Source of the DNA: Clavaria fumosa
Taxonomy: Eukaryota; Basidiomycota; Agaricomycetes; Agaricales; Clavariaceae
Length of the DNA stretch: 64,000 nt
Assembly: GCA_951802425.1 (NCBI GenBank)
Contig: OX637797.1
Span: 1,488,001-1,552,000 of the forward strand
Direction of reading: 5' to 3'
Shown in pieces: positions 1 to 64,000 of the stretch (the stretch's first letter is position 1; each line of letters opens with the position of its first letter). Below the pieces are notes generated by a model. It was not told the origin of the DNA. It worked only from the letters and a program-made list of their open reading frames with translations, and did no database searches. Both the position numbers and the translations under genes were made by a program.

Positions 1-318
1 TTATAAATGATTTCAATGGAGAGAATGAGAGAGAATGAGAGAGACAGAGAATGAGAATGAGAATGTGAGAACGATTTAAACTATCGACGAGTAAGAGAGT
101 TGAGTTGAGTGTGTATTGTGTTGATTAACTCTTTAGTTTGACTCGATCGTGGCCTGAGATCTCAATTTCTAATTCAATACTCATTCACAGTCACACTCAG
201 TCTCACTTTACGCTATTAACTATCTAACTCTCTCTCTCTCCCTCTCTCCCTCTCTTCCTCCTCTATTATAAAAAGTATACCATGTCTCTCTCTCGTCATC
301 AACTAACTCATCATCATC
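1..318 (+). promoter_or_regulatory. Promoter and leader of the LONRF-like gene
   Basis: AT-rich and CT-rich sequence with GAGAATGA-type repeats at 18-65 and a long CT tract at 222-260. A TATA-like box (TATAAAAA) lies at 266-273, only about 45 nt before the chosen ATG. An upstream ATG at 282 opens a short reading frame that overlaps the main start in another frame; it would matter only if transcription starts before it. Confidence 0.4.
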
Positions 319-2900
319 ATGTCTACTATAATCAATAACTTGTCTATCCTCTTATCTTGTCAGCTTTGTCATCAATTACTCTCAAATCCTTCAACTCTCT
401 CTTGTGGTCACTCAATTTGCTCTCATCATATTCGTTCGCCTTCTTCGTCGTCTTCATCTTCGTCGTCTTCGTCGTCGTCAGCGACCACCGTCAATATCCT
501 CCCCCGTTGTCCTATTCCATCTTGCTCTTTCTCAGGTGACTCGGACTCTGACTTGACTTCCACCCCTCCAAATATTCCCTCGTCTTCTCGCGTCACCTAC
601 ATCCCTGCCCCTCCACGTCCAATCTCTCATACTCCCGCTCTGCCCCCGCACATTCCTGATCCAAAAATCGACATCGTCATCAACAAAGTCATCGCTCTCC
701 ATGCACGTGCTCAGTCTTGGCTCCGTGACGAGGAACGCGGCTTCCTGCCCGACTCAGACCACTTCGTAGCCGGGCCGTCGTCTGAAAGAGATGACCACCC
801 TTCGGACGAGAGTGACGGCGACCATGACGGCGGGGACGGGGACAACAACAACAACAACCACGGCGGCGGCAACGACGACGACGATGACAACCACAAGCAT
901 GGGCAGGTACAGTCCCAGGGCCACTCCCAAGGCCACTCCGACCCCGGTCCTTCTAGGCTTCGTCGTCGCTCCTCATCTTCGAGTCAACCAGAACGACCCC
1001 GTAAACGTAGGTACCACCCGTCTCCTGCCACCGCTAACCGCGCTCGCGCCTTCCGTGACTCTCCTACTCCCCGGCCACCACCCCCGTCTACCGCGGCTGC
1101 CAAGTTGGAAAAGGAGCTCATGACCGAGCTCACCTGCGAAATATGCTTCGTGTTGATGCACCGGCCCATCACAGCGCCGTGTCAGCATGTAGGCAGACCG
1201 TTACTTCTCTCTCATCCTCGTGTGCGGCTCCTCTCACCCCACCTCTCTGGTCGTTGTTTAGAGCTTTTGCATACGGTGCTTGCATCGCAGTCTGGATCAC
1301 AGCAACTCGTGTCCCCTCTGCAGGCAACGTTTACCCGGTTTTGCCTATTTTCAAAATCATCCTTGTAATCTAGTCATCTTGTCCATCAGTAAGTGCCAAT
1401 ATTGTCTTTGTGGCAAGATGATTAAATTAATGAACGGTGGACGCCGTGTGTCGACAGTCCTTAAGGCCTTTCCGTCCGTTTACATCGCACGCGGTGAAGC
1501 GATTGAAGCGGAGGAACGAGAAGCGCGACTCAAAACTCCCATTTACGTCTCTCAGCTTGCCTTTCCTGGTTTACCAGCCACTTTACGATTCTACGAACCA
1601 AGGTGTGTGTGTACATGTGTGTCAATCCGTTGGACTCGGCCTCATTTTAATTTATTTATTACTCCGTAAGATACCGACTCATGCTACGGCGCTGTCTGGA
1701 ATCCCCCATTCCTTGTTTTGGAATGATTATGCCGCCCCGTGCCGCTCCCACCGGAGTACTCACCGAAGGCGAGTACGGGACCATGCTCGAGATTCGGTCC
1801 GTGCAGACCACGCCCGACGGCACGAGCATCGTCGAGACCTGTGGCACGTTCCGCTTCAGGATCTTGGACAGAGGATCGTTAGACGGCTACACCGTCGCCC
1901 GCATAGAACGGTCAGTCGTCACCATGGGCGGTCTTGTCCTTCCCCTCCTTTGCTCAATACCTTTTTTTTTTGTAGAGTGGATGATTTCGCGGAGGAGCTG
2001 GACGACTTTGCGCAGGGCACGGAGCTATCGCCGAGGGCCACCGCGATGATGTCCCGTTTGGTGTCGTTTGCTTCGTCTTCGTCTTCCATCACAGGTCCTG
2101 CGGTGTTGGCCGACGGTGGCCATGGCTCCTCTGCGCGCTCTTCCGCGGCGTCGATCCCCTCCTCCTCCTCCTCTTCTTCTTCTTCCCACGCGTCGCCCGC
2201 TTCTCTTTCCCGGCCGTCGCTGTCGGTGGCGGTGGCGCCTGCTTCTGCTTCTGCTTCGACTTCTGCATCTGCATCTTCTTCTTCGACTTCAGCTTCAGCT
2301 TCAACTTCAACTTCAACTTCTTCGATGCCCTCTTCTTCGATGCCCCCTTCTTCGCTAAATGCACCGCCCTCGCGCCCTGCACGACCGACCGTGGGTGCTC
2401 GGAGGGCGGCAGGGGCGCCGTCAGCGCCGTCGCCGTCGCCACCGCCACCAGCATCAACATCAACATCAGCACCAGCTTCCACAGCAGCTGGGCCTCGCCC
2501 CGCCCCAGCGCCCCCGCCGCCCCCGCTGCCGGCCCTGGTGCACACGACGCCGACGAACCGGGAGCTGATCTCGGTGTGCCACGGGTTCCTGGAGCAGCTG
2601 CGGAACGGGACGATGCCGTGGGTGGTGCGGCGGCTGAACGACACGCACGGGCCGATGCCGACGGACGCGGGCTTGTTCTCGTTCTGGGTGTGTCTCGTGC
2701 TCCCGATTGACGAGCACGAGAAGGCGAAGCTGCTGCCGATCCGCTCGCCGCGCTTGCGCTTGCGCCTGGTCGTGCACTGGATTGAGCAGCTGAATAGTAA
2801 TTGGTGCGTTTTGGGGGGGAGTGGTGCTTTAGTTATTTATTCATTAATTAATTAATTTTTTCTGGCTAGGTGGTTCTCGACGGGGTGTGTTGTGCTGTGA
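319..2900 (+). CDS. LONRF-type protein: RING fingers plus LON substrate-binding domain
   Basis: Predicted E3 ubiquitin ligase of the LONRF family (RING plus the N-terminal, non-proteolytic domain of Lon). My model has six exons: 319-1188, 1262-1388, 1458-1602, 1671-1910, 1976-2803 and 2870-2900, giving 746 residues. An incomplete first RING lies at residues 14-75 (CQLC, CGHSIC, then a later CPIPSC). After a Ser/Asp/Asn-rich linker a full second RING spans the first intron (CEICF, then CQHSFCIRCL, then CPLCR). The LON domain begins with AFPGLPATLRFYEPRYRLML, read across intron 3. It is split by about 190 residues of Ser/Ala/Pro/Thr low complexity (around 2070-2550) and then resumes with the C-terminal helices. 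The last exon encodes only about ten residues. Function is inferred from the family; substrates are unknown. Confidence 0.85.
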
Positions 2901-3463
2901 GAGCACGGGTTTTTTTTGTCTCTTGACGAAACGAGGAGTGTGTATCTGTTGCAAAAAATTGTACGCCCGTGGCAGAGGTTTTGGGCGTGTCTGAGCTGAC
3001 GACGTCTGGACACGCGACAGGGGGGCCTTGCATCTCTTCGTACCCGTAGCTGTATTTTTTTTTCTTCCACAACGGCTACCTAGTGTTACAAACGACGGAG
3101 TACGACGACCCATTTTTTTTCTGCTAGATCTTCTTTTTTCTTTTGTTGGCGCCCCCCTCCCCCCCCCACTTTTTTTTTTTCGACGCGATACACACGATCT
3201 AGAAGATACCTCTCCCCGTTGGCTGTGTGTCTCACAAAGAGGAAGGAAAGAAGGAAAGCGGGAAAGAATGTCCCACTAAAAAAGAAACAAGCGATTTGTA
3301 CTCCTCCCCCCGTCTTTGCGCGTCTTTTTGTCACAGCTTGGGCGTCGGAGACGTTGTGGTTACTATTTGTGCGGGCAAGTGTGTGCGTTTGCGTGTGTGC
3401 AGAGTGGGCGTGTGTGGGCGGAGTGAGCGGAGTGAGCGCGGAGGAACCAGCATCGGCGACACT
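2861..3463. repeat. Tandem duplication, copy A (LONRF last exon and 3' flank)
   Basis: This stretch contains the final exon of the LONRF-like gene and its 3' flank. It matches 3658-4190 in order over several blocks: a GGTGTGTTG block, CCACAACGGCTACCTAGTG, a GATCTAGAAG block, GAAGGAAAGAAGGAAAG, and a GT-rich tract followed by GAGTGAG repeats. Homopolymer runs differ in length between copies. It is a diverged direct duplication rather than a transposon, since I see no terminal repeats. Confidence 0.75.
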
Positions 3464-3489
3464 ACGGCCCTGAGCGCGTCTTCTCGACG

Positions 3490-3645
3490 CGCCTCGTGAA
3501 CGGCGTGTCCTCGCCGGACTCCTCGGGCGGGGGGGGTGGATTTTTATTATTGTAAGGGCGGGGCCGACGTACCCGCACATGACGTACCCGCACATGACGG
3601 GGGGCGCTCCATTCGTTAAGATGCTGAGGACTTGCATGTTGGCGA
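3490..3645 (-). pseudogene. Fragment of the G6PD gene (internal exon and intron)
   Basis: A short block resembles the neighbouring glucose-6-phosphate dehydrogenase gene at 4,925-5,118. GGCGCTCCATTCGTTAAGAT at 3603-3622 corresponds to GGCGCTCCATTGTTAAGATG at 5,077, and GTGTCCTCGCCGG plus a degenerate copy of the GTGGATT..AAGGGCGGG intron precede it. It contains a small internal repeat (CGTACCCGCACATGA twice) and cannot encode protein. Together with duplication copy A it forms the older, decayed half of a tandem duplication. Confidence 0.6.
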
Positions 3646-3657
3646 AGCGGATTCAAT

Positions 3658-4190
3658 TTTTATTGGCTGGGTGGTTTCTCGCCGGGGTGTGTTGAGGAGA
3701 GCACGGGTGTTATTTCTTGACGAAGCAAGAAGTGATCTATGCAAAATTGCATGTTCGTCGTGGGCAGAGGTTGGCATTTTTCTTTTCTTCCACAACGGCT
3801 ACCTAGTGTTACAAACGACGAAGTACAGTACAGCGTCTTTTCTCCTAGATCTTTTTTTTCTTCTTTCCTTTTTTTCCTTTTTTTTTTTTTCGGCCCTCCC
3901 CCTTTTTCGACGTGATACACATGATCTAGAAGGTACCTCTCTCCGTTGGTTGTTGTTGTCTTACAAAGAAGAAGGAAAGAAGGAAAGAATGTCCAAAAAA
4001 AAAGCGTGTTGTATACTCCTCCTCATCTCGGCGCGTCTTCATCACAACCTAGGCGTCGGCGACGTTGGAGGTGGGCCATTTACTGTTTGTGGGGCAAGTG
4101 TGTATGCGTGCGTGTGCGTGTGCGTGTGCAGAGTGAGTGGAGTGAGCACAGAAAAAAGAAAAGTAGGAACCAGCATCAGCGACACGGCCA
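3658..4190. repeat. Tandem duplication, copy B (between LONRF and G6PD 3' ends)
   Basis: Second copy of the 2861-3463 unit. The former last-exon sequence is recognisable at its start (GGTGGTTTCTCGCCGGGG) but is not attached to a LON gene. Poly-T runs and GTGTGCGT microsatellite differ in length from copy A. It ends just before A-rich sequence and the 3' end of G6PD. Confidence 0.75.
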
Positions 4191-4267
4191 CCCAGAAATA
4201 TAAAACATAAAAACAAAAAAAAAAAAACAAAAAAAAAGAGAGAAGGAAAGAAGGAAAGAAGCGCTCA

Positions 4268-6111
4268 CTACCCCTCAACGCCGCGCACGTAGCCGAACTT
4301 GGTGACGAACGCCTCCAGCTTGCTCGGCCCGCGCGAGCCGTACGGGTACGGCGCGGGGTGCGGCTTGGGGCCGTCGCGCCCTTCTATCCAGTGCAAGATG
4401 GGCGTGAAGATCTGCTCGGGGGCATTAGTGCGTCACAGGCCGGAAGATCTACGGGGCCCAGACCGACCTTCCACGCGACGTCCAGCTCGTCGTCCCGGAC
4501 AAAGTTCGAGTGGTCCCCGCGCAGCGCGTCGAGCAGGAGCGCCTCGTACGCCTCGGGGATGCGCGCGTCGACGAAGCGGCGCTTGTACGTGAGGTCCATC
4601 TCGACCGGTATCGTGCGCGTGTGCAGCCCGGGCGTCTTCGTGTTCAGCTTCAGGTACGCCGCCTCGCTCGGCTGCACGCGCAGCACGAGCTCGTTCCGCG
4701 GGATGTCGCGGAAGATGCCCTGCGCGACCGCGCGGAACTGCACGCGGATCTCGACCTTGGCCTCGTTCAGCGCCTTGCCCGCCTTCAGGATGAACGGCAC
4801 GCCCTCCCAGCGCGGGTTGTGGATCCACAGCGTCGTCGCTGCGAACGTCGGGCATACGGACCCCGCAGGCACCGTCGTGTCGTCGAGGTACCCCGGCTTC
4901 CCGTTCGCCGCGACGTACTGCCCTAGCAGCGTGTCCTCGCGCGCGACGGGCGGGATCGACCGCAGGACTTTTACCTGGGAGACGTGGGGTGGATTATTTG
5001 TATTAAGGGCGGGCTGATCTGGTGGGAGACGATGACATACCTTCTCGTCCCGGATGTCTTCGGCGGAGAACGACACGGGGCGCTCCATTGTTAAGATGCT
5101 GAGCACTTGCAATAAGTCTGGCAAGAATTTTAAAAAACCACGTCAATTTAGAGGAAGCATACAGTTGAAAGGAGGGGACTGACGGTTCTGCAGGATGTCG
5201 CGGATGATGCCAAACTCATCAAAGTAGCCGCCGCGGCCCTCGGTGCCAAAGGGCTCCTTGAACGTGATCTGGACGTTGCTGATCGAGTTCTTGTCCCATG
5301 CGGCACCGAGCGCGACATTGGCAAAGCGAAGCACGAGGAGGTTCTTGACCATCTCCTTGCCGAGGTAGTGGTCAATGCGGTACGTCTCGTCCTCGGTCCA
5401 GTGGCGCTTGAGGTCCGCGAGGAGCGCCCGGCACGACTCGAGGTCCTTGCCGAACGGCTTCTCGACAATGAGGCGGTTCAGCCCGTGATCGGCAACGTAG
5501 CACTGCTCCTTGAGATACTTGGTGACGGGGCTGAAGACGCTCGGGGGGAGCGCGAGGTAGAAGAGGCGGTTGCGCTCGGGGGAGGGGTGCGCCTGCTCGA
5601 CGGTCTCGATGTGCTTGTTGAGGGCCGCGAAGGACTCGGTGTCCTCGTACCCGCCCGAGACGTACGTGGACATCGCCCGGAACTCGTCGAGCGCCGTGGC
5701 GATGCCTGCGTCGCCGTCCGGGTTCTTGATGTACGAGGTGATGCGCTTGTGGTACTCGGCGGTGTCCATCTTGGTGCGCGCGTAGCCGACGATGCGGACG
5801 CCCTCGGGGAGGAGTGCGAGACGGAAGAGCGCGAAGAGGGCGGGGTAGATCTGGCGGGGGGGGCGCCGCGTTAGGGGCCAATCTGGGCGTTGATGGGGGA
5901 GGAGTGGGACGCTACCTTTTTCTTTGCGAGGTCACCCGACGCGCCGAGGACTGGTGCGTGCGTGTGTGCGAGCGAGCGTCAACAACAGAAGAGTGTGTGA
6001 AAAGACATGCTGACCGATGACGACGGTGTTGGACTTGAACTGGAAGCCATCAGAGGGCTGCATTGAGGGGATGAAGCCGAGCGAGTCCTGACGGCCATGA
6101 TGATGAGACAT
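4268..6111 (-). CDS. Glucose-6-phosphate 1-dehydrogenase
   Basis: Catalyses NADP-dependent oxidation of glucose 6-phosphate to 6-phosphogluconolactone, the entry step of the oxidative pentose phosphate pathway, in the cytosol. Six exons on the minus strand: 6111-6015, 5950-5916, 5850-5184, 5117-5041, 4974-4468 and 4411-4268, all in phase and giving 508 residues, the usual family length. The NADP-binding motif GASGDLAKKK is assembled across introns 1 and 2. The substrate site RIDHYLGKE and the motif QNHLLQ (across intron 3) are intact. The start at 6111 gives MSHHHGRQD and is the only ATG in phase before the nucleotide-binding fold. The gene converges with the LONRF-like gene. It is divergent from the THOC5-like gene across 233 bp. 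No defect seen. Confidence 0.95.
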
Positions 6112-6344
6112 GATGAGCGGGTGTAGTGGTGGTTGGTGGTGGTGGTGGTGGTAGTGGAGAAGGAGGAGGAGGAGGAGGAGGAATGAGACGATGAGGGGCT
6201 GTGATGATGAATGAGTGACCACTGCACTGACGGACCTTCAAACTCGCTATCTACCCACCTTTGGGATCGATCGTGTGTGCTGACTTGTGATGTGATGATG
6301 GAATTGATGAGGTAACACACACACGTGACCACTAAATTGAGGCA
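6112..6344. promoter_or_regulatory. Shared divergent promoter, G6PD / THOC5-like gene
   Basis: A 233-bp gap separates two divergent starts. It carries a GGT/GAG-type microsatellite (6123-6183) that would fall in the G6PD leader, and direct ACACAC at 6306. No convincing TATA box is visible. Both genes probably share a housekeeping bidirectional promoter. Confidence 0.45.
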
Positions 6345-7205
6345 ATGTCAGATTGCAAAGCGGCGGAGATTCAGACAGACAGACATCACACGGCTTTGGG
6401 GTATTCGCACACAACTCACATGCAGGAATCCACGCCCCTTCCTCCTTCCTCAGACGCCGTCATTGCACAGCTCCATGACCTCGTAGATCCCCGCCACACC
6501 CCGCTCAATGCTGTTGACACGGGGGTCATGCACATCCGCGCAGGCGCGCTCGTCACCCAGCTCAAAGCCCTCAACCGCGCAGCCAACACCGCCAGCCGCA
6601 CCCGCAAGCATGTTACTGCGGAGGCCCGCCAGCGGATGGACCAGTCCCATCTGAGCCTGCAGAACTTCCTCTACGAGAAGCGGCACCTCGAGAGAGAGAT
6701 CGAGAAGTGTCGTCAGTTTGCGTGCGTGCAACCCACCCCACGAATGGGAAGCGAGGCTGAATGAATTATAGGTCCATACATCAAGATGTCCCTTTATATA
6801 CCCTCGAGGAATTCAAGAAGCTCGCCCCTGCAGAAGCACGCACTGACGCCGTTCTCGCTGATGAACATCAACTCATGTTAAACCGTCTCAGTTTTGAACT
6901 TGCGGAACGCCAACGGTACGCCGCTTCTTTTCGCATCACGTGTTCATTGATCTCAGTGCCGACGTGCTCGGGAAACTAGGCTTGATCTGCGGAAGAAGGA
7001 ACTCATGCAGACCAAGGAAGACTTGCTGAAGCAGAGTCGTGCAAAGACAGCCACCATGGAGAACGTCAAACTTCAAATTGATTCTCTAATGAAGGCGCGT
7101 CCATTTTATTTTATTTCGCCCCCATTCATCTAAAGGCTAACCCCTCCACAGAATGCCGCAGAAATCCAGAAAAAAGTACACGAACTTGTATTGCCCTTAC
7201 CTTGA
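6345..7205 (+). CDS. THO complex subunit 5-like protein (THOC5 N-terminal type)
   Basis: Probable component of the THO/TREX complex, which couples transcription to mRNP packaging and export in the nucleus. Exons 6345-6721, 6772-6915, 6980-7094 and 7152-7205 give 229 residues. Family signature is LQNFLYEKRHLEREIEKCR followed after intron 1 by YTLEEFKKLAPAEART and a conserved HQLMLNRLSFELAERQR helix. The rest is predicted coiled coil. The protein is far shorter than animal THOC5, corresponding to its N-terminal coiled-coil half, as in several fungi. Intron 3 appears to begin with GC rather than GT (AAG then GCGCGT), ending in CCACAG; the alternative GT site four bases downstream gives a less coherent tail. 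Confidence 0.75.
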
Positions 7206-7570
7206 CAATGTAATTCCCTCAACGCAATGAATGTATATGACGTGCGCCACAAACAAGCTTCTGCTTCACTACATACAACATTCGCGAGTAATGTTTATGA
7301 CTCGATAGAATGCTGCCAAAAGTCAAGGGGCCATCGTGGGATGATGGTAATGTATTAATCCGAAGGAGAGGGAGGACGGTAATGCAGTGCAGCAGTGGTG
7401 CACGCGGGGAGGGGAAGGGGTATGGTTAATGAGGACGAAATTTGGCAACAAGGAAGCGGGCGAAAACAGTAAAGCGTCCTGGGAAAACCCTTCAAGCGAC
7501 CACCGGCCGGAGAGGGGGTCACCCGACGAGCGCGGGGGTCTTGATTGGGATGGTCGTTGCAGCGGCCCAA
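7206..7570. other. Convergent 3' intergenic region
   Basis: This 365-bp gap lies between the convergent THOC5-like and Ubc8-like genes and holds their 3' untranslated regions. GC-rich short reading frames at 7,387-7,560 on both strands are not conserved-looking. No RNA gene or repeat is visible. Confidence 0.4.
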
Positions 7571-8497
7571 TCAACCTGTCACCGGCGTCTCGTCGTCCGA
7601 GATGGTGCCGACGTCGCTCATGGCCTCGTCCGTATCCAGGCGGTCGGAACTGGCGTCCGACGCCTCTGCTGCTTCTTTCGTTGCATATCTCCGCACGTAC
7701 TCTGCGCACGAGTGAGCTAGTGGCATCGCTTCAATTAACGCGGGCCGCTCACCCTTCACTTTCTCTTCGTATTCCTTTGGATGGCGCATGAGCAGCGCGG
7801 CAGCCTCTCCGTTCAGAGGGTCGTTTGGATTTGGATAACGCAGCAGCTGAGGCAGGAACACTTCAAAGATGTTGATCATGTCTGCACAGCGGGTAAGAAG
7901 ACGATAATGGCACAGCAACGTGGTATCTTACCGAACATCGGCGACCACGTTTGATTGATAACGTCGAGGCACACGGAACCACTCCTGGCCGCAATGTGAG
8001 CCAGCGATAAATCGCCTGTATGGTGCGGGTTAGAGAGACGTCCACGCACAGTTCGTCTATATTTGGATGGAAGATCTTATTCATAAAGCCGATACTAGGA
8101 GACTTGAATGGATATTGGTCCGGAAGCTCGACATGTATCTTCCAAACGCCGCCCGCAAAAGGTGCTGCGCAAGAAAATTCGGCACACCATTAATCGGTGG
8201 ATCAACGCTCCGCAGAACATGGAAAAACGTACTCTCAGCTGGACCGTAGAAGCGCACGTAGAACTCCTGCATACTATCGTTCACGAGGGTGACTTCATAG
8301 TCGGACATCAACCTAGCAAGAGACAAAGCCGCGTGAGCGATAATCACTCTGCGCATTTCCCGAGGGAACCCGCTCAACCCACTCACATTTTCATGACATC
8401 CGTCTCGATCCGTCGCTTGGAAGAAGAGTAGAGACCGCCAAGCAAGGCATGTCAGCACGGTGAGTGGGGCGCAAGGAGCGAGAAAGGGACTTATCAT
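7571..8497 (-). CDS. Ubiquitin-conjugating enzyme E2, Ubc8/UBE2H type
   Basis: E2 enzyme of the UBE2H/Ubc8 class, which works with the GID/CTLH ubiquitin ligase (gluconeogenic enzyme turnover in yeast). Minus-strand exons 8387 and upstream, 8312-8233, 8164-8050, 7984-7932, 7881-7753 and 7701-7571 read in phase. Motifs: [61 protein letters not shown], the active-site Cys in SGSVCLDV (codon 7969-7971), and [19 protein letters not shown]. An acidic tail ([18 protein letters not shown]) follows, typical of this class. The start is uncertain: the frame of exon 1 reaches back only to a putative acceptor near 8430, and the ATG at 8497 connects in frame only through a 43-nt intron, which is unusually short. 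Confidence 0.85.
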
Positions 8498-8760
8498 GGT
8501 TCGTCAAGAGAATGCGATTGGCTCTGGAGAAGAGGGAGATCTGAAACAAATGGTAGCAAAGAGGAGTGAGGCGTGCGCACGGCCAGCAGTGAGTCAAATC
8601 TGATTTCGTGACTGTTCACAAGTCTGGAGGCACAGACCCGTCCTTGACGGAAGTAAGCCGTGGTGCCGCGATGCCGGTCACGAGATCATTGACCGCTTAG
8701 GGGCGCGTTTCTCCATTTAGACTTGCGGTGCGGTGAGTGGACCAGACCATATCGACCCCC
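8498..8760. promoter_or_regulatory. Shared divergent promoter, Ubc8 / acetoacetyl-CoA synthetase
   Basis: About 260 bp between the divergent starts of the E2 and AACS genes. The sequence is of mixed composition with no obvious TATA box or repeat. It must contain both promoters and probably the Ubc8 first exon or leader. Confidence 0.35.
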
Positions 8761-11683
8761 ATGGAGGATGCTCCGCTGTACACTCCTCCGGACGCACAAT
8801 CGACGAGGGTATTCCGGTTTTTACGTGCGGTAAACACCAAGTATGGGCTGAACCTGAAGACATACGAGGATATGTACAAGTGGTCCGTCACTGCGATCGA
8901 TGATTTCTGGGACACCGTGTGGGACGAGACCGCCGTCATTGGGAGCAAAGGCTCCCACGTCGTGGACGTGGCTGCGGCCCCACCGGACAACCCCGCGTGG
9001 TTCGCGGAGGCGCGGCTGAACTGGGCGGAGAACATGCTGCAGTGTCGCTCCCCGGACAAACTGGCGCTTGTCCAAGCGAGTTGCGTCTTCTGTTCTTTTT
9101 GAGCAGTGTTGCGGTGATGCCTACCGTTTTCATGAACAGCCGAGCCGACCCCTCGTGAGCCCGAGCCTCCTCTTCGCCGATGCACGTACGCCGAGCTGCA
9201 CCTTCTGGTGGCAGACCTCGTCTCCGCGATGCTGCAGCACAGTTTACAGCCTGGAGACCGAGTCGCTTCATACTCTTCAAACTGCATTGTGCGCGGCTTG
9301 TCCCATTGGCTCTACCATCGCTTACTAATATGCGTCCGTTAGGAAAATGTGGCGGCGTGTCTGGCTGCCACTGCCATCGGTCAGTCCCAGTTGATGGGTT
9401 ACAACGAGTAGCCTGTGCTCAGTTGCGGCGATGAAGGTTGCATTTGGGTCAGCGCCGCAGCCGATTTTGGCCCCGAAGGAGTATTGGAACGGTGAATACG
9501 CATGCATCCTACACCACACCCACACGCGTCCTGAGCACGCGTATTTTTCGCAAAATACAGATTTGAGCAAGTCCAACCCAGCATCATCTTTGCCATCGAT
9601 TCCGTCGTGTAAGATTTTACGCGCGTCTCTTTCTCTGCCCCACAACGGTTTTCTAAATCGGATAAATTTGGACAGGTACAACGCCAAGACGCACGCGCAT
9701 CTCCCGAAGGTGTCCGCCCTGCGCGCCGGGCTGGCGCAGCAGCGCTCTGCCATTAGCACGACATTCGTCATCATCTCGTCTTCCGGCCCGGCAGATCGCG
9801 CCGGCTGGGAGAGTGGTTGGGTTAGCTGGGACGACTTCGTGTCGCGGGGTCGGGCGTCCCAGCTCGGACGGACGAGCGAGGGCGAGATAGCGTGGAAGCG
9901 CCAGGACTTCAACTGGCCTCTGTGGATCTTGTTCAGCTCCGGGACGACAGGTGGGACGTTCGTTGAACCGTACCATCACCATCGTACTGATAACTAGCGT
10001 ATGCGCGAACCAACCAGGTCGGCCCAAGTGAGTCGATTGGCTGGACCGTGCCGTCAGACCTCAGAATCTCAGCACACAGGCCTATCGTCCACCGAGCGGG
10101 CGGCATGCTCCTCCAGGCCAAGAAGGAGTTGGCGATCTGTGCCGACCTGACGCCAGACGATGTCTTCTTCTACTATACTACGACGTTCGTGCCTTCGACG
10201 TGTTGCGGGTCTGGATGTTCTGACCCGGTTCCAGAGGCTGGATGATGTGGAATTTTCTAGTCGGTGGGCTGAGTGTAGGCTCGACGCTCGTCTTGTATGA
10301 TGGCAGCCCACTCAGAGATCCCGCGTACCTGTGGAACCTCGTCGATACGCTGGGCATCACTATCTTCGGCACAAGTGCCAAATACCTAGATCAGCTCTCG
10401 GTGGGTCTAAGAATGTGTCCCTACACTGATCTAGGTCCCTCACTTATTCTAGAGTTGTTACAAACCTAGGCAATGCCACCGCCTGACGACACTGAGACAC
10501 ATTTATTCGACTGGTTCTCCGTTAGCGGCGACACTCTTCGACTATGTGTACCGCGACATCAAGGCAGACGTCCTTCTAGCTTCCATCACTGGTTTGTACC
10601 CAATGTGATTTCAACTTTGTACGTTATTGACTATTAGGACAGGAGGAACAGACCTCTGTTCCTTGTTCGCAGGGGTGTGCACAGGGCTGCCTGTCTACCG
10701 CGGCGAGATACAGTGCCGACTGTTAGGCATGGCCATAGAAACATTCTCCGTGGCCGGCGTCGCGAACAAACCCGGCGACGCTGGAGAACTGGTTTGTCTT
10801 AGACCATTTCCCTGTCAGCCCGTCGGGTTCTGGCCATTGTCCGGATATGGAGACGAAGTCGCAGTGGAAGCCGCGAGGCGGCGATATCATCAAACTTACT
10901 ACAGTGAGTTTGAGGGCGTGTGGTGTGAGTTTGACTCTTGCTTCGTCACACAAATCACAATAAACAATGGCGCGCCGAAGATCATGGAGATCATGTGGAG
11001 ATCACGCCGTCACGGTCAGGCAATGGCGGTGGGCTTATTATGCTCGGGCGGAGTGACGGTGTTTTGTACGTACACGGCGTTGCGTAGGAAGCGCGGCAGT
11101 GCAGACTTCTCATCATAACACGGCAGAAATCCGGGAGGCGTGCGGTTCGGGTCATCGGAGCTGTACGACGTTGTGGAGACATGCTTCCGAAACACCTCCG
11201 GCTGTGCATCCGAGCACACTGTAGTGGATTGCTTAGCGGTAGGGCAGGCGACCGCGAGTGGGGCCGACGAGCGCGTGGTTCTGTTCGTGCAGCTCTTGGA
11301 GGGCGTGGTGCTGTCTCCCGGATTGGAGCACGCCATTAGGGCTGAGATCAGGAAGAAGCGCAGCGCACGCCACGTTCCCGCGCTGGTGTGTTGCTTTTGC
11401 CTTTTTTCCTCTCTCCCGCCCTTTGCCATGCCATCTTAGACTCTTCCCATGTGACCGCAGATCATACAGGTTCAAGATGTCCCTCATACTGTGAACGGGA
11501 AGCGAGTAGAAGTATTGGTGAAAAAGGTTGGGTATTCCAGACGTTAATGCGAAATTTTTGCTGATACACTTTCAGATAATCAATGGTAGCCCCTTGTCCA
11601 TCGTCAATCCTGCAACCCTGCGAAATCCGGAATGCCTTGAAGAGTATTCCATCATCAGAGAACGATTGCGCGCAGGTGTATAA
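8761..11683 (+). CDS. Acetoacetyl-CoA synthetase
   Basis: AMP-forming acyl-CoA synthetase that activates acetoacetate to acetoacetyl-CoA. Fifteen exons (8761-9079, 9140-9288, 9343-9379, 9437-9491, 9561-9608, 9676-9950, 10018-10027, 10080-10184, 10235-10400, 10453-10591, 10643-10924, 10981-11065, 11127-11385, 11461-11526, 11576-11683) all join in phase and give 700 residues, close to the family length. Motifs in order: an N-terminal ACAS-type helix, WVSAAADFGPEGVLERFEQ, the AMP-binding loop SSGTTGRPKP (split by two introns and a 10-nt micro-exon), TTTGWMMWNFLVGG, YDGSPL, YSTGSPLAATLFDYVY, SITGGTD, WYHGDH, MLGRSDG, and the C-terminal catalytic Lys region VPHTVNGKRVEV. No frame break. Ketone-body use in fungi is inferred, not shown here. 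Confidence 0.93.
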
Positions 11684-12233
11684 GATGTGACCAGCTGGCT
11701 GATATTACTAATACTATGTCCCCATGTTATGGCTGTTTGTATGAAAGTGAATAAAAACGCGGTCCGACCCATGTCAACCGTATCGAAGAGGGTGCCGTTT
11801 CAAGGCCAAGCACTTGACGCTTCAAGGAGACATTGGCCCTAGGGTGCTGTGAATTTTCGTTTCCAAATTTGCACATTGTTGCTTGTCCCGTGACTATATC
11901 TGATTATGGTAGGACCCCCGATATAGCAACGTCCCGAGCGGCCTCGAGGCTTAAGCCCTTCAATATGCAGACACACACGCCGCTTGACCTGCTTTTTGAT
12001 CCCCATCGCCGTGCTCAGCCTGCTTTTCCTTCGTTTCGCCGCGTTGGGTAACCACTCAACACGGTGAAACAGCCAGTGTTCCTCGAGCGGACACTGACAC
12101 ACTCACACATTGCACTGCAGTCCCCCTCGTGTTTCGCCTGGCTTATAACATGCGTCCTAAACAAGAGCGTGAAGCCTTACAACAACTACCCAGACCACCA
12201 CACTCTGTCTCCAACAGAGTTCGTCGGCGCAAG
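11684..12233. other. Intergenic region between AACS and MARVEL-like gene
   Basis: About 550 bp. The first part is the AACS 3' untranslated region, with TGAATAAAAACG at 11,747 as a possible polyadenylation signal. The second part is the promoter of the next gene. I see no further gene. An in-frame upstream ATG at 12,150 could extend the next protein by 28 residues. Confidence 0.4.
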
Positions 12234-14156
12234 ATGTCTTCAACCATCAGAATCGCTCGGAACGCTGTGTATGGTGAGTACCTCACTCGTCCCCTTCGTT
12301 GGCGATGCTGAAGTGCTTCGTAGCATCAGTGTTGTTGAGCACTGGAGTATGCTTGGCCGTAGCCGTCCATTTCCACGGCCGGCTCACCATCGAGGACCTC
12401 AGTACGCATCCTCTCCCCATCTCACTGCACTTCGAACTGAGACCCCCCCCAGCCCGCTTCGTTCCTTATGCTATTTTTGTTGCCAGTGCTAGCATTTTCA
12501 TTTTCTTAGCACTGTGAGCTACCTTCGTCGGCCTCTGTCTTTACCGTACCTCTCATACCCTCCTCTTCAGGTTGCTATTTGGCCTTAAACTCGACCGAAA
12601 CCCTATCTCAACGAGAGTTGAAATGGCTTGTCTTCTGCTGGCGGAGATGATTTGGCTTTGTTGGTCTTTCGACTTCCATCCTTAGGCCTCTTCTCATGTG
12701 CGTTTTGCAGCTCTTGGTATTTACTTGCGCACCTCTCCGTCTCAGGATGCGGAGGTGGAATGCTTTGCCGATGAAGCAGAGCAAATACCGCTCACAACAG
12801 GCGCATGTAAGGCGTTCTTGGCAAACCCGATTGTGATGTGTTAACGTTGCTCTTATAGATACAACACTGGAATATCAACAACAGTACCGCGTGCTTGAAT
12901 CCTTCGCCCTGTTAAACACGGTCGTAAGTGAGTTACCACTTTTAGATCTGACCTTGTGATTCGCGCCGCTGACGGCTCTGCCAGTCGCGCTCTTTGCTTT
13001 GTTTTTGTTGTTCCTGATCCGCAAGCAATCGCGGCAAGGGAAAAGGGATCCGTGGCGCACCCCGATCACCTCGTACGCCTGGTTTCAGCCCGTCTCTCCC
13101 AAGTTCTCCTATCTGCGGTCTCCACCGACGCCACCCACAAAATCGTATGGACCGATTGTTCGCCTCCGGCCCTCGTCGCCTTCTGTGTCTGAGCGATCTC
13201 GCGCTCGGTCCCCATCGCCTGTGTTGTTGCCTCGTCAGGGATTGCCCCTTTTCCGATCTCGGTCCCAGTCCCCTCCTCCTTCTCTGCCACCCGACAGGCT
13301 GGACTACGCCGCAAATTTGGGGTCCTCACCTCCCTCGCGGCCATCAGCTGCACAACGATACGCCAAGGTATTGACAACTGCACGCGACGGAATTCCATAT
13401 CGGTCCGCGTCGACTACTCCGGCTAACGGTGGCGCTTCTCGGACTCCCTCAAATTCCAGAAGAGAGCAAGCCGCCGCGCTGGCCAGGTCTACGTCGAACA
13501 CCACGGCTGGTATACCCACTCCTCCGCCTGATGATGACGCTTTTGTGCCTCTGCCAAATCCCCGTAGGCCTAGACCGTCGGTAATGCAACAAGCCACACC
13601 ACTGGACAGATCCGCGTCGGCGACCGGAGAGGCTCATATCGCATCTCTGCAAAGTCTTCGTAGGCCTAAGCCATCAACAAATCAACAAACTGCAGCGCTA
13701 GGCAGATCCATCACGACCGCGGGATACATGACTCGGGCTTCTCCGGGCGACATTTTCCGGACTCCGTCAGATATTCAGAGGCCAGGAACCTCTCCGCCAC
13801 AGCTCAGCGGCGAACACACGTCGGCCGGAGATGCCCGAAATCGGAGGGCGCAGCAGGCTTGGCCACCCCCACCTAGATCGAGATGGAAGCCTCAGCCTCC
13901 GACTCCATCTCCCGAAAGCCAGACGGAATTTGGGCTTACACGCCGAGTGACGGACTCGGCAGTCCAGAGGGCATGGGTGCCTCGCCCACCCCCCCAAGCC
14001 ACCTCAAGGTCAATTTCTCGACGCTATGCCCCGTTTGAGGGGTCTGCTGGACAGACGAATGCAAGTCAAAGAGACGCGTCGACGTCTGCTGAACTTCAGA
14101 GACGCAGACTGTTCACGCAAGACAAGTATGCCAGAGCCGCCTCACCTCGTATTTAG
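12234..14156 (+). CDS. MARVEL-like four-helix membrane protein with long Pro/Ser/Arg tail
   Basis: Seven exons (12234-12273, 12348-12401, 12453-12513, 12571-12659, 12711-12806, 12859-12927, 12985-14156) give 526 residues. The first 150 residues hold four hydrophobic segments: around AVYVCLAVAV, FVPYAIFVASASIFIFLALL, MACLLLAEMIWLSLGIYL, and VVIALFALFLLFLI. This is the layout of fungal MARVEL-type proteins. The last exon encodes a tail of nearly 380 residues rich in Pro, Ser, Arg and Thr with repeated short blocks (RSRSQSPPP, RRPRPS, RRPKPS), predicted disordered and cytosolic. The start MSSTIRIARNA is preferred because it sits directly before the first helix. Role unknown; the tail looks like a scaffold or phosphorylation platform. 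It is one of three such genes here. Confidence 0.7.
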
Positions 14157-14449
14157 ATGCTACGTTGCTACGTTCGATGATTTCCCGTGAGTTATCGGTG
14201 AAACAAATGTACACTCTTTTTCTGTACTCTCGTTTACATGTCATGTCCATTGCATGTCCATTGTATCTGCCCACTTGCAGCAGCCCTCGCTTGATTTGTA
14301 CGTGAGATGGATAATTTATGTCTGTAACTTTGAAGTCTACGAATCGACAGGGCTCTGGGTTGTGAACATATGAATGCAGTCCTCACCCTCCTTGGAAGGA
14401 TATGAGTCTTTGATCACCTACTGCCCTCACTATCTCTCTGCTAACAAGT

Positions 14450-14930
14450 ATTCTGGCATGTATCGGTGGTCCAGGTTCCAAGGTATCCGATGATCAACAC
14501 TCTCGCCGATAATGATGCATTCTGCAAATTCCTTCGCCGCCTGTTGCAAGAACAGTGGTCGTACTCCTCGCAGTAAGGATAACTATACGAAGTCCACCAC
14601 CGTCACTCCCAGCCTTTTCTCCATCAAGCCCTTATCTACCGCCAGATCAACGGAGAGTCCAAAGACGGCGAACCGCACATAGGGGTCATCTACACAGGAT
14701 TAAACGTGCAACGCAGAGTCGACACGGTGTCTGGGCCATTGTATCAGAGCAAGTCGGATGCTGGCAGAAGTTGTCAAGGGAGGTGTGGTTGACTGTTAGT
14801 GAGAATCGGCATCGGCTTGCCAATGTCGAACGTCTTCGCGACTTACTTCGGTGGGTTGAGCACTACAGTGATGCATACCTGCGATTGCGGAAACTCGTAT
14901 CTCTTTTTTCTTTGTCCTCCGAGATCAAAA
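14450..14930 (+). pseudogene. Remnant of a mitochondrial PDK/BCKDK-type protein kinase
   Basis: Scattered pieces in different frames match the pyruvate/branched-chain dehydrogenase kinase family in the right order. They are RMINTLADNDAFCKFLRRLL (about 14,488-14,550), SSPYLPPDQ (about 14,618-14,650), IGVIYTGLNVQRRVDTVSG (about 14,680-14,740), and the ATP-lid block GIGLPMSNVFATYFGG (about 14,805-14,855) followed in another frame by a YSDAYLRLRKL tail. Stops and frame changes separate them and no splice pattern rescues a full frame. Upstream parts of the kinase are missing. This is an old partial duplicate of a host gene. Confidence 0.6.
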
Positions 14931-15210
14931 GCGATAGATTGCCACCCACAATGGCTCAGCGCTCAACTGCCACTGACTCACCTTATCGTGCCATTGATAC
15001 CCCTGGGAGTCTTGGGCTTGGGGGTTGAGAGTTGGATTGCCTTAGTGACCGGCCTGGCTGCGCATTCGTACGTTACTATACTAACACATTCCGTCCGATG
15101 CGCAGCACTCGCTTACGGTGCTGATCCCGATCATCATCTAAATGCTGCGCTGACTGCGAGGGTCTCCTCTGGGGAACTACATAAGTTCTCAAGATATTGG
15201 TTAGGAATGC

Positions 15211-16093
15211 ATGTCTGAACAAACTCACCAGCACGAGCGCGAGGGGCACGGGCAGCATGGGCACCACCACCACCATGTGCATCCACACCCGCACCACCAA
15301 CACGGCAGTTTCGCTGATGCAAATAGGCATTTCTTCGACGAGAGCGTCGCCAGTGGGAAGCAATTTCCTTTTGAATTAGACCTCGCCCGCCTTGTCGGTA
15401 AGGCCGCGCTCAATGCATATGTCTTCGACAAAGAAAAGACCACTCTCATGGATTATGCTTGCGGAGGCGGTAAGTCGCGTCAGATTCTGAGATTCCGACC
15501 ACCTGGCGCTCACCACGTTTGTAGGCCTCGTATCCAAAGAATTGCTACCCTATACCAAATCCATTGTTGGAGTTGATATCAGCCAAGGCATGGTAGACCG
15601 GTACAACCGCCTTGCATCTGAGCAAGGCATGGAGATGAAGGCAGTCCGAGCTGAACTCAAGGGCGCACCAGGAGAACTCAATGATGCAAAATTTGATGTT
15701 ATCATTGTGAGTTCATGCACACTACCTTCGCCAGGACTGTGCCGCTGACAGTGATATCCTCCACAGTGTTCTCTGGCTTATCATCACTTCGCCTCGATCG
15801 ACGAGGCCACCCGCATGCTCTCATTCTTTCTCAAACCAGGTGGAACACTTCTCATCGTAGATATACTCCGGCCGACCAGTTCAGAAGCCACTCCGATCCC
15901 CCTAGAATTCGCGCACATTGTCCCCCACGTTGGTGGATTCGAGGAAGCGGATATGCGCGCGATTTATGACGGGGCAGGTCTGATTCAGTTCCAATTTAAC
16001 CCTTTGGACAACCCCGGCTTCAAAATTGAGTTCCACCCTGGCACAGAGATTCATTTGTTCCTTGCCAAAGGCATAAAGGCGGTTGACGCCTAA
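15211..16093 (+). CDS. SAM-dependent methyltransferase (class I, UbiE-like)
   Basis: Exons 15211-15469, 15525-15706 and 15767-16093 give 255 residues. After a His-rich N-terminus (residues 5-32, possibly metal-binding), motif I reads MDYACGGGLVSK across intron 1, followed by VGVDISQGMVDRYN, the acidic post-I motif, then CSLAYHHFASIDEATRMLSF and LKPGGTLLIVDI. These are standard class I methyltransferase motifs, as in small fungal UbiE/type-11 proteins. The substrate cannot be told from sequence. Overlaps no neighbour; lies between a pseudogene and an F-box-like relic. Confidence 0.85.
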
Positions 16094-17013
16094 CCGCATC
16101 ATTGCAGCGCTACCTACAGTTATGGTACTCGTTATCTCTCTCATGTATGTACGTGGCTTAGAACAATCAGGGTGAGGCCTGTGGGGCTGACGCATGATGA
16201 GTTATTCAACGGTGATTTCACCATTTCTCGCGAGATCACGGCTGCAGTCTAATTGCCCACCAATTTTGCCAACACCTTTGATCCGAGAGTGCTTAAGTTC
16301 CCGTTCGATTATTCAACGACAAAACAAAGACCTTTTGCGGCGAGCTCGACTAAGTGTGAGCGGGCTCAGCGGGGATCTATAGTCACGTGTATCGCAAATC
16401 ACCGTCATCCCTCGCTCGTTACACCAATCATCAACCGCGATGTACGATTCGCCGCCGCCTTCCTGCGAGGATTCTCAGCTGGAATGGGGTCAGGGTACGA
16501 GGAAACCAGGCCTGCGAACAAGAACAAGGAGGCGTTCAGCCCATGGTCCATCGTTTCTCTGTATGGGAGCTCCTTTGTCGAAGTAGATCATTGTTCTGCA
16601 ATTGCTCAGTCTTTGAGAGTTCGGTCGGAGGCATCGTCCAGCGGATCTCGGATCATTTGGCAGAAGAAAGCCACTTGATACTCTGTTGGCTGGCCCATCT
16701 CGCGCGCTTGGTCCATCCTCCGAGCCAAGTCCAATCCAAAGAGACGCGGCGACAAATGACTCAAAGCAATCACGGGTAAAACCCTTTGCGTCGCGGCCGC
16801 ACTTTCCATTGTGAGTTGGAACCTTCTACCTCGCGCTGCCGAAAAAATGGCTGGGCACCTTGTTGAATACAAATCTGCGGGCAACCGAGACCATGGAATC
16901 ATAGACCAAGCCGTCGAACAACATTGCGTCACGGCCACGCGACCAGGTCCTGATCTGGCGAAGGAACACCAATTGAATTTCACGGTTTTACAACGGACGC
17001 CAACCAATCACAG
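16094..17013. other. Region without a supportable gene
   Basis: About 0.9 kb with short reading frames on both strands. The minus strand at 16,606-17,007 is open for 133 codons and may belong to the downstream half of the F-box-like relic next to it, but I see no recognisable domain. Confidence 0.3.
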
Positions 17014-17523
17014 TCAAAGATTCCAACCCAGTACCTGGAAGATCACAAAGGTGTCTACCATTACCAGCGTCAAAGACCGCGGAGAGCGCAATCGAGCTAG
17101 CCCCCCCATATGCCTCTTCGTCAACTTCCAATATACAAAATGAGATATCCGCAGGGTCTGTATGAAGGAGAGGCGGAAATTGCTTTGAAGAATTGCACGA
17201 TTTATATTGGAAACAGAGACAGCGTTAATAAAATGGAATCTAGTGGCCTGGGTCCATGACTTGCATATGACTGAGCAATCCTTGGATGTGCCAGAGTCGT
17301 GAATAAGGTCGCCTGGATACAGTGCAGTAATTGCGTCGCTGCACGGCATCCCTCGGCACCACCGAGGTTGCAGTGAAAATCCAACTCTTCTCCTGCGTAA
17401 GTTCAACTGTTTCAGTAGCATCAAAGTGACATATCGATTGTCTCCGATTGATGGTGATGCTGGGCCGACATTTCTTTTTTTTTTGGAGGGCCAAAAGGAG
17501 AGCCAAGTCAGGTGCTTTGACAA
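17014..17523 (-). pseudogene. F-box-like protein remnant
   Basis: A minus-strand open stretch of 169 codons includes DSGTSKDCSVICKSWTQATR followed by FHFINAVSVSN. This resembles the helix of agaricomycete F-box-like proteins (LRxCSLVCRxWxPxxRxHLF) that act as adaptors of SCF ligases or are decayed expansions. The usual Leu-Pro-x-Glu start of the F-box is not visible and the leucine-rich remainder is absent. It is probably a relic; an intact gene with unusual introns is possible. Confidence 0.35.
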
Positions 17524-17631
17524 CTGCGCTTTAAGCGTGCACGCGTTCGCCGACTTCTAGTTCTCACAGTCGAACACGAGGTGGCTCTCTTCGTCCGTAG
17601 CATCGAACAATCATGTCTGTCCAGTTCGGCA

Positions 17632-18636
17632 ATGCCAGGATCCTCGTCTTTAGCAAGTGCTCGTTTGTTTCTTGTGCTAACTAGAGCTCATCTCCGCACC
17701 AGTCGTGTTCTGGCTTTTGTCGGGCACTGTCCTTGGCCTTGCAGGCCATTTCGCAAGCATCTTTCTCCCAACCTATCACCGTGAGTCTGTGTGCCTGCCT
17801 TGTGCTCTTACAGAGACTGATCGCCCATCCTCGTAGGGGAGTTTGTGATCTTTGCCATCGTCGTTCCATCCTTGACAATAATATCACTGTTGTTATCGTT
17901 AGTGATGTCTTGGTGTCGAGGCGGGCGCTTGTGTGCTGATCGAGGTCTACAGGGTCAACTGGGCACAACCGTGGACAGAAGTTTCGCTGACCGTCGTGCT
18001 TTCTATTCTGTGGCTTGGTGAGGGCGCCGTTTAAGATGAGATCATTGACTGATGTTTTGTTAGCAATGGGGTCGTGGGCCTCGTGGGTACACTCCTCGTG
18101 TAACAAGAAATCATCTTATGTCTCTTTCACATGCCAGAGATCTCGTTGGGCACATTGAATGCTCGATGCTTGGGCGCGCTCGGATGCCAACGAAGAGCGG
18201 AAGCAGTAAGTCTACGAACTCTCTGTCTTTCATCTTGTCACTCGCCCTTGGTTTATTCTCTCCAGTCACTTATATGGAGTGGTGTTTCGAGATGCGTGTC
18301 ATACAGGCCTTTTCGTGGATGACCATGGGACTAAGTGATCCCAATCTCTCCCATCCTCAAGCACCATATTGCTAATCGCATCTCCGTCTAGTCATCGTCT
18401 ATATTTTCGTGTTCATCTCGCTATTGAACCGCGCCCAGACGTTGGGCCTCTTGAACATTTGGAACGAACACATCTCGTACGTCCCGTGGTTCGGGGAGTT
18501 CGTGCCGGGCATGTATATGCCTCAGCAGTACATGGGCCAGTACATGACGCCGGGGCCGTACTACGCTGGTGGCCAGTCGGTTGTGATCCAACCCAACGGC
18601 GCCATGGCGCCGACGGTTACCCATTATCGAGTCTAG
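17632..18636 (+). CDS. MARVEL-like membrane protein
   Basis: Eight exons (17632-17656, 17703-17780, 17837-17897, 17953-18017, 18064-18082, 18138-18205, 18266-18334, 18392-18636) give about 209 residues. Four membrane segments: VFWLLSGTVLGLAGHFASIF, FVIFAIVVPSLTIISLLLS, VSLTVVLSILWLAMGSWAS, and QAFSWMTMGLIIVYIFVFIS. The tail is Tyr/Met/Gly/Pro-rich (MYMPQQYMGQYMTPGPYY). This is the common agaricomycete MARVEL layout. The start is ambiguous: an ATG at 17613 reads MSVQFGNARILVFS, which looks more like the family N-terminus, but only the frame from 17632 joins exon 2 in phase with a GT donor. A one-base change near 17650 or a mis-sequenced base would explain this. Confidence 0.72.
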
Positions 18637-18927
18637 TTATGATGATACCGACAACCCTTGCGGACGGATGGAGAGCTGCCTAGGCGGAGGATGGTTATGA
18701 GTCTAACGCGCTGAATGCTTTCGTGCAAAAGGAATGACTGATGCTATCATGTACTGGTATGACAAAAACGTGATATATATGAGGCCCCCTTGCGGGCCGA
18801 GTTCACTTGCAGCGCCCAACACGCGTGTTGACCCCACCTTGCCCAAGCCGCGTGGCTTCAGTGCCCACTTTATCAGCATTCTGTGAAAACGCAGCAATGC
18901 CCTCCACTACTTGGTTTCCCCATCGAC

Positions 18928-19626
18928 ATGCCATTATTTAGAGAAAATCCTGCTCGGAGCGCACTATCTGGTACCGATCTTCAAGTTCTCATGCGAGCGC
19001 TGAACTGACGGCGCCTAAGCGATTGTTGTGCTATTTGCGGTACACGTCGTTGCGGCTCTACTGCCACGTTCGCTGGGTGAGTCCTACGTTTAGATCGCAC
19101 ACCAAACGCGACATTGACCGGAGTACATAGATTCGTTGCGCTTGTTCCAAATATGCGTCGGCGTGCTGGCGGTCGCCTCGCTAATGGTGATGTGGGTCAA
19201 TCCAGTCGTTTGTTTGCGTCAGCTCCAGCTCACACACAGCATTTGCGGTGCGCAGGATAGTCCTGCATCACAAACGGGACGGACGAAACCTCTCGGAAAT
19301 GCAGGAGGAGACGATCCTAATCTGCGCGTTTGGACTGTGCTGGCTCGGTGCGTCTTTTTCCGCAAACATACATGGTCCTGTTCCAACTCCAACGAACTGA
19401 CGCGCGCGCCCACACGCCCACACGCACAGCATGTCTGATCGCTTTGCGCGCCTACACTCGGCGGCCCCTGCATCCGGGCAGGGCAGCCGAGGCGGCGGGC
19501 GCCAATGTGCTCACGAAAGGGCGGGCGCGGCACCATCGAGAGCCAGGATTCGTCGCGGGTTATAGACCGTACCCTTGCGCTGCCGATGACGTCTACTGCG
19601 TTGTTGAAGAGTGGACCTTTTTTTGA
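18928..19626 (+). CDS. MARVEL-like small membrane protein
   Basis: Exons 18928-18970, 19020-19076, 19131-19191, 19256-19347 and 19430-19626 join in phase to 149 residues. Hydrophobic segments: SAIVVLFAVHVVAALLP, LFQICVGVLAVASLMVMIVL, and TILICAFGLCWLACLIAL, with a charged loop between the last two. It lies 290 bp after the previous MARVEL-like gene in the same direction and is likely a diverged paralogue. The fourth helix is not seen, so the last exon may be mis-modelled or the protein truncated. Confidence 0.5.
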
Positions 19627-21120
19627 GAGGACACATGACGTATGTCGCTTTACCGCAGTCATCCAGTCATCCAGCATGATACGCTTGAATCGGAGGACAG
19701 CATGGCTTTGAAACGAGATTGTTTATTATGTCCATGGTTATTATGTCCATGGTAACGATATTGCTGGCAAGGTTTGGGATATTTTACTAGATCTGGATCT
19801 TATTTGCAACTTATTACATCATCGGAGGATGTTCGTTTGATGAGATGCGTGATGAGAGAGCTTGTTGTCTGTAAAGGCTAGAGGACATGTGCTCGAGGAT
19901 ATCTTGGCCAGATGAAAAGCTTGAGTGGCGATGATCATAATTTTATTTTAAACTAGGCTCGAACCATGCATTGCATTACTTGGCTTGACCTTGGACGAAT
20001 GTCTAGATAAAATCATCGATATCCTGCCGCGAGGCTACCCTTTCCAATCGCATCTCGCTGAACAGATGTGAATCTCATCTCGTCTCGTCTCGGGTACCAA
20101 AGAAGATTTTCGGACAGGGGCGCAGTACCTATCTCCAACGGAAGTGTAAAATAAAACTCACCCCTCGATGGCTAGGTGAACTTCACCCATCCATTGGTAA
20201 CATAGTAGCGCCAAGGTCGTGGCGAACAACGGATCATGATGCACGTCACGCACTGACAAACCATCTCCTCCTTCTCCGCGAAAGCCGCGGTTTTCCCCCA
20301 TAGGAGACGAGCGGAAAAGAGGAAGTCCGTCGTATGAAATGCCAAAGGGGATTCTACGAGTTACGCATTGTAAAATGAGCCAAGTGAATAGAATTGCCGA
20401 GGAATAGTTTGTGTAATACATAGCTTTTCTCCCTTCTCCCTTCTCCCTTCTCCCGAATTGTAAGTCAGACCTAGATTTCCCGTAAGCCTGGTCGCAATAA
20501 GGATGATGCACTGATGATAGAGAGATACAACCCCCTCCGAAAAGCCGAACTAACCTCCGAACATGACAGTGAAACAACTCCGGTATATATTGCAGTACCA
20601 ACTAAACCATACCTTCAACAACTACGGCGAAATAAAAACCACACATTACGATCGATCGTATCTAGAAAAGGTCTTTTATATACATATTTTCAAAAAAGGG
20701 ACCGAGCACTGATTATCCACCAATGGTAAGTCAGCCAAGACCCATACGGATACGGTGATCTCCGATAGTGACCGACAAAGGCTGACGCACGTGCATGTTT
20801 TGTCTCCTAACCCCGCACTACTCTAGAAAATTGGAAATTTTTGAGGGAAAATCGCCGGCGATACGGCTTACTACTCACGTTCGTCGATGAGACACAACTT
20901 TTGGAGCAGTGTTCTCCCAAACAAACGTTGCTCACGATACAGCACCGAAACTGACCTTCTCACCGCTTCAGGCGGGGCTGCTGACAAAGCCTTTGGTGCT
21001 AAAAAAAAAAAACCCTTGGCCACCATTCTGTGCCACAACAACAGGGCCTTTTTTATAACCCAGCTCTGTCCCGCACATTCGCCACTTCTCTTTCATCTCG
21101 GTACGCACCACACCTGCCTA
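19627..21120. other. 1.5-kb region with no supportable gene
   Basis: Contains a short tandem repeat TTATTATGTCCATGG twice at about 19,725-19,752, a CTTCTCC repeat at 20,429-20,455, and CTCGT repeats near 20,080. Minus-strand frames around 20,158-20,601 show no domain. I see no tRNA. Confidence 0.35.
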
Positions 21121-21758
21121 ATGGACCGGTTTCATCCTCCTCACACTTATCAAGCCCAAGCCCACCGCGAGCTCAGGTGTGTCTGCCCAGTCTTTCCTCA
21201 GCATCTCCCTTTGTTAACATCCTTTCCAGCGAGATGCGCTTCAACTGGGATTGGGACTGTCCATCTCTGAATGAGACGCTCATCGCCGGTTGCGCTTCGT
21301 ACCAAGCATTCAGCCGCTACCTGAGCGGTTCAGACCTTTTCATATTACCCAGAACAAGAACAGAGCTTGAGAGCATCTTGTGAGTGCCCTTCGCAATTAA
21401 AACAAAAAAGCGGCACATTTCTGAGACTTTTTTGTTGTTGTTGTTGTTGTTCTCACTGCAGACGACGATACTGTTACGACGCCATTCACAATGTAATCGC
21501 CAAAGCACGATCTCCCTTGCAACAGGGTGGCTATACTCGCGTACGTCCGCTTTTGTTTTCTGGCCGTCGGTTCCACGGAGATTAAATGACGCATTTCAGA
21601 TTTCCCAATTGGCTGGAAAATCGATGAAGGAGGCTCTGGACGAGGGCGACAACGTCGAGTTTCTTCTGGGTCTCCACCGACCCCAACAGGCGCCACCACG
21701 CGACTCCCCCTCCTCGCGTCTAGAATCATCTCCCATGCGCCCAATCCAGACCACATGA
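21121..21758 (+). CDS. Small hypothetical protein (147 residues)
   Basis: Four exons, 21121-21176, 21230-21379, 21462-21540 and 21600-21758, all with GT..AG introns and in phase, give 147 residues. I do not recognise a family. Features: an aromatic-acidic start of exon 2 (FNWDWDCPSLNE), a helical middle (RRYCYDAIHNVIAKARSPL, SQLAGKSMKEALDEGDNVEF) and a Pro/Ser-rich end. No signal peptide or membrane segment. The consistent splicing argues for a real gene. A polyadenylation-like AATAAA follows at 22,049. Confidence 0.5.
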
Positions 21759-22636
21759 TGCTTTTCCCTGACTTTTTGCTCCCACCCACCCTAATGATCC
21801 CATTGCAAATTTTCCGAGCTTCTGTACCTGTGACAACACAACACCAATTGTGCCCGGCAGAGGTCAATCTCCGATATCAGCATTCTGTAGCACTACCATA
21901 TTCTCACGTCACGGACGGCGTATGCCATGTAGATTGTACGAGACTTGCCTACTCTGTGTACGTTCAGTTGTCGTCCATGGCCTTGCAGCTCAGTCGCAAA
22001 AGACTTGTGCTCGTCCACGCGCACGAATAATGAATACTCGATGAGTATCAATAAAATTGATTGCACCACTTCCGTCATTGCGCATGTGTGAGCAGTGGCA
22101 TGTGGCGTGTGAGTTCACGTGATCCGACCACTGCGACGATCGTCCATTTCGATGCTGCCACGCGCGCGTCACTCGTGCGCGTGCGCTGGCGCACAGCATC
22201 CGGTTTGGTCACGTTTTGTCCTGGGATAGCTCTGCTAATTCCATCCGCTGTGCATAACTCAGCCCCATCTGGAAGGAGCACAATGTTTCCGCCTTCTCCC
22301 ATGCCATGTGTCCTTCCACAATGATGACATGTTGCTGCTTCATGATGCATGCTCATTGTATCTGTGGCTCTGGGCACAAATGATGAGTCATCAAAAAAGT
22401 CCTAGGAGTGGTGTTAGAATGAGTAGCACAGGCTGTAGTTATGAGTGAGAGTAGTGTTGAAGAAAGAGGGTGTTCGTAACCTCGACAAGTAGCAAAAATG
22501 AGTGCTTAGACTGAGCTCTCTAAACACATAGGGAGAGACTGCACTACATGTTTTATAATTGTCTATGCTAGGATGACTGCACTTCCTGCTTCCAATATGC
22601 CCACTCAGCAGAGTACTGTATCATTTCGACCACATG
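21759..22636. other. Region between the small gene and the LTR cluster
   Basis: Nearly 0.9 kb. A minus-strand frame at 22,075-22,377 contains two CxxC-like pairs but no known fold. From about 22,380 the sequence becomes AT-rich and CpG-poor, marking the change from host DNA to the repeat block. Confidence 0.3.
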
Positions 22637-22857
22637 TGTTGAGAATCAAAGCTGTCAAGTGACAATCATCTGATGGATAGCTTATCTGATTGATGGATTC
22701 TTATCAATGCTGTATACTTTGTAAGCACCTAGTAGCACTGCCTCATAGCATAGCCCTAGGTACTGTGTATTTAAGATAGCGATGATGGGAGTGAAACCCC
22801 CATTGGATTACGGACAATACACCAGCTTTCAGCTTTACCGAGTACGCCCTTTAGTTG
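22637..22857 (+). repeat. 5' LTR of a gag-only LTR element (minimum extent)
   Basis: Starts TGTTGAGAATCAAAGCTG and repeats at 23561-23777 with about 95 per cent identity by eye. Contains TATTTAAG as a TATA-like box at about 22,769. The true 3' end of the LTR is unknown because the partner copy is cut at 23,777 by another insertion. Confidence 0.7.
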
Positions 22858-22944
22858 CCTCGCTGATGTCCATTCTGGATGGGTGCTCTGCAAACCGACT
22901 TGACCATAAATTCTATATAATCCGATCCACCTCTTGCTTGCCTC

Positions 22945-23547
22945 ATGATGTCCACACCTACTGGTACACCATTATTGCAACAAGACAGATTCGAGAACAG
23001 CCTACAGCTAGCCCCCAAGTTTCATTCATTCATTGACATTAAAACTTGGATTGTCAAAGTGCTACGATACCTAGGCGAAATCGTCTTCGAAGGGCTCGAA
23101 CAATTGACAGGCGATGCCAGCTCGTCTAACAACCACATCACTGAGCTCGAACGCAGAGTAAATATTATTTCCAGCATTCCCCACTCTACCCAGCAGCTCT
23201 CTCAGCACCGAGCCTTGTCCCGATGCCAGCGCTGCCATGCGCTTGGTCACGACACCCCACAGTGCTGCACCAAGGACCCTGTTGTGACCAAGAAATGTGT
23301 AGCGAAGAATGCGAAGGCCAAGAAGGCGAGCAATCTAGCTCGTAATGCTCCGCCTCAGTCCGCAATCCCATATGCTTACCCATTTCCACCGTATACACCA
23401 CCTACCATGTCGCTGGCCCCTGAATCGCTTATGGCCCTCTATGCCGATGCGACTGAGATGTGCCGACGTGCTATGCAGTCCACCAGAGACAAGAGGAGGC
23501 GCCGATGCCCTCCTGCTGTCAGCACCGCCCCAGCCTTGTCGCTCTAG
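22945..23547 (+). CDS. Gag-like protein of a non-autonomous LTR element
   Basis: A 200-residue reading frame lies between the two LTR copies. It has a helical N-terminal part, one CCHC zinc knuckle (CQRCHALGHDTPQC) and a basic Lys/Ala stretch after it, as in nucleocapsid domains. There is no protease, reverse transcriptase or integrase before the 3' LTR, so the element needs helper enzymes. A purine tract (CTTCAGGGGGAG) sits directly before the 3' LTR and serves as plus-strand primer site. The TGTTGA LTR start and single knuckle suggest a Ty1/Copia relative; this is inference. Confidence 0.65.
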   Translation: MMSTPTGTPLLQQDRFENSLQLAPKFHSFIDIKTWIVKVLRYLGEIVFEGLEQLTGDASSSNNHITELERRVNIISSIPHSTQQLSQHRALSRCQRCHALGHDTPQCCTKDPVVTKKCVAKNAKAKKASNLARNAPPQSAIPYAYPFPPYTPPTMSLAPESLMALYADATEMCRRAMQSTRDKRRRRCPPAVSTAPALSL

Positions 23548-23560
23548 GCTTCAGGGGGAG

Positions 23561-23777
23561 TGTTGAGAATCAAAGCTGTCGAGCAATGATCATCTGATGG
23601 ATAGCTTATCTGATTGATGGATTCTTATCAATGCTGTATACTTTGTAAGCACCTAGTAGCACTGCCTCATAGCATAGCCCTAGGTACTGTGTATTTAAGA
23701 TAGCGACGATGGGAGTGAAACCCCCATCGGATTACAGACAATACACCAGCTTTCAGCTTTACCGAGTATGCCCTTTA
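23561..23777 (+). repeat. 3' LTR of the gag-only element, truncated by Gypsy-1
   Basis: Second copy of the LTR that begins at 22637. It stops at GCCCTTTA, exactly where the next LTR (TGTAAGGCTATAGG) starts, whereas the 5' copy continues. Gypsy-1 therefore inserted into this LTR. The expected remainder is not found after the Gypsy-1 3' end. Confidence 0.7.
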
Positions 23778-23962
23778 TGTAAGGCTATAGGCCTTTTCTA
23801 TTCTTTTATTACATAAGATACATACCTTAATAGTCTACTAGCATAGCCGCTTAGGCTATGCTTACATCAGCGGCCCCTAGAGGGCCGCTCGCCTATATAT
23901 ATCGCGTCGCGACTGTACAGAGAGGGTAGATCCCTCTACATAGAACTACCATACTCAATATA
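23778..23962 (+). repeat. 5' LTR of Gypsy-1 (end estimated)
   Basis: Begins TGTAAGGCTATAGGCC, has a TATA box (CTATATATAT) at 23,893-23,902 and ends in a TG..CA pattern near CAATATACA. The end is estimated because the 3' partner is truncated. Confidence 0.5.
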
Positions 23963-24260
23963 CAGTTGAGTCCGGTTCTTTTGAGGGATAGAAAGTATTA
24001 CAACTTTTTTGAACCTTCAACACAACGAGTGTGGCTAGAAATGGGTTACACCCATATAGCCACGCAGAAGAAGCACAACAGGAAGGGAGGAGAAACTCCT
24101 CCCTTGGTAGGACCTCTGCGCGACACAGGTGTCGTGCAGCCAGAGGGAATAGGACCCTCTGTCGAGCCCAGCGGTGAACCCCTGCTAAGGGCTGACGTGG
24201 TGTCACCGGCCCCTGATGACGGCGTTAGGCCCGAAACACCGTCGACACGAGGAGGGCGCC

Positions 24261-25874
24261 ATGACACGCCAAGTCACTGGCGAGGCGCCATCGTTTGAGA
24301 AGGCCGGACCTTCAAAAGGAAAGGGCAGAGAGCCCTTAGAAACCCGCAAGAGGTGGCCGTGAGAGTGGTCAAGCTCGCGGGCTCCCTCCAATAGTGGAGA
24401 TGAGCCCACAGCAATTGCGCGAGCTAACACTGTCGCCGAGAGACTCTCGGACATTCAGGCGGAACTTTCCCACCAGGACGAAGAGTTTGAGGCTCTTGTA
24501 AGGGCGATGAAAAATCGCCAAGCCACTATTCGGCAATGGCTAAGCGAGGAGGCTACCCACATTAGGCGGGTGTTGGACTTGCTAGATGAGCAGGGAACCA
24601 CGCTAGTGGCTCCCTTATGGTGGCAACGCCGTGATTCGTTGGAACCTGAAGTGGGGCCTGCCCCACCGAGTCAGGCGCCAGCCAACCACAAGGAGGGGTG
24701 GCGAAGGGAGAACCGCGTGGACAGTTCTCGGACCCCTGGCGAACCAGGAATGGGGGGCGGCAGCCCTCGAGAAACAGCGGGGCCGGAGCCGCGGCTTATG
24801 TTGCGCTACCCACAGCTGGGTCAGCGAGAGCCAACGGGCCAGATGGGCCCATTTGGATGGATGGAACTGCCCCAGAAGGAGCGGGAGATTACTCAGGAGG
24901 AATCCCCGAGTTCTACAAACTACCAGAGCGATGTATTACATCGCTACCTCGTGATGATACAAGATAAAACCTCGCTATTGCCTGAGGCAATAGCTGAGAT
25001 TAGGGGGATTAAGATTGACCCCCCTGAGCTTTATGATGGACGAGATGACCTCGTCGTCTGGGAAAGGTGGCTCGATGGCCTCCTTAATTACTTCTACTTC
25101 TATAGAGTAGTAGGCCCGCAGTTGGAGCACCAACGCATTATGCTAGCGGGGTCACGCTTAAGTGGAATAGCTGCTACTTGGTATACCCAAGAAGTAACGG
25201 GTCTATCCCATGCTCCCCGAAGGTGGACCTTCAAGGAATTGATAACCGCTATGTTTAAGTGGTTCCTGACTGAGGTAATGGCCCAGAAGGCAGTGGATGC
25301 CTTCTATCAGGTGAAGTTTACAAAGGCGAAAGGCGCCTTGGGATTCTGGAACGAATTGGCCCAGGCGGTGGAGAGAATGCTCACCCCGCCTGACGCCAGT
25401 ACGATGAAAAGGCAGTTCCTTAACGGACTGCCTAACGAGATGGTGGAGGCCATCTTCAAAACTTGCGTGATTAGCATCGAGTTATCCTCGGTTGAGGATA
25501 TTATCGACGCTAGTCGCCAAGTGGAAGCGACCCTCCACTACCTCCAGCAGCGGAGGGCAGTGCCTTCGGTAGGGAACCAGGCAGGTCCCAAAGGAAACCC
25601 GCCTACAGGCAGAGTGCCTGTGGGGCAGAGGTTTGTGAGACTGTGGCTGTATCGGCCGCACACAGACCGTAGGCCAGGGGAACCTGTTCCCCTGCGGATC
25701 GACCGCGCACGAGATGAGCGCGTCCAAACCGGAGGAAGCAAACCCTGGCTAGAACTGCCTAAGGTGGTGCCAAAGATTGGGGTACGAGGCGGAGAGGAGC
25801 GGAAAGCTCCTCTAACATGCTATATGTGCGGGAAAGCAGGGCACTACACAAATGTGTGCCCTCAGTCACAGTGA
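24261..25874 (+). pseudogene. Gypsy-1 gag
   Basis: The frame opens with MTRQVTGEAPSFEKAGPSK at 24261, meets a TGA at 24360-24362, and continues open from there to 25871. The main part has a coiled-coil-like N-terminus, the retrotransposon gag helix bundle (about 24,960-25,540, with WERWLDGLLNYFYFYRVVG) and one CCHC knuckle (CYMCGKAGHYTNVC) at its end. The stop at 25872-25874 is also TGA and the same frame continues into the protease. Gag and protease were therefore probably one polyprotein, and both TGA codons look like mutated CGA. Confidence 0.75.
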
Positions 25875-26413
25875 AAGCCAGAGGCTTTTAGGGGAAATGT
25901 AAGGAACTACGCCTTACAGGAGGAGCCGGGCGAGTCGGAGCCTGAGGAACCGCCGGAGACACCTGTGGTTGAAAGCGAGGAGCCGGAGGGTGAAGCCCTA
26001 CCAGGGGAAGTCACGGAAGATGACTATGCTGGTTGCAGGGACCAGTACAATTCGGATGAGCTCTTCGTCCTTGAAGAGCTCGAGGAGGAGGCAGAAAGCG
26101 ACCAGGTTGCTGGAATCCGGGAATTGGAAGAGGACGAGGTCCTCTATACGACAGAAGTACGTGTCAGCCATGTCGACGACAGGCCGTTTCGGGCGCACGT
26201 CCGGAAGGAGTGGACAGGATCACGCCCGGTAGTGACAAAGGAGGCTAGGCAATGCCTCGTGGCCTACGTCACTGTGAACGGTGTAAAAGCATATACGCTT
26301 TTCAATTCTGGAAGTACCCCAGACCTGATGAGCCCGGATTTTGCCCGGGTGACAAAGGTACCAACCTTCCAACTGGATAATCCAGTTCCTATCCAACTTG
26401 GCTGTATCGGCAG

Positions 26414-27844
26414 CAATAGTCCCAGCTAGTTTAGTATACTAAATATCAGTTAATGTACCAAAATGCTTTGAACTCAAGCCAGCTACAGCTGATCCTACTA
26501 ATGTCAGCAAATGCTGTGAAGGCAGTATACTTATGTCCAGCTAATGCTGACTATACTATTACAGTACAGTAGAAGTCAACTTAATCCAGCAGCTGCTGGT
26601 GAACATAGTATACTAATCTACAGTAATAACAGCTACAGGGTATTTCCAGTTAACTTGATCCAGCAGCTGCTGATTGTTGTAGTATACTATTCAACAGTAA
26701 TAGCAGTCATAAAATAACACCAGTTAACTTGGTCCAGTAGCTGCTGGTTAGTATAGTATACTATTCTACAGCAAAAGCAGTGGTAAAAATATTCCAGTTA
26801 ACTTGATCCAGCAACTGCTGATTGATGTAGTATACTATTCAACAGTAATAGCAGTCATAAAATATTGCCAGTTAACTTGGTCCATAGTGCACTTTTACAC
26901 AGTAATTTCTGCACACTATGCACAACTTGAGTCTACTATCTGTGAGTGCAGTAGTTACAAGCAGGTTTAATTAACTCAGTTGTAGTACTTGTGAATTGAA
27001 TCATTAATTTGAGCACAGCACTTGTAATTATGATAATATAAACATGGCAATGTACTGCCACAGCTTCAGGAAGTTCATTCAATTTTATATAATGTTTTAA
27101 TTTGAGGCCATATTTTGATGTTTATATAAGCTGAATTTCAATATAGAGGCATTTGATAAATATTTGTCTGTATTTGGGCTTATTTATTTCATGTCAATAA
27201 ATACACAGCTATTATGTCTAGTTAACTATTTGATAGCAACTACTGCACTAAGTTCACAGCTCAAGTTAATTAAGTGTGATGTCATGCTATACTAGTATAG
27301 TCAGCAGTAGCTGGATGTAAGTATACTAGTATAGTCAACAGTAGCTGGATGTAAGTATACTAGTATAGTCAACAGTAGCTGGATGTAAATATACTAGTAT
27401 AGTCAACAGTAGCTGGATGTAAATATACTAGTATAGTCAACAGTAGCTGGATGTAAGTATACTAGTATAGTCAGCAGTAGCTGGATGTAAGTATACTAGT
27501 ATAGTCAGCAGTAGCTGGATGTAAGTATACTAGTATAGTCAGCAGTAGCTGGATGTAAGTATACTAGTATAGTCAGCAGTAGCTGGATGTAAGTATACTA
27601 GTATAGTCAGCAGTAGCTGGATGTAAGTATACTAGTATAGTCAGCAGTAGCTGGATGTAAGTATACTAGATAGTCAGCAGTAGCTGGATGTAAGTATACT
27701 AGTATAGTCAGCAGTAGCTGGATGTAAGTATACTACCTTTACAGCATTTGCTGACATTAGTAGGATCAGCTGTAGCTGGCTTGAGTTCAAAGCATTTTGG
27801 TACATTAACTGATATTTAGTATACTAAATTAACAGGGACCACTG
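26414..27844. mobile_element. CpG-free TIR element, copy 1
   Basis: A 1,431-bp non-coding insertion with imperfect outer ends CAATAGTCCC / GGGACCACTG, followed by about 75 bp of near-perfect terminal inverted repeat (TTTAGTATACTAAATATCAG onward). It is flanked by the 7-bp target duplication TCGGCAG (26407-26413 and 27845-27851). The inside has five degenerate ~60-bp repeats (CCAGTTAACTTGATCCAGCA type) and thirteen 34-bp repeats. I find no CG dinucleotide anywhere in it. It has no reading frame, so it is a non-autonomous DNA element. A hAT-like or KDZ-mobilised origin is possible. Confidence 0.85.
27281..27729. repeat. Array of thirteen 34-bp tandem repeats
   Basis: Unit GTATACTAGTATAGTCAGCA then GTAGCTGGATGTAA, thirteen copies with CAGCAG/CAACAG variants; one unit lacks a base. 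The unit contains the palindrome TATACTAGTATA. The sister element at 61311 has ten units, which accounts for the 101-bp size difference. Confidence 0.9.
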
Positions 27845-28137
27845 TCGGCAGCCGATCGACGATCACACGCGGATGCTGCGTAGCAGTAGATTTGGGAGGA
27901 ATACTGGTGGAGGACCAGTATTTTGATATAGCGAACATCGACCGCTATGATATCATAGTTGGAACAGCATTCATGTATGACCACCATGTGATACTGAATG
28001 TGCACCAACGTGCAATCCGGATTGGCGAAGGGAAGGGGAAAACCCTTCAGGCGATGTCGCCCAGTGAGGAGACGGAAGCATTACGCGTCCGTATATCGGC
28101 TAAGAATGCGCCGAGGAAGGGAGCTCGAAAGAGCTGA

Positions 28138-31100
28138 CTACACTCGGGCCCCCGGGATGCAGGTGAGCCCTGGAAGGGGGGAGAGGCTAACGCCTCTGTA
28201 AAGATAGATGATGCCTACCTCGAAGGCAGGCATGAGTACTGGTTTAACCAGTATGCTGAGCTCTTTGGGGGAGTTCCCCCCAGACCGCCGCCGTTTCGGG
28301 TGGTGAACCACCGCATACCCTTAATAGACGAAAAGCAAGTCTATAATTATTACCTGCCTTGGTGTGCTGAGGCATTTAAGGAACAATTCCTTGAGAAAGT
28401 GAACCGTTATATTACTAACAGTTGGTGGGAAGCAGGAGTGGCATCGCAAGCAGCTCCTATGTTATGCATACCAAAAAGCAGCCGGAACCTGCTGCTACGG
28501 ACAGTCGTAGACTGTCGGAAATGGAATGCGAACACAGTATGGGATATTACCCTGTTGCCTGATCAGGATCAGATCAGGCAGGACATGGCTAGAGCCGTGT
28601 ATAGGTCAAAGATTGACCTATCAGACGCGTATGAGCAAGTACGCATAGAGCCTGAGGACGTGTGGAAGACGGCGTTTGCGACCGTCTTGGGCACCATGTT
28701 CTCACAGGTGATGCAGATAGGGGATTGTAATGCCCCTGCTACCTTCCAGCGCCTGATGACGCACATATTTCGTCATCAATTGGGAAAGTATGTGCATGTG
28801 TACTTAGACGATGTATTCGTCTTCTCCAAGACCTTGGAGGACCATGAGCGTCACCTAAAGATGGTCTTTGAGACCCTCAAAGGCGCGAGCCTTTTCTTGA
28901 GCAAGAAGAAGTGCTCGTTATATGCGAAGAGCGTAGATTGCTTAGGGCATATAATAGATGCCCAAGGAATCCACGTCACGGTGGATAAAATGGATAAAAT
29001 TCATAACTGGAAAAAGCCAACAAGCGTTAACGAGGTGCAGAGGTTCCTCGGATTAGTACAGTACATCGGACAGTTCATGCCCAATCTGTCCGCTTACACT
29101 GGCCCTTTGGCTAGTCTGTGTAGTGAAACGCGAACGTTTCACTGGAGACCACTCCATGACAAGTGCATGGAGATGATTAAGGCATTGGCATGTAAAACAC
29201 CAATATTACGCCCGGTAGACGTGGCAGTACAGGAGCCAATCTGGCTTGTGTGTGACGCATCAGTGTCGGGCGTAGGGGCCATGTATGGCCAGGGAAAGAC
29301 ATGGGAAACCTGCCGTCCGGCGGGGTTTATGTCTAAAAGGTTCAGCCTGGCCCAGTTTAGTTACAAAACCTGGGACCGGGAGGCCTTAGCGATTGTCGAA
29401 TCACTACAGAAATGGGAGGATAAACTCCTCAGTAGACGAATCAACGTGGTCACAGACCATGAAGCGCTGGGGTTCTTTAAGAACCAAACATGCTTGTCTG
29501 GCCGGCAGGCCAGGTGGATGGAATATATGGAGAGGTTTAACTACTCCATTACTTACATTAAAGGCAACAGCAACAAAGTTGCAGATGGCCTTTCACGTTA
29601 CCATATGAGTGACGCGACGGATGGGATTCATCCGGATCACGAGTACATAAAGGCGGATGTTTGCCTTGACCCTGAAGGGGACGAGTTGCCCCGTGGACGC
29701 CTGGAGGAGGTGCGCGCACTACGAGTATGCGCACCTGCTGCGGACCAGGAGACCGAGCAGGAGCAACCGCCACCTGTGCCCCAAGTGGACCGGGATGTGA
29801 GGGACGAGACGCTCATGCCCTTAAGGCCCCGCGTGGAAGGGGGGGATAGCAGGATGCTGCAAAGCATCCATGACGGCTATGAACAGGATCACCTGTTCAA
29901 AATAATTTGGGAGAAACCAGGAAATTACACCGGTTTTAAGATCAGGGATGACCTGATCTTCGCTGAGAATAAAAAGGGAGATGAGGTGCTCTGCGTGCCT
30001 CGTACCCTTCATGAAGGAAAAAGCATCCCTGGAAGAATAATCCAGGAAGCCCATGCGGTCCTAGGACACATGGGGTCGTGGATAACGATGGACTACGTCC
30101 GCCGTTACTACTGGTGGCCATCGGTGTCTAAAGACATCGATAAGTTTTGCTCGTCGTGTGGCATGTGCCAGACGAGCAAGACTTCCCCTCAGAAGCCGCA
30201 AGGGCTTCTACACACCCTTCCGATCCCCAGGCGGCCCTGGGAATCAATAGGAATGGACTTCGTAGGTCCATTCCCTATGTCGAAAGAGGCGGACTACCTC
30301 TGGGTGGTGATCTGCCACCTCACTTCACTGGTACACCTGGTACCAGTTACCATTTCAGTAACAGCAGCAGAGCTAGCCTGGCTCTTTCTAACCCATGTAG
30401 TGAGATTGCATGGGTTGCCAGGATCGATTGTGTCCGATTGTGATCCGAGATTTATGTCTGCCTTTTGGCAGGAAACACACCAACTACTCGGTGTAAAGCT
30501 GCGGATGTCCACAGCTTTCCATCTGCAGACGGATGGAGCGACGGAACGGTCGATCCGATCCGTGTCTCAGATCCTCCGATCTGTGGTCCAACCAGACCAG
30601 ATGGACTGGGCGGAGCGGATTCCAATGGTCGAATTCGCCATTAACACGTCAATAAGCGCGTCGACGGGGTTTGCCCCGTTTGAGCTCACTTATGGGTACA
30701 TGCCCCAGATGATGGCAGAGTTGCCAGATGACCTCTGGGCAGTGCCCAGAGGGGTACGGATGTTCGCGGAGAAAGCCGCGCTCAACCTTGCAATGGCGCA
30801 TGATGCGATTATAGAAAGTTGCGTCCACCAGACGTTTTACGCTAACCAGTGTAGATGGGCAGAGCACCCGTTTAGAGAGGGAGAATTAGTTTACCTCTCA
30901 ACGGAGAACTTGAATCTCCCTAAAAGACAAGCTAGAAAGCTCATGCCGAAGTTTATTGGGCCATACCCAATACGGTTGTGTAGACCAGAATCATCTATGT
31001 ACGAGCTGGAGCTCCCCGACTTGCTAAAGTTGAGGAGAATCCATCTGACGTTCCATGTCAGCCAGTTGCGGCGACATGAACCAAACGACGACGCGTTGTT

Positions 31101-31371
31101 TCCGTGTCGTGAGGTGAAAGTCTTTTATGACTTTGGTGTGGATCCAAAGGAGGAATGGCTAGTAGACGCCATTATTGGCCATAGGTGGGAAGGCCGCCAC
31201 CTGGAATGCGAGGTTCAATGGAACCTCGGGGATACAACCTGGGAGCCGTACATGGGGGTCAAAGAGCTGGCTGCTCTAGACCATTACCTTGAACTGCAAG
31301 GTGTAGACTCGTGGAGGGCGCTACCCAGGCGCCCTCAAGCAGAGTGCGGACGGAGTGCCCACACGGAGTAG
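28138..31371 (+). CDS. Gypsy-1 pol: reverse transcriptase, RNase H, integrase, chromodomain
   Basis: Open for 1,023 codons from 28300 and in the same frame back to 28138. The reverse transcriptase catalytic motif is YLDDVFVFSK (about 28,800). RNase H follows with VCDASVSGVGAMYG and the DHEALGFF region. The integrase zinc module is HAVLGH ... CSSCGMCQ and its core has GMDFVGPFP and VSDCDPRF. A C-terminal chromodomain-like module reads VDAIIGHRWEGRHLECEVQW then TTWEPY. Chromodomains direct integration of such elements to particular chromatin. This part has no stop, unlike gag and protease. Confidence 0.85.
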   Translation, partial: LHSGPRDAGEPWKGGEANASVKIDDAYLEGRHEYWFNQYAELFGGVPPRPPPFRVVNHRIPLIDEKQVYNYYLPWCAEAFKEQFLEKVNRYITNSWWEAGVASQAAPMLCIPKSSRNLLLRTVVDCRKWNANTVWDITLLPDQDQIRQDMARAVYRSKIDLSDAYEQVRIEPEDVWKTAFATVLGTMFSQVMQIGDCNAPATFQRLMTHIFRHQLGKYVHVYLDDVFVFSKTLEDHERHLKMVFETLKGASLFLSKKKCSLYAKSVDCLGHIIDAQGIHVTVDKMDKIHNWKKPTSVNEVQRFLGLVQYIGQFMPNLSAYTGPLASLCSETRTFHWRPLHDKCMEMIKALACKTPILRPVDVAVQEPIWLVCDASVSGVGAMYGQGKTWETCRPAGFMSKRFSLAQFSYKTWDREALAIVESLQKWEDKLLSRRINVVTDHEALGFFKNQTCLSGRQARWMEYMERFNYSITYIKGNSNKVADGLSRYHMSDATDGIHPDHEYIKADVCLDPEGDELPRGRLEEVRALRVCAPAADQETEQEQPPPVPQVDRDVRDETLMPLRPRVEGGDSRMLQSIHDGYEQDHLFKIIWEKPGNYTGFKIRDDLIFAENKKGDEVLCVPRTLHEGKSIPGRIIQEAHAVLGHMGSWITMDYVRRYYWWPSVSKDIDKFCSSCGMCQTSKTSPQKPQGLLHTLPIPRRPWESIGMDFVGPFPMSKEADYLWVVICHLTSLVHLVPVTISVTAAELAWLFLTHVVRLHGLPGSIVSDCDPRFMSAFWQETHQLLGVKLRMSTAFHLQTDGATERSIRSVSQILRSVVQPDQMDWAERIPMVEFAINTSISASTGFAPFELTYGYMPQMMAELPDDLWAVPRGVRMFAEKAALNLAMAHDAIIESCVHQTFYANQCRWAEHPFREGELVYLSTENLNLPKRQARKLMPKFIGPYPIRLCRPESSMYELELPDLLKLRRIHLTFHVSQLRRHEPNDDALFPCREVKVFYDFGVDPKEEWLVDAIIGHRWEGRHLECEVQWNLGDTTWEPYMGVKELAALDHYLELQGVDSWRALPRRPQAECGRSAHTE

Positions 31372-31504
31372 TAACGCAATCGAGCCAGACTGCTGGGTCA
31401 TTAGCCACAGTGATTAAGTCACATGGTGGCTCCACCGTAAGGTACAAAACCTTAAGAGGGCCCACCCTCTTTTTCTCTTTTTTCTTCATCAGCCATTTGT
31501 TACA

Positions 31505-33548
31505 ATGGATGATCCGATGGGGGAAACCCCATCTCCTCGCACTACTCGCGCCGCCGCCTCTACCGCTACCGCCAGGGAACTCGCTGCCGACAAGCATCGT
31601 CAGAACGGCTGGGTTGTCCCAGCTGTCATTGTCGCAAGGGGAGGAAACTCTCCCCTGGGTACAGGATCGCATGATCCATGCGATCACCCATGGATCCCGG
31701 TGCACCCAGTGCATTGGATTCCATCGTCACATCTTCGAGTCGCTGCTGCACTCGGATGAAGCGTTTCAACAAACGCTTAAGGAAGCGCAGGAAAGCGCTA
31801 GGCATGAGCTCAAGCCGGAGCTCGGAATGATACAGCACAAGTTGGACGACTTGCATGAAGAGTATGAGAAGGGCAATGCCCTTTGCACCAGGCACCGTCA
31901 AAAGCTTGAAAAAGCTTACGATAGCCTGGATAAGGTCGAGGCTGACCTTAGAAAGGCGAAGGAGAAGGTTCTCTCCTTGACAGAAAAGTTGGCAAGCACC
32001 AACAAGGAGCTCGCCGTGGTGCGAATGGCGGCGAAAGGGAAGGGACCTGACAGGGATCCCTTGGAGCGGGACCCAAAAAGGGCCCGCACTGCTGTCTCAT
32101 ACGTGGACATAGCACCACCTATGGGGGACGTGGACGTCCCCATGAACATTGAAGAGGGGTATCCCCCTCTTCCACCTGCTGGTATTAGCCAGGTTTGCAG
32201 AGACAGTGCTTGCGCCTCCGACAAGGGGTTATCCCTTTAATGCCCCCTGCCCGGACAGGGCTCCGGATGGCTATCCCTGGCCATCAGGGATGTCCGTCAA
32301 GCCTGGTGCGTGGGCTGTTGAGTTGAAGACGGTGGAGGAGGTGATAGCCCTCAACCAGCAGGCGCACCATGGAGCGCCTGATGGCAGTTATGATATGACT
32401 GCCGTAATGAAGATGCGATGGGCCATTAAGGAGGCCCAGAAGAATGCGGCAGCGGGAAAGCTGCCTATGCCAGTTGAGGACTGGCTGTTGAGGAACTGGA
32501 GAGTTCCTGCTGGCGTCGAGAAATCGGCAGACTGGGTGGCGCGCCATCTGCAGGGGCAGATGTTGCGAGAGAGCGGAGGGATGGGCGACCCATCCCTGAG
32601 GGCAGGACCCTTGGAAGTCGCAGGAGGGGGAGCACCCTCCTATCCGTCATACCAGACATTGCCGCTGACAGCGGCAAGAGTGGTTGCGCCTCCCATTAGG
32701 GAGTTTGTAGAGACCGGGGAGCCGTTGCTCCCCCAAGAGCTGTGGCTCTCCTTTGTAGGGGAGAAGGGAGAAAATCCCCCTATGAACCCGAAAGGCGACA
32801 GAGGCGCAGTGTCAGACCTGCGCTGCTGGGCTGCCGACATAAGGATGGGGACTCACCCCTGTCCTTTGCATGCAAGATGGCCATCTGGCGTACCATAATG
32901 GTGTGCGCACTGTCCCGGGCCCGAATGCAGCGCCCGTTCCTAGCTATGGCTGTAGCCCTCTTTGTGTCAAAGGGGGCGTACGTGCAGGCCATTAAAGGGA
33001 GAGTCCTCCCTGCACGACGTTCCAGGCACTGGAACACAAAGATAACGCCAACCGTCATGCAGACGATTGAGGTGTTTGTAGACGCCGGAGTCTCCATTGG
33101 GGAAACGGAGCTCTGGGACGAATTTGTACTTGCGTGGGCACGCGAGTATGTGTGAAAGGGGAATGCCCCCTTGGACGATGATATCCAGCTAGCGCTGGGT
33201 GAATGGGAGAAGCCTCCCGTACCGCCCCGGACATATGCACTGCTAGAGTGCATAGGGCGCAGGGCGTGTCCGTGCCATCTTCGGTTAAGCAAGAAGGTGG
33301 GAGACGAACGGAGGGGTGATGCGCCCCTGGAAGATGGTGGAAGCACGTCCACCGTTAGGAACCCCCTAGGGCTACCTATTGGGGGTTTAACAATATCCCA
33401 GACAGAGGGTGCAGGGCCCTCTCAAAAACAAAAGAAAGCGGCTAAGTCATCAGCCACTAAGGCCACAAAGAGGCCTGTTGTGTTGTCGCCCGACTGGAGC
33501 GACGATGAGGGCAAGCCGCCATGCAACTACGAGCAGGGCTTGGACTAA
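31505..33548 (+). pseudogene. Gypsy-1 extra (third) reading-frame region after pol
   Basis: Between pol and the 3' end are long open stretches in changing frames: MDDPMGETPSPRTTRAAA at 31505, a strongly predicted coiled coil (31,760-32,060), a block with PDGYPWPSGMSVKPGAWAVE (32,230-32,560), a helical block (32,880-33,155) and a tail with ATKATKRPVVLSPDWSDDEG (to 33548). They look like one former protein of about 650 residues broken by frameshifts and a stop at 33,153. The coiled coil and lack of enzymatic motifs suggest a structural or accessory protein. Similar extra frames are seen in other basidiomycete Gypsy elements, from memory; its function is not known. Confidence 0.5.
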
Positions 33549-33762
33549 GCGTCCGAGCTCTTTAAAAACATATGCCTACCCCACAGGATGAGACAGTGGC
33601 ACTTGGGGCACCCCCCACCGGGGCATGCCGCTTGTGACACGCTGTCCAACTGGGGGCAGGTTGCGCAGACCACCGGGTAGGACCCATCAGCACCAGGCGA
33701 AGGCCCCAGGAGGGGATCGCGCCTGGTGACATGGCGGTAACCCTGCCCAAGGGGATGCGCCC

Positions 33763-34067
33763 TGTCAGACTTAGTCTCACGGTTCACACAACTTAACGTA
33801 AGGTCGATGATGACGATACTAACATAAGGGGAAAAGGGTACAAGTAAGAAAGCGACGTAGTATATATAGCGAGCGGTTCGGGAGTTGCCGGCGTTCCCAC
33901 GCTCGGACCCCGTGCGTCACGTGATGCGTCCAGGCCCGGGTCACGTGATTTTCCCATTATGTAAGCCACCACCCGTTCGGGTCACGTGACTCGTCCGCAA
34001 ACTTCCCGCAACTCTTTTGTGATCCTTTCTTGGCCTTTCCAACCTGCTTATGTAAGCGATCCTGACA
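33763..34067 (-). repeat. Gypsy-2 3' LTR
   Basis: 305 bp, TGTCAG..CTGACA ends, with TATATATA box and CACGTGA motifs. Identical by eye to the other LTR except at 34020. Confidence 0.95.
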
Positions 34068-34078
34068 TCACCCCCCTC

Positions 34079-37000
34079 TTAAGGCTGGGCGTCTCGACCT
34101 GCCAACTTCGCCTTGTCAGGGTATTGCTGGAAGAAGTCCCGGAGCAACAGTGCAACGTTAGTGAGGTTGCGACGAGGTTCCCAGGTGTTCTCCTCTGCAG
34201 GGTATCCTAACCACTTTACCAAATACTTCACTCCCCGTCCAACCTTCTTGACATCAAGAATTTCCTCCACCTCATACTCCAAGTGGTCATCGTCAATCGT
34301 GGGGGGTGGGGGTGGAGGCAAGTTCTGGGAAGGGAAAGAGGGAGCAATATACGGGGTGAGTAGCAACTCATTGAAAACCCGGTGAATGCGCCATGCTCGG
34401 GGGAGCTTGAGTCGGTATGCTGCTGGTCCAACCTTCTCTTCGATGGTGAAGGGTCCAGCCCGCTTGTTGTCAAGCTTCTTGGATGGTCGATCCATTTTCA
34501 GGTTCCGGGTATCCAGCCAGACTAAGTCCCCCTTTGAGTATTCACGACTCGGGCACTTTCCTTTATCATAGCTAGCCTTCATCGCATCTGCCGCCTTCCC
34601 CATTGCATCCCTGGCTGCTCTTCGGGATTCCGTGAGCTTGGCCATCCACTCGTCTGCTGCAGGGTTCACTTCAGAGGGCGGCCGGATACCACCATTCCAA
34701 GGGTGCCGGCCATACTCCAGATAGAAAGGTGTGAATCCAGTGGCTGAGTGCTCATGGTTATTGAGCGCGAATTCGGCTGTGGATAGCCACTCTGCCCAAT
34801 CATCCTGCAGATGGTCAACATAGGCCCGGAGATACACTTCAACCTCCTGATTGACCCGCTCTGTCTGTCCATCTGTTTGTGGGTGGAAGGCAGTGCTCGG
34901 GTTCGCCTTAACTCCAATCATCCCATAAAACTCCCTCATGAATCTGGACACAAATTGGGTTCCCCGGTCACTCACAACTTTCTGCGGGACTCCATGGTCG
35001 CGGAAGACCCGGTCTCGAAGGATCCGAGCAGCACCAAGTCCCGTGAGGTCAAGGCCAATAGCTTCGATGAGAGTTCGTTTTGTAAACTTGTCGACAATGA
35101 CAAGGATCGCATTGTGACCACGTGAGAGGGGGAAAGGTCCAACAATGTCCCAAGAGATGACTGCCCAGGGGCTCTCAGGGACAGGGTGCGGATGGAGCGG
35201 AGCGGCGCGCCTGGTACGATCAGGCTTGATTCGTTGGCATGTCTCACATCCACCTGCATACCGATTGGAATCCTTCACCATGCCCACCCACCAATAGGAC
35301 CTCAGCAGAGCCGCCCTCAGTTTCCGTGGACCAGGGTGTCCTGCGATGGGGAGGTCATGCTCAAAGGTGAGCACTGCCTCACGTGCTTCTGGGGGCACCC
35401 AAGTGATTTCTGCCTTCCGCCAGAGTCCCATCCGATCTCTCGTCCACTCATCATCAAGCTCCTCCGGCTTCTGCACATATACCGCACTGTTTTTCTGGAG
35501 TAGCATCTCCATCTCCGATGTGAATGATGTGCGGGTCTCAGCCTCTGGGAAGACCTGTACTGGTGCATCCTCCTCCACCATCTCTCCATAATCTGGCCTC
35601 CGTGAGAGTGCATCCGCTTTCGTGTTTGACTTCCCAGTACGGTACTTGATCTCGAAGTCAAAGCACTGGAGCTCTCCAACCCAACGGACCTGCCTCGGTT
35701 TCAACTTCTGGGGCTTCTGGAAGTACTGGAGGTTAGCATGGTTCGTCCAGATTTTGATAGTCTCTTCCACCCCAATCAGGTAAGCCCGCCACTCGCGTAG
35801 TGCCCGGATTACAGCCAGGAACTCCTTGTCGTACACATCGTAATTCTTCTCAGCTGCAGTGAGGGCTTTGGAGATGTAGTCTACAACTCTCCAAGTCCCA
35901 TCCACCTGCTGCTGTGAGAGAACTCCTCCAGTCGCCAAGTTGCTCACATCTGTTTCTACCTTCCATCTCCCTTTGTCTTGTGGTAGAGCCAAGACCGGGG
36001 CTGATACTAGTGCCAGGCGGAGATCTTGGAAGGCTGCTTCCTCCTCCTCCTCCCATCTCCACGGGACTTTCCCTGTCAGCCGGAAGAGTGGTTTTGCCCG
36101 GGCAGAGAGATTTGGGATGTGCCGGCGGAGGTAGTTCAGCATCCCGTTGAATCTTTGTACCTCTTTCACATTTTTCGGTCTGGGCCAGTTACGGATCGCC
36201 GCGCCTTTAGCTGGGTCATGCTCTAGACGGTTGTGGGAGATCTTCATCCCCAGGAAGAAAACCTCACTCTTCTCGAACTCGCACTTGCTGAGTCTGAGAC
36301 ATAGGCCATTCTCCCCAAACTTCTTCAAGACCCGATCCATCCAATACTGATGTGTAGCCAAATCCTCTGCAAACACTATAACATCATCGACATAGGCTCG
36401 GACATGCCCCCCTGCAATCTCTTCTCTCAGCACATGGTTCATGAAGCGCTGGAAGGTTGCAGGCGCATTCTGCAGCCCAAACCACATAACTGCCGGTTCG
36501 AAGAGTCCACGAGGTGTTAGGAAAGCACAGCGGTGCTGATGTTCTGGCCAGACCTGCATCGATGGGAAACCTCCCTTCGCATCAATCTTGGAATAGATGG
36601 TCGCCCCCTTTAACACATCCACAGTGTCTCGTATGAGGGGGAGGGGGTACTTGTCTTTGATTAGATACGAGTTCAGCCTAGAGTAATCGATAATCGGCCG
36701 CAGCTTGTCCTTCTCACGTTTGAAGAAGAAGGGGCTTGCGTACGGGGACTTCGAAGGTCGGATTCGTCCAGAAGCTAGCTGCTCATCCACCCAGCGATTC
36801 ATTTCCACCATCTCTTCTCGCGTCAGAGAGTATAGCTTAGAGGAGAGGTGTCCAGGGTCTGTTTTAAACTCGATTTTGATATCAAAGTCAGGGCGGGAGC
36901 GGGGGAGCTCATCCCACTTTGCTTCACTAAAAACCAAAGGGTAGCGGCTGGGCCAATCAGGGGTAGGGCCAGTGTTGGGAAAACGGGTGTCCGGGATACT

Positions 37001-37702
37001 GGCCGAGGCCAGGGTACTCGCTTTTGGTGGACCTGAGGGTCGAACAGGGGACCGGTGGCTGTGTGGGGAGGAGGCACAGGAGTTGGGGCAGCGGGTGAGC
37101 CTTACTTCAGCTTTCACCCAGTCAATCTCTGGATTATGACGCTTTAGCCAATCATGCCCAAGGATCGCCGTGTGGGACTGAGTCTTCCCTAGCAGGAAGT
37201 GGATCCGCTCCTGGTGGTCACCAACCGTCACAAGCAGCTCCATCCCATACCGGATCTTACCATCTCTGTTCTGTGTTCCATCCACATTATACATGGTGAT
37301 TGGATTCAGCAAGGGAGATGGTTCCAATCCCACTTTTTTCGCCCACTCCAAGTCCATAAAGCAGTTGGTGCAGCCTGAGTCGACAAGGGCTTTTGTAGTT
37401 GCCCCTTTGCCAGTGCTGAGAGCCTCCAGGTGCACCTGGATGGAGAGCTCTCGGGGCATACGCAATAGGGTGTCCTTCAGCACCTCTGCAAGGTGCTTTG
37501 TTGGCTCCACTTGGCTGCTAGTCCCCTTTTCTCTTTTCGGTATTTCACTTTTAGCGGTTTCCGTTTCCGCTTTGTCCTTCACCTCAGCCCCAATCTGGGT
37601 GTGTCTCCGCTGCAAGATAGTGTATTTTGGGATACTAGCTGCGGGTACAGGGACGGGAGGGGGGCTGGGATATCTACTCCTGAGACTCCAGTTCGGACTC
37701 AC
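34079..37702 (-). CDS. Gypsy-2 pol: protease, reverse transcriptase, RNase H, integrase, chromodomain
   Basis: Open for 1,207 codons. Protease active site ALVDSGCTN is intact. Reverse transcriptase has YVDDVIVFAED, and RNase H has ETDVSNLATGGVLS. The integrase zinc module ends CETCQRIK, followed by SWDIVGPFP and VSDRGTQFVSRF. The C-terminal chromodomain is classic: EYEVEEILDVKK, YLVKWLGYPAEENTWEP. The frame overlaps the end of gag by four bases (GTGA) in the -1 frame, so expression probably needs a -1 shift or restart; the first codon of the open frame is GTG. Groups with Tf1/sushi-type chromoviruses by its chromodomain and self-priming site. Confidence 0.93.
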   Translation of the reverse strand: MSPNWSLRSRYPSPPPVPVPAASIPKYTILQRRHTQIGAEVKDKAETETAKSEIPKREKGTSSQVEPTKHLAEVLKDTLLRMPRELSIQVHLEALSTGKGATTKALVDSGCTNCFMDLEWAKKVGLEPSPLLNPITMYNVDGTQNRDGKIRYGMELLVTVGDHQERIHFLLGKTQSHTAILGHDWLKRHNPEIDWVKAEVRLTRCPNSCASSPHSHRSPVRPSGPPKASTLASASIPDTRFPNTGPTPDWPSRYPLVFSEAKWDELPRSRPDFDIKIEFKTDPGHLSSKLYSLTREEMVEMNRWVDEQLASGRIRPSKSPYASPFFFKREKDKLRPIIDYSRLNSYLIKDKYPLPLIRDTVDVLKGATIYSKIDAKGGFPSMQVWPEHQHRCAFLTPRGLFEPAVMWFGLQNAPATFQRFMNHVLREEIAGGHVRAYVDDVIVFAEDLATHQYWMDRVLKKFGENGLCLRLSKCEFEKSEVFFLGMKISHNRLEHDPAKGAAIRNWPRPKNVKEVQRFNGMLNYLRRHIPNLSARAKPLFRLTGKVPWRWEEEEEAAFQDLRLALVSAPVLALPQDKGRWKVETDVSNLATGGVLSQQQVDGTWRVVDYISKALTAAEKNYDVYDKEFLAVIRALREWRAYLIGVEETIKIWTNHANLQYFQKPQKLKPRQVRWVGELQCFDFEIKYRTGKSNTKADALSRRPDYGEMVEEDAPVQVFPEAETRTSFTSEMEMLLQKNSAVYVQKPEELDDEWTRDRMGLWRKAEITWVPPEAREAVLTFEHDLPIAGHPGPRKLRAALLRSYWWVGMVKDSNRYAGGCETCQRIKPDRTRRAAPLHPHPVPESPWAVISWDIVGPFPLSRGHNAILVIVDKFTKRTLIEAIGLDLTGLGAARILRDRVFRDHGVPQKVVSDRGTQFVSRFMREFYGMIGVKANPSTAFHPQTDGQTERVNQEVEVYLRAYVDHLQDDWAEWLSTAEFALNNHEHSATGFTPFYLEYGRHPWNGGIRPPSEVNPAADEWMAKLTESRRAARDAMGKAADAMKASYDKGKCPSREYSKGDLVWLDTRNLKMDRPSKKLDNKRAGPFTIEEKVGPAAYRLKLPRAWRIHRVFNELLLTPYIAPSFPSQNLPPPPPPTIDDDHLEYEVEEILDVKKVGRGVKYLVKWLGYPAEENTWEPRRNLTNVALLLRDFFQQYPDKAKLAGRDAQP

Positions 37703-38700
37703 TGGGCCTCGTCTCCAAAATCCGGCTCTTCAACAGGAGCCCTCTTCTCTCTCTCGAGCAAATCCAGGCGGTCTCGGAGCAGTGCGATCTCGTTCTCATA
37801 GTCCTCTGCACTACGTGCCTGGCTTTCCACGGCGCGGATCTGCGGCCTCGGGATCTGCGGACGTGTGTCCTGGAGCTGGCAATCTCTCACCATGTGACCA
37901 GCTTGGCCACATCGGAAGCAGGTGCGCAACACTCCAGGGGCACGGGCACGATCCACCACCATGGCGTCACCGGCATTGGTGGGACGCGGCATGGTGGGAG
38001 GGGCAGGGGTGCGGGCCAGAGGCTGGGCCAGGAAGGGACGGGGGGCTGGGGTGAAGCGGGTTTGTTGAGGGAGGGGGCGGCTGGTTGCGGGCAGAGCAGG
38101 ACGCACAGAGTTCTGTTGTGCGATGACTCCGTCGAGGCGATGCTGCTGAGCGTCTAGCTTTTCGGCAAGTGCCTTCCACTGCACGTAGGTCTCTGGCATT
38201 GGCGAAACACCATAGACCTTTCCCACTAGCCTCCTGCTCAGATTCGACTCCAGCCAATGGACCAGGATGTCCGAATTGGCCACTTCTGTCATCCCCGCTC
38301 TTCGGAACATTGTTTCGAACTTTGTGAAGAACTCAGGTGCCGTCATGACACCCTGTTTGAACTTCGCAATATCTGCGAGGGCAGTCGCACGGTCGTTCGG
38401 GTCATCGAACGCTCGCTTCATCTCTTCCACAAATTCTGCCCAGGTTCCAACCTCGTTGTTACCCAGGATTTCCTCTCCCTTCACATTTGCCCATTCTGCG
38501 GCAAACCCCTCGCCAGTAATTTTGCTGAGGGTGTAGAGGACCTTTGCCAAGTCCGTGGCATAGATTATCGGATTCGCCATAAACAGGAGGCGGAGCGACC
38601 GGAGGAATGTACGGAAATTTCTTTTTTGCCCATCAAATGGGGCAACGACTAAATCCAGCCTCGTGGCATGGACTTCAGGCGGGGCGACGTGGTCAGCCAT
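37699..38700 (-). CDS. Gypsy-2 gag
   Basis: 333 residues from the ATG at 38700. The N-terminal two thirds is the retrotransposon gag helical domain (LVVAPFDGQKRNFRTFLRSL, TWAEFVEEMKRAFDDPNDRA). After a Pro-rich linker comes one CCHC knuckle (CFRCGQAGHMVRDC), and a short coiled coil ends the protein. Stop overlaps pol by four bases. No defect seen. Confidence 0.9.
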   Translation of the reverse strand: MADHVAPPEVHATRLDLVVAPFDGQKRNFRTFLRSLRLLFMANPIIYATDLAKVLYTLSKITGEGFAAEWANVKGEEILGNNEVGTWAEFVEEMKRAFDDPNDRATALADIAKFKQGVMTAPEFFTKFETMFRRAGMTEVANSDILVHWLESNLSRRLVGKVYGVSPMPETYVQWKALAEKLDAQQHRLDGVIAQQNSVRPALPATSRPLPQQTRFTPAPRPFLAQPLARTPAPPTMPRPTNAGDAMVVDRARAPGVLRTCFRCGQAGHMVRDCQLQDTRPQIPRPQIRAVESQARSAEDYENEIALLRDRLDLLEREKRAPVEEPDFGDEAQ

Positions 38701-39353
38701 CACAGACCCTGGTGGTGGTGATGGGGTTTCGGGGACGTTGGTAACAGGGGAATCGGGGGGGAGCTGGGCTCGACCCGGTCTCGGACGCAGACGCTGTAAA
38801 TAGAATTCCGGGCCTTGGGCACTCAGGATTTCTTCGATCTCTTAGCAGTCCTGTCCTCTCAGGCTGCTCTCTATGTATCTAGGTACTTATAGAACTCTTA
38901 TTCTATAAAACTTGTTGCTAGCGTGGGGCCCAAATGGTGTCCCAGGTGGTCACTCCACAACTCCTAGTGAGTTGCCCGTGTGCCCTTCTGACAATGGTCA
39001 CAGAGCAAGGGCCCTGTCCACTGGACCAGGAAACTACAGAAAAACTATGTATAGGGCCTTTCCGTGCCCTGTACACTACACGATTCACTGGTACGTAGCT
39101 GTAAAGCAAAGTTCCGGGCCTTTGGCACTCGGTGTCTCTTGGGGAGGGTCACAGTAGACTTCCTCCAGGTCTGGTCACGTGTATCTACACACAGTAAAAA
39201 TTTCACACGGTTCTGTTGCACACCGTGGGCAGGGTAAAGAGAAAGAGGATGAGGGGGATAAGCTGTCACAGAGTGTGACAGTTTGAGATAGGGGTCCAGG
39301 CTAGCCGGGTTAGGACACGGGGCTAGGGCAGACAGGGGTTGATGTTAGTATTG
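38701..39353 (-). other. Gypsy-2 leader between 5' LTR and gag
   Basis: About 650 bp of untranslated leader. Next to the 5' LTR the minus strand reads CAATACTAACATCAACC (39337-39353). This does not resemble the complement of a tRNA 3' end but can pair with ATGTTAGTAT inside the LTR, as in self-priming Tf1/sushi elements. Confidence 0.6.
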
Positions 39354-39658
39354 TGTCAGACTTAGTCTCACGGTTCACACAACTTAACGTAAGGTCGATG
39401 ATGACGATACTAACATAAGGGGAAAAGGGTACAAGTAAGAAAGCGACGTAGTATATATAGCGAGCGGTTCGGGAGTTGCCGGCGTTCCCACGCTCGGACC
39501 CCGTGCGTCACGTGATGCGTCCAGGCCCGGGTCACGTGATTTTCCCATTATGTAAGCCACCACCCGTTCGGGTCACGTGACTCGTCCGCAAACTTCCCGC
39601 AACTCTTTTGCGATCCTTTCTTGGCCTTTCCAACCTGCTTATGTAAGCGATCCTGACA
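39354..39658 (-). repeat. Gypsy-2 5' LTR
   Basis: 305 bp; on the minus strand a TATATATA box (39452-39459) lies about 40 nt before ATGTTAGTAT (39407-39416), the likely transcript start used for self-priming. Confidence 0.95.
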
Positions 39659-39746
39659 CGCCCCTTGTAACGTTATTCTACTTCTGCTCATCGTCCCGTG
39701 CCACCCGTGCGTTGCCTCTGGTTGGGGCCTCTCCAGAGGGGGAGGG

Positions 39747-39766
39747 TGTAAGGCTATAGGCCTTTT
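39747..39766 (+). repeat. Truncated 3' LTR of Gypsy-1
   Basis: Twenty bases (TGTAAGGCTATAGGCCTTTT) match the start of the 5' LTR at 23778, directly after the purine tract AGAGGGGGAGGG. Beyond this the sequence is unrelated to the 5' LTR. Confidence 0.65.
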
Positions 39767-41426
39767 TGTCGTGGTCGATCCTAAATCCGGAGCTCAAAGG
39801 TTGCAGTGAGGTCGCGATAAGGCTGCGAAGGTCATGTGGATAGCAGATGTAAAGGCTCAACGGGGAGGTAGAAAGAAGCGATTTCTGGAGAATATCAGAA
39901 TCTAAGGAGTACACACTGAGTATCTACTTGTATATATACTGGAGTCCGCAACCATAGGAACGGTACTAGTACAAGGTAGTAAGAGAAGACATACAATGGG
40001 AGCGACAGTAGGGAGGGAATGAAAGTATCCGGGCAATGATCGCGAAGTCGTCATGGTCCCAAGAAGGGAAGTGTCGGTCGGCAGGGGAACGGGATAGCGG
40101 TATAAGGGCGCCAGGGGAACAGGAAGTCATCGTGGGACACCCCCTTCAGCACACCCACCCCCTATCCAAAAGGCCTAGCCGATTTTGACTGATGCCCTTT
40201 TTATGGGCCCAGCCGATTGTCGGCCGAGATATAGCTTTATAGGCTTGGCCGATCAACTTGATATACCAAAATCCTGCCAGGCATACAGAGATCCCATGGT
40301 AATGATGATACCCTTTCAAAAGGGCTGGCCGACACCCATTTTAGGAACCAGTGTAGAGGGTCTGAAGCACCCTATTCAAACATTTCTCTCACTTACATGA
40401 CAAATTAGATCAAAAAGCTGGGGATAAAGCATATGCACAAGATTAGGAAGCAAAGATCAGATGTGCTATTTGATAGATATGTAAATTACAAGGTCATCTG
40501 CATCATTTGAGACTCCTTATCATCTGAGACTCCTCCATGACAACTTAACATAGTTGGGTGAGATGAAAACAAATATGCCTTCCAATAGGTTTTCAAAGGG
40601 TAGAAGCAAATGTACCAATCGAATATGCAATGGAGCCATTATAAACTAGAGTGAAATGTGGTTGTCAACTGAGTCAGGATATTCTTTGGAAAAGGATGGG
40701 CCTTAATATCCTTTCTGAAGAGTATTCAAATCCACTTTGAATACGTGTTCTAAAGGAGAATGTATTGTTATTGTTCAAATATTCTTGCAATGTAGAAGTT
40801 GTGCATGTAAGTCTGTTATCACACCTTGTGATTATATCATTCTGTGGCTGTGCCTGGGATCCCGGGTGTGACAGTCACACTGTGACCAACTCTGCATAAG
40901 AGTGTTCAAATCCACTTTGAATATGTGTTCTAAAGAAGAGGAGAATGTATTAGAATTGTTCAGGATGAGCCTTTGTACATAAAAATGATCCATTGTGGTC
41001 TAGAATTAAATTGAGGAAGTGATGCAAGGCAGTATATAATCTGATATTCCTTATAAAGAGACAAACCATTATAAAAGGACCCACATATGTGGTTCAATGG
41101 GGCACACTCCACCTTCAACAATCCAGTGGGAATAATGACGGAGGATATTATTATCAGATATTGCTTATAAAGGTATGAATCTTCTGAACAACATGATGCA
41201 TCTAATAACAAGACTCAAATATGCTTTCTGATAGGCACAGGTTCTTCAATGATCTAATGCAAAGCTGACTGATTCAGGAAGTGGATCATTATCTGAAATT
41301 CCTTAGAAAGGGCCAAACTATAGGCACCACAAAAGGACAGATTGCAAAGAATTATTAGGACCTAGTGAGACATCATGCAGATTGATATGCACTACAAATG
41401 ACTGTCACCAGTGTCAAGGATGATTT
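39767..41426. other. Non-coding border of the KDZ island
   Basis: 1.66 kb with no supportable gene. The first 370 bp have normal CpG content. From about 40,150 CpG becomes rare: I count about four CG pairs in 40,381-41,400. The stretch includes two copies of a TTCAAATCCACTTTGAATA box (about 40,727 and 40,904) and the first full island repeat (40,842-40,950). Confidence 0.45.
40842..40950. repeat. Island intergenic repeat, copy 1
   Basis: TGTGGCTGTGCCTGGGATCC then CGGGTGTGACAGTCACACTG, followed by a TTCAAATCCACTTTGAATAT box and TGTTCTAAAG..GAGAATGTATT. Shares order and sequence with 43636-43755 and 44142-44275. It contains two palindromes, GGGATCCC and GTGACAGTCAC-like. Confidence 0.75.
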
Positions 41427-43537
41427 TCAGTGCTTCACCCTTGGTCGCAGTACCTGCTTCTTGGCATCCATGGAAGCCCTCTCTCTAGCCCTGGTCCTAT
41501 ATTGCTTAGACCTCTCCTCCTCCTCTTCATCATGGTATACCCTTTTCCTCTTGGGCAGGCTGGGCCCTGCCTCCTTGTGGATCTGAACTGCCATATGAGC
41601 AACAAGGCCATGAACATCTCTATGCACACCCACATCATCCCACATCCCTTGTTCTCCTGTCCAAAATTCCATTATCTGTATTGTATTTATGCTGGACTGG
41701 AAAATTCTCACCTGGATGTTGCCTGTCATGGTCACCTTCTAACCCATCCCCCTCAATACCATCACCCCTTCGCATATCCACCTGCTTGCTCAGACAGGAT
41801 TCTTCTGCATCACTATCAGGGGGAACAGAAGCCTCAACCCTATCATCATTATCCCCATCATAGATGCACCCTGAATCACTGTCTGACTCATCTGAGCCAA
41901 TGTCCTCACTATGTGCATTTCAAATGTGCATTGATGATGATGATGATGATGATGATAATGATGATATGAGAACACTCACTCAGTACTGATATGGACAGGC
42001 TGGACCTCTCGTTCTTTCCCCTTCTTGAGGGAGAGCCTCTTCACCTCTTTGTCAGATGACAATGATGGCTCTTGTTCAGGTTGCTGGTGATAGTTGACTA
42101 GATGCCTTGATGGCTTCCCTCTCTGGTGCTGTGGGAGAACATATTGAAACCGTAATATTTTCTGGCCCAAAGTCTGTCGGTGATGCAGGAAATCACAGAG
42201 CCTTCTGACATCGACATATTGCATTTTTGAAGGCTCGCGAATTTGCATTCCCTCTGGAAGGTATTCATGAGGAATAAACTTGTGTGGAGCATCAGCTATC
42301 AGTTGCCAAGGGACAGCAACCTTCTTGTTTTTTGTTGTATTGCCTACATGTTGGAAGTAACTTGTCAGACTTGGACTATTGAGCAAGACAGACTCACGAT
42401 AAGTGATAGTAAAAAATGACTGCAAAATTTCTTTGAGTTGTGCGAGTGGTAGGTTGAGTTCCAAAGGAAGAATGGGCCATCCCTCATGATCTGTTAGCAA
42501 ATCCCATGGCACACTAATATCTCTTCCTTTCCTTGATAGCATCTCCTCTTCATCAACAAAAGGCTTCCTTTGTAACTCATCTGAAATCCTGTCAGTACTT
42601 CCCCAACCTTGGCTTCACATCATTTTCTCACCATTCCATGTCTCAGCCAAATATTTATCCCACTCCTCCCACACCTCACAACCAACTTTGTGAAATTGTA
42701 CCTTGAACCCACTAGTCACAGGTCCAGGGGTCTGAATCCTGGAGCATGTATACAGAGAATTAATCTGATGGACCAGTGGGCATGCAATTGAGACTCACTT
42801 TGCCTTCTTTATATTCCCTTTCTCATCTTGCCAGCCAGTCAACATAAATAATTCAACACCCATCTGCTCCTTTGCAAAATGGGCAAACTTCAGGGCCTCA
42901 TGCATAAATTTGCGAGAAGCCAATCTCCAAGCAACATTTCAGCCATTCTACTGGTTGAGAAAGGTAAATTAAAATACTCACTCTCTCTGCACAGGAACTG
43001 GGACAGGCTCCCTATTCCATTTCTCCACCAACCCCATGTATTTCTGATGCTCCTCTTGTGTTAGCTCTTGACAAATCTCAGTCCTAGCACAACGATATGA
43101 GCTGAGGAACTGGACTGATCCCCTCTCAGCATTTGACAACTCCTGGGCCCTGGCATTGATAATCCCCTTCTTGCACTGCTCCACAACACGCTGGAGGGTC
43201 CACCTCTGTCGTTTGCTGAACTGAAGGCCTTGGTTGCCATCATCTTCTGAACCAGAAGACTCCTCCCCTCCACTGACAGCCCTGCGGTTATTGTGGAGCC
43301 AATTGCGAATTTTCTATGAACAGACAAACATCAAATCAACTCAGGAGACACATAAAATGCATAGGTTACGGTGCTAAGATCCTCTGGGACACATTTGTTG
43401 TCCTGCTCAGCTGAATCCTTGATTTTCGCTTTGATTTGCTTGACAATTTTGAGGCGGTCTTTTGAGTTTGCCTGTCTGTAGGCTACAAGACTTTCTGTGA
43501 GTATTTTGGTATACTCTGGGGTCGTCCACCGTGTCAT
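41427..43537 (-). CDS. KDZ-associated protein with Myb/homeodomain-like N-terminus
   Basis: A multi-exon minus-strand gene starting at 43537 (MTRWTTPEYTKILTESLVAY). The first exon joins by splicing to KIRNWLHNNRR, giving a helix-turn-helix-like stretch. Later exons read WTLQRVVEQCKKGIINARAQ, EHQKYMGLVEKWNREPVPVP, SRKFMHEALKFAHFAKEQMG and EVWEEWDKYLAETWNG. A long exon (41,976-42,565) follows with DISVPWDLLTDHEGWPILP and FIPHEYLPEGMQIREPSK. The end is an acidic exon and a basic C-terminus closing at 41427. I recognise it from memory as a type of protein found beside KDZ transposases in agaricomycetes. DNA binding is inferred from the N-terminus only. No frame break was found in the exons I could connect. 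Confidence 0.6.
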
Positions 43538-43635
43538 TTTCTTTGCTAGCCTAACTGATAAAGCAGTGGCATTGTTGGGAAGCAAGAAGTGGTGTGTCAC
43601 GTGAGAAAATAACTTGGCTCACGTGAGTCACTTGT

Positions 43636-43755
43636 CACGCGTTGTGACTGTGACTTGCTGAGGCTGTGCCCGGGACCCCGGGTGTGACAGTTACACTGTG
43701 ACCGTAACTCTCCATAACAATATGCAAAATGTCCTTTGAATATGTGAGCCTTGTG
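43636..43755. repeat. Island intergenic repeat, copy 2
   Basis: GTTGTGACTGTGACTTGCTG, GGCTGTGCCCGGGACCCCGG, GTGTGACAGTTACACTGTGA and CCTTTGAATATGTGAG in the same order as copies 1 and 3. Lies about 100 bp upstream of the minus-strand gene start at 43537. Confidence 0.75.
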
Positions 43756-44141
43756 TATTTTTTTAATGTACGAAATTCCACAGCAGTCACATCTTACAGC
43801 CAGAGTGATGATGAAGGTTCGGCTAACAGTCTATCTGAAAGAGGACTAGTATGTTTAGTTTAAACTCCTATTGGTTACGTGCTTGCCAGCACAGCGGCCT
43901 CAGGGCCCTTAGGATTTTTCGTACCGCCGTATCTGGAGCTTCACGTCTCTCGCGTGAACTCCAGGTATGTGCTATCCTTGTGATCTTTATTACACTACTG
44001 AATACACTACGTCTCTCGTGTGAACTCCAGTCCTCTCGATCCGAAGCCTTCTCTGCATTATATATATACGATATTGCTTCTGAAGTGAAGCAATGGCACA
44101 TTTTGATGCAAAATAACATAGCTTTGCTCATGTGAATTGTG

Positions 44142-44285
44142 TGTTGGGAGATGTGACTGTGACTTGTTGTGGCTATGCCCGGGATTATGGGTGTGACTCA
44201 CACTGTGACCATAGCTTGGCATCAGAATATCCAAATGCTCTTTGAATATGTGTGTTCTGGGTAAGAGGAGAATGTATTGCTATTA
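44142..44285. repeat. Island intergenic repeat, copy 3
   Basis: GTGACTGTGACTTGTTGTGG, CTATGCCCGGGATTATGGGT, GTGACTCACACTGTGACCAT, CTCTTTGAATATGTGTG and GAGGAGAATGTATTGC. Lies about 260 bp upstream of the Ulp1-like gene. Confidence 0.75.
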
Positions 44286-44542
44286 TTGCAGAAACTAGGA
44301 AAAGCTGACTAACGTCAGCAGAACCTTTGCTTGAATATCTTTGCATAAATTTGTGATACAACTATGGCTCACAATTGTGGTACCAGACAATGTCAGATAG
44401 TCATGCTGGTCCACAGGGGTTGTGAACAACGCTGTATTTTCCAAAAGATTACCCACTCATAAAGTTAGTGTGGCTGTGCTGATGCTGTGATAACAGATGT
44501 CACATAGTGTGACTGTCGCATACACTTTTGTCGATATCCACC

Positions 44543-46294
44543 ATGTCTGCCCCAATCATCCTTCCTTGTGCTGCTGTCCGTGTGGGTGGAAACACCAGCA
44601 ACCCCAAATCCTTGGTTGCCTCGTTTCAAGTCCAGGGTGCCATGTAAGTACTTTTGTTCTTGTCCATTCAATCTCCTCACTGAGTTGTGAAAGGGCCGCA
44701 ATGACTTTGACAGGCATGGGGTTTCCCCAAGTACAAGTTCGCTTAGAAAGGGATTCATCAGCTTGTAAAGTGAGTCTCCCCAAACTGCAGGATAGGCGTT
44801 ACTAATGACATTAGATGAGTCACCCTGATAAGAAAGGGCGTCATGTGGTCATGGTCCTCCATGTCAATCCGGTTCGACCTTTGAAACCCCAATTAGCACA
44901 GTTTTGGGGCAAGACTAAAGGTATGTACTTTTGAAAGCTTGCTCCATGTCTGTCTGAGAGGATCTAGGACGGGTACTGTTTCCAAAACTATTTCTCCTTT
45001 TTGACCAAGAATCAAGTCTCTGGAGTCAACAAACATACGAAGCGTTTGTTCAATCTGTCAAGCCTAACTTTCCGGGAGACACATGGCAATATCTTAGGTA
45101 TGTGGCTTGTTTTGAAAGCTAAATTTCAACATTAATGATTGGCAATATCATAAGACCTGAGGAATCCGAAGCTGCATGGGTATCTGGTGGGACAACATCA
45201 GGGTAGATCAATAACCTCATGTAATCAATATATTTGACATATTTTTCTCATTGTAGTGTTGGGAGCACACATATGCTTCTAGGTCCAGTTCAATTGAAAG
45301 ATATTGAACTTGACCAACTCAAGGCTGGTCAATGGATAGGGGGAGATATTGTCAACTTTGCACTTCAGTACGTCAACCAATGTTCAATTGTTAACAATGC
45401 TCAAGGTGGACAGAGAGACATACAAAGCATTGGAAACAGGGGCATCTGGAATATGGCTCGCAAATACATATTTCCTTCCAGTACTGAGGTAATTTCACCC
45501 CTTAATGATGTGGGTGAAAGCTGATCATTTATTAGAAGAAAGGATGGCACCAGAGATATTATCGCATGGCTTCCAGAATCTGCACACAAATGCAGATACT
45601 GGATTATTCCTGGGTTCAGTGAGGAACTGTACGTGGCTGATATCTTGTTGGAATTTATGGGGATGCTATACCTATTACAGGAAGCATTGGTTTACCATAA
45701 TTGTGGCAAACCCAGGCCATTGCTTTCTAGTCGATCAGCCAGATGGTAACTGGGGATGGTGAGTGTACCATTTCTTGCAATATTTTTGGTACTAACATCT
45801 TTACAGTACCATTGTCATACTTGACAGCTTTTTTCGTGACAGGGTGCATTCCAAAGATGCAAAGGCAATCCAAGACCTCTTCCGAGAGCTTGGGCATCAA
45901 CAGGGCCTAAAGTACACCAAGGACCCAAAGGTTATCCAACCAAAGGTTTGTGGCAAATTGTGCAAAAAAGGGTGCTTCATATATTTTCATATGTTCTTGC
46001 TTAGGTTCCAAAACAGAAAAACGGAGATGATTGTGGCATATATGCAATCCATTTTGCAAGGCTGTGGTTGCATGAAGGTGACAGATTAATGGATGTGGTG
46101 CTGGTAATTGGATATTTCTTTTCTTCTTCTAATGTCATTTCAACATCCCTTAGAACCCCTTGATGTCTCAACAAGACATTGAACAAGCATGGAAGTGCTG
46201 GAGGATTGGTGGGCTTCGGACAAGGCTACAAGAAGAGATCCTCACCGTTGCAGAGAAGAGTTGGTTTGAGCATGAAAAACAAAGGATAGTCTGA
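44543..46294 (+). CDS. Ulp1/C48-type SUMO protease-like protein
   Basis: Cysteine protease of the Ulp1 family, which removes SUMO or related modifiers. The C-terminal exons read in phase: GKHWFTIIVANPGHCFLVDQ carries the catalytic His (codon 45685-45687), ILDSFF carries the Asp (45823-45825), and KNGDDCGIYAIHFARLW carries the Cys (46032-46034). The triad is complete. Upstream exons contain HVVMVLHVNPVRPLKP, WSQQTYEAFVQSVKPNFPG and a block of MLLGPVQLKDIELDQLKAGQ. The proposed start at 44543 (MSAPIILPCAAVRVGG) and the first two introns are less certain. The gene ends 258 bp before the KDZ transposase, in the same direction; a SUMO protease neighbour fits a mobile element that must handle host SUMO-dependent silencing. 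Confidence 0.75.
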
Positions 46295-46393
46295 TTGCCA
46301 TTTACAGGCCTTTCTTCTTGTAATTCTACTGCCACTGGAATTTTATTGTATCTTGTATTTGTATTACTCTAACACTTTGCAACATAGAAGTTG

Positions 46394-46534
46394 CATATGT
46401 GAGTTTTTCAGTCAGCCCAATCACATGACACAACACTTTGTATGTGTGAGTTTTTCAGTCAGCCCAATCACATGACACAACACTTTGTATGTGTGAGTTT
46501 TTCAGTCAGCCCAATCACATGACACAACACTTTG
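46394..46534 (+). repeat. Three 47-bp tandem repeats upstream of the KDZ transposase
   Basis: Units 46394-46440, 46441-46487 and 46488-46534. Units 2 and 3 are identical (TATGTGTGAGTTTTTCAGTC, AGCCCAATCACATGACACAA, CACTTTG) and unit 1 differs near its start. The array ends 18 bp before the transposase ATG. CCAAT and CATGAC boxes recur in each unit, so it may set promoter strength or bind the transposase. Confidence 0.9.
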
Positions 46535-46552
46535 TCCACTGCAACCTCCGCC

Positions 46553-49500
46553 ATGCCAATCACTAAACGAAAAGAACATGCCCAGGAGGTTGAATTTGTT
46601 TCAATTTACAATAAACGACTGCGGAAATCCTTTTTGAAGTCTCGAAATGTCTACAAACAACCTGCTCAACCATACAACGTTCTACATAGCAAGCTTTGGT
46701 CTGGGACCTGCTCCAATGATTCCCTACTCCCCCAAACACCCCATAGCGAGGCCAAACAGACTCTGCCCTTTACATTTAATGCAGATGGTGACCCTGAGTG
46801 CATACTGGATTCTGATGCCCAATGGATTTCACATAAGAAAAAGCAAGGAAAGGTGAGGACTCCAAGTTGTTCTCTGTATGCTGAAGTATCTGAAAATGTA
46901 CACATTCAGACTCAGAATGAATTCCTTGAGGATTGGCTTCCTTTAAGAACAGCTTACCTGAGGGAAATCTTGGAATTAGAAGCTCCACCCCCTTCCAAAA
47001 TTTGTCAGGTCTGCAATCAGAACAACTTCAAGTTTCGATGCCGTGATTGTTTCTATCGGCCTGCAACTTGCTCCTCATGCTGCGCCAAATCTCACATCAA
47101 TATCCCATTCCATTCCATTGACGTTTGGAATGGAGTTTGTTTCCTGCCATCTGATCTCCTACATGTTGGACTGGCGATTCACTTAGGGCATCAAGGCTCA
47201 CCGTGTCCAGAATTCAAAGAGGAAGGGTACAGGGAGAAGGATCAATGGGAGCAAGATACCAGAAATGAACCTAATTTGGATAGGCCAGGTGCAAGTCTGC
47301 TTCTAGTTGTACACTCAAATGGAGTGTGCCGACGGAGCATCTATTACTGCCAATGCTCAAATGCTCCTTCCCACCATATACAGCTGCTTCAACACCGCCT
47401 GTTTCCTGCCAGCTATACGAAACCTCAAACAGTGTTCACATTTGAAGTCCTTGGTCACTTCCATATTGAGGCTATGGAGTGTAAAACCTCAGCAGGCGCC
47501 TTTTACTCCAAACTAAAGAGATTTACCTCTAATGCTTTCCCAGACACTGTACCAGTTAGTATCCTCCTTTCCTTTTCCCTCCATTTGTATTGACAAGCTG
47601 CTGGCATTAGGATCGATACTGTGAACTAATGAGAGTATCTCATCAATGGCAAGACTTGACAAATAGAAAACGATTTGGTTTTGGGCATGACTTGGATAGG
47701 AAAACAGGAAATGGGGACCTAGCACTGTTTTGTCCTGCTTGCCCTCAACCTGGCATTAATCTTCCTAACAACTGGCAAAGTCAACCAGATCAGTAAGTCT
47801 TGTTTTCATTGAATGCATGTGAACCCTGATAAAGAAATGCCAGATGGCTTTTCCGCAGATCCCTGGTTGTTGATGGAAATTTCTCAGCAGAACACTTGAA
47901 AATGCGAAGAGCAGAGAAAGATGTTAGGTTAGCAAATGGAGAGGCATATATTGTAGAGGAGGTGAATTATCAACATCACCTCTCTGAGGGCTTAGAGATT
48001 CGAGATGTAGGTGTCTAACTTGGACTGGTCACCTGAGATTCACTCCTACAACAGAAATCAAAATGCTCAAATCACAGGGCTATAAGCCAGTCAAATGCTC
48101 ACTCAAGTCACCTGGAAGCCACGGGAATAGGGGCATGTGCCTGCTCACGGCATGGGTGTTTCGTGCCACATTCTGTGGTTGATTTCCAGAAGGGCGAGCG
48201 GTGAGCTGAAAATGTCTGTATATTTGAATTTGGTTGCAAATACTTGTTGCTTTTTCTTCCAGTCACATCAACATTGACTATGCAATTTGCCAAGCTATCA
48301 AATATAGGACAGAAGGGATGACAGAGACTTTAGTCATCTATGATATCTGTTGTCAGTGGATTCGCAATTTCGACAAGAGGGTCCAGGGGAGCCAGTATCT
48401 GTCTGTGCACCCTTCAACAACAATCATACCTGCAGTGGGTAAATTTCACTTGGGGGCACACATTCGTTCCTGTTTCCCACTGTTCTCCTTGAACTTTGTT
48501 TATGGTGCTGGCAAGATGGAGAGATTTTGGAGACTCTGTGGTCAAACCTGAACAAGGTCTCCAGCAGCATACGGGCCATGAGCAAGGCACATCGGCACGA
48601 AATATTAGACGACTACATGCGAGATTCAAACTGGAAGAAAACAGTGGGTATTGGTGGGTATCAAAATTTTCTAAGCGAATTTGGGATAACTGAATATGCA
48701 ATCTAGTGAAGGCCCTCCTGGCGAAGTACAATGCTGCAACAGAAGGTCTTCGACAAACCAAGATTGCATTCAATGATTTGAATGAAGGGATTGGATCAGA
48801 AGCAAGAGAAGAATGGATGAATTTAGAGCAGATTGCTCTGCAAAATCGAGGGGAAGCCCTCAAAATATACGATATACAACTGGAAAAGAGTGAGTTGATA
48901 TTCCTCACTTCATCACTAGAGACAGAAATCTGAAAATTTCAATATGAAGCACCAACTCTTGCAGATATCAGGCTAACTCTCTCAGCTAGGGAAAAAGAAA
49001 CTGGAGTACCTTCGGGGATTACATCATTCCTGACTCAAGGCATGGATCTGGAACATATTCAGTAAGTGACATCCAAGATGCTAAGCCTACACACATGCCA
49101 ATGAGCCTCCAGATGTTCAATTGACCTAACCCGGAAGAGGAGACTCACAGCAGCTCAGAAGCAAAGCATTATTGATAAACAGAATGCACTTCAATCCAAA
49201 ATTGAAAATTTCAACCAACGAGTCTATACTGTTCTGGGAGATTTCGAGTGGGATGACCAACACCAGGAGACCATGCCAGAAGACACTGGACCTAGAGAAG
49301 AAACACAGGATGATCCTCAAGATGGTGACGTGGAAGACCTGGACATGGACGAGCAGAATTTCATACAGAACAGGCTTTGGATGCCTTCTATGTTTGGCCA
49401 TGACTTCTGCTTGAAAAATGGGTGGGAAAAATTTGTGGATCAAGAAATACAGCTGCGGGTGGTACAAGCAGAGGAGTCACTTGAAGGGCTCAGACTGGCA

Positions 49501-50149
49501 ATCGGACACAAGTCGTTGCTTTACAAGATACGAATTCGAAAATCCAAAACCCAGGCAAGCAAGACCAGGAGCCGCTCAGAACTCCTCCAAGTGAATGACA
49601 AGATCAAGGAGTATACTGGGAGGTACAAGTGTGCTAGGTCTGCCTTGATAAGCCTGGGAGCACCTGCACATGTACTTGAGAAGTTTCAAGTTCTCCAAGA
49701 CACGGACTTGAAAGTTAACACAGATGTGGCAGAGGAAAACCGGATTGGGCAGCAAAATGATGCATTACCCTGGTTCTGGAGGATTGGGACTGGGGGGAAT
49801 GCCGGGAACCCTTTGATGAATGAAAGTGAGTTCTTCGATATGTTAGCTTCCTCATATGTTTCTATGCTGACTGAAATAAGTATTGAGGGTGAACTGGCTG
49901 AGAGCAAAGGCTCGATATGACAGGTGGGAAGAAGAGATGTTATTGGTGAGACACGAAATGACATGGGCATTGGCATGGTATTCACACCAACAAAGGGAAT
50001 GGGAGAGGAGGAGAGTCTGGGCAGAAACACAGTGCTTGCATGGTCACAGAAGCTATGCTGAGAAGCAGGCTATGGTATGGAAGTGGATGAAGGAGGCTGC
50101 ATCTACTGCCTGGGGTGATATTTTGAGTCTACCACAAGTCAAATCTTAG
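46553..50149 (+). pseudogene. KDZ (Kyakuja-Dileera-Zisupton) transposase, one frameshift
   Basis: Cut-and-paste DNA transposase of the KDZ class. Exons 46553-47554, 47611-47792, 47859-48006 and 48055-48200 are clear, and 48263 begins the fifth. A CxC2-type cysteine cluster lies at about residues 147-185 (CQVCNQNNFKFRCRDCF, CSSCCAKSH). The first catalytic Asp is in VVDGNFSAEH (47872-47874) and the second in YDICCQW (48342-48344). The cysteine-rich KSKCSNHRA and GIGACACSRHGCFVPHSVVD segments sit between them. The third acidic residue should follow in a GEILETLW-like motif, but the frame breaks at about 48,515-48,522: EILETLW is present in another frame. Downstream helices (WMNLEQIALQNRGEALKIYD, LPWFWRIGTGG, WLRAKARYDRWEEEM) run to 50149. 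The gene is nearly whole, so decay or a sequencing error are both possible. Confidence 0.85.
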
Positions 50150-50260
50150 CTAGCCACATCAATTGTGGGGATACAAAGCACTGCAATTTCACCCAGACAG
50201 AAGCTCTTTTCCTGGAGTTCAGCAACAGTGATGAAGTGACCAGTTTCTATATAAATGTAC

Positions 50261-51436
50261 CTAGGTCAACAATTGCATGTACGTATTTTGAGTTGGGTAA
50301 GTTGGTCGTGGTATCTGTAGACGGTCATGAACAGAATCTTTCATGAAATGAGCAATGCACAATCGTTCGCCACCCTCCCAATCCATCACTTCATGCAGAA
50401 AAACTTTACCTGCAAATACAAGGACAGTTCCAGGATTGTAGGCAAATTGACCACCAAGTTCCTGGAGTGTCATGTATGCCTGCTTGTGAGTTCCAGCACT
50501 AACCAAAAGATCGTAGTGAGCCAGGCAGCCTCCCTTGTCGCGATGTGCAGGAGTCTTCCTGTTCACGATGACTTCCATTGCCGTAAAGATTGAGGGCCAA
50601 AGCTGCACATTCTTGTATGTTTTTGCCATTGCCACCCCAGATTGCACTTGGTCAATGGCTGAGCTCCCAAAGTCATATTGTTCTGGTGCGACCAAGGCCA
50701 TAATTGAATTGCACAGCTTCTCTGCATGTGCGATTCCTCGAATGAAGGAGGAACCATATGCAGTCTGCAAGCTGGTCGAAGCATGCAGTTTATCACTGAG
50801 CTGTTGACATTGAGACAGTAAAACAAGGTAGTTATGTGACAGCATTACCTGTTGCTGGCCTTGCATAAACCAGCCAGGAGAGAAGGACTTGATTCCGGCA
50901 CCAAAACGACCTCCGCCTTCAGGTTCGACAAGTCCCGTAGTACGCCTAGCATTACTTGGCAAGTCTCTGTCCAGATGCTTGCTAATGTGCTCACACCCTC
51001 TGTTGTACTGCTCCTGTAAATTGGTTAGAAAATATGGTTCAAATTTGATTGCCTTATCTCACCACTCTAGCACTAGAAAGAATTCCAGGCAGAGCCCACA
51101 GCAAGATACGACCGTGCTTATCAATTATTGTGCAGGGTTCCTCTTGAACACCGAGGTCTTGAGGCTGCTTGAAATACTTGCTGAATTTCACCAAGGCTGC
51201 ATCGAAATTATTGCTGCGTTTGGCTATGAGATTGATATGTTTCACACTGTCTGCAAACCGATCTATGTCCCATTCCGTTTGAACTGAATGGTCAAAGTGT
51301 TCAGCTGATTGTTGCAAGTCATTTAAGCTAACGCACTTGGGTTGAAGAGGGCATAGGCCACAGTTAGAACTACACGTTGTAGTTCTTCTTGAGTCACAGG
51401 TTGGTCGTCAGCATTACTCTCGTTGCTGGAATCCAT
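50261..51436 (-). CDS. TET/JBP-family 2-oxoglutarate/Fe(II) dioxygenase
   Basis: Predicted nucleic-acid 5-methylcytosine (or thymine) oxidase. Minus-strand exons start with MDSSNESNADDQPVTQEELQ at 51436. They join IQTEWDIDRFADSVKHINLI and LPSNARRTTGLVEPEGGG, and then the catalytic exon. Motifs: MEVIVNRKTPAHRDKGG with the metal-binding HxD (His codon 50543-50545, Asp 50537-50539), YDLLVSAGTHKQAYMTLQEL, FAYNPGTVLVFAGKVFLHEV with the distal His, and GGERLCIAHFMKDSVHDRL with the 2-oxoglutarate-binding Arg. The spacing and the PGTV..GK..HEV..GERLC pattern match basidiomycete TET/JBP proteins. All catalytic residues are present and the frame is open. It lies tail-to-tail with the KDZ transposase, 111 bp away. 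TET/JBP genes are known to travel with KDZ transposons in basidiomycetes. Confidence 0.85.
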
Positions 51437-51823
51437 GGCAACTCTCAATTCCTCAAGTTCGCCCCAAATTTTCAACCTTCCTTCAATTTTAGCTGGCTTA
51501 ACAGGATTAAAAATTGATGACTTGCCTTGTCTTGAGTGGCTTTTGCATTTTATGAGTTATGTGCTTGCATATCGTAGTGCGTAAGAGGCTCCACATGGTG
51601 CCTTTCAAAGTAGATGGCCTTGGGTGGGCATTAGACATCAACTCAGCTCAGTTAGACGATACATACGCATCACAAGGAGCATAATTGGTCCTCTTGTTTG
51701 AGCCAGATAAGTCAGTCTCTTGATGCTTCCTTTTGGCCATTGGATGAGTTGAATTCGCAAATCTATGTTAGGGGGTTTGACAGTCAACAAGGTCACATGA
51801 CTCCTTTTTTTTCTATTCTTCTT

Positions 51824-51976
51824 TTGAATCAGCATTTATATACTGCAACATTGGCAAAGACAAAGATGCAGTTGTACGTATGGTACATATTTATGAGATA
51901 AAGGATGAATTGGGGACAGAGGTATGTGGCATGGGTTTGTAGGTTATATTGCCATCATTTAGTGTGGGTCAGGCGG
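51824..51976 (+). repeat. 153-bp direct repeat, copy 1
   Basis: TTGAATCAGCATTTATATAC to GTGTGGGTCAGGCGG, near-identical to 52630-52782 (a few base changes, such as AGATGCAG/AGACACAG). Confidence 0.9.
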
Positions 51977-52282
51977 GTTTGTTGGGTATGATGCAGTATC
52001 GAAGAGGTTAAGGCTGGGTAGTTCTGGTGGGATAGGGGGTTTGAGCGGCTCTCCAGTTGAGGTGAATACTCCGGAGATTCGTAAGAATTTCGCGATGGCG
52101 AGTAGTCCTTTGGTACCGCTGAGCGGGATTGGCGGAGAGTGGTCGCGATGCACTTCCGATAGTATGTGTTGGTGTTCGTCGTATGCTCGGCAATTATGGA
52201 ATATATGGTCTATGTATCTCGTCGCTGGAGTTGTTGGGATCGTGTCTCTGCAGAGGCATTCGGGCTCGTGAGGTATTTTCAT
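51959..52282 (-). pseudogene. LINE (non-LTR retrotransposon) C-terminal remnant
   Basis: 107 codons on the minus strand resemble the extreme C-terminus of fungal LINE pol proteins: a Cys-x-Cys start (ECLC), DHIFHNCRAYDEHQHIL with the typical HxxxxC, then LSGTKGLLAIAKFLRISGVF and a TSTG ending. No reverse transcriptase is nearby, so this is a 3'-end fragment, as 5'-truncated LINE copies leave. Confidence 0.6.
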
Positions 52283-52629
52283 ATATTGTGATGCTATCTT
52301 ATGACAGGCACACAGTACAGCATTGATGGCAGAGGATAGTCATTTAGAGAAGTTCAATCAGAGTAGCTGGTAACAAGGCAATGTGAGAGCCAGTGTCATC
52401 TAGGCCTTTATGTTGGCCCTGATATATGCCTCATTAATTGATGAATGGGCCATTGAGCAATGTATTAGCCACAGTTATGTAGGCCTATATGTTCATTACT
52501 ACAAATTTACAATTTGGCCAACATGCAGTCTTCGCAGGTAATACATTTTTCAGGCTGGGCCTACACATTTGCCCAATGATGTCTCTTGATCGGCCCTCAC
52601 GTATGCCTCATTAATTGATGATTGGGCCG

Positions 52630-52782
52630 TTGAATCAGCATTTATATACTGCAACATTGGCAAAGACAAAGACACAGTTGTATGTATGGTACGTATTTAT
52701 GAGATAAAGGATGAATTGGGGACAGAGGTATGTGGCATGGGTTTGTAGGTTATATTGCCATCATTTAGTGTGGGTCAGGCGG
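52630..52782 (+). repeat. 153-bp direct repeat, copy 2
   Basis: Second copy of 51824-51976, 806 bp downstream. The pair flanks the LINE relic and its surroundings. Confidence 0.9.
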
Positions 52783-52833
52783 TTAGGTCAGATATCCATG
52801 TTCCTTCATACGTGAAGGAACAGATGCTTTACA

Positions 52834-54410
52834 CTACTGTTGATTTATAATTAGCCAGCGCCCTCCAAAAATTTCGCCTCCCAGCCAAACTTTCTCCTCA
52901 GGTGCATTGAAGATAAGTTTGTTGGTGCACTGCGGATTTCGACAAGCAAATATTCTTGCCCCAGCATTACCAGTAGATGAGACCCAGGAGCGGATGCAGC
53001 CACAAGCCTTGCACTGCACTGGGAGCTGATTTCCCCAAGGGCGAAGCTCAGGGTGAACCCACATATAACGAGCACCACGTATTTGTCCCTCTCTTGCCTG
53101 GAGATGGACGATGTCGGTGTGGCGACAAATTGCTGATGTCGCAGGTAGGAGCCTCCGGAGACAGTCCTCCAGACGGAATCCCTCCACCAGAACTTGCTGG
53201 GCATAGCCAACTACAAACCCTGCCGTAAGGCAAGGTTGCAGCTCAGCGGCTGTGAATGCGATGACATCCGAAATCAAAAGGCTGGAAATTTTGATTAATT
53301 AGCAAATTGAGAGTGCTAGTTATTGTCTTACCACTTGTTGCCTCTGCTAGCTCTGAATAACTACAGAAGTTCTTGACTAATGTTCCACAGGACATCATCC
53401 ACAATGTGACCTCTGCCCCTTTGAGGAATGTCAAGTGGGCAGGTGGGAGGAGGACGTCGAGAAACTAAGGCTTCAAATTAGCTGGAGGCAGATGCATTGT
53501 AAACAAACTCACGGGTTTGACCTGGGTGCATAACCCAGGTGAAAGAAAGAGGTCGCCAGTGTCATCATGAGAATGATTCGTAATAAAAATTATGACACGG
53601 GGATGTTTATTTCTGTGAAAATGGTTAGTACAATATGATATGAACCAGAAAGCTCATACTGAATCTTATGCACCAAGCTCTTCATGTACTCTGCGTGCAA
53701 ATTGATAAGGATGTCATTGGCAAGATCGAACACAACCTCTTCATACTGCAATGCCTCATCTCCAAGATACGACCGCATATAGTCAGCGAGAAGTCTTGCC
53801 GGCGTTCCAGCATGATCCATTCCTTTGAGGAGAAAGTGCAAGACAAGTAGTCCCTTGTTGCTGACACGAGAATTTGCAGTCATTTGAAAATTGCCTACTA
53901 CCTTGAGAGGTTGTGCAAACGCTGGTCGCAATCTTGCCGTGTTGGGCTTCCCGTCGATGATGTCGAGGCCCTTTGTCAAATAGAACCCCTACAATGCAAA
54001 GATAAGAGAACGAAACAGAATAAGTAAATCAATGCTCACATAATATGGGCTGAGGGTGGGTCCTTTGAAAGACCGAGCGTGGCAGGTGAGACACATGAAC
54101 TTGAGGTGTTCGGTGTCAATCGAAGTTGGGACAGTGAGGCATTTTGTGCATAGTGCCCGAGCACAGTAATCACAGACAAAAAGAAAACCACCATTAAGGC
54201 ACATGTAGCAGAACTGTGGAAAAAGTTTATTGTTTTGTACCAGTGCTCAGAGCAAAGGCGAATACTCACATTTTCACCCTCACTAGCAAATTCTGGTCTA
54301 ACCAGTGCTGTAGAAGTAGCTGTCGTTCTTGTGGATACAGCTGACCCTGGGACAATGCAGAGAGCGCGACCGCTGGTACTTCTCTGTGCTGTTTGTTTGT
54401 TTCGAGCCAT
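52834..54410 (-). CDS. Histone H3-tail mimic fused to a PHD-like zinc finger and C-terminal zinc ribbon
   Basis: Starts at 54410 with MARNKQTAQRSTSGRA, matching the H3 tail MARTKQTARKSTGGKA at 11 of 16 positions. Lys4 is kept; Arg replaces Lys9 and Lys14. After intron 1 an eight-Cys finger follows (54213-54040): FCYMCLNGG, VCDYCARALCTKC, FMCLTCHARSF, of PHD/ADD type. The middle (GFYLTKGLDIIDGKPNTARL, GLLVLHFLLKGMDHAGTP, HPRVIIFITNHSHDDTGDLF) looks like a globular, possibly peptidase- or nucleotidase-like fold I cannot name. The end (53,277-52,834) has VIAFTAAELQPCLTAGFVVG and a zinc ribbon (QCKACGCIRSW, ACRNPQCTNK). Introns join in phase except near 53,290, where the junction is uncertain by one base (a frameshift or a different acceptor). 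Minus strand, same direction as TET/JBP. Role unknown; reading or imitating H3 is inferred. Confidence 0.7.
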
Positions 54411-54879
54411 TGCGAGGGGGATAAGCACTAAGAGAGAGTGAGGGTCATGCATATATAATGTTTTTCAGATCACCTTGACTACAACAATACAAGACTACAT
54501 CTCTTGAATAGGGGAGGTTCAGTCGACAGTGGTACCACACAACGATTAGACAGAGGGGAGAACAAGGTGTGAAGCGACAAGAAGGAAGTTTCTATAACTA
54601 CCAGGGTAGGCAAGTACAATGATTGGACAAAGGGGGAACAAGACATGTTCAGACCAGGAAGGACTACTGTATGTGTAGTTACAAAGGCACAACAAGAATA
54701 TATCCAAGGCTGGGACAAAGCATCAAGAGAGCGTGATGAGTGTTGAGAAGGGCTAATGCTCAAATGTTCTCTTGTTTACTTGTGTCTATAATAGTTCTCA
54801 TTCACTTGTTTATAGTTGTCCCTTTGTGTCTACCTGCTCTCCTCTCCTTGTATTTACCTACTGGTGCCGTCGTGCCCTC
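54411..54879. other. Upstream region of the H3-mimic gene
   Basis: About 470 bp without a supportable gene; promoter of the minus-strand gene lies here. No TATA box stands out; a TATATAATG is at 54,451. Confidence 0.3.
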
Positions 54880-57660
54880 TTGGCATTCGTGCTATGGCCG
54901 ATACTTGCAGATACAAGACCTTGTGCATGCCTGCCACCTGCCGCCTGCTCTTCTGCCACTACTTGCCGCCTGCTCCCTGCCATGCTGTCCCGCCCTGCCC
55001 TGCTGCCACTGCTGCTCCCTTTCCCCACCCTGACGCTCTGCTTCTGCCCTGTCCCTGCTGCCACCAATGGCCCCAGTCCCCGCCATTGGTCTGTGACCAC
55101 TGTTGGGGGCTTGGGCCATTGCTGCCGCATGCTGCAGCCGCAGCCGCCACCACTGTCATTGCTGCCACATACAAATGGCGTAAACTGATGAAAAACACTC
55201 CCTTCACAGGATGTGTGATGACAGCAGAGGGTGCATGGCTTCGAAGCCACTAGCCCTGCTTAGGGTTAGGGTTAGGGCTGCAAAACTGCATAAGTTACAG
55301 TATGATTTCTTTATATCATCTTCATTTCAAAAAAAGCGTCAAGTACGAATAATTTACAAGTCTAGTGTAAAACGTATCAAAAAGAAAACCATGTCAGGCA
55401 TTTACGTCAGAGGATGGGTGGCCAAATCCACCTCTGACTAGCCATTCACATCGCAATATATGCTTCATTGCAAAGAGGGCACTGCAATCTAAGCAGTGCC
55501 CCACTTCGCTGAAGCAAGAGTTCCCCAGTCTCGAGTAGATAAAAAAACGGACTTACTGATTGTTGTCCATAAGAGAGGGAATCTGTAAGAAACTGGGGTG
55601 GGAGGACACTAACCACATGGCAGCTAGCAGTCCATCCCGGAGCCCATACGGCAACCCCAAGGTATGAGTGGGGTGAGAGGACGCTAACCACATGGCGGCT
55701 AGCAGTCCATCTCGGAGCCCATACGGCAACCCCAGGGTATGAGCACAAGCAAGGCAAAATCACTTACAATGATGAGGGGTTGGGGGAGGTCGTCTGCATA
55801 ATAGACAACACTCACATCCTTGGCCCAATTGGCCACCCCAGGTGGGTATGAATGAGGGTTGGTTGGGGCCGGCTTGCATCTAAGCTGCCACCAAACCAAA
55901 AGGCCCATACGGCCACCCTCTTCACATAAAATTCTGAAAAACCACATCAACGAGCACCACATCGACCAATAATGAGTCGCATTGGAATACACGCACCTCT
56001 GCAGGTGTCGAGCTAAGAGACACCTGATGACAGACAAGGGCAGCATTCCCTATGCGGCACTGCAGTTGCCGCACAGAGAATGCTGTCCCTGTCCATCACG
56101 AACCATAAAATAGATGTCCCAGGCGGCATGGCAGGAGGCTCGGTGGGCGGGTAGACAGGGGAAACAAGGCGGACAAGAGCGACGAGACGGACGAGAGCGA
56201 TGAGGCGGACGAGAGTGATGAGGCGGACAAGAGCGAGGTGATGGAGCGGAAGACAAAAGATGGTGTGACCATCTTTGTTTGTTTGTTTTATATATAAGGC
56301 GATTCAACATTTGGCTCTGTTTGTTTATATTGATAAATTACACGATCACGTGTTGCCTTCTCACTGCCCTGCTCACTCCTGCCATGCCTCACCCGCTCAC
56401 TCCTCGCTCTGCTGCGTCTGACCCGCTTCTCGACCACCCGCTCTCTGCTCTGCTAATTCCAGTGCACCCAGTGCCCTGCTTCTGCCGCTTAGTGCACCCT
56501 GCACCCTGCCCACACCGCTTAGCACACCCTGCACTCCATCCACAACACCTGGCGCACCCCACGTTCCATCCACACTGCCTGGGCCCTGCATATGCCATCT
56601 GGTGCACCCTGTACTCTGCCTACACCAACCCCGCCTTACTGCCCACTCCCAACCTCATGTCAGCAATGGTGCGTTGTTATCCCATCCCCCTTCTCCCCTT
56701 GCTACTCTTTCAGCCTCACTGCAACCACGGCGGCAGCATCAACGACAACGACAACGATGGTTGCATGGCCAACAACGACGGCGGTGATGACAGTGGTGGC
56801 GGCGGCGGCTGCATGGCCAGTGACGATGACAACGGCGGCAGCAGCAGCGGCCAGCGATGACGACGGCGGTGGCGGCGGCGGCACAGCAGCATGCAGCAGA
56901 AATGGCCCAAGCCCCCAACAGTGGTCATAGACCAATGTCAGGGACTGGGGCCATTGCGGCAGCGGCAGCAGCAGCAACAATGATGGCTACGTGGCCAGCG
57001 ACGACAACGACGACGACAGCAGCGGCCATCAATAGTGACGATCGTGACGGCTGCATGGCCAGCAATGATGACGGTGGTGGCGGCGCAGCAGCAGCAGCAT
57101 TGGCACGGCCAGCAAGGACGACGAGGACGGCGGCGGCAGCAGTGGCGCGGCAGCATGCAGTGATAATGGCCCAAGCCCCCAACAGTGGTCATAGACCAAT
57201 GGCAGGGACTGGGGCCATTGGGCAAGGAGCGGCTGGGCGGAGAGTGGCAGTAGGAGCAGCAGGGCAGGGAATGGCAGCAGGGTGTGGAATGTGGAACCGG
57301 GGTGGCAGCAGGGCGGGGAATGGGTGGGCGACGAGCAGGTCACAGAATTGGTTGGCGACAAGCAGGTCAGGATGGGAAGCGGGTCAGGGATCAGGGACGG
57401 TAGCAAGGCATGGAGGAACAGAGGTGGCAGCAGGGAGGAGGGAGCAGGGGCAGCAGCACGGCGGTGATGCATGACAGATCGAGGGTGGCAGCAGGGCGGG
57501 GAGCGCGACCAGGCAGGGAGTGTGGCAGATGAGGAGCATGGCAGGGCGGGGACCATGGCGGGGCAGGGAGCAGGCTGTTCCCTGCCCCATCAGACACATG
57601 ATGAAGCAGACCAATCAGGGGTGGCGGCAGGGCAGGGAGTGATGAGATGGGGGTGATGTA
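54880..57660. repeat. Fold-back low-complexity region with inverted repeats
   Basis: C-rich sequence at 54,930-55,055 (CTGCC, CCGCCCTGCCCTGCTGCC) faces G-rich sequence at 57,230-57,600 (GGCAGCAGGGCGGGGA). A ~70-bp block occurs once inverted (about 55,064-55,135) and twice direct (about 56,887-56,957 and 57,148-57,220), with core GGCCCAAGCCCCCAACAGTG. Between are GGC/ACG-rich triplet repeats (56,720-57,150), 15-bp GAGGCGGACGAGAGCGA-type repeats (56,157-56,235) and a ~72-bp tandem duplication at about 55,600-55,742. Open frames here are products of low complexity. The layout suggests a fold-back element or a palindromic rearrangement. Confidence 0.55.
55261..55279 (+). repeat. Interstitial telomere-type repeats (TTAGGG)
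   Basis: TTAGGGTTAGGGTTAGGG, three perfect units, followed by CTGCAAAAC. TTAGGG is the telomere unit of basidiomycetes. Located just inside the inverted-repeat region. Confidence 0.9.
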
Positions 57661-58031
57661 ACGCAACAGGGGATGGCGGTGGTCAGGAGGTGGAGGAAGT
57701 CTCCAAGGACAGGAAGGTGTCATCCAGCGGGGACGCCTAGTGCTGATATCGCTGAAAATTGTACTACAAATGACATTATTTTTCTCATGTTACCTTTCCT
57801 TTCATTTCGGAGCCTTCTGTGCTCATACACTTCCATGTCATTAGAGGGAGACCACCCAGATTGTGCTACATTCAGATTTCAAGCAGAAGCACAAGAGCAG
57901 AGGCCCGTGACAGTGTAACAGGTGTGACATGTAACAGTGGGGATCCCGGGCACTGCCACCGTCAATTTCATCCTTTTTTAGTACTTGAATCCTTGTTATG
58001 TACTTGAACTCACTCCCAAACCACACTTTCA
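57661..58031 (+). promoter_or_regulatory. Upstream region of the JmjC-like gene with island repeat fragment
   Basis: Contains GTGACAGTGTAACAGGTGTG and GTGGGGATCCCGGGCACTGC at 57,907-57,955, a partial version of the GGGATCCCGGG/GTGTGACA repeat found at 40,842, 43,636 and 44,142. It lies about 80-125 bp before the ATG at 58032, a promoter-like position. Confidence 0.45.
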
Positions 58032-61000
58032 ATGTCTACTTCGATGAACAAATCCTCTTCCTCGACAAGCAAAATGTCAACTTCAGCATTGCTCACCATC
58101 TTCGATCCCCAAACAGTCTGCACGAGTGCTGTTTTCCAAAACTATCCTTGGTTGACCGACATCATCATGAAGCCTGGACTTCTGGAAAGCAACATTGCTA
58201 CTTGGCTGGGACAGCACCACAACTTAGGAGAGGAGCAAGTTTCCCTCTGCAAGGTTCAATTCAAACTTATAAACTTAGGATTATTTGCTTATCAAAGCTA
58301 ATCGTCTAGTCGATCGCTCAGTCTTTGGATCATTTTGGACCTGGAAGCACGGCACTGAAGAAGGAAAGAGCAGTCAACGAATACTTCCGGGCATCATACA
58401 GTGACTTGGTTAGCAGAGAGAAATGGGAGAAACACGACACATCGGCTCTCATGAGCGCTGCTCATTTCGTTTTTCGTCATGCCCTTTTGGACCGCTTGGC
58501 ATTTTCGATTGTTGAGGCTCCTCCATCCCAGCTAACGCCTTGATCTGAATTGCCTAAGATGCCCAAGAAGTTTAGCGATGTGCATTAAATTTCTTTCCCT
58601 TATTCCAAGTTTCTTATCTTTCATAGTATATTGCTACCATTAAGGATTGGCTCAAGCCCATTGAAAAAGCACAGGGGTCTCAAAGCTTTCAAGCCATGGA
58701 TCCATTGACGAATTCTGCAGTGTATTTTGGCACCTCCCTTCCTGCACACCCTTCGCCAAAGCAGGAACAACTGATCAAAGCTGTAAAGTTCCTTGGTGGG
58801 GGCCTGGAACGAATGCAAGACATCCAGGTCAAGTCCATACTTCTAAACTTTGAGATGATGGCATTTGCCATCACTTGGTTTGGCTTGGTTGGTGTCCAGC
58901 AATTTTTTGGTTGGGAATTATAACTAACAATCTCTCAGAATAATGCCACAGGTTTTGCTGAGTCGACCCAGGACTGGGTCAATATTTTAAATGAGTGAAA
59001 GCAACATAGTTTGCCTTATCCAAATTTCCAACTAAGTTTTTTCACACAGACAATTAGAAAGCGAGGGTCTTCCTCTGTCTTCCAGCCTTGTCTCAAGGCT
59101 CACAGATCCACGTCTTGGCCCGATGCTCTTCGAGCATGTGCGCGGACTCTTCCACTACTGCCTCTCTGTCAGTCCCTTTTTTGCCCTGACAACAAGGGCA
59201 TTTGACCAGTCGCAACTGCGACAAAGTTTCTTGGTATCGGTGAGTGCCTCATTTTTATGTCAGATTGTGTTTACGAAACAGGCAATATAGACTGCAATGT
59301 ACTTGGGTAACGAAAAGCCTGCGTTTTTGGGATTGACGGAGAAAGCACTGTGGAGAGCTCTGATGCAAACAAGCATCACCGGTGACTCATCAGCGGCCCT
59401 GAATGGCTTCCTTACAGAGTTTCAAGACCTTCAGGTGCAGTTCAAGGGGCCAGAAATTCAGATGGATTGGTATTCTCCATCCCGTATGTTATTTTGATCT
59501 TTTCGTCCCTGAATGAAACTGACTGCAAAGAAAGGGCAAGTCCAACGTGTCATCACAGCTCCCGAACCATGTTCCATCGAAGAAGAAGCAGAGCCCATCA
59601 TTGCTCCTGAAGCTGGTCCCCCAGAGCATGTCGAAGACATCATTCCTGCTCTGGAAGCAGATCCCCAGGGCGTCACTTCTGTTCATGAAGCAGGTCTGAT
59701 TGAGCAAACACCAATTTTCCCCATGCTCAAATACGACCAGCAGGAGCTCTCAGACACTCAAGACGCTGAAGAAGCTGAAGGTGCATTGGAGAAGCCACTG
59801 AAACACGAGGTTCATCGTCCAACGCGAAGGGCAGCAAAGAGACTCCGGCATGAATCAGACCAGGAGAATAAGGATGACGAGTTGATCCCCGATGAGGAAG
59901 CTGTGACGAGGAAAGGGAAAGGAAAGGCAACACAGGATACACATGTGGGCCAAGGCAAGACAAAGCCACCTGGACCCATCCACCAGGGTAGAAAGGCTGC
60001 CTCGAAGCCAATTCGGAGTATCATTGACCTGACGGTCAAGGTATGACTTATATTGACACCCCAACAAATGCTGATTGAATTGTTTTATTTAGCATGTAGA
60101 GAAAGTGGAGGAGCTCTCCTCTTTACCCCTCCCCAAGGTAAGCAAAATCTCAACTACTGCGTAATATTTTAATTCACACAATGCAGATGGAGAATCACTC
60201 CATCAAAGTCAAAATGTATGATGCAAATCCTGATACCGAGCCAACCGTCTATGAGCATTTCACGACTTCAGATTCAGTACGTTTAACACTTTTTTTCATG
60301 GATATCTCTCAAAATAAAGCAGGCATTCTGTGAGTATCCTGTCCTAATGGACATAATAGAAATGGTCGAAGAGGAATATGTCAATCAGGTCCCTAAGCAT
60401 CGTCTTCCAACTGCCAGGTCGCGAACATTCCATCCAGATGCGTCTGCGATATTCGTCACAACCTGGACTGAGTTCATGAAGATGACTAGTCTGGAAATTC
60501 AAGAGGTGTTCCGTCATCAACATATTCTTATTACGAATACACCAATTTCAACCCTTGACTTTGATGAGGAGGGATTATCAACATTGGCTCCTCTACATCA
60601 GGAATGTGTGTTCCAAGGTGAGTCTAAAATATTTTTCAAGTTGATTCATCTAAGTCAGCTTCTATAGTTGCAGAGATGCGAAAGCACTCTGATGCAAATC
60701 TGCTCCGCACTGGGACACTCCACGATTTGCTGGAGTCAACACGTGATGTTACAAAACGACGGATTTTGAATGGCCTTGACTTCCTGATGGGAAGCCTCAG
60801 CCTCCCTCCACCACCTCGATTCAGGCATGTCCCATTTGTTGCTCTGACACATGACAACTGAAACAATAACTAAATCAGCGCTTTTGCAACTCATGAGTGG
60901 GCACGCCACCAAACCCAAAAGATGGATGGCTTCGCAAACCAACCTGACAAAGACGACCTGATCTGGGGCATTGCAGCCACTGGTGGGACCATCAGCATGC

Positions 61001-61063
61001 CCCATATTGATGATGTTGGCCTTGCAGTTGTTTCAACTGTCATGTCAGGGTCAAAGTGGTGGG
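58032..61063 (+). pseudogene. JmjC/cupin-like dioxygenase gene, 5' part (split by solo LTR)
   Basis: Starts at 58032 (MSTSMNKSSSSTSKMSTSAL). Exons that can be followed include 58032-58253 (PQTVCTSAVFQNYPWLTDII), 58310-58540 (LDHFGPGSTALKKERAVNEY), 58,630-58,920 (IATIKDWLKPIEKAQGSQSF), and 59,300-59,490. A charged linker with a nuclear-signal-like KRKGKGK region follows (59,530-60,040). Next are DIIEMVEEEYVNQVPKHRLP, RILNGLDFLMGSLSLPPPPR, and finally the double-stranded beta-helix start WGIAATGGTISMPHIDD with the HxD metal ligands (His 61003-61005, Asp 61009-61011). The frame then reads SGSKWWV and is cut by the inserted LTR. The HIDD motif followed by GLAVVSTVMSGSKWW is that of JmjC-like oxygenases known from agaricomycetes. 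Histone demethylation is inferred only. Confidence 0.65.
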
Positions 61064-61310
61064 TGTCACGTCCGTGCCGCTCCCTTCCGGTCCGGACCGG
61101 AAACACGATCTCCGGTCCCGGACTTTCCATCTCCGGCCCCAACCACCAACCTCCGATCTCCGGATCCGACCTCCGACCTCCGGTCTCTGGACCCAGACCT
61201 CCGAACTCCTGCTCTGGTGCCTCAGCATCTGAGGGTACCTGCCCCACATGTGGGGCAGGCACCAAACCCACCTCCGGGGATAGTTCCCCAAGAGGCTGTC
61301 CTGATCCCGA

Positions 61311-62640
61311 CAATAGTCCCAGCTAGTTTAGTATACTAAATATCAGTTAATGTACCAAAATGCTTTGAACTCAAGCCAGCTACAGCTGATCCTACTAATG
61401 TCAGCAAATGCTGTGAAGGCAGTATACTTATGTCCAGCTAATGCTGACTATACTATTACAGTACAGTAGAAGTCAACTTAATCCAGCAGCTGCTGGTGAA
61501 CATAGTATACTAATCTACAGTAATAACAGCTACAGGGTATTTCCAGTTAACTTGATCCAGCAGCTGCTGATTGTTGTAGTATACTATTCAACAGTAATAG
61601 CAGTCATAAAATAACACCAGTTAACTTGGTCCAGTAGCTGCTGGTTAGTATAGTATACTATTCTACAGCAAAAGCAGTGGTAAAAATATTCCAGTTAACT
61701 TGATCCAGCAACTGCTGATTGATGTAGTATACTATTCAACAGTAATAGCAGTCATAAAATATTGCCAGTTAACTTGGTCCATAGTGCACTTTTACACAGT
61801 AATTTCTGCACACTATGCACAACTTGAGTCTACTATCTGTGAGTGCAGTAGTTACAAGCAGGTTTAATTAACTCAGTTGTAGTACTTGTGAATTGAATCA
61901 TTAATTTGAGCACAGCACTTGTAATTATGATAATATAAACATGGCAATGTACTGCCACAGCTTCAGGAAGTTCATTCAATTTTATATAATGTTTTAATTT
62001 GAGGCCATATTTTGATGTTTATATAAGCTGAATTTCAATATAGAGGCATTTGATAAATATTTGTCTGTATTTGGGCTTATTTATTTCATGTCAATAAATA
62101 CACAGCTATTATGTCTAGTTAACTATTTGATAGCAACTACTGCACTAAGTTCACAGCTCAAGTTAATTAAGTGTGATGTCATGCTATACTAGTATAGTCA
62201 GCAGTAGCTGGATGTAAGTATACTAGTATAGTCAACAGTAGCTGGATGTAAGTATACTAGTATAGTCAACAGTAGCTGGATGTAAATATACTAGTATAGT
62301 CAACAGTAGCTGGATGTAAATATACTAGTATAGTCAACAGTAGCTGGATGTAAGTATACTAGTATAGTCAGCAGTAGCTGGATGTAAGTATACTAGTATA
62401 GTCAGCAGTAGCTGGATGTAAGTATACTAGTATAGTCAGCAGTAGCTGGATGTAAGTATACTAGTATAGTCAGCAGTAGCTGGATGTAAGTATACTAGTA
62501 TAGTCAGCAGTAGCTGGATGTAAGTATACTACCTTTACAGCATTTGCTGACATTAGTAGGATCAGCTGTAGCTGGCTTGAGTTCAAAGCATTTTGGTACA
62601 TTAACTGATATTTAGTATACTAAATTAACAGGGACCACTG
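61311..62640. mobile_element. CpG-free TIR element, copy 2
   Basis: 1,330 bp, the same element as 26414-27844, with near-perfect identity by eye. It differs mainly by having ten rather than thirteen 34-bp repeats. Flanked by the 7-bp target duplication ATCCCGA (61304-61310 and 62641-62647). It sits inside the solo LTR, so it is younger than the LTR. Confidence 0.9.
62188..62527. repeat. Array of ten 34-bp tandem repeats
   Basis: Same unit as in copy 1 (GTATACTAGTATAGTC..AGTAGCTGGATGTAA), ten copies with the same order of CAACAG and CAGCAG variants at the left end. Confidence 0.9.
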
Positions 62641-63667
62641 ATCCCGATTCCCAATCCCAATCTCCGATTCCCAAATCCGACTTCCCAACAGTCGTGAACT
62701 GACGTCCATGGTTACTCCACCAGCAACGAACTCCGAGCGTGGAAACCGGACAATCCGCGCAGTTGCTAGGCTGCATAGTTACCATCCTGACGGTAGCAGT
62801 ATCTAACTCCGGGATCAGGAAACTGATCCCCGTCGCTATCCCGTTGTTCCGTAGTAAGTCCTGCGATGTACTGTATCTCCGGGCCATTCTCCGTAACTAC
62901 CGTCAAAACTCCGGGTTGCTGGAAATGCCCCGGACTCGTAGTATATATACCTACCTACTTTGTAGAGTATTCTGCAGTCCGGATACCACCCTCGTATACC
63001 CACGTACACTCCTCCTGTATACCCCTGAACTCCCCTGCACCTCCGTCCCTCCGTCCCTCCACATCTCCGCACCTCCGTACTCCCGTCTGACTCCCTGACT
63101 CCTGTCCCTCTGTCTATCTCCGCACCTCCGTCCTTTCCGCCCGCCACATTGTAATTTGTATCATGTCTAATCCGACCCTCGTCCTCTGTCTCCTACATCA
63201 GTTGTGCTAATTCCTGACTGACCCGACCGACTCCGGACCAACTCCTGACCAACTCCTGACTTCCACCCGACACCTGGAATCTGTCCCGACAGCCCACACC
63301 ATCCGTCCGACCTCCAGAAATCATCTCCGAACTCCGGAACTCCGTATCCCTCCTTCCTGGCCTCCGTCTCCTCTACTTAGTCACTCGTTCAAACCCGAAC
63401 TCCATCCGAACTCTATCTCCACCCTCCTGTCCATCCCTCATCTCAAGTCCAACCCGGACGACTCACCCGAGCACCGGACCCAAGATCCCGAACTCCCACA
63501 ACTCCGAAATATGGGACACCCAGGACTCAGTAAGGGCGTCGTTTCAATACGTTCGCCAAAGTCCCATCCGAACCCCGAAGTCCACACCCGGACACCCCGG
63601 ACACCCCGGACCCGAACTCCGAACTCCGGCCGGACTTCACCCTGACCCTCCGAGCATGCACGTAACA

Positions 63668-64000
63668 GTGGGTGGTGATGCGCCGCCGTACAGACGCAGA
63701 AGACTACGACTATCACGGCAATATCTTTTCGACGCATGCCTTCCCCCTCAGTTGGGGTGATTGTAGCACTGGAAAAGAATTTTTATGTGCGGAGGCTATA
63801 CACCTGAAGACAGGAGATATTTTGTGAGTTGCAATAATTATCACGTGCAATATTTACTGACAATCCTACAGTTTCATGCGTCCTGGCACACTCCATTTTG
63901 TGCTTGGCCCAGAGCTGACGATTGTTTACAGCCGGCACTTTTATTCCGCATCCACGATAGCTCGCAGCTGTGCTTCAGCCCTGCATACGTTTGTGCTCAA
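63668..64000 (+). pseudogene. JmjC/cupin-like dioxygenase gene, 3' part (runs off the window)
   Basis: Continues the gene cut at 61063. Reading from the target site: VVMRRRTDAEDYDYHGNIFS, FPLSWGDCSTGKEFLC and AIHLKTGDI, then an intron (63829-63871). Next is FMRPGTLHFVLGPELTIVY with the distal metal-binding His (about 63,894), and SRHFYSASTIARSC. These are the C-terminal strands of the JmjC-type fold. The gene continues past base 64,000. Confidence 0.65.

Follow-up and report, generated by a model that had tools for sequence, protein, structure and literature searches.

A giant KDZ transposon of Clavaria fumosa with a conserved chromatin-related cargo and a predicted protein that opens with a copy of the histone H3 tail

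Results

The CpG-poor island under study, located in a window of 64,000 nucleotides of Clavaria fumosa DNA, is a complete giant transposon. Its precise ends, the 7-bp target duplications, its multiple copies and a cargo that stays together across diverged groups identify it as such. We consider it likely that this element is a KDZ transposon of the Kyakuja branch, carrying a conserved chromatin kit that counters silencing. According to its gene model, one of the cargo proteins reproduces histone H3 residues 1 to about 18 at its very start, with a PHD finger behind this copy. There is also reasonable, if not strong, ground to propose that a large clade of mushroom KDZ elements encodes its own H3 tail, a free A-R-T-K-Q end that is linked to an H3K4-reading PHD finger and selected within a kit made of TET, JmjC and Ulp1. 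All observations were made in one genome, that of Clavaria fumosa.

Boundaries and copies of the element

The following features delimit the element:

40131-40137, no strand: left target-site duplication (TSD), CGTGGGA
40138-64000 within the window, continuing to 74281, plus strand: giant KDZ transposon, putatively of Kyakuja type (loci L016 and L017)
40138-43784, no strand: left terminal inverted repeat (TIR), 3.65 kb, starting with CACCCCCTTCAG
61066-63667, no strand: insertion of 2.6 kb that later entered the JmjC-like gene, with the 7-bp GTGGGTG on both sides

The element starts at 40138, and not at 41427 as proposed in the first-pass annotation, and ends at 74281, about 10 kb beyond the window edge. 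Its length is 34,144 bases, or about 25.9 kb after subtraction of two later insertions; the one at 61066-63667 is missing from the C1 copy of the element. The right TIR (70657-74281) is 99.07% identical to the left one and is followed outside the window by the second TSD copy, TGTGGGA (74282-74288). The boundaries, which had been left unproven, are thus given by 3.65-kb TIRs and 7-bp duplications that enclose the whole block. An element-free relative of the insertion site (79661-80291) holds a single CGTGGGA. A 7-bp TSD was found in all five testable element pairs, being perfect in three and showing one C/T difference at a CpG in two. The termini are 5'-CA..TG-3', read as CACCCCC...GGGGGTG. 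Thirteen inverted pairs of element ends were counted in the genome, as well as 28 near-complete TIR copies among the 71 matches listed, and the element copies are mostly 98-99% alike. Both the KDZ transposase core and the CxC cysteine cluster expected of Kyakuja are present, and the TSD length and the ends suggest placing the element in the Kyakuja branch of KDZ.

The low CpG content noticed at first reading is real, with an observed/expected ratio of 0.37 over 40138-54449 vs 1.05 over 1-20000. CpG C-to-T changes accounted for 208 of the 337 differences between two element copies. CpG-to-TpG decay being the usual trace of 5-methylcytosine (5mC), this pattern indicates methylation of the element. 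Read as such a trace, it also shows that these copies became methylated in spite of their TET cargo.

Cargo genes and their co-occurrence

The cargo genes of the window copy, apart from the H3-mimic gene described below, are as follows:

41979-43618 (approximate; one frame 41979-42614), minus strand: terminal-repeat gene, two copies per element, GTF2I-like repeat
45225-46290 (approximate), plus strand: Ulp1/C48-type SUMO protease gene, C48 domain match
46553-49917 (approximate), plus strand: KDZ transposase gene, CxC2 cluster at 47162-47534, KDZ core at 48261-48631
50261-51530 (approximate), minus strand: TET/JBP dioxygenase gene, HRD and distal His readable
58008-61065 (approximate), plus strand: 5' portion of the JmjC-like oxygenase gene, with the HID iron-ligand motif near 61003
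63668-64000 (window end), plus strand: JmjC-like gene, 3' part, its distal-His exon (63867-64106) crossing the window edge

Of the six genes named from the letters of the window, the KDZ, TET/JBP, Ulp1 and H3-tail zinc-finger genes were recovered through domain matches and a spliced model; the JmjC-like gene and the DNA-binding-like partner are present as well, but their JmjC and GTF2I matches stay under the Pfam cut-offs. The Ulp1/C48 match reached an E-value of 6.7e-12 on the spliced catalytic piece (46.1 bits vs a cut-off of 20.7), and His, Asp, Gln and Cys are readable in HW, LDS and KQKNGDDCG, which we take to hold the catalytic set. The TET/JBP gene matched with an E-value of 1.1e-16 (7.6e-19 for a single exon; 68 bits vs the Pfam Tet_JBP cut-off of 34.9), and its HRD and H provide the iron-ligand pattern HxD...H. 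In the transposase, the CxC2 cysteine cluster was found with an E-value of 4.4e-23 and the KDZ core over two frames (5.9e-11 and 2e-8). This split core looks broken in the window copy, where the JmjC-like gene is also interrupted by the 2.6-kb insertion; at the KDZ core of the C1 copy, the frame is open (C1:4450332). KDZ matches across the genome amounted to 185.

The JmjC-like piece, taken from the C1 copy, matched weakly to Pfam JmjC_2 (E 0.0021) and JmjC (E 0.0031), the curated cut-offs not being reached (18 and 18.4 bits vs 22 and 24). Its HID and LHFV, presumably the iron-ligand places, fall on the ligand positions of KDM7/KDM2A in alignments with weak E-values of 0.12-0.8, in a search giving 13 matches in total, a few of them unrelated. 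Many JmjC-like copies are subtelomeric in this genome. The terminal-repeat gene resembles GTF2I with an E-value of 0.0016, under the Pfam cut-off, and is probably the DNA-binding-like partner.

Five cargo kinds (Ulp1, KDZ, TET/JBP, the zinc-finger gene and the JmjC-like gene) were then considered together in the wider family of this one genome. Where two copies of the terminal gene form an inverted pair, all five lie between them in 24 of 25 cases, and these 24 complete pairs span three diverged element groups, so that the expected recurrence beside KDZ transposases was found within this genome. Clusters with one kind alone also exist among the 206 clusters (64 with KDZ, 19 with JmjC, 17 with the finger gene and 13 with TET), and in 49 of the 206 a single cargo kind stands without any listed KDZ. 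Despite many such single-kind loci, paired ends as a rule enclose the full cargo set. Cargo co-location was compared with random placement, and the result was counted in favour of the transposon-kit explanation; JmjC-like genes within 6 kb of a KDZ gene showed no enrichment (3/70 vs a random mean of 2.6).

A histone H3 tail copy joined to a predicted PHD finger

The H3-mimic gene is arranged as follows:

54270-54410, minus strand: exon 1, histone H3 tail copy, MARNKQTAQRSTSGRALCIVPG...
54040-54213, minus strand: exon 2, predicted PHD finger of ATRX-ADD/CHD4/PHF21A/AIRE type
52834-53988, minus strand: exons 3-6 (53660-53988, 53513-53612, 53332-53464 and 52834-53249)

The model encodes 430 residues over five GT-AG introns with no stop. 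From 54410 on the minus strand, it reads the H3-like N-terminus MARNKQTAQRSTSGRA, which an intron joins in frame to the zinc finger; exons 3-6 encode a conserved domain of unknown fold and a C-terminal cysteine cluster. NHSH..DTGD and WMMSCG motifs could presumably be given a caspase/CHAT-like reading, the Cys of which is missing from the F3 sequence. The tail copy was found at the start of the zinc-finger gene in 43 of the 46 family loci read, distributed in seven sequence groups, with MARTKQTPKKSTGGRALR and MARTKQTAKTSTG as variants elsewhere. In the F3 group, the finger is kept and the tail is absent (both loci read); a further finger gene is present in F3 elements, and in one of these its tail was read. 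At locus C7:1138265, neither tail nor finger was found in the 665 bases read upstream.

A chance likeness was rejected, the H3-like start scoring 43 against H3 vs 19 for the runner-up among 1178 Met-started 19-mers of the window open frames. Tail scores stood 5.6-8.2 z units over shuffles. A three-member whole-protein profile matched H3 chains at weak E-values of 0.7-2.8, its N-terminus lying in register with theirs. Pairwise identity of the tail was 0.67 over residues 1-12, 0.46 over 13-19 and 0.11 over 20-40, conservation dropping off past residue 19. Codon positions 1, 2 and 3 were identical in 0.65, 0.74 and 0.35 of comparisons, and 145 of 215 same-residue codon pairs used different codons. 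Conservation at the DNA level instead of the protein level was rejected, third positions being just 0.35 alike, and this codon pattern shows a tail held by selection on amino acids.

In the seven group representatives, R2, Q5, G12 and R17 (H3 numbering) are invariant and the residue after Met is Ala or Pro, before which the initiator Met is probably removed. Leu stands at position 21 in five of the seven groups. K4 is not absolute: the F6 group has R there, and three F4b copies have T or M. At the K9 place, five of the seven groups have R or T, and in five of seven a Lys precedes it by one place. Therefore, the tail copy may carry K4-type marks yet escape true K9 methylation.

A finger profile built from seven groups gave the ATRX ADD as top PDB match (E 1.3e-6), followed by CHD4, PHF21A, AIRE and SP140. 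The ATRX-ADD/CHD4/PHF21A/AIRE class is known for reading unmodified H3K4, and both the Cys pattern and the profile homology point to a PHD finger of this predicted H3K4me0-reading class. As single sequences, six of seven fingers matched Pfam PHD at E-values up to 1 (best 0.00024), under the Pfam cut-off where bits were shown. Such a finger lies in the same protein as the tail in each of the six tail-bearing groups for which it was aligned. The GATA-like half of an ADD is absent, 47 residues with one Cys preceding the finger exon in the window protein. For the finger exon, structure prediction based on a single sequence reached a mean pLDDT of 59.7, too low for a structure search.

Protein searches with the 430-residue protein or with alignment A1 returned no homologue outside this genome. 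A control search with the CxC2 frame returned 15 proteins, mostly shorter fragments from short contigs; the negative result has little weight because the database holds little of such intron-rich genes. No homologue appeared in scans of viral and prokaryote contigs either.

Discussion

The kit would counter host silencing of the element through several activities. TET/JBP would oxidise 5mC on the element, the JmjC-like enzyme would take methyl groups off histone lysines and Ulp1 would strip SUMO from silencing factors. Once the initiator Met is lost, the H3-like tail would show A-R-T-K-Q as real H3 does and fill H3-tail readers. That such a toolkit would resist or rewire host silencing, as proposed in the first-pass annotation, agrees with the CpG decay, the catalytic residues and the selection on the tail. 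If the kit works so, it is quite conceivable, without being the expected outcome, that the tail is a ligand of the H3K4-type PHD finger in its own protein or in a sister protomer, which would give a gated or self-assembling reader, opening on nucleosomes with unmodified H3K4. Under the same assumption, a similarly tentative case can be made for a decoy or recruiter of host H3K4-directed readers or demethylases, and binding to neither the own finger nor host proteins appears unlikely.

Other explanations were weighed against this kit. The tail could act in trans as a mimic of H3 1-20, competing as a ligand for host H3K4me0 readers or for an LSD1/KDM1-type demethylase, and would recruit or block them. 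The SNAG tails of Snail and GFI1 act as such LSD1/KDM1 ligands. Conservation to residue 19 and the Leu 21 extend beyond the shorter stretch that a PHD finger usually reads, and the Ala or Pro after Met as well as the four invariant residues also fit this action in trans. However, an H3K4me0-class finger within the same protein would be superfluous for a pure host decoy, and we hold this explanation possible but doubtful. Alternatively, the kit could serve 5mC/5hmC hypermodification or, once domesticated, host gene control. This would be in line with the oxidised mC that gathers around Kyakuja in Coprinopsis (PMC12730594, section 4.2), whereas recent, repeated and decaying copies are as for a recently active parasite and render it improbable.

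Large elements do pick up host genes, and the 49 clusters without listed KDZ could suggest a passenger cargo, captured by chance and of no benefit to the element; the recurrence of the same five kinds across three diverged groups and the amino-acid-level constraint on the tail leave this explanation very little room. As for a host gene cluster spread by segmental duplication with no transposon, the chromatin-related cargo and the subtelomeric JmjC-like copies would agree with it. It was rejected, and is given practically no credence, in view of the precise ends, the TIRs, the 7-bp TSDs and the empty-site relative.

If a large clade of KDZ elements does encode its own H3 tail, mobile DNA would be counterfeiting the very tail of the nucleosome. 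The literature searched yielded no report of an H3 tail encoded by a transposon and, as far as it shows, this would be the first transposon-encoded histone mimic. Fungal TET-bearing transposons are already known. With TET, JmjC-like and Ulp1 genes accompanied by a conserved copy of the H3 tail, the idea of anti-silencing can be tested directly through peptides and single domains.

Comparison with known systems

Viral histone mimics and host SNAG proteins present a short H3-tail-like peptide on a non-histone protein. In contrast, the present copy is transposon-encoded, lies at the exact N-terminus and is kept across seven groups in many copies. The zinc-finger profile resembles the H3K4me0 readers ATRX ADD, CHD4 PHD2, PHF21A and AIRE PHD1, whereas here one protein combines the finger with an H3 tail copy, and the GATA-like ADD half is absent.

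Transposon anti-silencing factors include the plant Vandal regulator and the SET genes of HarbingerS/MuDR, which, as here proposed, interfere with or modify epigenetic marks from within an element; their proteins differ from those of the present element, and none is described as a histone mimic in the excerpt of PMC12730594 that treats them. Cryptococcus KDZ1-3, according to the available excerpt of PMC12810828, are active elements with KDZ plus CxC1 transposase and 4-8 bp TSDs. They share the KDZ transposase, TIRs and TSDs with the present element and differ in their size (9.2-11 kb), their TIRs (139-241 bp) and the KDZ and CxC1 domains alone described in that excerpt.

The TET-bearing Kyakuja transposons Kyakuja-1_LB and Kyakuja-2_LB of Laccaria bicolor (Kojima, 2025; PMC12730594) have in common with the present element the KDZ transposase, a TET/JBP gene, the 7-bp TSD and the 5'-CA..TG-3' ends. 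A word search of the main text of that paper for JmjC, Ulp1, SUMO and PHD found none of them, and the H3-mimic, JmjC-like and Ulp1 cargo sets the present element apart from TET-bearing Kyakuja as described there. No TIRs are stated for the two Laccaria families, in a description that is not diagnostic, whereas the present ones are 3.65 kb long and gene-bearing. The 26-kb elements with 3.6-kb gene-bearing TIRs also alter the picture of Kyakuja drawn from Laccaria.

Ends, target duplications and copy number of the element

To locate the ends of the giant KDZ (Kyakuja-type) transposon, which runs past the window end, the window plus flanking sequence was compared both with itself and with another locus, on contig C1 of the same genome (48.8 Mb in 17 contigs, the window being part of contig C4). 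The first-pass annotation had suggested a search for terminal inverted repeats and target duplications around the block, and both were found. The main features are the following:

40138-43784 and 70657-74281: inverted terminal repeats, 99.07% identical over a BLAST alignment of 3648 columns
54410 to 52834, minus strand: finger (mimic) gene, H3-tail copy plus PHD finger; six exons, five GT-AG introns of 47-82 bases, 430 codons, no stop
61066-63667: stretch inside the JmjC-like gene, absent from the C1 copy, flanked by 7-bp GTGGGTG
65052-70656: LTR retrotransposon nested in the giant element, absent from the C1 copy, GCTGT duplicated
C1:4452226-4453746: C1-specific insertion of 1.5 kb

The C1 copy (4433524-4460306, minus strand) is collinear with the window copy (97.6-98.7%), which measures about 25.9 kb once its insertions are subtracted. 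Window bases 54450-55087, just upstream of the mimic start, are absent from C1 (at C1:4444513-4444519, locus L013). This gap was read as a deletion in C1 because other copies retain the sequence just 5' of the mimic start; the 638 bases possibly include the promoter of the mimic gene.

At least 71 rows of the genome search, in which 40 of 197 candidates were scored, match the terminal repeat, and at least 28 of these rows cover at least 2984 of its 3647 bases at 95-100% identity. With split rows included, these form at least 13 inverted pairs, at least nine of them 25.8-26.8 kb long. Both flanks were covered in six of the 13 pairs, and the two outer ends were readable in five. Perfect 7-bp duplications were observed in three (TGGTTGC, TCTGCAT, ACTGCGC), and the 7-bp duplications of the window (CGTGGGA/TGTGGGA) and C1 (CTTGTCG/CTTGTTG) copies have one difference each, at a CpG. 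The sixth pair (C2:2286762) was left out of this score, one of its repeats lacking the first 17 bases. An element-free relative of the window target site, with one CGTGGGA only, lies at 79661-80291. The present comparisons establish the parts, ends and copy number of the element and the joint inheritance of its cargo.

Besides, two shorter inverted pairs (C10:64666-73486 and C1:3227889-3237919), possible non-autonomous relatives, match the terminal repeat in its outer 769 bases only, a section of which recurs every 134 bases. A MITE-like element with inverted ends of about 150 nt and 34-bp tandem repeats occurs twice in the window (26406-27848 and 61307-62648, 100% alike over 1221 bases), the latter copy within the 2.6-kb stretch inserted into the JmjC-like gene. 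Another LTR retrotransposon (33763-39658; 305-base LTRs, 99.7% alike) has a gag-like minus-strand frame (37699-38703) that includes a CCHC zinc knuckle.

Composition and cargo

The CpG-poor character first noted from the sequence was borne out, with a CpG observed/expected ratio of 0.37 over 40138-54449 and 0.23 in the terminal repeat vs 1.05 over bases 1-20000; TpG/CpA is abundant in the CpG-poor 41-61 kb part. In six-frame Pfam scans of 41-56 kb, the plus strand gave CxC2, KDZ and part of an Ulp1 protease and the minus strand gave TET/JBP, which confirms the KDZ, TET/JBP and Ulp1 genes proposed earlier. No Pfam match at E up to 0.1 was obtained in the other frames of this stretch or in any of the six frames of 56-61 kb. 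Once its pieces were spliced, the Ulp1/C48 match reached E 6.7e-12. The JmjC-like dioxygenase named by the first reading was also matched, but weakly (E 0.003, from a spliced piece); its best PDB matches, in which the iron-ligand positions align, are KDM7, KDM2A and PHF8 (E 0.12-0.8). The gene inside the terminal repeat has a weak GTF2I-like match and distant relatives elsewhere in the genome (150 of 188 candidates scored).

Pairs were defined as outward-reading terminal genes 15-50 kb apart with no further copy between. The expectation that the cargo recurs together beside KDZ holds within this genome: among the matches listed, 24 of 25 pairs enclose all five cargo kinds (Ulp1, KDZ, TET/JBP, finger gene, JmjC-like), the exception, C5:3521120, enclosing Ulp1, KDZ and a finger gene. 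Terminal-gene identity to the window's is about 95-100% in 13 listed pairs, 66-73% in two and 48-64% in ten, and cargo gene orders differ between these three groups. TET lies within 6 kb of a listed KDZ in 35 of 64 matches (random mean 2.2), and the finger gene in 24/48 and 29/68 loci of two search sets (random means 1.9 and 2.5). JmjC-like copies lie within 6 kb of KDZ in 3 of 70 cases (random mean 2.6), within 15 kb in 17 (random mean 6.3), and within 15 kb of a finger gene in 42 (random mean 4.5). No P value is attached, because near-identical copies among the loci make them non-independent. Against joint cargo count the clusters with one kind alone (64 KDZ, 19 JmjC, 17 finger gene and 13 TET, of 206), all four kinds being together in 25.

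Subtelomeric positions are common among the JmjC-like copies. Two more JmjC-like families, about 28-41% identical and with many copies of equal scores, are mostly subtelomeric and sit near the ends of contigs C1, C2, C4-C7 and C10-C14; some of their copies are within tens of kb of subtelomeric KDZ copies.

An H3-like tail joined to a PHD finger

The mimic protein of the window starts MARNKQTAQRSTSGRA. An H3-like start was read at or above the first exon in 43 of 46 family loci, a hand-picked, non-random set that makes up less than half of the 116 family places entered in the co-location count. It was not found in two F3 loci (L041, L043) and C7:1138265. The latter (L089), which is near a TET match at C7:1141126, has a finger-family domain, with neither finger nor tail in the 665 bases upstream. 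Sequence groups (F1-F8) were set by search identities and first-exon sequence, and single copies deviate from the group tails.

Tails of the finger-gene groups
F1, 19 loci: MARNKQTAQRSTGGRALRI
F2, 5 loci: MARTKQTPKKSTGGRALRV
F4, 6 loci: MARTKQNPKKTTGGHSIRV
F4b, 3 loci: MARTTQTPKKTTGSHSVRV
F5, 1 locus: MARTKQSAKRSSGAPAMRA
F6, 4 loci: MARTRQSAKRSSGACATRV
F7, 4 loci: MPRTKQSASRSTGAPCVRV
F8, 1 locus: MARTKQTAKTSTGSPSVRI

Tail excluded, F2 is 57-61% identical to F1. In matched pieces, identity to F4 is about 44-47% for F6, 37-50% for F5/F7 and 23-33% for F8; F4 was absent from the genome-search matches of the F1 protein. F1 copies include a stop in codon 2 (L044), a missing Ala codon (L044, L045) and Q for R2 (L068). 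Of the 43 tails, 36 keep Lys at K4; F6 has R there, and F4b has T or M. F3-type elements have two finger genes each; in the single such element read at both, the tail is on the second (F5).

A chance likeness to H3 was rejected: residues 2-19 of 12 tails scored 40-62 against H3 (z 5.6-8.2, 20,000 shuffles each), vs 11 (z 2.3) for the tail-less F3. Among seven representatives, one per group with F3 and F4b excluded, mean pairwise identity was 0.67 over residues 1-12, 0.46 over 13-19 and 0.11 over 20-40, the last computed without gaps and being a lower bound. Codon positions 1, 2 and 3 were identical in 0.65, 0.74 and 0.35 of 378 codon pairs from these groups, and codons differed in 145 of 215 same-residue pairs. 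These patterns show that the tail is under amino-acid constraint. In a blind PDB search, a profile built from three sequences of the entire protein matched histone H3 chains in register over residues 1-18 to 1-35, with weak E values (0.7-2.8). Host H3 gene L049 carries MARTKQTARKSTGG and KAPRKQLASKAARKTA on separate exons, and since the likeness of the mimic to H3 wanes near that exon boundary, the tail may have originated by capture of host H3 exon 1. A second host gene, L050, has an intron after MARTK.

Seven fingers (one each of F1-F5, F7 and F8) have in common a C-x2-C, C-x2-C, C-x2-C, C-x2-CH pattern, the sixth Cys being variable in F4 and F8. The best solved relatives of the finger profile are ATRX ADD (1.3e-6), CHD4, PHF21A, AIRE and SP140, most of which are known to bind H3 tails unmodified at K4; the GATA-like half of ADD is absent from the family finger. 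One polypeptide hence combines a ligand copy with a finger of a ligand-reading class, which supports, without proving, the prediction that the tail is a ligand of the protein's own finger. Mid-protein motifs NHSHDDTGD and WMMSCG (53250-53612, minus strand), His- and Cys-centred, recall those of caspase/CHAT peptidases; this Cys is missing in the F3 sequence.

Methylation trace and possible function

The window and C1 copies differ at 337 of 25,223 aligned bases, including 299 transitions, 208 of them CpG C-to-T; the imperfect target duplications of both copies show such a change too. CpG C-to-T change is what 5mC decay is expected to leave behind. The element is therefore probably a target of methylation and would be a plausible substrate for its TET cargo; the same decay means that both copies became methylated despite the cargo. 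In an anti-silencing kit, TET would oxidize 5mC, the JmjC-like enzyme would demethylate a histone lysine, Ulp1 would desumoylate, and the H3-like tail would occupy H3-tail readers. Given such a kit, binding of the tail to its own or a sister finger is a serious possibility, somewhat short of probable. We hold binding to host readers or an LSD1-type enzyme to be just as plausible, and a tail that binds none of these to be unlikely.

Comparison with known systems

The founding paper is reportedly Iyer et al. 2014. No transposon-encoded H3 tail, or histone mimic in this setting, was found among the open-licence PubMed Central papers listed. In the available portions of other reports, KDZ or Kyakuja is named as a repeat class (PMC7473861; PMC8290104, with TIR motifs in its supplement), and Cryptococcus KDZ elements measure 9.2-11 kb with TIRs of 139-241 bp (PMC12810828). 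Escape from methylation has been argued for TET+ Kyakuja (Kojima 2025, PMC12730594); in word searches of the main text of that paper, JmjC, Ulp1, SUMO and PHD were not found, and "histone" occurred in the introduction and reference list. The two Laccaria TET+ Kyakuja families are described as lacking TIRs, with CA..TG ends and TSDs of 7 bp (Kojima 2025, PMC12730594), whereas the Clavaria fumosa elements are bounded by terminal inverted repeats (40138-43784/70657-74281 in the window copy).
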